Assembly: GCA_944383955.1 (NCBI GenBank)
Contig: CALWRP010000200.1
Span: 1 to 39,452 of the forward strand
DNA length: 39,452 bases
DNA from: an uncultured Clostridia bacterium
Lineage (GTDB): Bacteria > Bacillota > Clostridia > Oscillospirales > Acutalibacteraceae
Direction of reading: 5' to 3'
Shown: one piece after another, positions 1-39,452 of the stretch
Numbering within the stretch: the stretch's first letter is position 1
Layout of the letters: each line of letters opens with the position of its first letter
Translations under genes and position numbers: made by a program
Notes under the pieces: model-generated
What the model saw: only the letters and a program-made list of their open reading frames with translations
The model's database searches: none
Told to the model about the DNA's origin: nothing

Positions 1-159
1 AATTCGCGCCTTGGGGCTCAGGCGGCGTGTCGCGCCAAAATTTTCCGTGATATTTTCCAAAAATGCTCGCCAATCCGGCAAGGATTGCCTGCGCTTTTTG
101 GATCATCTCACAAAAAATTTTTTGGCACGCAACACCACCTGGGATTATGCGGTGTTGCC
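1..159. repeat. MITE-like dispersed repeat, right-hand part (left window edge)
   Basis: Bases 1-107 are identical to 39346-39452, so the window starts and ends inside two copies of one element. The outer end of this copy (GGATTATGCGGTGTTGCC, about 142-159) is an imperfect inverted match to the outer end of the other copy (GGCACCACCGCACAATTC, 39333-39350). Inner arms also pair: GCGCCAAAATTTT near 32-44 against the AAATTTTTTGGC segment near 116-126. A central CAATCC-GGCAA-GGATTG hairpin lies at 71-87. The whole unit would be about 171 bp, foldable and without a coding frame, as expected of a MITE. The family name is not known to me. Confidence 0.75.
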
Positions 160-447
160 CTTGTTTTCAGTATAGCACATCCGTCGGGGACCGGAGGGAA
201 GAAAAGAGTCTTTTTCTGGGTGGTTCCCCATATTTTGAATATATAACAAAAAACAGGCGCTTAATTTTGTTAAAATCGCCAATTTACTATCTAATTGACC
301 TTTTTTAGAAAATCTTTAGAAAAAAGAGCCCTGTTTTATGCTATGATGAATTCAGCTAAGAATGTGTTCCGCATGGAGAATTCCGTCTGGGGCGGCGCTC
401 GTTTGCAGGACGAACAGGATAAGAATAACTGCTGTGAGGTGTGTTTC
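160..447 (+). other. Upstream region of the CIS operon, no gene
   Basis: This AT-rich stretch between the terminal repeat and the first CIS gene has no convincing coding frame. It holds the promoter candidates listed separately and a leader of roughly 95-145 nt. The open frame of the first gene extends upstream to 295, but the segment 295-447 has no family-like sequence and no ribosome site at its ATGs, so it is treated as leader. Confidence 0.55.
267..295 (+). promoter_or_regulatory. Candidate sigma-A-type promoter of the CIS operon
   Basis: TTGTTA (267-272), 17 bp, then TCTAAT (290-295) fits the housekeeping consensus at 4/6 and 5/6 positions in an AT-rich leader. A second candidate is an extended -10, TGCTATGAT, at 339-347 without a good -35. 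Either would give a leader upstream of the ribosome site at 435-440. Read by eye; no transcript data. Confidence 0.45.
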
Positions 448-2247
448 ATGGAAAATCGTCAGCTGCTGCCGTTTGAACGCAACCGCTATTATGTCGGCAA
501 GCTCTTGACCTCGGCCGACTTCCAGGCTGAGCAGGCCTATTTCAACAACAAGCGGCGTTTCCTCAACCAACTGATGTTCGGCGCGGGCATTGTCTGCGGT
601 CTGAGCGTGTACAGCCTCGATGACCTCTCCATTATGGTGGAATCCGGCGCGGCGATCGACGGGCTCGGCCGCGAGGTGGTTGTGGAGAGCTCTGTGGTGC
701 GCAAGCTGTCTGCCATCGAGGGCTTTGATTCGCTCACAAGCGAACGGGCCGCGCTTTGCCTTCGCTATCGCGAGGAGGCCGTTCACCCGGTGTGCACGGT
801 CAACCGCATGGAGCGCGACGAGGAATATGAGCTCAACCGCCTGCGCGAGGGCTGGGAGCTTTTCCTCATGGACGCGCAGGACGTTGCGCAGGAGGGTGCG
901 CAGGAGTCTGAGTTTCTTCTGCATTCCACGCTTTATGAGGATAACGATTTCTCCGTCACCGTGACGATTCCGGCCATTGTGAGCGCGGGCAGCGCCGTCA
1001 AGGCGCTTGTGCGTATCCGCAAGCTTTCCGAAGCGAAGAAAAGGTTCACGCTCGACTGCGTGCTGCAGGCCCCGGCCTTCCTGGCGCCGGGAGGCGGCCA
1101 CGAGGTGCGGATCCGCGCCGTGGATCTCGATCTGGAGAAGGACGAGGTTTTCGATTGCCCAAACTGGCTCACGGCCCAGCAGCCGCTCGACGAGGCCATT
1201 TTGCTGGCCAAAACGGACGCGGTGCGCATTTCCATAGACGATGAGGAAAAGGCCGCCCGCGATTCGTTCCTTCTGAAGGTGGCTGTCTCCGCCGAGCCGG
1301 TTGAGGAGATCCTTTCCCGCGAGGTGGGCCGCGTGAGCCTCGAGATGCGCAGCTTTTCCGCTCCGCCGGAATATATCCGCCTCGCGGACATCAGCCTGCA
1401 GCTGACCAAGAGCGCCTATATCATCGACCGTGTCGAGGAATGCGGCGTGAAGAAGTATCTCTACACCACCTCAGGCGAGGAGACGCGCCGCGGCTACGAG
1501 AGCTGGTTTGCCTCTCCGGAGGCGACTGTGTCCGCGGCTCCTGCGGCGCAGCCCGGCGGCGCTGGAATGTCCGGCGGCCTCTCCTTCCAGGAGCCGCTCT
1601 ACGCGACCGGCACGTGCGAGATCCCGCTCGGCGACAGGGCGCGCCGCGGCGAGGTTTTCTATTCAAGCGAGATCATGCACGGCCTCGGCGCCGGCAATGT
1701 CTATGTGCAGGTCGGCTTCGAGTATCTGGCCGAGGATTCCCGCCTTTCCTCCACAGCGAAGAATACCATTTACGGAGACGTCTCCCTCTTTGATCAGGAG
1801 AACCTGCCCGTTGCCCCCGCGCAGACGGCTGTGAAGGTGATGAACGACCGCGGCAGCTTCGTCGTGGCGGCCAAGCTGCAGAAGGAAACCTCCTATGTGA
1901 TGCTTCTGCTGCGCTGGGTGGCCGTCAAGATGCCCTCCGAGGACGACCGCACGCTCCTGCAGCGCATTTCAGACAAGAGCATCAGCGCGGTGCAGCCCAC
2001 GGTGCTGCTCGGCACGCGCGAGAGCTGCTACTTCAGCGTGCGCTTCCGCAACATGGAGCCCTGCGGCCTGACATACGAGCTCACCGACAGGGATTCGGGC
2101 GAAATCACCCCCGACGGCGTCTACACCGCGCCGGCCAGGGAGGGCGTCTACGAGATCCGCATCAGCTGCGCCGACGCGCCGCTGATCTGCACCTATGCGT
2201 ACGCTATCGTGAAGAAAAAGGAAAACAGGGAAGGCGAGAAGTCCTGA
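448..2247 (+). CDS. CIS-associated protein with GKLLT...GIVCGL N-terminal motif
   Basis: First gene of the CIS operon, 599 residues from the ATG at 448, which follows GAGGTG at 435-440 with good spacing. The open frame reaches back to 295, but similarity to the family begins at this ATG. Residues about 13-52 carry the pattern YYVGKLLTSADF, EQAYF, KRRFLN and GIVCGLSV. I recall this pattern from uncharacterised proteins in many CIS loci. The last 80 residues resemble a bacterial Ig-like fold (ITPDGVYTAP). There is no signal peptide or membrane span. It is probably a soluble accessory or baseplate-associated component; the exact role is unknown. A 34-bp gap separates it from the next gene. Confidence 0.7.
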   Translation: MENRQLLPFERNRYYVGKLLTSADFQAEQAYFNNKRRFLNQLMFGAGIVCGLSVYSLDDLSIMVESGAAIDGLGREVVVESSVVRKLSAIEGFDSLTSERAALCLRYREEAVHPVCTVNRMERDEEYELNRLREGWELFLMDAQDVAQEGAQESEFLLHSTLYEDNDFSVTVTIPAIVSAGSAVKALVRIRKLSEAKKRFTLDCVLQAPAFLAPGGGHEVRIRAVDLDLEKDEVFDCPNWLTAQQPLDEAILLAKTDAVRISIDDEEKAARDSFLLKVAVSAEPVEEILSREVGRVSLEMRSFSAPPEYIRLADISLQLTKSAYIIDRVEECGVKKYLYTTSGEETRRGYESWFASPEATVSAAPAAQPGGAGMSGGLSFQEPLYATGTCEIPLGDRARRGEVFYSSEIMHGLGAGNVYVQVGFEYLAEDSRLSSTAKNTIYGDVSLFDQENLPVAPAQTAVKVMNDRGSFVVAAKLQKETSYVMLLLRWVAVKMPSEDDRTLLQRISDKSISAVQPTVLLGTRESCYFSVRFRNMEPCGLTYELTDRDSGEITPDGVYTAPAREGVYEIRISCADAPLICTYAYAIVKKKENREGEKS

Positions 2248-2281
2248 TGAGGGCCCTTCCCGCGAGAGGTGGTGAGGCAGG

Positions 2282-3136
2282 TTGGTCTATCATGCGGAGG
2301 AAATGATTTTATCTCCTGTGCGGGAGATTTTTCACGGACCCGTGAACGATGTGATTGTCTGCCAGGATTTGCGTTCGTCCACGCGCGCCTGTTACATATT
2401 GATTGCCGTCAGGGACAGAGAGACGGCCAAGCGCCTTCTGCTGGTCCTGCAGAATTCCCAGCGGGAGACGGGAGACCGGCAGCCGTGCATCCGGATGTTC
2501 ACGGAAAACGAGCTGCTGTGCCTGCTGTTTGAGTACCGGCCGGAACGCAGGCTCGATCGCTTTGCCGCCGGCCAGCTTCTCACCCCGCAATCGCGCGAGC
2601 GCGTCTGCGTCAATCTGGTGATGGAATGCCTGTCCAGCCCGCTGCCGTTCCCGCTTCTCTACCTGGCGCTCGAGCGGGAGAACGTGCATCTGCTTCAGGA
2701 CGACGGCGTATATTTCACCTGCTGCTTCGACCTGAGCCGTCTCGACGAGTCTGTGGGGGAGGCGCAGTGTACGGACCGCTGCGTGCAGCTTCTGCTTTCC
2801 CTGCTGAGAAAGCAGTCGCGCAGGCAGCTCAAGAGCTTCGAGCTGCTGCGGAAAAAGTCGGAGCGCGGCGCCTATACCAGCCTTCCGGAGCTCTACCGCG
2901 ACATCCGCATCAGCGCCCTTCCGGAGCGCAAGGCCTCCGTCAGGGAAAGGGCGGAGGGCTTCTGGGAGCGCAACAAGGATCTGTTTTTCCGTATTCTGCT
3001 CCGGCTGAGCGTCGCGGTGGGGCTCATTGCCCTGATTATTCTTATCTCGCAGCTGATTTTCGGGGGCTTCCCGCTGCTGCGGCTGTTCCAAAATACGTTT
3101 GAGGTGATCGGGACGGAAAATCTGACCGGTACCTGA
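2282..3136 (+). CDS. Single-span membrane protein, possible pseudokinase-like cytoplasmic domain
   Basis: 284 residues starting at TTG 2282, which has GGTGAGG/GAGAGGTGG just upstream. The ATG at 2303 has a ribosome site only 2 nt away and is less likely. About 230 soluble residues precede one strong membrane helix (VAVGLIALIILISQLIFGG), leaving a short outer tail, so the bulk should face the cytoplasm. The run LLFEYRPERRLDRF, then LLYLALERENVHLLQDDG, recalls a kinase hinge and catalytic-loop region without catalytic residues. That would resemble the pseudokinase half of EssB/YukC of type VII secretion. This resemblance is by eye and weak. It is the first of five envelope genes and may anchor or sense the CIS at the membrane. 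Confidence 0.6.
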   Translation: MVYHAEEMILSPVREIFHGPVNDVIVCQDLRSSTRACYILIAVRDRETAKRLLLVLQNSQRETGDRQPCIRMFTENELLCLLFEYRPERRLDRFAAGQLLTPQSRERVCVNLVMECLSSPLPFPLLYLALERENVHLLQDDGVYFTCCFDLSRLDESVGEAQCTDRCVQLLLSLLRKQSRRQLKSFELLRKKSERGAYTSLPELYRDIRISALPERKASVRERAEGFWERNKDLFFRILLRLSVAVGLIALIILISQLIFGGFPLLRLFQNTFEVIGTENLTGT

Positions 3137-3151
3137 GGGGAGGATCTGTGC

Positions 3152-5737
3152 ATGAAAAAAGCCGTTGGGGCCGTCCTGCTGCTGGGCGTTCTCCTTGCGG
3201 TGCTTCTGGCCGCTCTTCCGGCGGATCTTCCGGAGCTTTCCGACGCCGAGCCGACCATTGCCGTCACGGCGGATCAGACGGTTTATCTGACGGAGACGCG
3301 CGGCGGCTCTGCCTGGATTTACAGCGTCAACGATGAGGGGGCCGTGCGCGACACCCATCTGTACGAGGATGCGTCAGGGATACCGCTGCTCACCGCCCTG
3401 GAGAACGATGTTTATTTCGTTCTCACCACGGCCGAAGGGGAGGCCTGGAGCCTCCTGCGGCTGCGGGAGGGGGAGGAGACGGTCCTCTTTGAGAGCACGC
3501 GGGAGCTCGCCGCTCCACCCGAGGCCGTCTGTGCCTCAGCCTCGGGGATCGATTTGACCTTTCGCAGCGGAAACACGCTCTCCGTCTACCGCATGGATTT
3601 GGACGGCGGCGAACCTGCCCAGCTGCTTGACACGGAGCTTCCCGACGGCATGACGGCCGTCTCCGCCGTGTTTGCCAACGACAAGCTCTTCTGCCTGCTC
3701 AGCGACGGCCGCATCCTCACGCTGCGCGCCGGCGGGCAGGAGGATCCCACCGTGCAGGAGACGGGCGGGTTTACGCTGCTCTCCGCCTCACAGGGATCCG
3801 TGTGGGCCTACCGGGAAGAGACGGGCTCTGCCTGCTTCGGCGCCGCGTCCGTTCAGAGCGGCACAGGCGTTGTGCTCGGCGGGCAGGCGGTGCTCTGCGG
3901 CGCGACAGGCGGAGCGGACGGGGATACCGCCGCGCTCTCCATCGAAAACGGCAAAGCGGTGCTGGTGCGCGCCGGCGCGGCGAGTACGCTTCGTCAGGTT
4001 CCGGAATTTTCCCTGCGCGTGCGGCTGATGTTTAAAATGAACCTGCTCCTTCTGGGAATGACGGTCTATGCCGTGTGCGCTCTGCTTTTTCTTCTGACAT
4101 TTTTCCTTTGCCGGAAAACGCACCGGCTCGCGGTTCGCGTGACGGCTGGCTGTACCTGCCTGTTCCTGTTCACGGCGGGAGCGGTGGGAACCCTTTCCTG
4201 GGCGGCGGCGCAGGAGCGCGAGGCTTCGCTGCTCACTGCACAGGCGGCTTCGGCCGGTCAGCTGCGCGCGGCCTCGCTGGAGGCGCTCGATCTGACAGCG
4301 GTTCTGGCCGGAAGCGCAGGCGTGGACGACGCGCTGCGGCAGCTTGCCGCTGTGGAACTGGAAAGCGGAGAGGGAACGCTCACCTTCCAAAGCGCCATCC
4401 TCGCTCCAGACGGACAAAGCGTCAGCTTTTCCGGTGACGCGGCAAAGGGCTCGCCCGTCGGCGCGGTGTATGGGCAGGAGACCGCTCTGCTTGTCCAAAA
4501 CGCTGCGGACGGCATGGACGGCACGGCGCTGTGCTCGAACAGAGGCCGCCCCTCCGGCGTCGATGTGCGCACGCTGACGCGGTATGGCGATCCGGTCGGT
4601 CTGCTTGTCACCACGGTCTCCGCTTCAGATGAAACGCTGACGGAGCCCTGGGCTCTTTTCCTGCCGCCGTTTGTGGCCGCAGTGGCCGCGTCCGTCCTCA
4701 CGGCGTTGTTCTCATTCCTCATGCTCCGCCCGCTGCGCCGCCTCACCGGCCGTATGCGCGCGATCTCCGAGGGGGACTTCAATCTGCCCTCGATGCGCAC
4801 CGCCCCCGACGAAGTCGGCGATATGTGGCAGTCTCTTCGCGAGATGGCGGTGGCTCTGCACATTAAGGATTACGAGACGGACGCCACAGTCCGCTCGTTC
4901 TACCGGTTTGTGCCGCGCGGCATCGACAGGCTGCTCGGGCGCGCCTCCATCATGGAGACGAGCCTCGGCGACATGGCGAACGTCAGCGGGACGGTGGGGA
5001 TTCTCTCCATCCAGAACCGTGAGGACATCCGCGTCCGCCTTGACGACAACGGCTTCATGGATTTCCTCAACGACAGCTACGCGCTCATCGATCGCCAGAT
5101 GGACGAGCACGAGGGGCTTCTTCTCTCGAACGGCTTTGACCCGGACGGTCTCGAGCTTCTCTTCGGCGGCTCGGCCGATCAGGGCGTTTCGTTCAGCGTG
5201 GGCCTGCTCGGGGAGACGGGCCCCATGGAGCCCGACCGCACGCCGGACTTCTTCCTGCTGCTGCACAGCGCCACCTTCCTCTACGGCCTGGTCGGCACGG
5301 AGCAGCGCACCTTCTCGCTGCTGTCCTCCTCCGAGATCGCCTTCCTGCACACGCTGCCGCGCTTTTTCCGCGGCACGGGCGTGCGTCTGGCCGCGACGGA
5401 CGCCTGCCTCAAGGCGATGGCAAGACCGTGCGCCTCGCGCTACATCGGCTTTGTCTCCTCCGAGGACGGCAAATACGTGTACAAGCTCCATCAGATTCTG
5501 GAGGGCTGCTCCGATCTGGAGCGGTCGCTCTGCCTCTCCTACGACGACAAGTTCCAGAAGGGCATCCGCCTCTTCTGCGAGAATGACTTCTATCTCGCCC
5601 GCAATCTCTTCTCCACGATCCTCAAGCTCAATCCGGGCGACGGCATCGCGCGGTGGTACCTCTTCGCCTGCGAGCACTATTTCAACCAGAGCGATCCGGG
5701 CAGCGAGGGCTATAATCTTTTCGGGATCCAGGAGTGA
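3152..5737 (+). CDS. Membrane HAMP protein with degenerate class III cyclase domain and TPR end
   Basis: 861 residues; ATG 3152 lies 8 nt after AGGGGAGGA. Order: N-terminal membrane helix (5-21); exported beta-rich region with propeller-like repeats (about 30-285); two membrane helices (294-317, 325-350); second outer region (350-498); membrane helix (499-525); HAMP linker (525-570) with ISEGDFNLPS. Then comes a segment from FYRFVPRGIDRLLG through LGDM that matches the entry to adenylate/guanylate cyclase homology domains, and a TPR-like end (NLFSTILKLNPGDG). Where active cyclases have the first metal aspartate (FSDI), this protein has LSIQ, so it is probably not catalytic. The second region, PDGLELLFGGSAD, still resembles GDAIMALF. 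Likely a signal-transducing receptor of the CIS envelope module. Confidence 0.75.
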   Translation: MKKAVGAVLLLGVLLAVLLAALPADLPELSDAEPTIAVTADQTVYLTETRGGSAWIYSVNDEGAVRDTHLYEDASGIPLLTALENDVYFVLTTAEGEAWSLLRLREGEETVLFESTRELAAPPEAVCASASGIDLTFRSGNTLSVYRMDLDGGEPAQLLDTELPDGMTAVSAVFANDKLFCLLSDGRILTLRAGGQEDPTVQETGGFTLLSASQGSVWAYREETGSACFGAASVQSGTGVVLGGQAVLCGATGGADGDTAALSIENGKAVLVRAGAASTLRQVPEFSLRVRLMFKMNLLLLGMTVYAVCALLFLLTFFLCRKTHRLAVRVTAGCTCLFLFTAGAVGTLSWAAAQEREASLLTAQAASAGQLRAASLEALDLTAVLAGSAGVDDALRQLAAVELESGEGTLTFQSAILAPDGQSVSFSGDAAKGSPVGAVYGQETALLVQNAADGMDGTALCSNRGRPSGVDVRTLTRYGDPVGLLVTTVSASDETLTEPWALFLPPFVAAVAASVLTALFSFLMLRPLRRLTGRMRAISEGDFNLPSMRTAPDEVGDMWQSLREMAVALHIKDYETDATVRSFYRFVPRGIDRLLGRASIMETSLGDMANVSGTVGILSIQNREDIRVRLDDNGFMDFLNDSYALIDRQMDEHEGLLLSNGFDPDGLELLFGGSADQGVSFSVGLLGETGPMEPDRTPDFFLLLHSATFLYGLVGTEQRTFSLLSSSEIAFLHTLPRFFRGTGVRLAATDACLKAMARPCASRYIGFVSSEDGKYVYKLHQILEGCSDLERSLCLSYDDKFQKGIRLFCENDFYLARNLFSTILKLNPGDGIARWYLFACEHYFNQSDPGSEGYNLFGIQE

Positions 5738-5764
5738 CGGCCCCGAGGGAAAGGACAGTGAAGC

Positions 5765-7018
5765 ATGAATAAAATATGGACAACACTGCTTTCCACGGTT
5801 CAGTCGAAGATCACGCCCCTGTGGACGAGAATTCGGCTTTGGACGACCCGGGCTTACTGGGAAAACAGAGGCATCACCACTCTGCGGCAGTTCTTCAGCA
5901 AGCTGTTCAATATCCGGCCCCGGGACAAGACGGACTACTATCCGTTTCTCTCCTGGCTTGTCAGCAAGCGGCTGGCCTTTGCCCTGGTGGTGCTGATAGG
6001 CCTTGTGAGCCTGTTCTACATCTTTGTGTTCTCCCCGGTGAGCTCCACCATCTTCAGCGAGAGCGCCACGGTGCCGACCTTCCGCTACAACTCGATCCCC
6101 CTCAAGTTCTACAACGGTCAGGCGCAGATCCTCGCTGCCGACGGCCATCTGGCCTATGTCGGCAGCGTGCAGGACGCCGCGGCGGCCGGGAATGGCAAGC
6201 TCTACCGCGCAGACGGCAGTCTGCTCTACAGCGGCGAGTTTTCCGACAGCAAGTACAACGGCCAGGGCAGCCTCTTCTATCAGGACGGCGTGCTCCGGTA
6301 TGTGGGCGGTTTTGTTGATAATCTCTTCGAGGGCGAGGGCCAGCTGTACCGGCAGAGCGGCGTGCTCGAGTATGAGGGCGGCTTCCTCAAGGGCCAGAAA
6401 TCCGGCGCCGGGATCCTCTACAACAGCGGCGGCAACACCATCTTCACCGGCAACTTCCTCGCAGACCGCCTGATCTACAGCGAGTTCCTCGGCAAGACCA
6501 CCGCTCAGGTTGCCACCATGTACACCGGCAGCACAAGCGTTTACAGCAGCTCGACGGAGCACTGCGTCTCCATGGACGAGATCAACGCCGTCTACACGGC
6601 GGACGACGGCTCGGATACCCTCTCTGAGGAATGGGTGCTGACCGAGGTCCTCGTCGAGGACAGCGTGTTCCCCACGACGCAGGGGGAGATATCCTCCATC
6701 AACGAGCTGACAGGCTATTTCGGCGACCCGGTCTACCTCGGCTACACCTGGCCGACGCTCACGGAAGCGGTGGCGGTGCGCGCGATGAGCGAGGCCGGCA
6801 AGGGCCGCTTCGCCGACATCGACATGGAGATGACCTCGAGCCTCCGCGACGTGCACAGCGTGAGCTCCTATGACAAGAATTACGAGTTCTACATTTATGT
6901 ATACGAGATGGACGGCTTGACGTACACCTTCTACTGCGACAGCAGCACGTCGCCGTTCTCCATGTATTCGATCACCATGAGCACGGCGCAGGAGAGCGCC
7001 GGGGAAGGAGGAGAGTGA
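5765..7018 (+). CDS. Membrane-anchored MORN-repeat protein
   Basis: 417 residues, ATG 5765 after GAAAGGA, 27 bp downstream of the previous stop. A cytoplasmic N-terminal stretch of about 70 residues precedes one membrane helix (LAFALVVLIGLVSLFYIFVF, about 73-92). Residues about 120-240 hold four to five MORN-type repeats (GNGKLYRADGSLLYSGEF, GQGSLFYQDGVLRYVGGF, GEGQLYRQSGVLEYEGGF and so on). A C-terminal domain of about 160 residues has no recognised family. MORN repeats form beta-hairpin rods that bind proteins or membranes, so this would place a rod outside the membrane next to the exported proteins encoded downstream. The next gene starts 1 nt after its stop. Confidence 0.75.
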   Translation: MNKIWTTLLSTVQSKITPLWTRIRLWTTRAYWENRGITTLRQFFSKLFNIRPRDKTDYYPFLSWLVSKRLAFALVVLIGLVSLFYIFVFSPVSSTIFSESATVPTFRYNSIPLKFYNGQAQILAADGHLAYVGSVQDAAAAGNGKLYRADGSLLYSGEFSDSKYNGQGSLFYQDGVLRYVGGFVDNLFEGEGQLYRQSGVLEYEGGFLKGQKSGAGILYNSGGNTIFTGNFLADRLIYSEFLGKTTAQVATMYTGSTSVYSSSTEHCVSMDEINAVYTADDGSDTLSEEWVLTEVLVEDSVFPTTQGEISSINELTGYFGDPVYLGYTWPTLTEAVAVRAMSEAGKGRFADIDMEMTSSLRDVHSVSSYDKNYEFYIYVYEMDGLTYTFYCDSSTSPFSMYSITMSTAQESAGEGGE

Positions 7019-7019
7019 G

Positions 7020-9059
7020 TTGAAGAGAAGCCGGAGCCTTCGCCGGGCCGTCAGTCTGCTGCTGTGCCTTTCCCTGCTGCTGCCCCTGTTTGCCTGTCCG
7101 CCCGCCATCGCGGCGGCTTCGAAGACGCTTCAGCTGAAACAGGCCCAGAGCATGGCCCTCTCCAACAACACCGAGATCACCAAGACCTATAACGAAATTC
7201 TGCTCAAGGAAATCCAGTATACGGAATCCGTCAAGGAGATCAAGGCCAAAATCAAGAACCTCACCAGCTTCCGCTGGACGCCGCTGCTCAGCTTCAAATT
7301 TCCCGAGCAGCTTGACATGAGCGAGGAGTACGACATGAACGTCAAGCCCCTCAATCTGCAGACGGAGATCGAGATCCTCCGCCACAAGATGACGGCACAG
7401 GAGAACGACGAGCTGGCGAAGATCAACAAGGCGTACCTCTCCGCCTACGTCAACCAGGAGAAGGCGGCCTTCACCGAGGATCGGCTGGAGGCGGCCAGGG
7501 AGGAGCTTTCCCGCAACCAGGCCAGGCTCTCCACCGGAGAGGCCACGCAGGCGGACGTCGACACCATGCAGAGCTCGGTCGACAAGCTGACGAGCGACCT
7601 TTCCCAGCAGAAGCGCAATCTGCAGACGTCGCTCGAGGAGGTCAGCGAGCTGATCCACATCGACGTCTCCTCCGGCTACAAGCTTGCGAACCCGCTCTCC
7701 GACGCGCAGATTCCCCGCGCGGATCTCGAGGACATCATCGAGCACGCGATGGAGAACAGCCAGACGATCTACGAGGCGAAGATGGCCGTCTCCACCGCCA
7801 CCGTCAACCTTGATTCCTATGAATCGCTCATGCGCAGCCAGTACGGCTCGAAGCTCAACGCGATCGACACCTTCCTGAGCCAGGTGCGGCGAGGCGAGGA
7901 CGTCGACTATGCCGCCTTCCAGCTCAAGTACAACGACATGCTCGAGTCCTTCGACTCCCCCTGGGCGGGCAGCGTGCGCATCCTCTTCTTCAGCTTCACC
8001 AAGGAGTGGTTCAAGGGCGAAATCTCCGGCACGCGCTACATCGAAAACGACCTCTACGCCCTGCTGACGGCGTGCAAGGAATACCAGAGCGCCGTCACCG
8101 AGTATGAATCGGCTGTCAAAACGCTGACGGATGAGATCAACTCGAGCTATGAGGCGATCGTCACCGCCCGCACCGCCTATCAGGATCTGGCCGATACCGT
8201 GGCGCAGAACCGGGAGGATCTGGAGAAGCTCTCCGCCCTCAACCAGCTCGGGCAGGCGGAGTACAGCGAGGTCAAGACGAAGCAGGAGGAGTATCAGACC
8301 AATCAGATGGATCTGATCGACGCCCTCTCCACATACAACGAGCTGCTCTATGAGCTCGACGCGACGACCTGCGGCGCGATCGCTCCCTATCTGGAGGGCG
8401 TCTCCGTCTCCACCGACGTGGGAACAGGCGGCGACAGCTATGTCGACGACGCGACGATCCCGCACTACTATATTTACACCGATGTGGCCGATCTCGTCTT
8501 CGTCTTCGGTCTCGAATATCCCGAGGACTTTGAACCCGCCGCCACCGATTACGAGATTTGGTACAGCGGCACGCAGATTGGAGAGCGCACGGCCGTCGAC
8601 CAGCAGCTTCGCCATCTGGCCCTCGACTACAAGGGCACCAGCACGCTCACCGTCCGCCTCTACAACGAGGATACGTATGTGACGGAGTGCGAGATTGACA
8701 CCACCGTTCCCCGCGACGTTCTTCCGATTGAACCGGCCGTGGAGGAGGAAGCTCCGCTGGCGGTGCAGTGCGGAACCTACAAGATTGAGACAACCTCGCT
8801 CGGCTCTGTCAGCACCAGCAAGCTGACGCTGAGCTTTGACGCCACGGTGGGCGCGGCCTACTACCGCATCGAGGACGCCGGGGGCGCGAGCGTTTACACC
8901 GAGGAGCCCATTCCGGCAGAGGAGAGCTTCACCTATCTGACGCTCCTCGTCGGCAGCTTAAGCGCCGTGACGGTGCGGGTCTACGACAAGGACCAGGCCG
9001 AGATCGGCACAGCCACCTTTAACGAGGACACGCAAACCATTTGGATGACGGCGCAGTGA
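7020..9059 (+). CDS. Exported TolC-like coiled-coil protein
   Basis: 679 residues from TTG 7020, with GGAAGGAGGAG at 7002-7012; only 1 nt follows the upstream stop. The N-terminus is a clear signal peptide (RRAVSLLLCLSLLLPLF then ACPPAIAA); LFAC could be a poor lipobox. Residues about 35-450 form two rounds of long helices with the TolC/outer-membrane efflux pattern (LQLKQAQSMALSNNTEI, AYLSAYVNQEKAAF, RLSTGEATQADVDTMQSSV). After CGAIAPYLEG, residues 450-679 are beta-rich and unlike TolC. An outer-membrane channel makes no sense in a monoderm cell. A periplasm- or wall-spanning coiled-coil tube or tether fits better, perhaps guiding the CIS through the wall. Confidence 0.7.
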   Translation: MKRSRSLRRAVSLLLCLSLLLPLFACPPAIAAASKTLQLKQAQSMALSNNTEITKTYNEILLKEIQYTESVKEIKAKIKNLTSFRWTPLLSFKFPEQLDMSEEYDMNVKPLNLQTEIEILRHKMTAQENDELAKINKAYLSAYVNQEKAAFTEDRLEAAREELSRNQARLSTGEATQADVDTMQSSVDKLTSDLSQQKRNLQTSLEEVSELIHIDVSSGYKLANPLSDAQIPRADLEDIIEHAMENSQTIYEAKMAVSTATVNLDSYESLMRSQYGSKLNAIDTFLSQVRRGEDVDYAAFQLKYNDMLESFDSPWAGSVRILFFSFTKEWFKGEISGTRYIENDLYALLTACKEYQSAVTEYESAVKTLTDEINSSYEAIVTARTAYQDLADTVAQNREDLEKLSALNQLGQAEYSEVKTKQEEYQTNQMDLIDALSTYNELLYELDATTCGAIAPYLEGVSVSTDVGTGGDSYVDDATIPHYYIYTDVADLVFVFGLEYPEDFEPAATDYEIWYSGTQIGERTAVDQQLRHLALDYKGTSTLTVRLYNEDTYVTECEIDTTVPRDVLPIEPAVEEEAPLAVQCGTYKIETTSLGSVSTSKLTLSFDATVGAAYYRIEDAGGASVYTEEPIPAEESFTYLTLLVGSLSAVTVRVYDKDQAEIGTATFNEDTQTIWMTAQ

Positions 9060-9080
9060 CGCCGGAAAGGAGGGGAACCC

Positions 9081-11738
9081 GTGAAACGAAAGGGAGCGCT
9101 GCTTCTCTCACTCACGCTCGCGCTGCTGGTCGCGGTGGGAGCGATCACAGTTCTGGTGCAGGCCGTGTGGAACGAGGAGGAGGCGGTTCATATCACGCCC
9201 TCCGAGATTGAGGATTCCACGCTCGCCATCGGCACCCATCTGATCCACCTCTCGGCGCTCACCAACGAGCTGTACGAGATCGCCTCGGATTCCGCCGACG
9301 AGTCGGGGCAGACGGAGATCTATTATAAATCGGAGCTCTCCGCCGGCACCTGGTTCAACATCACCACAGCCTCCTCGCTCGAGGATATCACCACGGGCGG
9401 GACGCCGGTGCTCGATTCGGAGATCGAGGAGCTCTTCTTCACCCACCACACGAAGTCGGACGGCGTGACCTACGATCTGCGCACCGGCCAGCCGGTCAAC
9501 CCCTACGACATCGTCGACCCCTACGACATCGAAACCTTCGACGAGCTGCTCCCGCTCAAGAATCAGTATGAAATCATCAAGGAGATGCAGGGCGAGAGCG
9601 CGGCCGGCAAGGAGAAGATTCAGAAGATCGAGGAGGTCCTGCGCACCGAGGTGAAAAACGCCGTCACCGATGAGTGCGACGCCAACCTCGCTGCCCTGCA
9701 GCAGTATTATGACGAGCTCGCGGCCAACAACGCCCCCGCCGATCAGCTCGACGCGGTGCAGGAGGTCATGAACGCCGTGGACGCCACGCGCCGCGCGGAG
9801 GTTTTCACCACCCTGGAGGCCGTCCTCAACGAGTTCACCCAGTCGCTTCCCAGAATCGAGGATACGGCGGGCACCTCGGAGGCGGAGGGCTCGGAGGGCA
9901 GAGCGCCGGACACCGAGCTGCAGTCTGCCGCCAACGACAGCCTCTCGAATGTGCAGACCTCCCTCATCGAATACCAGGGCAAGATGCTCTCCGAGGGCAC
10001 GACGGTCATGTCGGCCCTGCGGTATGAGTTTTCCCTCGATCTCATCAGCGACGCCAACGCGGGGAGCTTTTCCTCCTGTGATACGGACGTGCAGTCGCTC
10101 ATCCATCTGTCCAATATCTCCTCGAGTATCGTGGCCAACAAGGATGGCGAGCTGGCTCTCCTCGATGACACCATCCTGCCGCGGGCGACCGATGCGTATC
10201 ACGAGGGCCTGCGGGCTGGGGTGAGTACGGAGTATGTCGCGGCGGCTGCGGCGGATTCGTCGTCGGCGCTCCTGAACAACCTGATCAGCACCGCCGCCAG
10301 CACCGTCAACACCGCGAGAAACGAGCTCGAGTCCTACATCACTGCCAAGGTGCTGCGCCTCTCGAACAGCGAGGGCAGGGATTTCATCAACGAGCGCCTC
10401 GCGCAGGCGCAGGACTATTACACCCTCATCCCGAACGACGACTTCTCCGAGAGCATGCGCGGGACGGTCGACAGCCACATCGAGTTCCTCACGGACAAGC
10501 TCCGCGAGCTCGAGCTGGCGGCCGGCGGCAATGAGCTGGATCAGCTTCTCGCCGAGAAGGGCGCGCTGCAGACGGATTACATGTCCGCCCTCGACAACAA
10601 CGACCTCGCCGGGGCGAAGGATCTCGAAGACCAGATTGCCGCGCTCGACGAGCGGATTGACGCCCTGCAGAGCGAGCAGTCGGCGGCCCTGAGCGCCGCG
10701 CAGGAAAAGCTGTCTGAGCTCGAGGATCAGCTCGCAAACGCCACGGAGGGCAGCAGCGAGGCGGCGGATTTGGAGCGGCAGATTGCCGAGCAGAAGTCGG
10801 AGATCGCGGCTCTCGAGTCGAACATGTCGGACGGCACGCTCGGCGAGCTGGTCGCGGAGCTCAGGGCGGAGGCTCTCTCGATCATCGGCGAGACGTCGGA
10901 GGACGATCCGCTGCGCGAAACGCTGGACAAGGATATCGACACGCTCGCCTCCCTCCTCGATCAGAATGTCGGTCTCGTTTTCCCGGCTCTCGAGGATATC
11001 CATGAGGCCCTCGCCGGGGAGCGCGACATCAACGGGGATTCCTCCTACGACGATGCCATTGAGGCGGTGGAGGAGGCCATTCTCGGCAGCCGCTCGGCAT
11101 ATGAGTCGGCCCTCAAGGGCGAGGTTACGACGGATCAGCTCGAGCAGGCCGCAGAGGACTTCTTCGCCGGCAGCTCCAGCTCCCTGCTCGACTCCGCGAC
11201 GGGCAGCTCCGGCTCGGGAGACGGCACGGATCCCTCCGGCCTGACAGACGAGGAGGAGAGCGCCGTCTATCTCGCGGCGCTGGAGCAGTTCCTGGACGCG
11301 GCGCAGTGCGACGCCGCCGAGCAGCTGATCGGCGCGCTCTCCCAAAAGCAGATGAACCTCGGCAATCCGCTCGTCTTCCTCCAGGCGGAGGATCCCGCCT
11401 CCGAATATATTCCGGTGAGCACGCTGGCCCGGTCGGGCGGCATGCGCTATGTGTGGAACCAGAACAAGAGCCAGGGCACGCTCGCCAAGGGCAGCCAATA
11501 CTATATCTTCGCCGCCTATTCGGATCTTGTGCAGCGGGGGAAGACGGAGTCGAGCTTCGAGCAGATGGCCAGGGCGGCCAGGCTGCAGGGCAGCACGCTC
11601 TACATCCCGGAGGATTACACGGTGAGCGCCCTGGGCATCCAGGCGGAGTATCTCACGGGAACCTCCTATGCCGTGGCCCTCAACGAAAAGCTCGCGCCTC
11701 TGGCAGAGGCGCTCTGCGAAAGATTCCTGTCAATCTGA
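9081..11738 (+). CDS. Large exported helical protein of unknown function
   Basis: 885 residues from GTG 9081 after AGGAGGGG. A signal anchor (GALLLSLTLALLVAVGAITVLV) leads to an exported chain rich in Glu, Asp, Ala and Ser. An N-terminal domain (about 35-160; IEDSTLAIGTHLIHLSALTNEL) is followed by long helical regions with coiled-coil character (about 500-590; EKLSELEDQLANATEGSSEA). I recognise no named domain. It shares the exported, helical character of the TolC-like protein upstream, and the two may work as partners in the cell wall. The C-terminal stop is followed after 18 bp by the cap gene, so it is co-transcribed with the particle genes. Confidence 0.65.
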   Translation: MKRKGALLLSLTLALLVAVGAITVLVQAVWNEEEAVHITPSEIEDSTLAIGTHLIHLSALTNELYEIASDSADESGQTEIYYKSELSAGTWFNITTASSLEDITTGGTPVLDSEIEELFFTHHTKSDGVTYDLRTGQPVNPYDIVDPYDIETFDELLPLKNQYEIIKEMQGESAAGKEKIQKIEEVLRTEVKNAVTDECDANLAALQQYYDELAANNAPADQLDAVQEVMNAVDATRRAEVFTTLEAVLNEFTQSLPRIEDTAGTSEAEGSEGRAPDTELQSAANDSLSNVQTSLIEYQGKMLSEGTTVMSALRYEFSLDLISDANAGSFSSCDTDVQSLIHLSNISSSIVANKDGELALLDDTILPRATDAYHEGLRAGVSTEYVAAAAADSSSALLNNLISTAASTVNTARNELESYITAKVLRLSNSEGRDFINERLAQAQDYYTLIPNDDFSESMRGTVDSHIEFLTDKLRELELAAGGNELDQLLAEKGALQTDYMSALDNNDLAGAKDLEDQIAALDERIDALQSEQSAALSAAQEKLSELEDQLANATEGSSEAADLERQIAEQKSEIAALESNMSDGTLGELVAELRAEALSIIGETSEDDPLRETLDKDIDTLASLLDQNVGLVFPALEDIHEALAGERDINGDSSYDDAIEAVEEAILGSRSAYESALKGEVTTDQLEQAAEDFFAGSSSSLLDSATGSSGSGDGTDPSGLTDEEESAVYLAALEQFLDAAQCDAAEQLIGALSQKQMNLGNPLVFLQAEDPASEYIPVSTLARSGGMRYVWNQNKSQGTLAKGSQYYIFAAYSDLVQRGKTESSFEQMARAARLQGSTLYIPEDYTVSALGIQAEYLTGTSYAVALNEKLAPLAEALCERFLSI

Positions 11739-11756
11739 GAAAGGGAGGAAAGTTCA

Positions 11757-12350
11757 TTGGCGGATTACCCTATCATATCCGACGTATCCTCGTATCTGGT
11801 GAAGCTGCTCCGCAGAAAAATGTGTCCGGAGCCGATTCCCTCGCCGAACAACATTGAGGTTTCCTCGCCGGCGGAGCAGGACGTCGACTACATCCTCGGC
11901 CTTTACCTTTATGATATCCGCGCGGAGGGAGAGATCTCCGTGCCGCCCCTTGTCAACACCGGGCGCACGCGCCTCGTTCCCCCGCCGAAGCCTTACAGCC
12001 TCTACTATATGCTCTTCATCAACGGCTCCTCGCAGATGGGCCTGAAGGCGCACGATATCCAGAAGATCATCGGCCGCGCCGCGCAGGTGATCAGCGACGG
12101 CAGCGTCGTCTATCCGAACGAGCTGCAAACCTGGCTGGAGACGCGGGAGGCGCCGATCCTCATCACTCCCTCGAAGATTTCCCTCGAGGACAAGGTGCGC
12201 GTCTGGTCGGCGATCAACAAGCCCTACCAGGTCAGCCTCTTTTACAAGGTCGCTCCTGTGCTGCTCTCGAGCGAGATTATCGTCGACGCGCCGCGCGTCA
12301 CCCAGGCGGAGATTTCGCTCCACCTCACAGGCGAGAACAGGGAGGGATAG
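11757..12350 (+). CDS. DUF4255/Pvc16-type tail terminator (cap) protein
   Basis: 197 residues from TTG 11757 with GGGAGGAAAG upstream. The chain matches the DUF4255 (Pvc16 N-terminal) family: a start like YPIISDVSSYLVKLL, then YILGLYLYDIR, the PPKPYSLYYMLF segment, an LETREAPILIT stretch and VWSAINKPYQVSLFYKV. In Afp and PVC particles the homologue (Afp16/Pvc16) caps the tube-sheath end and sets final particle length. The gene usually sits at one edge of the structural block, as it does here. The length is normal for the N-terminal domain alone, with no extension. The next start is 3 nt after its stop. Confidence 0.9.
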   Translation: MADYPIISDVSSYLVKLLRRKMCPEPIPSPNNIEVSSPAEQDVDYILGLYLYDIRAEGEISVPPLVNTGRTRLVPPPKPYSLYYMLFINGSSQMGLKAHDIQKIIGRAAQVISDGSVVYPNELQTWLETREAPILITPSKISLEDKVRVWSAINKPYQVSLFYKVAPVLLSSEIIVDAPRVTQAEISLHLTGENREG

Positions 12351-12353
12351 CCG

Positions 12354-13157
12354 ATGGCCGACCATGTGGTGATCCGGCACAGCCTCGATCTGGTGCTTCA
12401 CCTTGTGGACACCACGACGGGCGCGCTGCTCTCCGGGAACGGCGCCGTCTTCGAGCGCGACGGACGCCCGTTCCACTTCCTGGACAAGGGCGACGGCCAT
12501 CTGATCCTCATCGGCACAGGCCGCGAGGATTTCCGCCTGACGGTGACGCTCCGCGGCTATCTCAAGCAGGAGATCGACGTGCGCTACGAACAGCTCTCCG
12601 AGCGCTTCCCGCTGCTCGAGCTGCCGATGCTGCCGGACGGCACCGTGCCGGGCACAGGAAAATACCGCGACCTCAGCGGCAGGCTGGAGGGACTCACGGA
12701 GCTCGAGGCGGTCTGGCTGGGGGACGCCGCCTGCATGATCCGTGATTTCAACGCGAAAAAGAAGATGATGACCATATTTAACCCCCATCATCTGCTGCTC
12801 GATCGTGTTTTCTACGCGCTTGTGAACCCGGATACCAGGGTTTACGAGGCGTTGAAAATAGAAGAAAGACTCTCCGACACGCAGTTTCTTCTGCAGGATA
12901 AGCTGAGCATGGCGTATGGCAGCAATTACCCGATTGCCCGCCGCGTCTTCGGCCTGGTGCGGGAGGACGGCACGTACCTGCTGCGGATCAGCGATCAGGG
13001 GGGAGACCCCCGCTGGCTGGTCCGGTGCAGGGCAGGGGAGAGGGAGTGGTTCCAGACGGTCGATTTCCGGTCGCCGCGCGAGCCTCCCCTGACTATGCCG
13101 CAAGAGGAGCAGGCCGCCGGCGAAACGGCGGATCCTGCCGGGAAGGGAGGAATGTAA
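12354..13157 (+). CDS. CIS-locus protein of unknown function
   Basis: 267 residues, ATG 12354 after GGGAGGG, tightly packed between the cap gene (3-nt gap) and the DUF4280 gene (its TAA abuts the next ATG). The first 80 residues look like a carboxypeptidase-regulatory or Ig-like beta domain (LDLVLHLVDTTTGALL ... FRLTVTLRGY). Residues about 130-230 have a second beta-rich domain (AKKKMMTIFNPHHLLLDRVF). The last 30 residues are Pro/Glu/Gly-rich and probably disordered. No signal peptide or membrane helix. The position suggests a structural accessory of the cap or tip, or an adaptor for the PAAR-like protein. Function not assigned. Confidence 0.65.
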   Translation: MADHVVIRHSLDLVLHLVDTTTGALLSGNGAVFERDGRPFHFLDKGDGHLILIGTGREDFRLTVTLRGYLKQEIDVRYEQLSERFPLLELPMLPDGTVPGTGKYRDLSGRLEGLTELEAVWLGDAACMIRDFNAKKKMMTIFNPHHLLLDRVFYALVNPDTRVYEALKIEERLSDTQFLLQDKLSMAYGSNYPIARRVFGLVREDGTYLLRISDQGGDPRWLVRCRAGEREWFQTVDFRSPREPPLTMPQEEQAAGETADPAGKGGM

Positions 13158-13541
13158 ATGCCGTTTCCCGTTGTCTCGGGGGCGTCCATCCTGTGCACAA
13201 TGGGCCTGTCTCCGGGTCAACTCACAGCAACTTCTCAAACCTCTATCCTGATGGACGGAAAACCCGTCGCGACCATTCAGGACATCGCGCCGAACACCAA
13301 CGTCGCTCCCTGCGGCATGTGTACTTCCATGGCAAACCCGGCTGTCGCCGCGGCGACGGCAGCCGCCTTCGGTGTGCTCACCCCCGCGCCCTGCACGCCG
13401 GTTCCCGGCGGCCCGTGGGCCTGCTCGCCGGGCATCCTGGCCGGCGGCGTCCCCGTTCTCTACAACGACGGCAAGCTGATGTGCTCCTATGGCGGCTCCA
13501 TCAGCATTGTGATGCCGGCCCAGCAGAAGGTGCTCTCGTGA
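13158..13541 (+). CDS. DUF4280 PAAR-like protein
   Basis: 127 residues; ATG 13158 abuts the preceding TAA and has GGGAGG upstream. Family pattern: VVSGASILCTMG at the start, DGKPVATIQDI, NVAPCGMC, a Pro/Cys stretch (TPAPCTPVPGGPW), and GKLMCSYGGSISIV at the end. DUF4280 proteins form a small PAAR-like cone found in CIS loci and fused to toxins. They are thought to sharpen the spike tip or carry effectors. This copy is stand-alone, without a toxin fusion. Its placement before the sheath, far from the gpV spike gene at 23777, is unlike phage tails. Cysteine and glycine content fits a compact beta structure. Confidence 0.88.
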   Translation: MPFPVVSGASILCTMGLSPGQLTATSQTSILMDGKPVATIQDIAPNTNVAPCGMCTSMANPAVAAATAAAFGVLTPAPCTPVPGGPWACSPGILAGGVPVLYNDGKLMCSYGGSISIVMPAQQKVLS

Positions 13542-13595
13542 GCCCGTCCTGCAGCCAAGCGGTTCCAATTCAAATTTACAATACAGAACAATCTG

Positions 13596-13643
13596 AAAGG
13601 AGGGCGGTTTTGAGCGGGAACTCAAAACCGAACGAAAATTATG
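13596..13643 (+). promoter_or_regulatory. Sheath-gene leader: split ribosome site, hairpin and 12-codon leader frame
   Basis: The only strong ribosome site before the sheath ATG (13641) is GAAAGGAGG at about 13595-13603, 37 nt away. Between them lies a perfect 10-bp hairpin: CGGTTTTGAG (13605-13614), loop CGGGAA, CTCAAAACCG (13621-13630). Folded, it would leave about 11 nt between site and ATG, as reported for phage T4 gene 38 type starts. Alternatively a TTG at 13610, 6 nt after GGAGG, opens a 12-codon frame (MSGNSKPNENYG) whose TGA (13646-13648) overlaps the sheath start, allowing translational coupling. The sequence cannot decide between the two. Confidence 0.6.
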
Positions 13644-15347
13644 GCTGAGTATTTATCTCCTGGTGTTTATGTTGAGGAATTCGACTCTTCCCCCCGCGCA
13701 ATCGAGGGCGTGGGAACCAGCACGGGCGGCTTCGTCGGCATGTCGGTGAAAGGTCCGACGATTGGCGCTCCCAGCCTTGTCACGAGCTTCGCTGATTTCC
13801 AGCGCCAGTTCGGCGGCTTCCTCTCCGAGTACACGCACGGCGAGTACCGCTATCTTGCGTACAGCGTCGAGCAGTTCTTCGCCAACGGCGGCACCCGCTG
13901 CTATGTCAGCCGCGTCGTGCCCGAGGACGCCGCTCTGGCGACCGCGAAGAAGGGCATCCTCTCCATGCGTGCCGCCAACGAGGGCAAGTGGGGCAACCGC
14001 ATCCTCGTTTCCCTGGTGGCAACCAACCGCAGGAAGATGCAGCTGATCAAGAAGGAGGCAGATACCGTCTTTGTCGCCAAGTCGGTCGACGGCTTCCGCG
14101 AGGGCGACGTGGTCGAGTTTGCCGGCGAGTTCAACCGCATTGCCGCCATCTTCGACAACACCGTCACCTTCGAGAAGAAGTTCTCCTCCGATCCGGTCGA
14201 CACGGCTATCGTGCCGAAGCTGGTCGTTTTCTCCTCGGAGATGGACGTCGTCGTCCGCAGCGACAATGAGGTGGAGAACTTCACCAATGTCACCCTGAAC
14301 CCGAATTCCACGAACTATCTGGCCAGAAGGCTTGCCGCGAGCCGTCTTATCGCCGCCACGGTCGACGACAGCAGCGCCATCGACAACCCCGTCTCCGTTA
14401 TCATGGGCAAGGGCGTGCTCTCCGGCACGATCAGCTTTGCCGGCGGCAGCGACGGCAGCATAGAGGCTGTCAACGCGGGCGTCTTCATCGGCATTGACAA
14501 CGGCCCCGGCCAGCGCACCGGTATCCAGTCCTTCCTGGAGAACGACAACGCCAGCATCATCGCCGTTCCCGGCATCACGATCCCCGAGGTCGTCGTGGCC
14601 CTCGTCAGCCACTGCGAGAACGAGAAGAACCGCTTCGCGGTCCTCGATATCCCGCAGGAGCTGCGCAAGACCGGCGATATCATCGAGTACCGCAACATGA
14701 TCGATTCTACATACGCCGCGATGTATCATCCGTGGATCCAGGTGTACGACCGTGTGGCGAAGAAGCCCGCCTACATTCCGCCGAGCGGCGCCGTGATGGG
14801 CGTGTATTCCCGCTCGGACGTCAGCCGCGGTGTGCACAAGGCTCCGGCCAACGAGACGATCGCCTGCACCGGCCTGTCTGTCAACTACACCACCGGCGAG
14901 CAGGATATCCTCAATCCCGCCGGCGTGAACCTGATCCGCGCGCTCCCCGGCCAGGGCATCCGCGTCTGGGGCGCCCGCACCGCGAGCAGCAACAGCGCGT
15001 TCAAGTATGTCAACATCCGCCGTCTGTTCATCTATGTGGAGCAGTCGATTCGTGTGTCCACGAACTGGGTCGTCTTCGAGCCCAACAATTCCTCGCTGTG
15101 GGCGCGTGTGCAGATGACGGTCTCCTCCTTCCTCGAGTCCATGTTCCGTGCCGGCATGCTGGCAGGCGATACCCCGGCTGAGGCGTTCTACGTCAACATC
15201 GGCACCGCCACCATGAGCCAGGACGATATCCTCAACGGCCGTTTGATCTGCGAGATTGGCATAGCGCCGTCCCGTCCGGCCGAGTTTGTGATCTTCCGCG
15301 TGACGCAGTTCACCGCCGGCGCCGGCGGCGAGGGCGGCGGAGAATAA
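13641..15347 (+). CDS. Contractile tail sheath protein
   Basis: 568 residues. The family hallmarks are present in order: SPGVYVEEFDSSPRAIEGV at the N-terminus, the GAPSLVTSFADFQRQFGG block, NPAGVNLIRALPGQGIRVWG near residue 430, YVNIRRLFIYVEQSIR, and the C-terminal PAEFVIFRVTQ segment. Sheath subunits form the outer contracting layer that drives the tube. The length is typical and only one sheath gene is present, whereas Afp and PVC carry three. The C-terminus ends in a short Gly/Glu tail. The start at 13641 is fixed by homology although it has no adjacent ribosome site (see leader). Sheath and tube should be the most abundant products. Confidence 0.95.
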   Translation: MAEYLSPGVYVEEFDSSPRAIEGVGTSTGGFVGMSVKGPTIGAPSLVTSFADFQRQFGGFLSEYTHGEYRYLAYSVEQFFANGGTRCYVSRVVPEDAALATAKKGILSMRAANEGKWGNRILVSLVATNRRKMQLIKKEADTVFVAKSVDGFREGDVVEFAGEFNRIAAIFDNTVTFEKKFSSDPVDTAIVPKLVVFSSEMDVVVRSDNEVENFTNVTLNPNSTNYLARRLAASRLIAATVDDSSAIDNPVSVIMGKGVLSGTISFAGGSDGSIEAVNAGVFIGIDNGPGQRTGIQSFLENDNASIIAVPGITIPEVVVALVSHCENEKNRFAVLDIPQELRKTGDIIEYRNMIDSTYAAMYHPWIQVYDRVAKKPAYIPPSGAVMGVYSRSDVSRGVHKAPANETIACTGLSVNYTTGEQDILNPAGVNLIRALPGQGIRVWGARTASSNSAFKYVNIRRLFIYVEQSIRVSTNWVVFEPNNSSLWARVQMTVSSFLESMFRAGMLAGDTPAEAFYVNIGTATMSQDDILNGRLICEIGIAPSRPAEFVIFRVTQFTAGAGGEGGGE

Positions 15348-15388
15348 TCGTCCCACATAAATCTGACTAGAAAAAGGAGTATGGAAAG

Positions 15389-15883
15389 ATGTCTGATAAG
15401 AATACGGGGAGCATGTATTATCCCTTAACAAAAATGAACTTCCTCGTGACGGTCGATTCCGTGGACGGCGTCGCGGCGTTCAGCGAGGTTACCGGCGTTG
15501 AGGCTACGGTTGACGTGATCGAGTTCCGCCAGGGCAACTCGAACAGCCTGGCTCCCGTCAAGATCCCGGGCCTTGTCAAGCACGGCAATGTCACCCTGAA
15601 GTTCGGCTATACCCGCAACAATAAGTTTAAGGACTGGCTTAAGGATTGCGTGACGGAGTCCCGCGCCAAGGACGCGCGCTCCAATGTGACCATTGAGCTC
15701 ATCAACATCCAGGAGAGCTCGCCGTCTCAGGTTGTCGAATCGACTCTTGATTCGACGCTCACCTGGCAGCTGACGAACGCCTGGGTTTGCAAGTATACCG
15801 CTCCCGACCTGAACGCCTCCACGAGCGAGGTTGCCATCGAGTCGGTGGAGATTGCCTACGAGGAACTGGTGATCCCGAACTGA
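15389..15883 (+). CDS. Inner tail tube protein (T4 gp19-like)
   Basis: 164 residues; ATG 15389 lies 9 nt after AAAGGAG. Typical gp19/Hcp-fold tube sequence: MNFLVTVDSVDGVAAFSEVT near the start, VIEFRQGNSNSLAPVKIPG, VTLKFGYTRNNKFKDWL and a C-terminal IESVEIAYEELV. It stacks as hexamers inside the sheath. The size is standard and it directly follows the sheath gene, the conserved order. A strong hairpin follows at 15901-15925, which may reduce read-through or stabilise the sheath-tube part of the transcript. Confidence 0.95.
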   Translation: MSDKNTGSMYYPLTKMNFLVTVDSVDGVAAFSEVTGVEATVDVIEFRQGNSNSLAPVKIPGLVKHGNVTLKFGYTRNNKFKDWLKDCVTESRAKDARSNVTIELINIQESSPSQVVESTLDSTLTWQLTNAWVCKYTAPDLNASTSEVAIESVEIAYEELVIPN

Positions 15884-15900
15884 TAAGCACGGCCGGTACT

Positions 15901-15940
15901 GCCGGAGGATCGTGTGTCCTCCGGCAGATTCCGGTTTTCC
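15901..15940 (+). terminator. Hairpin after the tube gene (attenuator or mRNA-stabiliser)
   Basis: GCCGGAGGA (15901-15909), a 7-nt loop and TCCTCCGGC (15917-15925) form a perfect 9-bp stem. It is followed by a T-rich but interrupted run (GGTTTTCCTTT). The run is too broken for an efficient intrinsic terminator, so partial termination or a 3' processing barrier for the sheath-tube message is more likely. Confidence 0.5.
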
Positions 15941-15956
15941 TTTCCGGAGGTAGTAT

Positions 15957-16319
15957 ATGGTAACAGAGTATGAGTTTGAATTGCCGCGCGGCTATGTCGA
16001 TTCCAACGGCGACGTGCACAAGCGGGGCAAGATGCGGCTGGCCACAGCGGGCGATGAGATCAGCGCGACGCGCGATCCCCGCGTGCTGAGCAATCCGTCG
16101 TATCTGTCCGTGGTGGTGCTCGCCAAGGTGATCACAGAGCTCGAGGGCATGCCGACAATTGTCCCGAATATTGTGGAACGCTTTTTCACGGCGGACCTGG
16201 CCTTTTTGCAGGATATGTATCAGCGGATCAACAACATTGAGCCGCCGACGATGAAGGTGGTCTGCCCGAAGTGCGGCGAGATCCATGAGGTTCCGATAAA
16301 TTTTACGCGAGAGGGATAA
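15957..16319 (+). CDS. Tail assembly chaperone-like protein (zero-frame product)
   Basis: 120 residues; ATG 15957 follows CCGGAGG. The chain (YEFELPRGYVDSNGDVHKRG, then PRVLSNPSYLSVVVLAKVI) matches the small phage tail assembly protein found next to tube genes in CIS and Mu-like tails, which handles tape-measure or tube assembly. The C-terminus has a CPKCGEIHE zinc-knuckle-like motif. Codons 114-116 (ATA AAT TTT) contain A-AAT-TTT at 16298-16304, a canonical -1 slippery pattern, 15 nt before the stop. Slippage would continue into the DUF6760-like frame and give a protein of about 191 residues. Confidence 0.8.
   Translation: MVTEYEFELPRGYVDSNGDVHKRGKMRLATAGDEISATRDPRVLSNPSYLSVVVLAKVITELEGMPTIVPNIVERFFTADLAFLQDMYQRINNIEPPTMKVVCPKCGEIHEVPINFTREG
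16298..16304 (+). promoter_or_regulatory. Candidate -1 ribosomal frameshift heptamer
   Basis: In the zero frame of the chaperone gene the bases read A-AAT-TTT, the X-XXY-YYZ form. After slipping back one base, reading continues TAC GCG AGA GGG ATA ACG CTG into the downstream frame without a stop. A ribosome-site-like GAGG lies at 16287-16290, 7 nt upstream, similar to the stimulator in dnaX. I see no strong downstream hairpin, only a 4-bp one near 16327-16338. Tail chaperones of many phages (lambda G/GT) use such a shift. Confidence 0.5.
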
Positions 16320-16321
16320 CG

Positions 16322-16531
16322 CTGTATCCTGAGAAGGAACTGTATCGGGAGATGTCCTTTATCTCCTACTACTTCCACTGGGGGGAAAAGGACGTGATGG
16401 AGCTCAGTCACGCCAGCCGCAGGCGCTGGTGCGAGGAAATCTCCTCCATCAACAGCAGTCTCAATCCCTCAGAGAGCAAGCCAAAGGAGAAAAGCATTTT
16501 TGAGCTGGGGAAAACCGCGCGCCGCTTGTAA
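16322..16531 (+). CDS. DUF6760-like small CIS protein without a standard start codon
   Basis: The frame encodes 69 residues counting the first CTG codon and ends at TAA 16529-16531. The sequence LYPEKELYREMSFISYYFHW, then RRRWCEEISSINSSLN, matches the small family (DUF6760, as I recall it) that follows the tail chaperone in CIS loci. Family members begin near this YPxxxLYEE motif. No ATG, GTG or TTG precedes it in frame: an in-frame TGA lies at 16286-16288, and only CTG 16322 (after GAGAGGG 16309-16315) or ATA 16316 could start it. The internal ATG 16352 would remove the conserved start. So it is expressed either from CTG or as the -1 frameshift extension of the chaperone. Confidence 0.75.
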   Translation: MYPEKELYREMSFISYYFHWGEKDVMELSHASRRRWCEEISSINSSLNPSESKPKEKSIFELGKTARRL

Positions 16532-16555
16532 GACCAGCCGGCAGGAGGGAATGGA

Positions 16556-18055
16556 ATGGCGAGCATCAAGGAAGATAATTTTTTCGTATGGAACCAGGGT
16601 CTGGCTCCTGTGGTTGGATTTAATTTCATGCTGCGCGTGGAGCTCCTGTTCGATCTCCCGTGTAAGAGTGTGCGGGCTTTTACACGGGAAATGGAATATG
16701 AGCTGATTCAGGAGGGCGGACTGAACGACTATGTCCATATGCGGCGCAAGCCGATCAGCAAACCCTTCTATTTTGAAGTGGAGCGCTACGTTGGCCTCGA
16801 CTATGTCGATCCGCTGCCCGTTGGCGCTGAGCTGGCGCTGCCCGTTCTGCTCATGGTCAGCCGCTATCAGTCGCAGTTTATCCCTTTACTCACCGCCAGG
16901 ACGTTTGTCTTTACCGGCTGCCGCGTGATCAAGAAGACATACGGTGACCTCAACGCGGACCAGTCTGAGCTTGCCACGGAGATTACCACCATTGCCTACA
17001 ACGAAATGCTCTGCGTCGATGTTCCGTGGTCGAGTGCGGAGACGCTCAGTTTCTTGGCGTCGGGCGCATTCCAACACGAGGGACAGGACAAAGTGACAAA
17101 TTCCAAGACTGTGACTCTGAATCCAAAGCCGAAGGAGGAGACGGAATCCGAAAGCGGAGGAGAGGGAGAAGGAGAGCCCCTCGGCACGCCGGCTACGCCC
17201 GAACAGGTGGAACAGGAAAATGCCGCCAACAAGGACAAGGAAAGCTCCGGCGACAAGGAGAGCTCCGGAGACAAGGACAAGGAAAGCTCCGGCGACAAGG
17301 ACAAGGAGAGCTCCGGCGACAAGGACAAGGAAAGCTCCGGCGACAAGGACAAGGAAAGCTCCGGCGACAAAGATAAGGAAAGCTCCGGAGACAAGGATAA
17401 GGAAAGCTCCGGAGACAAGGACAAGGATGGCGGGACCGGCGGACAAGGCGCCGCAAACGAGCAGAACGTTCCGAACAATCTCGAGGTTAAGAAGCGTTCC
17501 GCTAACCAACCGTCCGTCGGATCGCCAACAATGAATCTCGAAGTGGAGCAGCGTCCGGAGACGCCTGAGCCCGAGGAGGAACATCCTGCCCAGGAAGCGG
17601 ATGAGCTTACCGGGGATGAAGATCGGACCGCTGAAGATGCAGAGCCGGCCGTTGACGTACCGGAAGAGCCCGAAATTCTGCCCCTAGAGGAACCAGAGCT
17701 GCCTGCCGAGGAAGGAGAGCCGTCCGCCGGGGAAGCGGAGCCGTCCGCCGGGGAAACGGAGCAGCCCGCCGGGGAAGGGGAGCCGTCCGCCGGGGAGACG
17801 GAGCCGTCCACCGGGGAGGCTGAGCAGTCGAATGGCAACCTTGAGGTGAAACAGCGCCCGAAGAGCGATCCCGATCAGAACGCCCAGCCGCCGAAGGGCA
17901 ACCTTGAGGTGGAGCAGCACCCGGAGAGCGAGCCCGATGAGGACGCCGGGGCGCCGGAGAACAACCTTGAGGTGGAGCAGCACCCGGAGAGCGAGCCCGG
18001 TGAGGACGCCGGGGCGCCGGAAAACAACCTTGAGGTACAGCAGCAGGATTCCTGA
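16556..18055 (+). CDS. Second tube-like protein with long repetitive disordered tail
   Basis: 499 residues; ATG 16556 lies 6 nt after GGAGGG. Residues 1-165 are a gp19-type tube domain (FNFMLRVELLFDLPCKSV, then GGLNDYVHMRRKPI and FYFEVERYVGLDY). This compares with the extra tube paralogues of Afp/PVC that form the first rings on the baseplate. The rest, about 330 residues, is unusual: eight KDKESSGD-type units (about 226-287), a Pro/Glu/Ala acidic stretch, six NLEV[KEQ][KQ] motifs and a final 21-residue repeat. This tail is predicted to be disordered, strongly charged and too long to sit inside a tube lumen in every subunit. It may be a docking tail for cargo or for the coiled-coil protein encoded next. 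Confidence 0.85.
   Translation: MASIKEDNFFVWNQGLAPVVGFNFMLRVELLFDLPCKSVRAFTREMEYELIQEGGLNDYVHMRRKPISKPFYFEVERYVGLDYVDPLPVGAELALPVLLMVSRYQSQFIPLLTARTFVFTGCRVIKKTYGDLNADQSELATEITTIAYNEMLCVDVPWSSAETLSFLASGAFQHEGQDKVTNSKTVTLNPKPKEETESESGGEGEGEPLGTPATPEQVEQENAANKDKESSGDKESSGDKDKESSGDKDKESSGDKDKESSGDKDKESSGDKDKESSGDKDKESSGDKDKDGGTGGQGAANEQNVPNNLEVKKRSANQPSVGSPTMNLEVEQRPETPEPEEEHPAQEADELTGDEDRTAEDAEPAVDVPEEPEILPLEEPELPAEEGEPSAGEAEPSAGETEQPAGEGEPSAGETEPSTGEAEQSNGNLEVKQRPKSDPDQNAQPPKGNLEVEQHPESEPDEDAGAPENNLEVEQHPESEPGEDAGAPENNLEVQQQDS
17231..17416 (+). repeat. 24-bp tandem repeat coding KDKESSGD
   Basis: Eight in-frame units, seven of 24 bp and one (the second) of 18 bp, differing only at synonymous positions such as GGC/GGA and AAG/AAA. 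A further partial unit (AAGGACAAGGAT) follows. The array is inside the second tube gene and would expand or contract without shifting the frame, so repeat number may vary between strains. Confidence 0.9.
17837..18052 (+). repeat. NLEV-motif repeat array in the tube-paralogue tail
   Basis: Four NLEV motifs begin near 17837, 17900, 17963 and 18026, spaced about 63 bp (21 residues). Two more divergent ones lie earlier at 17477 and 17534. The last units share NLEVEQHPESEP and DAGAPEN. The motif core is kept while the spacer varies, which suggests selection on a short linear binding motif rather than simple repeat expansion. Confidence 0.8.
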
Positions 18056-18123
18056 GCGTGCCCCGCAGCCCTGACAGGCGCTCTCTGGGCAGACGATAAG
18101 AAGAAAGGAGGGAGCAGGCCCCC

Positions 18124-20847
18124 ATGATTTTCTATAAGCCGATCCAATTGAATTTGGGCCAGCCGCCCCTCACCGTCTCCACCGTGTTTGAGGAAAAGCT
18201 CCTGTCGGCCTATGAGCTGCTGCCTTCGCAGATCACGCCCAAGGAGCTGCTCCTGCTCACCACCTCTCCGCCGGAGCTGCCCGAGGATCTCGGCGGCATG
18301 ACGACCGTGGCCGTCAGCGCTAACCAGACCAACTACCATGAGCTCTCGCTCAACATTGTCAACAACGTCGTCAACCGTCTCCTCCTCTCGCAGGAGAACG
18401 GCTTTACGTATCAGGACAGCGTGTACCTCACCATGGCCCTGCACAAGCTTGGCGTCACAGACGTCAATCAATTCATGCGGCAGGTGCGCGCCCTGTACGA
18501 TGAGTCCGTCAGCATCGGACGGCTCAACACCGTATACCGGGATCATTTCTCCCGCCTGCAAACGCTGCTGGAGCGAACGCAGGAGAGCGGCAGGCCCGCC
18601 GCCTCCCGTGAGCCGGAGGAGCAGGAAGCCCTTCCGCAGCCGCGCTACTATCTCCACAGCGAGATCTATGAGCGCCTGCAGACAGCGCAGCTGTATGAGT
18701 CGTTCTGCTCTCTGCTGCAGAACCGGCAGCTGTATGCCAATTCCCTCTTCCACAACGAGCTGAAGGTTTCCGAGCAGTCCCGCGTCAGCCAGGAGCTGAA
18801 CCTCTGGAGCACAAAGCAGACGCTGCTCGCGAACCAGCACCTCGAGCTCGTCTACGCCTCCTCCCCGCAGGAGGAGGCTTCCGAGGAGGAAGCGCCCCCC
18901 GCGGCTTCTCAGCCGGCCGTCTCCGGTCCGGAGGAAGTCCGGCGGCAAGGCGGCGCTGCCGCCCCCGCCCGTCAGGAGGAAAAAGGGAAGCGTCCGCCGC
19001 AGGCCGCGGCGGCGCCCGCCGCGGCCCCGCGCACCTACGTTGCCCTGCATCACCATGTGAACCGCTACGAGACGGGCGAGCTTCTGCCGCCGCCGCAGAC
19101 GGAGGAGCAGGTTATGGAGCAGGGAGCGCAGGCGGTTTTGCTCTCCCTCACAGACCAGGTGATTTCCACCCAGATCAACCGCTTATCGCAGGAGCACCAC
19201 CGGCAGCAGTGGATCGATATCCGGCAGGCTGTCAGCCAGTCGGTGCAGAACACGCTCGAGCGCTACCGCGACTACCACACGGTCAACGCGCTCTACAGCC
19301 GCACCCAGCAGGTGGAAAACCGTTCCCTCACGGCGCTCTACCGCGAGGAGGCAAACTCGTTCACCTCGCTGCTGGAGCAGTATGGGGATCTCACATTCGA
19401 GCTCACCCGCCTGAAGGCGGGACAGGGAGCGCCGGGGCCGCAGCTCGTCCACCGCGAAGAGGCGCAGCCCGGCGAGGAGGAAGCGGCCGTTTCCGCCGCC
19501 CCCGGGCAGGAGGAGGCCGGGCAGGCCCGCGTGCTCGAGGAGCACAGACGGCTCACCGAGCTCACGCAGCGCGTTCTGCGCACAGACCGCCGGGCCGAGG
19601 CGGCGCAGAAGGCGAGAGAGGCCGCTCGCCGCTCGCCGCCGCCGGAGCTGCGCCTCGCGCTCCTCCGCGAGCGCGAGACCCAGCTGCGCGAGCGCTGTCT
19701 GGAAACGGTCCGCGAGCTCTCCGGCGCGGAGACGCGGATGATTCTCGCCTCCCAGTCGCCGGAGTCCGCCCCGGCTCTCACGCAGCAGACGCTCGAGTCG
19801 CTGCAGCAGCTCTTCCGGCACACGGAGAGCTTCACGCGCGAGGGCGATCGCCTGCTTCACACGAGCCGGACGGTGCAGACCGGCCCGACCCATACGGAGA
19901 ACCGCTTCGAAGAGGTGCGGTTTGTCGCCCCGCCTGAGCCCGCTCCGGTGCCCCAAGAGCCGGTGACTTCTCCTGCCGCATCGCGGCAGACTGAGACGGT
20001 GAGCCAGCAGGAGCTGGTGCGCGAGCTCGACCGCATCAACGAGCACAACCGCGAAATGCTGCGCATCCTGCAGGAGGAGACGGTGCGAAAGGAGAGCCAG
20101 CCGCCGCCGCAGGCGCCGCCCGATGCGGGCCGCATGTTCCGCGATTCGCTTCTCGCCATGCAGAATCCCGAGCAATTCCTGCGCGAGCTGGCCGAGCGTC
20201 CGCCCGAGCTGACGCATCAGCAGCCGCAGGAGAGAATGCTGGAAACTATCCTGGAGCATACGGACGAGCGCACGCGCGAATTGTACCGTGTGCTGCTTGA
20301 ATACCAGAATAACCCCGCCGAGGCCATTGCGAAGGGTCTTGTGCGCCAGGCAGGCGCGGCGGAGATCAACGCTTCCCTGCGCGCCGCGCAGGAGCGCCAG
20401 GCGGAGGAGCTGACGCATCTGCAGAGGGAGCAGCTCGAGCAGCAGGAGACGATCCGCGAGCATGTGGATTCCGTCGTCGACCGCTATCTCGAGCCGCAGA
20501 ACGTGCAGGAGACGCAGCGGCCGCAGGAGCCTCCCCGCACGTCCGCGGCGCGGATCGTGCACCGCACGCCGGAACAGCCGATCAGCGAGGAGCTTTTAGA
20601 GCTGCTCGAGCAGCGCCGCACCACCGAGGTCAAGCAGGAAGAGGTGACGAACACCGTAAAGCAGGAGAAGGTCTCGCAGACGGAAATGAACACCATCCGC
20701 CAGCAGGTTGTGGAGCGGACGGCGGAGGATATCGGCGAGATCGTCAACCGCACGCTCGCACGGCAGATCGGCACCATCTCCGAGAAGGTGTACGGCCAGA
20801 TGGAGCGCCGCCTGCAATCGGAACGGATGCGGCGCGGCTGGAAGTGA
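18124..20847 (+). CDS. Long coiled-coil protein, candidate tape measure or scaffold
   Basis: 907 residues; ATG 18124 follows AAAGGAGGGAG. The N-terminal 150 residues look globular (PLTVSTVFEEKLLSAYELLP, then NNVVNRLLLSQENGFTYQD). The rest is mostly helical, very rich in Gln, Glu, Arg and Ala, with Pro-rich breaks near 250-300, 600-620 and 660. There is no membrane helix and no enzyme motif. The gene sits between the tube/chaperone genes and the LysM-type/hub genes, exactly where contractile phages keep the tape measure gene. If fully helical at about 0.15 nm per residue it would span about 136 nm. Unlike most tape measures it lacks hydrophobic segments, so scaffold is an alternative. Confidence 0.6.
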   Translation: MIFYKPIQLNLGQPPLTVSTVFEEKLLSAYELLPSQITPKELLLLTTSPPELPEDLGGMTTVAVSANQTNYHELSLNIVNNVVNRLLLSQENGFTYQDSVYLTMALHKLGVTDVNQFMRQVRALYDESVSIGRLNTVYRDHFSRLQTLLERTQESGRPAASREPEEQEALPQPRYYLHSEIYERLQTAQLYESFCSLLQNRQLYANSLFHNELKVSEQSRVSQELNLWSTKQTLLANQHLELVYASSPQEEASEEEAPPAASQPAVSGPEEVRRQGGAAAPARQEEKGKRPPQAAAAPAAAPRTYVALHHHVNRYETGELLPPPQTEEQVMEQGAQAVLLSLTDQVISTQINRLSQEHHRQQWIDIRQAVSQSVQNTLERYRDYHTVNALYSRTQQVENRSLTALYREEANSFTSLLEQYGDLTFELTRLKAGQGAPGPQLVHREEAQPGEEEAAVSAAPGQEEAGQARVLEEHRRLTELTQRVLRTDRRAEAAQKAREAARRSPPPELRLALLRERETQLRERCLETVRELSGAETRMILASQSPESAPALTQQTLESLQQLFRHTESFTREGDRLLHTSRTVQTGPTHTENRFEEVRFVAPPEPAPVPQEPVTSPAASRQTETVSQQELVRELDRINEHNREMLRILQEETVRKESQPPPQAPPDAGRMFRDSLLAMQNPEQFLRELAERPPELTHQQPQERMLETILEHTDERTRELYRVLLEYQNNPAEAIAKGLVRQAGAAEINASLRAAQERQAEELTHLQREQLEQQETIREHVDSVVDRYLEPQNVQETQRPQEPPRTSAARIVHRTPEQPISEELLELLEQRRTTEVKQEEVTNTVKQEKVSQTEMNTIRQQVVERTAEDIGEIVNRTLARQIGTISEKVYGQMERRLQSERMRRGWK

Positions 20848-20904
20848 CGCCGGACTGAACGGCGCGGCGCAGGAGAAAAATGACGGAAAAGGAGGCAGAA
20901 CGAT

Positions 20905-21756
20905 ATGGCAATGCCCGCGATTCTGAGTGAGCTCGGCACGCTCAAGTCAAAGCTGACCGCAACCGATTCCCTGAATGCGCTGGCGGGAAATCCGAACACC
21001 GCAAAGCTGACGATCGAGGATCGGCGCGCGCAGAAAACGGAGGAACCGGTCAACCCGGCTGCCAGCGGCGCGGCGGCCGGGGCCTCAGCGCTGACACAGG
21101 CGGTGCTGGAAAGCGCGAGCGAGGCGCTTGCCGGAGGCGCTCCCTCGGCTGCCTCGGCTGCCTCCAGCCCCACCACCCGTATTTTCTCCGTTCAGTTCAA
21201 TCCCAGCTCCTTCGATATCTATGCCACCTCCCTCGACGTGCAAAAGCTCAACACAGTTCGCGATGAGGACGGGAGCCAGCGCGCGTTCACCGATTCCGCC
21301 GTCGCTCCCACGGTGGAGATGAGCGTTGAGCTGGTTTTTGACCATGTGACGATCGCCGACGCCTTCATGGTGGACAAGCTTCGTCAGGGCGTCTTTAACA
21401 CGGGGATCAACGCGATCGCGTCGCTTTCGGGAAAAAAGCCGGTCTACACGGTGCGCACAGAGGTGGAGGGTCTCATCGGCGCTCTGCGCAATTCCCACAC
21501 GAGAACCGTCACCTTTACATGGGCGGACTTTTCCTTCAAGGGCACGCTCAAGGACGTGGCGGCCGAATACACGATGTTTTCCCTCGAGGGCAGGCCCATC
21601 CGTGCGAAGGTCATGCTCCGCATCCGGCAGGAGCAGTCGGACGAGAGCAGGGCGGCCTGGAAGAGCGATTTCGTGACGGCGTTCTCGCCTGCCGGGGCCA
21701 CAAGCCTGGCGGATAAGGTTCGCTCGGCAACAAACCTTATCAACATCGGCCTGTAA
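20905..21756 (+). CDS. CIS tube-initiator/LysM-type protein 1
   Basis: 283 residues; ATG 20905 after AAGGAGG. An Ala-rich N-terminal part (about 1-90) precedes the CIS tube protein domain: RIFSVQFNPSSFDIYATSLD, VEMSVELVFDHVTIADAF, then RTVTFTWADFSFKGTLKDV, YTMFSLEGRPIRAKVMLRI. In Afp/PVC and phage tails this family (Afp7/gp53-like, often with a LysM end) joins tube to hub. Here no LysM follows the domain; the chain ends in a short helical tail. It is paralogous to the next gene through FNPSS/YNPSS, TFTWADFSF/VFQWADMCF and MFSxxGRP. Confidence 0.88.
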   Translation: MAMPAILSELGTLKSKLTATDSLNALAGNPNTAKLTIEDRRAQKTEEPVNPAASGAAAGASALTQAVLESASEALAGGAPSAASAASSPTTRIFSVQFNPSSFDIYATSLDVQKLNTVRDEDGSQRAFTDSAVAPTVEMSVELVFDHVTIADAFMVDKLRQGVFNTGINAIASLSGKKPVYTVRTEVEGLIGALRNSHTRTVTFTWADFSFKGTLKDVAAEYTMFSLEGRPIRAKVMLRIRQEQSDESRAAWKSDFVTAFSPAGATSLADKVRSATNLINIGL

Positions 21757-21772
21757 GAAAGGAGGAGCGCAG

Positions 21773-22561
21773 TTGATCACAAAGCAAGCGGTTGGCTCCG
21801 CTGTGAAAACAAATGTGCTTGGCATCACGAAAAAGGCGATCCTCACCATCAAGCAGGAAAGCTCGGCAGCCTCGGCTTCTGTGCCGGGGGCTGGGGGGGA
21901 CGCCTCCGTTATTGCCAGCACCGCCGCCGCTCTGTCGGGAGGTTCCGCCGCGGCAAGCGCTGCGGCAGGCGCCGCAGCCAACTATCAGCTCTCCGTGCAG
22001 TACAATCCCTCCTCCATTTCCTTTCGCGCCGGCGCGGATTCGATCCCTTTTCAGTATCTGCAGCAGAATCTGGATACAGGGATACCGACGCAGAATACGA
22101 AGCCGCCGTCGATTACCATGTCGGTTCGCCTGATCTTCGATCAGATGAATATTTCAGATTGCTTTATCCTTGAGAAATACAAGCTTTCCACACAGGATGT
22201 GGCGCAGCTCGCGCTCAACAAGGGAATCAACACCAAGGTCTATTCGGTGCGCGCCACCACGAACGCCTTCATCGGCATGCTGATGAGCGAAAAGACGCGC
22301 AATGTGGTCTTCCAGTGGGCGGACATGTGCTTTGCCGGCGAGGTCACGGAGGTGCGGGCCATCTACACGATGTTCTCCACCACGGGCCGGCCGGTGCGCA
22401 GCGAGGTCACGCTCAACATTTCGCAGCGCGTGGAGAAGGATACGGACGACGACGCCTGGGATCAGGCGTTTGAAAAGTGCTTCTCCGCCACGGGAGAGAA
22501 CATAGCGGGAGGCAAGTCGAACAGCGAGCAAATCGGGAGTATTTTCAATTTCAGTTTCTGA
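21773..22561 (+). CDS. CIS tube-initiator/LysM-type protein 2
   Basis: 262 residues from TTG 21773, placed after AAAGGAGGAG and 16 bp after the upstream stop. Same domain as the preceding gene: YQLSVQYNPSSISFRAGAD, ITMSVRLIFDQMNISDCF, FQWADMCFAGEVTEVRAIY, TMFSTTGRPVRSEVTLNI. The Ala/Ser-rich N-terminal segment (about 20-70) is shorter and different. Two tandem copies suggest two stacked adaptor rings, or a hetero-oligomer, between tube and gpD hub. The short C-terminal tail lacks a LysM repeat. Confidence 0.88.
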   Translation: MITKQAVGSAVKTNVLGITKKAILTIKQESSAASASVPGAGGDASVIASTAAALSGGSAAASAAAGAAANYQLSVQYNPSSISFRAGADSIPFQYLQQNLDTGIPTQNTKPPSITMSVRLIFDQMNISDCFILEKYKLSTQDVAQLALNKGINTKVYSVRATTNAFIGMLMSEKTRNVVFQWADMCFAGEVTEVRAIYTMFSTTGRPVRSEVTLNISQRVEKDTDDDAWDQAFEKCFSATGENIAGGKSNSEQIGSIFNFSF

Positions 22562-22589
22562 GACAGTAAGCCTGAAGGGAGGGATCCGG

Positions 22590-23780
22590 ATGGCGGTGGG
22601 AATCCCCTCCGTCGGGTCAGCCGGCGGTGCCGCCGGCGCGTCGGCAAGCCTGACATACAAAAATCTTGCCAGCAAGTATCAGAACTTTTCACAGCCGGAG
22701 GCGTGGGTGGAGCTCAACGGCAAGGTATTCAACGACAAAGCCATCGTTATCACCGACATCAACGTTGAGGCGACGTGCGGTTTTGAGGCCTCCGTCGCGC
22801 GGCTGCGGATGTACAATGTATTCGACAAGCAGACAGGCAAGTTCACCTACGATGCCATCAAGCAGAGCGTGGTGCTCGGCGCTTCCTTTGTGATTGCGCT
22901 CGGCTATCTCGGCAAGCTTGGCACCGTCTTTGTCGGCTTCGTCTCCCGCGTGAGCTTCGGCTTCGATCCGTCGGATCTGCCGTTCATCGAGGTGACGGGT
23001 ATGGACGTCAAGGGCATCATGATGGCCAACCGCTATGCCGCTCAGCTCACGGCGAAGTCCTACGGAGAAGCCGTCTCCGAGATTCTCAAGCGAACCTCCT
23101 ATGAAAAGCTGCGCAGCGCGAAGGCCATCACCGCCCTCAACATTTCGGATACGCCGGACAAGCAGGCGGGCGGGTCAAACAAGGCCAGCGCGGAGACGAT
23201 CGAGATGGTGGAGGAAAGCGATTACGAGTTCATTGTGAAGGCGGCGAAAAAATTCAACTATGAGTTTTTCGTCGATCGGGGCGCTGTTTACTTCCGCAAG
23301 GCCAAAAACGACGCCTCCATTCTCATGGAGCTTGGCATCGGGTCCGGCCTTATCCAGTTTGATATCGGCTATGACATCACCGGTCTCGTGGAGACGGTGG
23401 AGGTGCGGGCAATGGATCCCGGCACCGGGAAGGTGATCGCCTCAAAAAAGAAGCTCTCGAACAATCTCTCCACCGGCTCCCTTGCCAAGGGGCTGGTATC
23501 GGGCAGCACAAAGGTTTACATCGATCCCACGGTGACAACGCAGGAGCAGGCGGACGCCAGAGCGTCCTATCTCGCCGAGGATGTTTCCTACCGCCTTGGC
23601 TCGCTCGAATGCGTGTGTCCCGGTCTTCCGGATCTCGCGCCCGGCCGTTTTGTCAAGGTGACGGGGCTCGGCGTGCCGGTGGACAATACGTTCTATGTGA
23701 CAAGCGTGGTGCACGACTTCCGCCAGGACAGCGGATACCAGACCAGGCTGACAGGAAAGGCCGCGGAGGTGCAAAAGTGA
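22590..23780 (+). CDS. Baseplate hub protein, phage gpD / VgrG-N type
   Basis: 396 residues; ATG 22590 follows GAAGGGAGGG. An Ala/Gly-rich start is followed by the late-control-D/T4 gp27-like fold: VARLRMYNVFD, SFVIALGYLG, FIEVTGMDVKGIMMANRYA, FIVKAAKKFNYEFFV and, near the end, LAPGRFVKVTGLGVPVDN. The trimeric hub connects the tube to the central spike. Its TGA overlaps the GTG of the spike gene, so the two partner proteins are translationally coupled. Confidence 0.93.
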   Translation: MAVGIPSVGSAGGAAGASASLTYKNLASKYQNFSQPEAWVELNGKVFNDKAIVITDINVEATCGFEASVARLRMYNVFDKQTGKFTYDAIKQSVVLGASFVIALGYLGKLGTVFVGFVSRVSFGFDPSDLPFIEVTGMDVKGIMMANRYAAQLTAKSYGEAVSEILKRTSYEKLRSAKAITALNISDTPDKQAGGSNKASAETIEMVEESDYEFIVKAAKKFNYEFFVDRGAVYFRKAKNDASILMELGIGSGLIQFDIGYDITGLVETVEVRAMDPGTGKVIASKKKLSNNLSTGSLAKGLVSGSTKVYIDPTVTTQEQADARASYLAEDVSYRLGSLECVCPGLPDLAPGRFVKVTGLGVPVDNTFYVTSVVHDFRQDSGYQTRLTGKAAEVQK

Positions 23781-24589
23781 GCTTTTACGATATCATCGGA
23801 GAGATCTCCGATCGGCAGGCGACCAAGACGGAGACGGGCGATACAAGGATCAACGGCGTCGTCGTCGGCCTTGTCGCCAAAAATTACGACAAGGATATGC
23901 CGGGTCGCGTGTGCGTGACCATTCCCACGCGCGACAACAAGGCCAACGAGCTGCAGTGGGCGCGCCAGGCGCTTCCCGGCAGCGGCAAGGGCTGGGGCTA
24001 CTATTTCCTGCCCGAGGTGGGCGATCAGGTGCTGCTCGCCTTCGAGGGCGGCAACATAGAAAAGCCCTACATCATCGGCTGTCTGCCCACGAACGATTCC
24101 AAGCTTCTGAGCCAGACGGTCGATGAGAACAATCAGTACAAACGCATCATGACGAAGAATGGAAGCGCCGTCATCTTTGAGGACAACAAGGAGGGCGACG
24201 GCGAGAAGGATAAAATCACCGTGGAGACGGCGGGGCAGAGCCATCAGGTTCTGCTCGACAATGAGAACAAGATCATCCGCGTCAGCGACAAAAAGAAGGA
24301 AAACATGATCGAACTCTCCACCGAGGACGGTCAGATGACGATCAAGGCGAACAAGAAGCTCACCATTCAGGTGGGGGATAACGTGAAGGTGATCCTCAGC
24401 GGGGAAACCGGCGCGGTGCAGATTGAGGCAAACGAGTTCACCGTCAAGGCCAGCAAAAACGCCACGCTCAAGACGGACGGCACGCTCAAGCTTGAGGGCG
24501 CGCAGATCAACCAGTCGGCCTCCTCCATGTTTAAGGCGGAGAGCAGCGGTATGGTCAACATTTCAGGCAGCCCGATCAAGATTGGCTGA
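23777..24589 (+). CDS. Central spike protein, gpV / gp5 type without lysozyme
   Basis: 270 residues from GTG 23777, which overlaps the gpD stop as GTGA and has GGAGGTG 5 nt upstream. The frame extends further upstream, but only inside the gpD gene. Residues about 20-110 form the OB-fold of baseplate V proteins (INGVVVGLVAKNYD, PGRVCVTIP, YFLPEVGDQVLLAFEGGNI, PYIIGCL). The rest has beta-helix periodicity (GDNVKVILSGETGAVQIEA, TLKTDGTLKLEGAQI) ending in NISGSPIKIG, the usual form for the needle. No lysozyme or other hydrolase is inserted, so piercing is mechanical or helped by a tip protein such as the DUF4280 product. Confidence 0.93.
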   Translation: MSFYDIIGEISDRQATKTETGDTRINGVVVGLVAKNYDKDMPGRVCVTIPTRDNKANELQWARQALPGSGKGWGYYFLPEVGDQVLLAFEGGNIEKPYIIGCLPTNDSKLLSQTVDENNQYKRIMTKNGSAVIFEDNKEGDGEKDKITVETAGQSHQVLLDNENKIIRVSDKKKENMIELSTEDGQMTIKANKKLTIQVGDNVKVILSGETGAVQIEANEFTVKASKNATLKTDGTLKLEGAQINQSASSMFKAESSGMVNISGSPIKIG

Positions 24590-24609
24590 GAAGCGAAAGG
24601 AGCGTCCTC

Positions 24610-25032
24610 ATGGACAAAAAATTGTATTTGGGGACCGGGTTCAAATTCCCCCCCAGCGTGGATCCGGGCACGGGGCGGTTTCTGACCTCCTCCGGCGAGC
24701 AGAGCGTCAAGGAATCCGTCTACCTGATCCTGATGACGCAGCAGGGGGAGCGGTGGCTCCTGCCCGGCTTCGGCAGCAATCTGATGAGCTTCACCTTCAT
24801 GGACACCTCCGTCACCATGCTGAACGTTCTCTCAAACAATCTGCGCACCATCCTGCTCGAGCAGGAGCCGCGCATCAGCGACGTGGACATCGACATCGAT
24901 CCCGAGGTGCGCGACGGCTGTCTGTTTGTGAATATCCAGTATCTCGTCTCGGAGACGAACACGAGGGATAATTTTGTGTTTCCGTTTTATCTGAACGCCG
25001 GAAGAATGGAGGACGAAAGCGATGAAACCTAG
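24610..25032 (+). CDS. Baseplate wedge protein gp25
   Basis: 140 residues; ATG 24610 after AAAGGAGCG. It matches GPW/gp25 proteins: SVKESVYLILMTQQGERWLL, PGFGSNLMSFTFM, and a C-terminal VDIDPEV-like beta segment with LFVNIQYLVSETN. gp25 links the wedge to the first sheath ring and shares the sheath handshake fold. The coding end overlaps the next start by 11 bp, linking it to the J-type wedge protein it binds in assembled baseplates. Confidence 0.93.
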   Translation: MDKKLYLGTGFKFPPSVDPGTGRFLTSSGEQSVKESVYLILMTQQGERWLLPGFGSNLMSFTFMDTSVTMLNVLSNNLRTILLEQEPRISDVDIDIDPEVRDGCLFVNIQYLVSETNTRDNFVFPFYLNAGRMEDESDET

Positions 25033-28000
25033 TCGTGAGAGCCGGCTCGATCCCCGCGGCGTGAAGGAGCTTCGCGGGGAAATCAGGCGGCTGGCTGCCT
25101 CCTACACGCCGGAATGGGCGTTTTCTGAAAAGAAACCGGACGTCGGCTCCGTCGTCGGCCTCATCTTTGCCAACCAGATGAGGGAAAATATCCGCCGGAT
25201 GAACCTCGTGATGGAGAAGTATCACACGGAGTTTGTCAACATGCTCAACCTCTCGCTGCGTTCGGCCTATCCGGCCTCCGGCGTGGTGGTCGTGGAGCTG
25301 ATCGCGGGCAGCGTCCCCGGCGTTTACGTGCCGGCCGGCACGCGGCTGATCGGCCAGGACAGCCGGGAGGACGCGCGGCAGATTCTGTTTGAAACGGTCT
25401 CGGATGTATATGTGACGAACTCGCGCCTCACCGACGTCTTCTCGGCCTCCGGCACCTTCGGCAGGCTGATTCCGGCTCTCGGCTGCCGCCCGCGGCAGGA
25501 GCTGATCGAGGAGGAACGGGAGAGCCGGAGCGAGCTGGAGGAGTTCCTCGGGGAGGAGCCGGACCGCTCTGTCATGCAGGAGATCCCGCTCTTCGATTTT
25601 TCCGGCGAGGGAGTCGAGCGCTGGGCGCTTCTGCTCACGCACGACACGCTCTTCCGCGCGCAGGAGAACGTGGAGCTTTGCGTGCGCGTGAACACGCCGG
25701 AGGGGGAAAGCCTTGCGTCCTTCTTTGCAGACGCGGAGCGCTTCCGCTGGACGTATCAGACGGGCGGCGTCTTTTACCCCTTCGCCGGTGTGGAGGAGCG
25801 GGACGGCGTGCTGGTGCTGCGCCGCGGCGCCCTGCCGGAGACGGCCGCCGCAGAGGGCGAGCCGGGCGCCTGCACCGTGATCTGTGTGGAGGCCCTGCGC
25901 CCCATCACAGAGGCGGTCACGGTCGGCGAGCTCGCGCTCTCCTCGAGCTGCTCCGGTCTTCTTCCGGATATAATCTACGACGGCAGCAACGAGCTTGCTT
26001 CAGACGACTTTCTTCCCTTTGGCGATAAGGCCTCCCTGTTCGACGAGTGCTACATCGGCGGCGACAGCGTGTTCAGCCAGCGGGATTCCTCTGTGGAGCT
26101 CACCTTCCGCCTGTCTGCGCGCGAGCGCCTGGTGACGCTCTCTCAGGCTCAGGAGCTCGAGGAGCTGCGAATCATCAAGCGCAAGCCGCGAAGCATTCAA
26201 TACCAGGCGGCGAAAACGTCGCCGCAGCAGATCGCGATCGAGTATTTCAACGGCGTGGGCTGGCGCAAGCTGCACTGCGAGGAGGACTGGTCGACGCTGT
26301 TTGACGGCTCGCACAGCGGCCGCTACACCATTCGGTTCCGCTGTCCCGCGGACTGGAAGCCCGTTGTGGTGGGCGGCTACGAGGGCCGATCGCTGCGGCT
26401 GCGTATCACCAGAGCGGATGATTGCTATCTGCAGCCCTGCGTGCACACCATGCCCCGCCTCGAGCAGCTGCGCCTGTCCTATTCCTATTTCGACGACTGG
26501 AAGCAGCCGCAGCGCCTGCGCGCCCTCTGCGGCACGCAGTTTTGCGATCTCACGGCTTCTCTGCGCGCCCGAAGGCCCTTCGAGGCCTTTTCGGTTCTCC
26601 CGTTTGCCGGCAACGCCCTCTATCTCGGCTTTGATCGCCCGATGGACGGCGCGCCGGTGAGTCTGCTGTTCGACGTGAAGGAGAACGCAAACTTCGTCGA
26701 CGCCCCGCTTCACTTTGAATATTCCACGCGCGAGGGCTTTGAGCCGCTTCGCGTGATCGATCATACGAGAAATCTCTCGGAGTCCGGCACCATCCTCTTC
26801 ATTCCGCCCACCCGCTTTGCCCGCAGGGAGATCGAGGGAAAGAGCCGCTGGTGGCTTCGCATTGTCGACGAGCGAGGGCAGTTCAACGATCCGGATCGCT
26901 ATCACCCCGTGATACGCCGGATCCTGCCGAACGCTGTGGAGATTCGCAACCAGACCACCATGCCGGAGGAGGTTTTTTACATCACAGCCTCCATTCCCAA
27001 CATGGAATTCTCGCTCTCCGCGCGCAATATTCTCTATGCCGACGTGTTCGTCAACGAGCGCGGACGCCTCTCCGGCCCCGCCATGCGGACCATGCTTCGC
27101 GAGCATCCGGACGACGTGCGGGCCGAGTTCGACCATTTGGGAGAAATCACCGAATTCTATGTGCGCTGGACGGAGGTCGACAATTTCGACCACTCCGCCC
27201 CGGGCGATCGCCATTATACGCTGGATCGCATGAACAGCGTTCTTCACTTCGGAGACGGCGTCTCCGTGATGATCCCCCCTGCCCGGCAGGGCCCCGCCTT
27301 CACGGTGCAGGCCGTCTGCTGCGACGGCAGCGCGGGCAATCTTGCCGCGGGGGCGGTCACCCAGCCCTTCTCCCAGCTTTTGTATGTCGGCAGCCTCACC
27401 AATCCGCTGCCAACCTCCTCGGGAAGCGATCTGGAGAGCGTCGAGAGCGCCCGCGCCCGCGGCGCAAACCTGATCTGCTCGAAAAACAGGCTGGTCAGCG
27501 AGCTTGATTTTCTGCGGGAGGTGGAGGCCTTCGCCTCGTCAATCCGCAAGGTGCGCTGCGTTGTGGGCCGCGACTTTGACGGCGCGGAAATGCCGGACGC
27601 CGTGAGCATCGCCGTGATGACCGCGGATTACGCCGACAGCGATCACTCCTTCGCCGCCCTGCGAGAACGCCTGCGCGCCCACCTGATGAGCAAGAGCGAG
27701 GCAACGCTGCGCGAGCTGATGATCGGCGAGCCCTCCTATGTGGAGATCGACGTCGGCGTGTGGGCGGACACAAGAAACACGGACCATGCGTTTGAACTGC
27801 AGGAGGAGCTGCGGCGTCAGATTGCGGATTACCTCAACCCGCTCACAGGGGGCAGCGGCAAGGGCTGGCCGATCGGCGTGCTGCCAAGCGAGGCGCAGCT
27901 GAGCCGAATGCTTCACTCCACGGATCTCGGCCTGCTGGTGCGCCGCTTCTGCGTCACGGCGCGCTATGCGGATCGCTCCGGCGTGCACGAGCGCAGCCTG

Positions 28001-28075
28001 AGCGATATGCGCCCCACGCCCTTCATGATCGGCGTGAGCGGCCGCCACACGATCACCATCAGAACCATCGATTGA
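25022..28075 (+). CDS. Large baseplate J-type wedge protein (Afp11/Pvc11-like)
   Basis: 1017 residues; ATG 25022 overlaps the gp25 gene and follows GGAGGA. An N-terminal helical part (residues 1-90) includes FANQMRENIRRMNLVMEKYH. The next long region has the CIS wedge pattern IAIEYFNGVGWRKLHC and WWLRIVDERGQF. The C-terminal third is the baseplate J core: HYTLDRMNSVLHFGDGVSVM, VQAVCCDGSAGNLAAGAVTQ and VESARARGANLICSKNRLVS. It corresponds to the large wedge subunit that, with the second J-type protein, builds the ring around the hub. Length about 1000 is normal for Afp11-like proteins. Confidence 0.92.
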   Translation: MKPSRESRLDPRGVKELRGEIRRLAASYTPEWAFSEKKPDVGSVVGLIFANQMRENIRRMNLVMEKYHTEFVNMLNLSLRSAYPASGVVVVELIAGSVPGVYVPAGTRLIGQDSREDARQILFETVSDVYVTNSRLTDVFSASGTFGRLIPALGCRPRQELIEEERESRSELEEFLGEEPDRSVMQEIPLFDFSGEGVERWALLLTHDTLFRAQENVELCVRVNTPEGESLASFFADAERFRWTYQTGGVFYPFAGVEERDGVLVLRRGALPETAAAEGEPGACTVICVEALRPITEAVTVGELALSSSCSGLLPDIIYDGSNELASDDFLPFGDKASLFDECYIGGDSVFSQRDSSVELTFRLSARERLVTLSQAQELEELRIIKRKPRSIQYQAAKTSPQQIAIEYFNGVGWRKLHCEEDWSTLFDGSHSGRYTIRFRCPADWKPVVVGGYEGRSLRLRITRADDCYLQPCVHTMPRLEQLRLSYSYFDDWKQPQRLRALCGTQFCDLTASLRARRPFEAFSVLPFAGNALYLGFDRPMDGAPVSLLFDVKENANFVDAPLHFEYSTREGFEPLRVIDHTRNLSESGTILFIPPTRFARREIEGKSRWWLRIVDERGQFNDPDRYHPVIRRILPNAVEIRNQTTMPEEVFYITASIPNMEFSLSARNILYADVFVNERGRLSGPAMRTMLREHPDDVRAEFDHLGEITEFYVRWTEVDNFDHSAPGDRHYTLDRMNSVLHFGDGVSVMIPPARQGPAFTVQAVCCDGSAGNLAAGAVTQPFSQLLYVGSLTNPLPTSSGSDLESVESARARGANLICSKNRLVSELDFLREVEAFASSIRKVRCVVGRDFDGAEMPDAVSIAVMTADYADSDHSFAALRERLRAHLMSKSEATLRELMIGEPSYVEIDVGVWADTRNTDHAFELQEELRRQIADYLNPLTGGSGKGWPIGVLPSEAQLSRMLHSTDLGLLVRRFCVTARYADRSGVHERSLSDMRPTPFMIGVSGRHTITIRTID

Positions 28076-28086
28076 GCCGCCTGGCG

Positions 28087-28126
28087 GCAAAGGCCGTCCG
28101 CGTCGTTTTGCGGGGGCGGCGGCTTT
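28087..28126 (+). other. GC-rich imperfect hairpin between the two wedge genes
   Basis: AAAGGCCGTCCGC pairs imperfectly (one bulge, one G-U) with GGGGCGGCGGCTTT across a loop containing GTCGTTTTGC. What follows is TATAAAATTTGC, not a T-run, so it is not a convincing terminator. It may affect mRNA stability in the 82-bp gap before the next gene. Confidence 0.35.
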
Positions 28127-28157
28127 ATAAAATTTGCGGGAACCGGAGGAATCGGCA

Positions 28158-30275
28158 ATGCTGAACAGCATCAATTTGGATGATAAGAGCTACGAGGATA
28201 TTCTGGCGGAGGCGATTTCCCAGATTCCCCTCTATTCGGATGAGTGGACGAACTACAACAATTCCGATCCCGGCATCACGATGGTGCAGAACCTGTCTGC
28301 CTTCTCGCTTTTGCAGCAGGCGGCAATCAACGAGGTTACCGAGCCGATCCGCCGGAATCTGCTGCGCCTGCTCGGCTTTGAGGCCGCGCAGGACAGGCCT
28401 GCGCGCGTGTTCGCGGTCTGCTCCGCGCAGGAGCCCGTTTCTCTGCCGGCACACTGGAAATGCCGCGTGGGAGAGCTTTTCTTTGAGACAGAGCGCCCTG
28501 TCACTGTGCAGCCGTGGGGCGTCGGCTCCGTCTATGCGGTGACGCCTGAGGGCGCCTGCCGCGACATCACCTATCTGCTCGGGCGCTCCATCCCGGTGGA
28601 CACGGCCCCGTTCGGCACACAGCCCGAGGCCGGCGCCTCCCTGTGCTGCGCGCTCAGCGCCAGGCCGGAGCCGGGCTCGCAGAGCGTATTCTGGGTGCAG
28701 CTGGCGGAGACAGCCGGCCGCAATCCCTCGGATCCCCGGTATCCCGTCCGCTTCTCGGCCCTCTGCTGGCAGGCCTATACGCAGTCCGGGTGGGTCAGCC
28801 TGGAGGCGGAGGACGAGACCGACGGCTTTTTGTGGAGCGGCGCGGTCCGTCTGCGCTTTCCGCAGGAGCCGCTGGTCCCCTGCGGGGAGCTGCCGTCGCC
28901 CGCCTTTGCCGTACGCTGTGTGCTCACCGAGGCAAGCTACGACATCGCCCCCCGCCTGCAATCCATCACGGGCAACCTGCTGGAGCTGGTGCAGCAGCAG
29001 ACGCGCTCCGCCTGCTTCGTCTTCCCCGGCGGGGAGGAGGCCGTTGTGCGCAGCGCGATGACCGTTTACGGCAACTATTTCGTCTGCTGCCGCGAGGAAG
29101 CGGACGGTCCGCTGCACGTCTATCTTCCGCGCAGCCCGCGCCGCCGCCGCGGCCGCTTCTACACCGTGGAGAATGAGGAGGACGGCTCCCTCGTCTTCCG
29201 CTTTGACGGCGAGCGCTTCGGCCACGCGCCCGCGAAGGACGTGCCGGAGGGGATCGTCATCGTCTGCTGGGACGAGGAGACGACATACCACCGATCGCTC
29301 GGGCCGGTATACGGCTACGAGGATCAGCGTGTGCCGATTGAGCTCCTCGAGCATATTGTTCCGGACTCGTTTTCCATTCTCGCGGAGCTCACCGACCGCC
29401 AGGGCGAAGTGACCTATCGCATTGTACGCCCGGGAGAGACGGATCCCGACCGGCTGTGCTACGAGGTGCTCTCCGCGCCGGGAGAGCTGCGGATCACGCA
29501 GCCCGGTCTCGGGGATGGATGCCGCCTGTTTTTGTGCTCCTGCGCCGTCACCGCCGGCAGAAACGGCAACATCCGCGAACAGAACACGTTTCAGCCTGTC
29601 CTGCGGGACGGGCTTCCCGACGGGTTCCGTCTGTGGAATCCGGACGCCGGGCGCGGGGGAGAGACGTTTGAGACGATCGAGGAGGTGCGGCTGCGCTTTG
29701 CCGCGGCGATGCGCAGCCCGACCACGGCCGTCACTGCCGGGGACTACGAGGAGATTGTCCGCCGCACGCCCGGGCTCTGCATTCACAAGGTGAAGGCCGT
29801 TGTCGACGAGGAATCGAACAGCGTGAGCATCGCCGTCAAGCCTCGCGCGGAGACGCCGGATCCGATGCTCTCCGCCGTTTATCTGCGGCAGATCCGCCGC
29901 TGGCTGGAAGCGCATCGCCTGCTTTCCGTGCGGATTCATCTGCTGCAGCCGCGCTACATCAAGGTGAATGTCAACGCCACGATTTACGTTAAGAGCTACT
30001 ACAGCGGAGCCAGAGAGGAAATCGAGGCCGTGTTGAACCGGAATCTTGATTTTTCCGCGGCGGATCGCGGATTTGGAGAGACGGTATCATATCATCAGCT
30101 GGTCAGAGAGCTCGAGCAGCTTCCCTGCGTTGAATCAGTTTACGAACTCTTCTTGATTCCGCAGGCAAAGGGTGATATGATGTATACAGGCCATGATATT
30201 CAAATGGGGAGCCACAGCATTTGCCGGCCCGGCCAGTATTTCCTGGAGCTGAGCACCAGAACCGGCAGCTACTGA
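28158..30275 (+). CDS. Second baseplate J-type wedge protein (Afp12/Pvc12-like)
   Basis: 705 residues from ATG 28158, which has CCGGAGG 8-10 nt upstream. The frame opens eight codons earlier at a TTG (28134) without a ribosome site. The N-terminus (NSINLDDKSYEDILAEAISQ, then YNNSDPGITMVQNLSAFSLL) is typical of putative baseplate assembly proteins. C-terminal blocks include PTTAVTAGDYEEIVRRTPGL, the IKVNVNATIYV segment and FGETVSYHQLVRELEQLPCV. It should pair with the 1017-residue protein in each wedge. Confidence 0.92.
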   Translation: MLNSINLDDKSYEDILAEAISQIPLYSDEWTNYNNSDPGITMVQNLSAFSLLQQAAINEVTEPIRRNLLRLLGFEAAQDRPARVFAVCSAQEPVSLPAHWKCRVGELFFETERPVTVQPWGVGSVYAVTPEGACRDITYLLGRSIPVDTAPFGTQPEAGASLCCALSARPEPGSQSVFWVQLAETAGRNPSDPRYPVRFSALCWQAYTQSGWVSLEAEDETDGFLWSGAVRLRFPQEPLVPCGELPSPAFAVRCVLTEASYDIAPRLQSITGNLLELVQQQTRSACFVFPGGEEAVVRSAMTVYGNYFVCCREEADGPLHVYLPRSPRRRRGRFYTVENEEDGSLVFRFDGERFGHAPAKDVPEGIVIVCWDEETTYHRSLGPVYGYEDQRVPIELLEHIVPDSFSILAELTDRQGEVTYRIVRPGETDPDRLCYEVLSAPGELRITQPGLGDGCRLFLCSCAVTAGRNGNIREQNTFQPVLRDGLPDGFRLWNPDAGRGGETFETIEEVRLRFAAAMRSPTTAVTAGDYEEIVRRTPGLCIHKVKAVVDEESNSVSIAVKPRAETPDPMLSAVYLRQIRRWLEAHRLLSVRIHLLQPRYIKVNVNATIYVKSYYSGAREEIEAVLNRNLDFSAADRGFGETVSYHQLVRELEQLPCVESVYELFLIPQAKGDMMYTGHDIQMGSHSICRPGQYFLELSTRTGSY

Positions 30276-30300
30276 TTACACGGACGGGGAGAGAAGACAC

Positions 30301-31365
30301 ATGGCCGCACTGGTTAAGAAGTATCGAATCGGAAAAAATCGCCTGGCTCAGGGGCTGCGCAAGGGCTTTACGCTGACAGACAGCGGCGAGCTGCGCACCA
30401 GCGGAGACGGCACGCGCCACCTGCTCTATCTTGGCAGCCTGGACGGCGTGGAGCGCGATTTTGAGTGGGGCCGTCTGGCCTTCGAGGCCGAACTTGGCCG
30501 GGATATGACGCTGGGCGTGCGCGCCTTCGCCTCCAACGAGACGAAGTTTGTGCGCAAAGGAGAGCTGACGCAGATCGAAGATTTCCTTCTCGACGAAACG
30601 GTGGAGGAGGAGATAAAGGCCGTCTTTTTCAATACGGCGGGATGCCGCGAAGCGGCGGGCGTCACGGATCTGCTGCTCAGCGGTCTCTCGGGGCGCTACC
30701 TGTGGATCGCCGTGGAGGTGCTCGGAGAAGGCGAGGCTGTGCTCAAGAATTTCCGCGTGTATTCGCTGGAGGATAATTTTTTCAACAGTTTTCCCGAGGT
30801 GTACCGCACAAACGGAGACTTTTTCCGGCGGTATCTGTCGATTTTCAATGTCATGTACGCCGATTTTCAGGAGAAGATCGACGGGCTTGACCGCTATCTC
30901 GACCTCGACACGGCGCCGGCCTCCCTGCTTCCGGTGTTTGCGCACTGGCTGGGGCTGGAGCTCGACGGCAATTTCCTGGAGGAACGCCAGCTGCGGCTGC
31001 TTTTGAAGAACGCCTTCTCCCTGATTTCCGCCAAGGGAACGCGGAAAGCGATTGTCGGGGTGGTGCGTGTTCTCACAGACGCCCCCGTCTATGTGATCGA
31101 AAGGCAATCCTCGCGCGGGGAGGAAGCTCCCTATGATTTCACGGTTTTGCTTCAGTGCGATCCGGACGAGCGTCTTTACTCCAGCCTGCAATTTCTCATT
31201 GGACAGTTCAAGCCTCTGCGCAGCCGGGTAAGCCTTGTCTTTCTCGGAAGCTGTGGGCGTTTGGATTCCTTTGCCTGTCTTGATCTCAATGCGACGGTTT
31301 CCCAGCCGGAGGCCGGACGGGCCGATCAAGGCGCGGCGCTTAACGGTCTTGTCTGTTTAACATAA
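30301..31365 (+). CDS. Phage tail protein I-type baseplate protein
   Basis: 354 residues; ATG 30301 follows GGGGAGAG. The region about 175-265 is the tail-protein-I domain (TIGR02242-like): FPEVYRTNGDFFRRYLSIFN, LDRYLDLDTAPASLLPVFAH, WLGLELDGNFLEERQLR, ISAKGTRKAIVGVVRVLT. In phages gpI completes the wedge and often anchors fibres. The first 150 residues are a different beta-rich domain (FEAELGRDMTLGVRAFASNE), perhaps the contact site for a receptor or for the envelope proteins. No fibre gene follows it, unlike Afp/PVC. Confidence 0.9.
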   Translation: MAALVKKYRIGKNRLAQGLRKGFTLTDSGELRTSGDGTRHLLYLGSLDGVERDFEWGRLAFEAELGRDMTLGVRAFASNETKFVRKGELTQIEDFLLDETVEEEIKAVFFNTAGCREAAGVTDLLLSGLSGRYLWIAVEVLGEGEAVLKNFRVYSLEDNFFNSFPEVYRTNGDFFRRYLSIFNVMYADFQEKIDGLDRYLDLDTAPASLLPVFAHWLGLELDGNFLEERQLRLLLKNAFSLISAKGTRKAIVGVVRVLTDAPVYVIERQSSRGEEAPYDFTVLLQCDPDERLYSSLQFLIGQFKPLRSRVSLVFLGSCGRLDSFACLDLNATVSQPEAGRADQGAALNGLVCLT

Positions 31366-31389
31366 GTAACTCGAAGGAGGAACGGCTTT

Positions 31390-31689
31390 ATGACGATTTC
31401 ATCCACTATCAGGGACAATCAGGCGGTGCTTCAGATTGATGGACGTGTGGACACCAACACAAGCCCCCAGCTCCAGAGCGCGATTTTGAGCGCGTTCCAG
31501 AAATCCACGTACATTGTGCTCGATTTCGCCAAGGTTCCATACATCAGCAGCGCCGGTCTGCGCGCCCTGCTGCTTGGCCAGAAAACAGCAAATTCGAAGC
31601 ATGCCACAATGGAGCTTATCCATGTATGCCCCGCGGTTATGCAGGTGCTTCAGGCTGTCGGTTTTGCGGATATCCTGACGATTCACTGA
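31390..31689 (+). CDS. STAS-domain anti-sigma factor antagonist (RsbV/SpoIIAA type)
   Basis: 99 residues; ATG 31390 after AAGGAGG, 24 bp after the tail-I gene and before a strong terminator, so it is the last gene of the CIS operon. It is a single STAS domain: VLQIDGRVDTNTSPQLQSAI, IVLDFAKVPYISSAGLRALL and MQVLQAVGFADIL. Ser53/Ser54 of YISSAG match the serine phosphorylated by RsbW/SpoIIAB kinases. Its likely partners are the kinase (37860-38324) and phosphatase (32003-33439) on the opposite strand. Dephosphorylated STAS would sequester the kinase and free its other target, which is not encoded as a sigma factor here. Confidence 0.92.
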   Translation: MTISSTIRDNQAVLQIDGRVDTNTSPQLQSAILSAFQKSTYIVLDFAKVPYISSAGLRALLLGQKTANSKHATMELIHVCPAVMQVLQAVGFADILTIH

Positions 31690-31738
31690 TTTTTTGCGGG
31701 CGTCTTGCCGTTTCTCCGCAAGGAATCGATATATAGGA

Positions 31739-31790
31739 CCGCTTGCAAATCAAGGCATCGTTTGCAAGCGGCTCTTTTGCGCCTTTTTTT
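31739..31790 (+). terminator. Intrinsic terminator of the CIS operon
   Basis: CCGCTTGCAAA (31739-31749), an 11-nt loop, and TTTGCAAGCGG (31761-31771) form a perfect 11-bp stem, followed by CTCTTTTGCGCCTTTTTTT. It lies about 50 bp after the STAS stop and marks the end of the plus-strand unit. Confidence 0.85.
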
Positions 31791-31870
31791 CCAAACTTAC
31801 GGAGGAATTTTCAGAACGCGCCCCCGGCAGCCTGCGGGAGGGGACGCAACGGTTCCGTTTGTCCCCTGAA

Positions 31871-31915
31871 AAGAACCCGGCCGTCTCCCCTGCATTTGGA
31901 GGCGGCCGGGTTCTT
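31871..31915. terminator. Symmetric strong hairpin, possible bidirectional terminator
   Basis: AAGAACCCGGCCG (31871-31883) pairs perfectly with CGGCCGGGTTCTT (31903-31915), and CTCC/GGAG extends the stem inward. Short T runs occur on both strands. It is placed between the two dedicated terminators and would block any read-through from either operon. Confidence 0.7.
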
Positions 31916-31926
31916 TCGCGCGGGCG

Positions 31927-31975
31927 AAAAAGAAACGGCGCTCCCGTCCGGCCGCAGAAGGCCAGGGGGAGCGCC
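31927..31975 (-). terminator. Intrinsic terminator of the kinase-NRPS-phosphatase operon
   Basis: On the minus strand GGCGCTCCC, a 21-nt GC-rich loop and GGGAGCGCC (plus coordinates 31967-31975 and 31937-31945) are followed by GTTTCTTTTT. It begins about 27 bp after the phosphatase stop. Confidence 0.82.
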
Positions 31976-32002
31976 GGTATGCTTGAAAAAGGATATTCCA
32001 GC

Positions 32003-33439
32003 TCAGTGCACCTCAAGGCCGAGCATGGTGATGTCGTCGAACTGCTCTGCGCCTGCGGTGAAAGCGTCCATCGACGTCTTGACTGCCGCGAGCATCTGCT
32101 CGGGAGAGAGGGAGGGGCTCTTGTTCAGGGCCTCCACCAGGCGATCGTCTCCATAGAGCTCTGTGGAGGAATTGATGGCCTCGGTCACGCCGTCTGTGTA
32201 GAGGAAGATGCGGTCGCCCGCGTGCAGCTGGATAGATTCCTCATGGTAGACCATGCCCTCCAAACCGGCCAGAACAAACCCGGGCTTCGTCTTGAGGAAG
32301 GTGAAGCCTTCGTCTCCCTGGCGAAGGAGGGGCGGGTTATGGCCTGCGTTGACAAAGGTCAGCTCGCGGGTGTCAAGGTCGAGCACGCCCATGAAGGAGG
32401 TGACAAACATGCTTTCGCCGTTGTTTTCGCACAGCTGATCGTTGACGCGGGTGAAAACCTCGCCGAGAGGAATGCCGGGCTGCGTCTGGTTCTTGATCAG
32501 CGTCTTGGCGATCACCATGAAGAGAGCGGCGGGCACGCCCTTGCCGGAAACGTCGGAGATGACGATCGCCAGATGGCGGTCATCCACCAGGAAGAAGTCG
32601 TAGAAATCGCCGCCGACCTCCTTGGCTGGCTCCATGGTGGCGTAGATATCGAACTCATTGCGCTCCGGGAAGGCGGGGAAGATGCAGGGCAGCATGTCGC
32701 GCTGAATGTTGCGGGCCACATTGAGCTCCGCCTGCGTCTTCATCGCGCGGGACGACCAGAGGGCGTTGGAGAAGATGAGCCAGTACATCACGCCGAAGAT
32801 GAGGCAGACGATCAGATAGAAGAGCACGAAGAGGATTCCCGTCTGCGGCAGCAGGCCGACGGCCTGCACGATCTGCACGATGCAGAAGAAGCCGAAGGAG
32901 GCGATGAAGGGGATTGGCACATAGCGGCCCATCTTGTGCGAGAGGATGTTGAACACCTCGATCATGGTGCGCCGCACGAAGACCACCATGATGACGCCGA
33001 TGATCGCCGCGATCAGCGCCTTCATCAGCGTGAACGGGATGAGGAAGAGGTAGCCCTCCTCCCCATAGGGGTCGATGGTATTGATCATGGCGGTGGTGGT
33101 GATGCCGGTGAGGAAGGAGCCGACGTTGGAGATGAAGATCACCGTCACAACGGTGAAGAGCTTGGTGCTGACAGGCTCCTTATAGAGGAAGAAGCACGGC
33201 AGCGGGAGGAAAATCATCCAGCCGAAGAAGATAAAGTAGTCCCACCACTGCGGGCCCGTCACCGTGCAGCCGATCCAGGCGAAGAGAAAGTAGCACACGA
33301 GGGCCGCGCCCCAGCTCAGCCAGGAGAACACCGGCTTGCGCTTGCTTTCAAGCGTGAGATGCGTCAGAATCACAGCGAGGCACGCGGAGACGAGACCGGC
33401 CGCCGCGTACCAGAATGCGTTTTGCGTCAGGACATTCAT
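32003..33439 (-). CDS. Membrane SpoIIE/RsbU-type PP2C phosphatase
   Basis: 478 residues; minus-strand ATG at 33439 preceded by GAGGAGG. The first 225 residues contain about seven membrane helices (for example FWYAAAGLVSACLAVIL, IFFGWMIFLPLPCFFL), which form an uncharacterised sensor region. A short coiled linker (TQAELNVARNIQRDMLP) leads to the SpoIIE phosphatase domain (about 245-478) with AKEVGGDFYDFF, ISDVSGKGVPAALFM, LYTDGVTEA and EQFDDITML, so the metal-binding aspartates are present. Such enzymes dephosphorylate STAS antagonists, here most likely the product at 31390. It is the last gene of the NRPS operon, 33 bp after the synthetase gene, so a membrane signal would set the state of the switch. 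Confidence 0.93.
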   Translation of the reverse strand: MNVLTQNAFWYAAAGLVSACLAVILTHLTLESKRKPVFSWLSWGAALVCYFLFAWIGCTVTGPQWWDYFIFFGWMIFLPLPCFFLYKEPVSTKLFTVVTVIFISNVGSFLTGITTTAMINTIDPYGEEGYLFLIPFTLMKALIAAIIGVIMVVFVRRTMIEVFNILSHKMGRYVPIPFIASFGFFCIVQIVQAVGLLPQTGILFVLFYLIVCLIFGVMYWLIFSNALWSSRAMKTQAELNVARNIQRDMLPCIFPAFPERNEFDIYATMEPAKEVGGDFYDFFLVDDRHLAIVISDVSGKGVPAALFMVIAKTLIKNQTQPGIPLGEVFTRVNDQLCENNGESMFVTSFMGVLDLDTRELTFVNAGHNPPLLRQGDEGFTFLKTKPGFVLAGLEGMVYHEESIQLHAGDRIFLYTDGVTEAINSSTELYGDDRLVEALNKSPSLSPEQMLAAVKTSMDAFTAGAEQFDDITMLGLEVH

Positions 33440-33472
33440 TGCTATCCAACCTCCTCAGGATTGATGTGATAT

Positions 33473-36400
33473 TTACAGCCCAAACGCCCCGAGCATGTCG
33501 AGGTTGGTCAGGCAGGTGACGAGATACTCGCGGGTGATTTCCGGCCAGTAGAAGCCGCTGCGGCCAAGGATGCCGGCCGTGAGCTTGCAGTTGTAGCCAA
33601 TCTCGAAATGGCCCTCGGCGCTCCCCTCAAGCTCAGAGATGATGTCGACGAGAAGCTCGCGCTTCTCCGGCTGGCCGAGGATCTCCGCGATCCGCTCCTC
33701 ATACTCCGCGTCGTCGAGGCAGGCGATCTCATAGCCGATATCGCCGAGACTCTCGAAGATCATGCGGTAGGAGGTGCGCTTGTCGTTGAAGATGTGGAAA
33801 ACAGGCTGCTGCGACGACACTCCCGCGAATTTGACGATGAGCTGCGCCGTGCAGTCGACGGGCGAATAGTCGACGTCGCTCTCCCACACCGAGCGCGGCG
33901 CAAAGCCCAGGCGGATGTAGGCCTTCAGGCGCGCGGTGAAGGCGTTTGTGGCGTGGTTGATCTGGAACTCGCCGTCGGAAAAACGCCCCTGCAGATTGCC
34001 CACGCGCAGAATATGCGCGCGCAGGCCCTTCTGAATGGCGGAGAGCACCTCGCGCTCGCCGAGGAATTTGCTGGCCGCGTAATCGTTGCTCAGATCCTGG
34101 CGGAAATAGAAGTCCTCCTCCGTCAGATACGGGCGGCGCTCCGTGCGGTGCTCAAGGCCGAACTGGCCGATCGTGGGGGTGGAGATATGCAGCAGGGCCG
34201 CTCCCTGGCGGAGGCAAAGCTCCGCAAGCCGCCGCACGCCGCCGACGTTGATCTGGTACATGGCCTCGCCGTAAGTGAAGTGGGAGACGTCCGCCGCACA
34301 GTTGATGGCGAGATCGAATTCCGCCTGCGAGCCGCCGAGGATATCGTCCTTGGTCAGATCGCCCTCGATGGGCGTCAGGCGGCCGGACTCGAAGGCCTCG
34401 TCGTAGCTGTCGCCGAAATAGTAGAAGAGCATCGTTTTCAAGCGCTGCTCGGCGGTGAGCTTGCCCTTGGACCGCGCCATGCAGAGGACGGTGCTGTCCG
34501 TCGTCTCGATCAGCTCGCGCAGCACGTGCAGGCCCAGGTAGCCTGTCGAGCCCGCCAGCAGAATGCGCCGCGGCGTCTCGCCGAAGACGGCGTCCTGCTT
34601 CCAGGTGAGCAGGGGAGCGAGCGAGTCGTAGTCGAAGTCCGCGATCTCAGGCCGCTCGGAAACCTCCGGCTCCTGATCCATGCCGGCGCACATCATGCGC
34701 ACGGTGGGGTTCGCGAACACGCTCGAGTATTTGAGCGGGATGCCCGCCGCCTCCGCCTCGATCGCGAGGTGGGCCGCAAGCAGCGAGTCTCCGCCGATCT
34801 CGAAGAAATTGTCGTCCGTGCCGATGCGATCCTTTTCCAGCAGGCGGGCGATGATAGCGCAGAGCGTCTCCTCCTGCTTCGTCTCCGGCGCGCGGTAGAC
34901 CACCTGCACGGAGACCTTGAGGGCGGCGAGCGCACGCTTGTCCGTCTTGCCGCTCGAGGTCACGGGGATCGACTCAATCTGCAGGAAGGCGGAGGGGACC
35001 ATGTAGTAGGGCAGCTTCTGCGAGAGGGCGTCCTTGAGCTCCTGCGCCGGGATTTGCCGCGTGGCGGTGAAGTAGCCGCAGAGGAATTGCAGCTTGCCGT
35101 CGCTGCGCAGCAGCACGCAGCAGCTCGTCACGCCGTCCACGGTGGAGAGGACGGACTCGATTTCCCCAAGCTCGATGCGGAAGCCGCGCAGCTTGACCTG
35201 ATCGTCCATGCGTCCGAGGTAGAGCAGCTCTCCGCTGCGGCTCCAGCGCACGAGATCGCCGGTGCGGTACATCCGCCGGCCCTGGAGAGAGATGAAGCGC
35301 TCGGCGGTTTCCGTTTCCAGATTCTGATAGCCCCGCGCCAGCCCGACGCCGCCCACGCACAGCTCGCCGGGGCAGCCCGCGGGCAGCAGCTGGCCGCGCC
35401 GCCCAAGCACGCGCACGGAGAGGCCCTTCACGGGCAGGCCGAGGCTGGCGTTGGGGCCGAACACCTCCTGCACGGAGGTGACGATGGAGACCTCGGTCGG
35501 GCCGTAGGCGTTGAAGACGCGCATGGAGGGGGAGAGGCCGCGCAGCTTTTCCCACAGCAGGGGCTGGAAGGCCTCGCCGCCGCTCATGAGGACGTCCAGG
35601 CCCTTTGCGGCTTCCCGGAAGTCCTCATAGCCGAGATAGGAGATGAGGCGGGACGGCGTGGCGAAGAGGACGTTGACCTGCTCGGCGCTCATCCGGCGGC
35701 CGAGCAGAGCGGGATTGTCGAGCTCGTCCTGGGTGGCGAAGCAGATCGTCACGCCGTTGAGGAGCGGCGTGAAAATCTCCAGCACCGAGATATCGAACGA
35801 GAGCGAGCCGATGGCCAGCACGGTCCGCCCGCGCGTGGCGACGGCGCCGATCAGCGGGCAGCTGTCCGGCCTTGCCAGGTTGACGAGGCCGCGGTGCTCG
35901 ATCAGCACGCCCTTGGGCCGCCCCGTGGTGCCGGAGGTGTAGATGCAGTAGCAGAGATTTTCGGGGGAAACAGCCGCCTGCGGCTTTTCCTGCGGGCCCT
36001 TGAGCGCCTCGCTGAACAGCAGGGTGGGCACACCCTGGGGCAGCAGCGGCAAAAATTCCTCCTGGGTGATGACGCAGGAGACGGCGGCGTCCTCCAGCAT
36101 GAAGGCGATGCGGTCCTGCGGATAGGTCGGTTCCAGGAAGAGGAAGCCCTGCCCGGCCTTGAGAATGCCGAGCGTGGAGACGAGCACGCCCGCGCCGCGC
36201 GGCAGCATCACAGCCGTCAGGCGCTCGCCCGAGCCATAGCGGCGAAGCAGCGTGTTGGCAACCGCGTTGGCCTGCCGGGAAAGCTCAGAGAAGGAGAGCG
36301 CGCCGTCCGCGCCGCGCACGGCGCAGTGATCCGGCGTTTTCGCCGCCTGCCTCTCAAAGAGGGAGACGACCGTGTCCGGAGAGGGGGAGGGGGCGGACCC

Positions 36401-37735
36401 GCACTGGCCAAGCCGGTCGAGGAGCTCGCGCTCCTCCTGCGCGACAATCACGGCGTCGCCGATCGGCTGCTCCGGATTGTCCATCGCCGCGGAGAGCACC
36501 TGCATCATTCCCTCGTGCAGGCGGCGGATCTCATCCTCGTTGTAGAGCACCTTGCGGTGATCGTAAAAGACGGTGTAGCTGCCGTCGAACAGATCGAGCA
36601 CGTGCTGGATGAGGCTTCCCATCATGGTGGCCGGGTCGCCGAACCACACGTCGATCGGATATTCGTATTCACCTGTCTCGATGCGCGTCTTCTGATAGGA
36701 GACGGAGGCGTCGATCAGATCGCGGCCGATGTCCTGCCCGGAGGCGATGTCCTCGGCGATCTGCATGAGCGGGTATTTCTTGTGCGCGGCCGCCTCTGAG
36801 GCTCCCGCGGCGATATCCCGGCACAGAGAGAGGAACGACTGCTCCGGCTGCGGCTGGCAGCGCAGCGGCAGCTCCATGACAAACATGCCCACGCAGTCCC
36901 GCTCCGCCTCGGTGTCGCGGTTCAGGCGCGCCATGCCCATCACCACGTCGCGGCACTGGGCGCGCTGGAAGCAGTAGACGCACAGGGCCGCCGTGAAGAG
37001 AATGTGGGGCGGCATGCCGTGCGCGCGGGCAAAGGCCTTGATGCGCTGCGAAATGCCGGAGGAGAGGTGGAAAACGCGGCGCGAGGCCGTGCGGTCCGCC
37101 GTCAGTTCGGGGCTCAGATACGATTCGCCCAGCGAGAGGTCGCGCAGCTTCCCGCTCCAGTACGCGCGATCCTCCTCCCATTGCGGCCCGTTCCGGTAGG
37201 CCTCCTCGGCGCCGAGAAACGCATCTGGGGAAGGGTGACGGTGAGACGGCGTTTTTCCGTCGCGAAGCTGAAGGTAGTTCGTGAATATTTCAGACCACAG
37301 AAGGCCCGTCGCCCAGCCGTCGCACCAGATGTGGTGGAATTTGCAGAAGAGGCCGTCCACGCGGTCCGAGAGGCGCACCAGCCGGAACTCGACCAGGGGA
37401 GCGTCCTGGAAGACGAAGGGGCGGTGCCCCCAGCGGCGGAAGGCGTCCTCCTGCTCCTGCTGCGCCTGCTCCCGCAGATCCTCCGTGCGCAGGGCATAGG
37501 GCGTATAAGGGGCGATATACTGCATCAGCGTGCCGTCCTGCATGGTAACCTGTGTGCGGGCGCCGGGGTTTTCCTGCAAAAAGAGGTTGACGGCGCGCTC
37601 CATGCAGTCGTGGTCGATCGGCTCGCGGGATTTGAGCACAAAATAAAGAACATTCACGTCCGTGCCGGACGCTACGATCTCCTGCGAGTAAATATTTTGC
37701 TGAGAGAGGGAGAGGGGAAAAAGCTTCTGGTCCAT
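33473..37735 (-). CDS. Single-module NRPS: condensation-adenylation-carrier-reductase
   Basis: 1420 residues from the minus-strand ATG at 37735, which has AAAGGA 9 nt upstream; the open frame reaches 37822, but homology starts at MDQKLFPLSLSQQNIY. Domains: condensation (1-430) with active HHIWCDG (His134, His135, Asp139); adenylation (455-960) with SGTTGRPKG near 600, NAYGPTEVS and SGKTDKRAL; carrier with GGDSLL (phosphopantetheine Ser984); reductase (1055-1420) with GSTGYLG and YAASK (Tyr1219, Lys1223). Reductase ends release the thioester as aldehyde or alcohol. A hand-read pocket code is about DILFMGAIVK, a hydrophobic pocket; the substrate is not assigned. The leading C domain implies acylation of one amino acid by a free or separately loaded donor, giving an N-acyl amino aldehyde/alcohol. 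A phosphopantetheinyl transferase is not in the window. Confidence 0.95.
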   Translation of the reverse strand: MDQKLFPLSLSQQNIYSQEIVASGTDVNVLYFVLKSREPIDHDCMERAVNLFLQENPGARTQVTMQDGTLMQYIAPYTPYALRTEDLREQAQQEQEDAFRRWGHRPFVFQDAPLVEFRLVRLSDRVDGLFCKFHHIWCDGWATGLLWSEIFTNYLQLRDGKTPSHRHPSPDAFLGAEEAYRNGPQWEEDRAYWSGKLRDLSLGESYLSPELTADRTASRRVFHLSSGISQRIKAFARAHGMPPHILFTAALCVYCFQRAQCRDVVMGMARLNRDTEAERDCVGMFVMELPLRCQPQPEQSFLSLCRDIAAGASEAAAHKKYPLMQIAEDIASGQDIGRDLIDASVSYQKTRIETGEYEYPIDVWFGDPATMMGSLIQHVLDLFDGSYTVFYDHRKVLYNEDEIRRLHEGMMQVLSAAMDNPEQPIGDAVIVAQEERELLDRLGQCGSAPSPSPDTVVSLFERQAAKTPDHCAVRGADGALSFSELSRQANAVANTLLRRYGSGERLTAVMLPRGAGVLVSTLGILKAGQGFLFLEPTYPQDRIAFMLEDAAVSCVITQEEFLPLLPQGVPTLLFSEALKGPQEKPQAAVSPENLCYCIYTSGTTGRPKGVLIEHRGLVNLARPDSCPLIGAVATRGRTVLAIGSLSFDISVLEIFTPLLNGVTICFATQDELDNPALLGRRMSAEQVNVLFATPSRLISYLGYEDFREAAKGLDVLMSGGEAFQPLLWEKLRGLSPSMRVFNAYGPTEVSIVTSVQEVFGPNASLGLPVKGLSVRVLGRRGQLLPAGCPGELCVGGVGLARGYQNLETETAERFISLQGRRMYRTGDLVRWSRSGELLYLGRMDDQVKLRGFRIELGEIESVLSTVDGVTSCCVLLRSDGKLQFLCGYFTATRQIPAQELKDALSQKLPYYMVPSAFLQIESIPVTSSGKTDKRALAALKVSVQVVYRAPETKQEETLCAIIARLLEKDRIGTDDNFFEIGGDSLLAAHLAIEAEAAGIPLKYSSVFANPTVRMMCAGMDQEPEVSERPEIADFDYDSLAPLLTWKQDAVFGETPRRILLAGSTGYLGLHVLRELIETTDSTVLCMARSKGKLTAEQRLKTMLFYYFGDSYDEAFESGRLTPIEGDLTKDDILGGSQAEFDLAINCAADVSHFTYGEAMYQINVGGVRRLAELCLRQGAALLHISTPTIGQFGLEHRTERRPYLTEEDFYFRQDLSNDYAASKFLGEREVLSAIQKGLRAHILRVGNLQGRFSDGEFQINHATNAFTARLKAYIRLGFAPRSVWESDVDYSPVDCTAQLIVKFAGVSSQQPVFHIFNDKRTSYRMIFESLGDIGYEIACLDDAEYEERIAEILGQPEKRELLVDIISELEGSAEGHFEIGYNCKLTAGILGRSGFYWPEITREYLVTCLTNLDMLGAFGL

Positions 37736-37859
37736 GGCATTGATTCCTTTCCGTTTGAGACGGACGGGTGCGGCCCGCCCGAGACGGCCGGGAGCAATCC
37801 GATCCTCGCCGCCGCATTCCAAAAAGGAAGATCATGGTTTCGCGCATGATCTTCCTTCT

Positions 37860-38324
37860 TTATGACTCGCTGTTTTCGCCGGCAAAAAGGCGTTTTTTCA
37901 TGGTGAAGCAATTCTGTCCGTCTCGGTGTTCATAAGAGACCTCGTCCATGCTCTTGCGCACCATGTAGATGCCCAGGCCGCCGATCTGGCGCTCTTCAGC
38001 GCTCAGGGTGATGTCCGGATCCTTGCGGGAGAGCGGATCGTAAGGCGTGCCGCGATCCATAAAATCAATTTGAATGCGCAGCGGATCCTCCTCCAGCGTC
38101 CAGCGCAGCGTAACGGGGCCGCGCCCGGGCTGGTAGGCGTAAAGGGCAATGTTGACATAAATTTCCTCAACGGCAATGTCGAGGACGATTTTCTCCTCCT
38201 CAGAGACGCCGAGCGCATCCAGCGGATAGTTGACAAAGCCGAGAACAGCGTCAAGCTCCTCTGTTTCCGCGGAGAATGTGACGGTTTTCGATTTCGGAAG
38301 GTCAGGTGGCAAAGACGTCTTCAC
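37860..38324 (-). CDS. RsbW/SpoIIAB-type anti-sigma serine kinase
   Basis: 154 residues from GTG at 38324 on the minus strand, with AGGGATG upstream; the nearby ATG frame stops at once. The HATPase motifs are present: N box DIAVEEIYVNIALYAY, G1 DRGTPYDPL, G2 GGLGIYMVRKSMD. Such kinases bind a target (usually a sigma factor) and phosphorylate the STAS antagonist. It is first in the operon with the NRPS and the phosphatase. A 124-bp gap separates its stop from the NRPS ATG. No sigma factor is encoded in the window, so the target is elsewhere or is not a sigma factor. Confidence 0.9.
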   Translation of the reverse strand: MKTSLPPDLPKSKTVTFSAETEELDAVLGFVNYPLDALGVSEEEKIVLDIAVEEIYVNIALYAYQPGRGPVTLRWTLEEDPLRIQIDFMDRGTPYDPLSRKDPDITLSAEERQIGGLGIYMVRKSMDEVSYEHRDGQNCFTMKKRLFAGENSES

Positions 38325-38371
38325 TGCATCACATCCCTGTTTTCAATAGTCCGTCAAAGGCCGTTTTTTCT

Positions 38372-38393
38372 GCTCCCCGCCGTTTTGGGGAGC
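38372..38393 (-). promoter_or_regulatory. 5' leader hairpin of the kinase-NRPS operon
   Basis: GCTCCCC and GGGGAGC pair across an 8-nt loop in the leader between the promoter and the GTG at 38324. On the minus strand it is followed by AGAAAAAA, so it is not a terminator. It may stabilise the 5' end of the mRNA or bind a regulator. Confidence 0.45.
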
Positions 38394-38405
38394 ATGTCCA
38401 ATCTC

Positions 38406-38435
38406 ATTATAAAACGACCGCCTTCCTTTTGTAAA
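38406..38435 (-). promoter_or_regulatory. Promoter of the kinase-NRPS-phosphatase operon
   Basis: On the minus strand TTTACA (plus 38430-38435), 18 bp, then a perfect TATAAT (plus 38406-38411). This housekeeping-type promoter gives a leader of about 75 nt. It is the best promoter match in the window and argues that the NRPS operon does not itself need an alternative sigma factor. Confidence 0.75.
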
Positions 38436-38456
38436 GCGAGAGGAAGTCAAAATCGA

Positions 38457-38475
38457 AAAGATTTAGAAAATCTTT
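38457..38475 (-). terminator. Weak AT-rich hairpin at the end of the phosphoesterase gene
   Basis: AAAGATTT, TCT, AAATCTTT on the minus strand is a perfect 8-bp AT-only-centred stem overlapping the TAA stop, followed by TTTCGATTTT. It is weak as a terminator, so some read-through into the next operon is possible. Confidence 0.35.
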
Positions 38476-39262
38476 AGGAATCCTCCCGCTTGCCCGTCTC
38501 TTCGATTTGCCGCATGGAGGGAAGCGCGGCGATTTGCTCGTAGAGAAGGGTGTATTTTCCATCGAAAGTGCGGTTGTCATGGTAATGGCCGAAGCACCAG
38601 AAGGAAAAACGGCAGCTGTTCGCCACGGTCTCGAGGTAATCCGTCAGCCTGTCGGGCACGGCCTGCCCGTAAGCGGCTCTGGAGGCGAGGGACGTGGGCG
38701 CGCAGTGGGTGACGATGAGGTCCACCTCGCGGCCGCAGGCGTTCAGGCTGCGCTCCGCCTGCTCATACTCCGCGTCGCTGGGAAGCTCCCGCGCCCACCA
38801 GGAGCGGTGATTGACGCGGTACATCGCGCGCCGCGCGTCAAGCTTTCGCTTCTTCGCCTTGAAGAGCGGGTCGTCCGGCTCGAGGATCCCGTCCGCGATA
38901 TCGTGCGAGGCGGCCCCGCCCATGGAGAAAACGCGAAGGCCGCCGATGTGGAACGTCTGCCCGCGCATCAGGTGCAGCACGGAAGGGCGCACGCGCTGCA
39001 CGAGGCCGCCGTTCCAGCGCTCCGCCGGAAGAGCGTCGAGAAGATCGTAGTTTTCGTGATTGCCGCAGACGAAGAGCGTGGTGAAGGGCTTCTCCTCCAG
39101 CCAGTTGAGCCAGAAGCGCTCCTCCCGCGATCCGTCCCACACTCCGCCGAAGTCGCCGCAGATGATGACGAAGTCGCTTTTGCTCATCGTTTTCTGCTCG
39201 GGGAAGTTTTCTGTCGTAAAGCGTTTGAAATCGCTGTGTGTGTCGCCGGTAACGTAAATCAT
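38474..39262 (-). CDS. Calcineurin-like metallophosphoesterase
   Basis: 262 residues; minus-strand ATG at 39262 after AGGAGGAA. The full metal-site set is visible: GDTHSD near residue 6, CGDFGGVWD near 35, CGNHENYD near 66, a THCAPTS segment and FGHYHDN near the C-terminus. These enzymes hydrolyse phosphomono- or diesters; the substrate is not predictable. It has its own upstream region and a promoter lies between it and the RsbW gene, so it is probably an ordinary chromosomal neighbour and not part of the CIS system, though this is inference. Confidence 0.88.
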   Translation of the reverse strand: MIYVTGDTHSDFKRFTTENFPEQKTMSKSDFVIICGDFGGVWDGSREERFWLNWLEEKPFTTLFVCGNHENYDLLDALPAERWNGGLVQRVRPSVLHLMRGQTFHIGGLRVFSMGGAASHDIADGILEPDDPLFKAKKRKLDARRAMYRVNHRSWWARELPSDAEYEQAERSLNACGREVDLIVTHCAPTSLASRAAYGQAVPDRLTDYLETVANSCRFSFWCFGHYHDNRTFDGKYTLLYEQIAALPSMRQIEETGKREDS

Positions 39263-39332
39263 GTGCGTTCCTCCTGTCGGCCAGGGCAGCCGCGCCCTCG
39301 TCGGGGCACGGCGCCTCTCGTTTCTATATTAA

Positions 39333-39452
39333 GGCACCACCGCACAATTCGCGCCTTGGGGCTCAGGCGGCGTGTCGCGCCAAAATTTTCCGTGATATTT
39401 TCCAAAAATGCTCGCCAATCCGGCAAGGATTGCCTGCGCTTTTTGGATCATC
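39333..39452. repeat. MITE-like dispersed repeat, left-hand part (right window edge)
   Basis: Begins with GGCACCACCGCACAATTC, the inverted partner of the end seen at 142-159, and continues with 107 bp identical to bases 1-107 before the window ends. The 70 bp between it and the phosphoesterase start contain no other feature I can support apart from the ribosome site. Confidence 0.75.

Follow-up and report, generated by a model that had tools for sequence, protein, structure and literature searches.

The window analysed here, a stretch of 39,452 nucleotides, encodes a headless contractile injection system (CIS) with five membrane or exported proteins ahead of it and a STAS protein last in its operon, on which converges, by Pfam profiles, an operon coding for a HATPase, a non-ribosomal peptide synthetase (NRPS) of C-A-T-R organisation and SpoIIE. 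At its core stands a clostridial CIS that has a STAS lineage of its own. We lean slightly towards a membrane-linked CIS whose state would be switched through phosphorylation of the STAS that it encodes, and of which the NRPS would be a co-regulated output; phosphorylation, target, product and firing are all predictions. The window is an entire MAG contig, so that the left flank of the locus is cut; the genus includes Candidatus Caccousia avicola. Order and orientation of the NRPS/CIS locus are identical in three congeners (G002, G003 and G004), and since gene order is conserved in relatives, the arrangement is not due to chance.

Particle genes, all on the + strand, were assigned with Pfam, at scores above each family's own cut-off unless stated. 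The cap g07 (Pvc16_N, 11757-12350) is followed by g08 (12354-13157), a CIS-linked protein recognised by its conservation in relatives, and by g09 (13158-13541), a PAAR-like spike tip (DUF4280) that an earlier reader had not named. Then come the contractile sheath g10 (13641-15347), whose nearest solved sheaths are 9EZM (best, E 4e-147) and next 8BKY of S. coelicolor; the inner tube g11 (gp19, 15389-15883); g12 (15957-16319), a tail assembly chaperone-like protein of 120 aa (phrog_508, E 1e-6); and g13 (16556-18055), a second gp19-like protein with a long repeat-rich tail, below cut-off (17.8 of 28.2 bits). The 907 aa product of g14 (18124-20847) is a tape-measure candidate by its position. Two CIS_tube proteins, g15 (20905-21756) and g16 (21773-22561), precede the baseplate hub g17 (22590-23780), assigned through phrog_52 (E 7e-15), the spike g18 (Phage_base_V, 23771-24589, its start being placed at about 23771 within ORF 23609-24589) and gp25 (g19, 24610-25032). 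Both wedges are Baseplate_J proteins, g20 (25022-28075; 20.6 bits, slightly below the 21.1 cut-off) and g21 (28134-30275; 31.9 bits). Tail protein I, g22 (Tail_P2_I, 30301-31365), gave a single weak match in the PDB search.

Sheath, tube, spike, gp25, wedges and cap thus lie within one locus from which head genes are absent, as expected of a CIS. Pfam detected no phage head, terminase, portal or lysis family among 27 ORFs and the STAS, so a prophage was rejected; the Pfam scan and the phrog_52 hub agree with the contractile particle devoid of head and lysis genes proposed in a preliminary description of this DNA. No tail-fibre family (Afp13 type) was found among the scanned ORFs of the window, and the gap between tail I and STAS is 24 bases. 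The window, cut at its left edge, has no AAA+ ATPase; one lies upstream of g01 in G002, G003 and G004, where the left flank also carries a histidine kinase and a response regulator, and behind the STAS in a further relative, G001.

Six genes stand ahead of the cap, all on the + strand. A simple hydropathy scan flags five of them, g02 to g06, in line with the five membrane or exported proteins described previously; since single stretches of sheath and hub are flagged as well, the scan is a rough guide. The unflagged one, g01 (448-2247), is a CIS gene whose 599 aa product carries a FERNRYYVGKLL motif and is without match in Pfam, PHROG and PDB searches; in the window it precedes the envelope genes, and in type-B CIS loci it follows tail I. 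The next, g02 (2282-3136), codes for a one-TM membrane protein with homologues in 17 fetched stretches, 2 of them partial. A HAMP-domain membrane protein (g03, 3152-5737; 32 bits), present in CIS loci of type A and type B alike, is a candidate envelope sensor. It is followed by a MORN-repeat one-TM protein recognised by Pfam and the hydropathy scan (g04, 5765-7018), an exported TolC/OEP-like coiled-coil protein (g05, 7020-9059; OEP 28.8 bits) and an exported or anchored protein (g06, 9081-11738) with a C-terminal Cu_amine_oxidN1-like stretch, sub-threshold in Pfam (21.7 of 24.2 bits). Among 61 named loci with more than 7 kb ahead of the sheath, TolC-like genes occur in 52 and CuAO-like genes, as g06, in 55.

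The CIS operon does end in a STAS gene, g23 (31390-31689, +), identified by Pfam, alignment and tree, with S54 in YISSAGL as candidate phospho-serine. Of 30 named loci, 25 have a STAS at a distance of 31-202 bases behind tail I; the other 5 have none within 1.5 kb of it. It is present behind tail I in all 18 loci read further downstream, which were stretches picked for being long, with two genes between in G452. In a tree of 55 rows, tail-linked STAS form a separate clade (41 versus 14 rows, split supported 100/98); four of the 41 had been labelled as cassette by the script, and are actually behind tail I or, for G001, at a contig start. Distances between STAS proteins follow those between tail I proteins (Mantel r 0.76, 0/2000 permutations, 31 loci), and the candidate phospho-serine column is a serine in 55/55 rows.

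The convergent operon, on the - strand, is preceded by a sigma-70-like promoter found by motif scan (TTTACA-18-TATAAT, 11/12, 38406-38435; one found versus a mean of 0.3 in shuffles), and a terminator scan of the gap between it and the CIS operon gives two candidates, versus a mean of 1.1 in shuffles. Its first gene, g26 (37860-38324; HATPase_c_2 78.6 bits), codes for an RsbW-like HATPase, a candidate serine kinase. The single-module NRPS g25 (33473-37822) has Condensation, AMP-binding, PP-binding and NAD_binding_4 domains by Pfam; its true start is likely near 37735, and matches in G002-G005 start at residue 24-29. With its HHxxxDG, TSGTTGRPKG, GGDS and YxxxK motifs it is a reductase-terminated C-A-T-R NRPS, scoring below the cut-off of reductase model TIGR01746 (138 of 213 bits). 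Last comes g24 (32003-33439), a SpoIIE-type PP2C phosphatase (182 bits) with six TM-like segments in the hydropathy scan; one of the 27 scanned ORFs, 31694-33469 (+), is its shadow. HATPase_c_2, SpoIIE and the C-A-T-R domains bear out the STAS partners and reductase-ended NRPS of the preliminary description. A metallophosphoesterase (38474-39262) was not counted as part of the locus; beyond the HATPase, G002 and G003 carry instead an ORF labelled by eye as methyltransferase-like. An Rfam search gave 0 matches.

RsbU/V/W is a partner-switching module, and the window likewise combines a HATPase_c_2, a STAS with the conserved serine and a SpoIIE PP2C with metal-site motifs, the presence of these motifs having been tested in the sequence. 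A strict Sigma-B/SpoIIA switch was rejected, since Pfam finds no sigma factor family among the window ORFs and g26 falls far below equivalog cut-offs (RsbW models 36-39.5 bits versus 145-155; SpoIIAB 19.5 of 135). In 13 of 18 loci, tail I is followed by SpoIIE and HATPase at less than 26 kb, and SpoIIE matches are enriched in CIS genomes (13/22 versus 74/372, p 1.2e-4). A cultured carrier, the record titled Oscillibacter valericigenes strain An890 (G426), combines this CIS with STAS, histidine kinase, response regulator, AAA+, SpoIIE and HATPase genes. Such pairs are not CIS-specific, because a HATPase within 1.5 kb of SpoIIE is also common at CIS-less loci (12/18, versus 6/8 CIS genomes). At E<=1e-104, none of 390 further genomes in the class draw yields a SpoIIE orthologue of nearly full length, and in 50 named CIS genomes all SpoIIE matches start at residue 75 (of 478) or later, whereas the form that goes with the NRPS starts at about 10; these absences are soft, as the genome search missed a SpoIIE that tblastn finds in G433. 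In the window lineage the HATPase comes first and the cassette is devoid of STAS, so switch wiring differs between lineages. The G001 HATPase is 60% identical to that of G250 and likewise to that of G361.

The preliminary description regarded CIS, envelope genes, switch and NRPS as one four-part combination, to be read as mere adjacency should relatives keep the CIS with its flanks and routinely lack the kinase-NRPS-phosphatase block, or the reverse. CIS without the NRPS and a cassette without CIS were both found: no NRPS was present in 7-30 kb read behind tail I at 18 named CIS loci, and G037 has a STAS-NRPS-SpoIIE-HATPase cassette and no sheath match in the genome search, a soft absence. CIS, envelope genes and partner switch do recur together; the NRPS is not fixed, and is therefore an optional payload of the switch cassette rather than core. 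A fixed four-part system was rejected, most such CIS being without NRPS. The adjacency of CIS and NRPS is nevertheless not trivial. CIS loci harbour two NRPS lineages, 34-36% identical to each other; three arrangements and two CIS architectures are represented, always within about 20 kb. Each of the 5 NRPS carriers in family f13 (87 genomes) is also one of the 16 genomes with a CIS, and the two are separated by 2.8-10.8 kb. Two congeners have broken contigs, and one of them, G001, shows a different arrangement. In G005, the contig with the cassette has no CIS genes, and in G021, whose NRPS match looked similar at first, no switch gene lies on the fetched 20 kb.

CIS and switch cassettes might instead be functionally unrelated, both accumulating in one accessory region and spreading jointly, a reading that we consider rather doubtful. 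Besides the G037 cassette and the frequent CIS-less SpoIIE-HATPase pairs, this would account for type-A sheaths being 75-78% identical between families, suggestive of locus transfer, and for 3 of the 5 NRPS-positive f13 genomes belonging to one genus; linked loci may have spread together, so that the counts are not independent. It fits less well with three arrangements, two CIS architectures and NRPS of two diverged lineages, all within about 20 kb, or with the tail STAS being a lineage of its own that tracks tail I. Moreover, the PPTase-NRPS-SpoIIE block of G001, missing from the otherwise similar G250 locus, lies between genes that are adjacent in the latter.

It is unlikely that the switch decides a lytic or death programme, through a released eCIS-type particle or a cell-suicide CIS like the cytoplasmic one of Streptomyces. 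This would suit the second-best solved sheath (8BKY), the death-linked Streptomyces CIS of the CisA paper (PMC12237407, available part), and an eCIS_core (DUF4157) cargo gene elsewhere in the genome (G000:C20; 89.5-92.5 bits in two scans, cut-off 22), which has an AAA+ neighbour. Yet no lysis family is present among the window ORFs, and five envelope genes before the cap, with TolC-like and CuAO-like genes at most loci, fit anchoring better.

The place directly upstream of SpoIIE varies in content: MATE, GNAT, GH3 or D-Ala-D-Ala-ligase-like genes across loci, the NRPS in the window. In type-B locus G305, a gene labelled MATE-like by eye stands between STAS and SpoIIE, where G361 has STAS-NRPS-SpoIIE. 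That this place repeatedly holds small-molecule enzymes or exporters suggests a functional class. Least probable is a switch serving the CIS alone with the NRPS as an unrelated gene of the operon: switch genes do persist near CIS loci devoid of NRPS, whose presence is sporadic, but the NRPS lies immediately ahead of SpoIIE, on the same strand, in 12/12 cassettes, window included, the whole cassette is kept even in G037, and the place is repeatedly filled by genes of this class.

We thus return to a CIS of gut Clostridia that is probably tied to the envelope of the cell and has a partner switch built in. Its STAS, encoded in the tail operon, would be set as phosphorylated or free by the RsbW-like kinase and the membrane SpoIIE-type phosphatase. 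Free STAS may act on a partner other than a locus-encoded sigma factor: a CIS or AAA+ component, the kinase itself, or an unlinked regulator. The switch genes appear to carry an exchangeable output adjoining SpoIIE, in Caccousia and one other family the single-module C-A-T-R NRPS, which would release a small aldehyde or alcohol; being such an output, the NRPS would be co-regulated with the CIS and not part of the particle. A single phosphorylation switch might plausibly control firing as well as production of the metabolite. More tentatively, and with well under even chances, dephosphorylated tail STAS might license assembly or firing and simultaneously turn on an exchangeable amino-acid-conjugating payload (NRPS, GH3, ATP-grasp or aminoacyltransferase, with exporters), so that attack by contact would be coupled to a chemical weapon or signal.

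What decides CIS firing is an open question in the field; with a candidate phospho-switch protein encoded by a widespread clostridial CIS itself, it becomes testable with three small proteins. The payload place points to a set of small-molecule enzymes whose activity may be timed with injection, and the repeated placement of peptide synthetases among switch genes suggests that one signal may govern both nano-syringe and small molecule. Such CIS occur in Clostridia of bird, ruminant and mouse guts (hosts from sample names in record titles), in contrast with the depletion of eCIS from avian and mammalian microbiomes reported in PMC8213781 (available part) and with another survey, in which human-gut CIS are nearly confined to Bacteroidota.

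Clostridial CIS as such are not new, since PMC8213781 lists eCIS toxins from Firmicutes, one from Ruminiclostridium cellulolyticum. In its available part, that survey names GerE and BTAD regulators for eCIS, SpoIIE occurs 0 times and the sole match to STAS is the word stasis. No publication joining CIS with partner switching or such an NRPS was found, subscription papers and preprints being outside the scope of the search; words for CIS and NRPS co-occur in two papers, whose titles concern Xenorhabdus and soil. With eCIS (Afp, PVC; PMC8213781, available part) the locus shares sheath, tube, baseplate and cap, a nearby AAA+ in relatives and eCIS_core cargo in the genome; it differs in having no tail-fibre family among the scanned ORFs. 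The best sheath match comes from the haloarchaeal T6SS-mode CIS of Halogeometricum borinquense (9EZM, PMC11566945), whose membrane anchor is proposed to be the product of a conserved gene with six TM helices by prediction; that system is archaeal, and no STAS, SpoIIE or NRPS was noticed in the available part of the paper. The Streptomyces CIS with CisA, also from a Gram-positive host, requires a membrane protein for firing; it is death-linked and cytoplasmic, with neither partner switch nor NRPS mentioned in the available part of PMC12237407. Minimal reductase-ended NRPS (ATRed; PMC7586950, available part) release their product through the reductase as an aldehyde, as predicted here, whereas the NRPS of the window is C-A-T-R and stands among switch genes. 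RbaY/V/W of Rhodobacter (PMC3999984, available part) form the same trio of PP2C, HATPase and STAS, and RbaV is reported to govern a phage-like particle, the gene transfer agent, with no sigma factor found. Unlike in RsbU/V/W and RbaY/V/W, here the STAS is encoded within the operon of the particle, and a biosynthetic payload belongs to the cassette.

Searches with Pfam (27 ORFs and the STAS protein) and PHROGs (ten ORFs) confirmed the union, in one locus, of a contractile injection system (CIS), an envelope module, a partner switch and an NRPS that had been proposed in the preliminary description. Ahead of the CIS stand g01 and five proteins that are membrane-bound or exported, and a STAS gene ends it; no head or lysis family was found in the window by the same searches. 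The window spans one entire contig (G000:C200), and the source MAG has 2.6 Mb in 229 contigs and is 92.7% complete. Convergent with the CIS-STAS genes runs an operon HATPase-NRPS-SpoIIE, from 38324 down to 32003, with a sigma-70-like promoter match ahead of the HATPase. Its NRPS has Condensation, AMP-binding, PP-binding and thioester reductase domains (Pfam), and the motifs HHxxxDG, GGDS and YxxxK are all present. The second gp19-like protein (g13) contains long tandem repeats at 17229-17427 and 17689-18045, with units of 24, 21 and 63 bases, and relatives match it only over its first 160-310 residues. The protein encoded at 15957-16319, 120 residues long and bearing a CPKC motif, has a weak likeness to a tail assembly chaperone; its identity reaches 97.5% in the genus and is 46-59% in CIS loci of other architecture. 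The contig edge (38474-39262) bears a Calcineurin-like phosphoesterase, which G002 and G003 do not show next to their HATPase.

Among 59 genomes of the relatives draw, own included, the sheath was found in seven: all six of the window's genus, and G010. By tblastn, the order and orientation of g01 to g26 are as in the window in three relatives (G002, G003 and G004), which carry a kinase, a regulator and an AAA+ ATPase beyond g01. The locus of G005 is split over two contigs, the cassette (switch genes with NRPS) being on one without CIS gene. In G001, the tail-bearing contig stops just after tail protein I (tail I), and a second one starts inside a STAS gene, followed by a histidine kinase (reverse), an AAA+ ATPase, a small protein, a PPTase, the NRPS, SpoIIE and HATPase; we infer that the two contigs adjoin, and a search for an overlap between them found none. 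G010 has a related CIS on a 28.8 kb contig, where tblastn gave no STAS, SpoIIE, HATPase or g02-g06 match, and its genome gave no NRPS match. Away from the CIS locus of the window's genome, at G000:C20 304-1641 (L356), an eCIS_core (DUF4157) protein adjoins a second eCIS-like AAA+ ATPase; this pair is also present in G001, G002, G003 and G250, and eCIS_core had no match in G004 or G005.

At the level of the order (394 genomes), the sheath was detected in 22 genomes (E≤1e-20) and SpoIIE in 87 (E≤1e-70), with both in 13; SpoIIE matches starting by residue 11 were restricted to own, G361, G158 and G037. Sheath carriers show two architectures. Type A resembles the window, and in five such loci (G326, G349, G250, G226, G114) tail I is followed by STAS. 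In type B the sheath comes first, with g01, HAMP, MORN, cap, PAAR and AAA+ genes behind tail I and often a second SpoIIE. Seven of the 22 (G367, G153, G140, G149, G093, G227, G409) are of neither type or too short to assign. Type-A sheaths from other families (G326, G349, G226, G850, G860) are 75-78% identical to that of the window, and other sheaths in the same families about 50%; judging from these sequences, the type-A locus may have been transferred between families. The best 80 of 579 confirmed sheath loci from named genomes bore titles of Clostridia, plus one Bacillota and one unnamed bacterium, a class membership that we take from the names. The envelope part of the locus is conserved: in the 61 named loci with more than 7 kb before the sheath, HAMP (45), MORN (49), TolC-like (52) and CuAO-like (55) genes were found there.

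Fifty named genomes, picked from these best 80 mostly for long contigs, were searched further, and had a SpoIIE match (E≤1e-60) in 45 cases and tail I in 49. Among the 49 tail I matches, the 30 best were examined for a STAS gene: it lies 31-202 bases behind tail I in 25 loci, and none was seen within 1.5 kb in G430, G432, G434, G436 and G470. Reading 7-30 kb further downstream in 18 genomes revealed STAS in all, SpoIIE and HATPase at less than 26 kb in 13, and NRPS in none. The SpoIIE-HATPase pair is not CIS-specific: among 26 control loci with SpoIIE from the order, a HATPase gene was found no more than 1.5 kb away in 12 of 18 from CIS-less genomes, versus 6 of 8 from genomes with a CIS.

A tree of 55 STAS proteins on 107 columns, few for that many rows (identical rows and ORFs above 180 residues, such as that of G361, were dropped), has a split, supported at 100/98, between 14 rows and 41. 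Every row of the smaller group is a cassette STAS. The larger holds 37 rows labelled tail-linked and four labelled cassette (G001, G467, G462, G465) because tail I is outside the piece or unmatched there; on a separate reading, STAS is directly behind tail I in the last three, and that of G001 is at the contig start. Four label changes are needed, and none of 500 shuffles required as few. Tail I distances correlate with STAS distances, a correlation that species relatedness alone can give. The expected phospho-serine column is S in 55/55 rows; we assume from SpoIIAA and RsbV that it is the phosphorylation site. In this tree the tail-linked STAS stands as a separate, dedicated lineage.

Twelve NRPS cassettes were collected: six in the window's genus, five in the family f13 and one in G037. 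In nine the sheath is on the same contig (own, G002, G003, G004, G361, G158, G854, G858, G868), and the cassette of G001 shares its contig with the tail-type STAS and AAA+ gene. The proposed co-occurrence of switch and NRPS genes near the sheath held in part. SpoIIE and tail I share a contig and are no more than 50 kb apart in 13 of the 50 named genomes, many contigs being short (rough binomial 0.0014, assuming a guessed chance of 10% each). In f13 (87 genomes), all five NRPS carriers (E≤1e-150) are among the 16 with a sheath, at 2.8 to 10.8 kb from it; the Fisher p of 1.2e-4 is only a guide, because only two of the five are among the 52 genomes more than 90% complete and three belong to one genus. 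With own set aside, the order draw contains three cassettes, two of them in genomes with a CIS (p 0.008). Against the association, G037 has the cassette and no sheath match in its genome. This CIS-less cassette follows a gene for a sodium:dicarboxylate symporter (L057 7634-9208) that is extended at its N-terminus by about 126 residues.

The NRPS fall into two lineages, one of window, G002 and G004 (67-80% identical) and one of G001, G361 and G158 (57-63%), with 34-36% between them; that of G037 is 31-36% from all. G003 and G005 (NRPS), G158 (HATPase), and G005 and G001 (STAS) were left out of this comparison, which used a shortened G158 SpoIIE. Aligned at the DNA level with the NRPS-less G250, G001 matches over STAS-kinase, AAA+ and small protein, and weakly at HATPase. 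Relative to G250, about 6.5 kb (PPTase-NRPS-SpoIIE) stand between small protein and HATPase in G001; the response regulator of G250 was not seen in G001. Insertion of the NRPS block is not decided by the G001 HATPase, equally near (60% identity) to those of G250 and G361. The PPTase of G158 matches Sfp (1QR0, E 4.5e-11), that of G001 only PPTase models of NCBIfam, at scores well below their cut-offs, and neither has a Pfam family. By simple pattern search, exact HHxxxDG is absent from the NRPS of G361 and G158, and GGDS from those of G001, G361, G158 and G037; predicted activity in these four is less sure for that reason.

In 12/12 cassettes the gene immediately upstream of SpoIIE is the NRPS, in the same orientation; HATPase opens the cassette in the window and G002-G005, and closes it in G001, G037 and all five f13 genomes. 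In NRPS-less CIS loci, ORFs at this place were labelled by eye, and of ten proteins submitted to Pfam nine had a family at E≤0.001: MatE (G431), GNAT (G443, and G451 under its cut-off), D-Ala-D-Ala ligase (G452), GH3 (G445), an LPG_synthase_C aminoacyltransferase (G443, and G471 with an added formyl-transferase domain), MFS (G102, whose 6 kb contig bears no CIS genes) and a calpain-like protease (G443). Further MATE labels (G305, G114, G173, G427) are by eye or mutual tblastn. In type-B G305, STAS and SpoIIE flank a MATE-like gene in the position of the G361 NRPS, and both are oriented divergently from the sheath. In G445 and G471, the tail STAS is separated from this place by other genes, among them one for an AAA+ protein. 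The calpain-like cysteine protease domain protein of G443 (L334 854-3112), between tail STAS and switch cassette, is a possible CIS cargo. We interpret the payload enzymes as sharing a theme, the joining of amino-acid-like units.

The interpretation initially put forward for the four-part combination is partly supported: the coupling of CIS and STAS switch stands as conserved, and the NRPS, found in 0/18 downstream regions, is recurrent but optional. An envelope-linked CIS set by phospho-switching of its own STAS, with the NRPS as co-regulated output, is in our view only just probable, slightly less so because the G001 HATPase does not decide the insertion story. Coupling of a CIS to a STAS switch was not found in print in the literature searched. 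The sheath profile best matches the haloarchaeal CIS 9EZM, then 8BKY of S. coelicolor, and the parts seen of papers on the former (PMC11566945) and on the Streptomyces CIS (PMC12237407) discuss membrane links. For a sigma-less partner switch over a phage-like particle, the Rhodobacter capsulatus gene transfer agent offers a precedent, being described, in the portion of the source consulted, as under a partner switch with no known sigma factor (PMC3999984).
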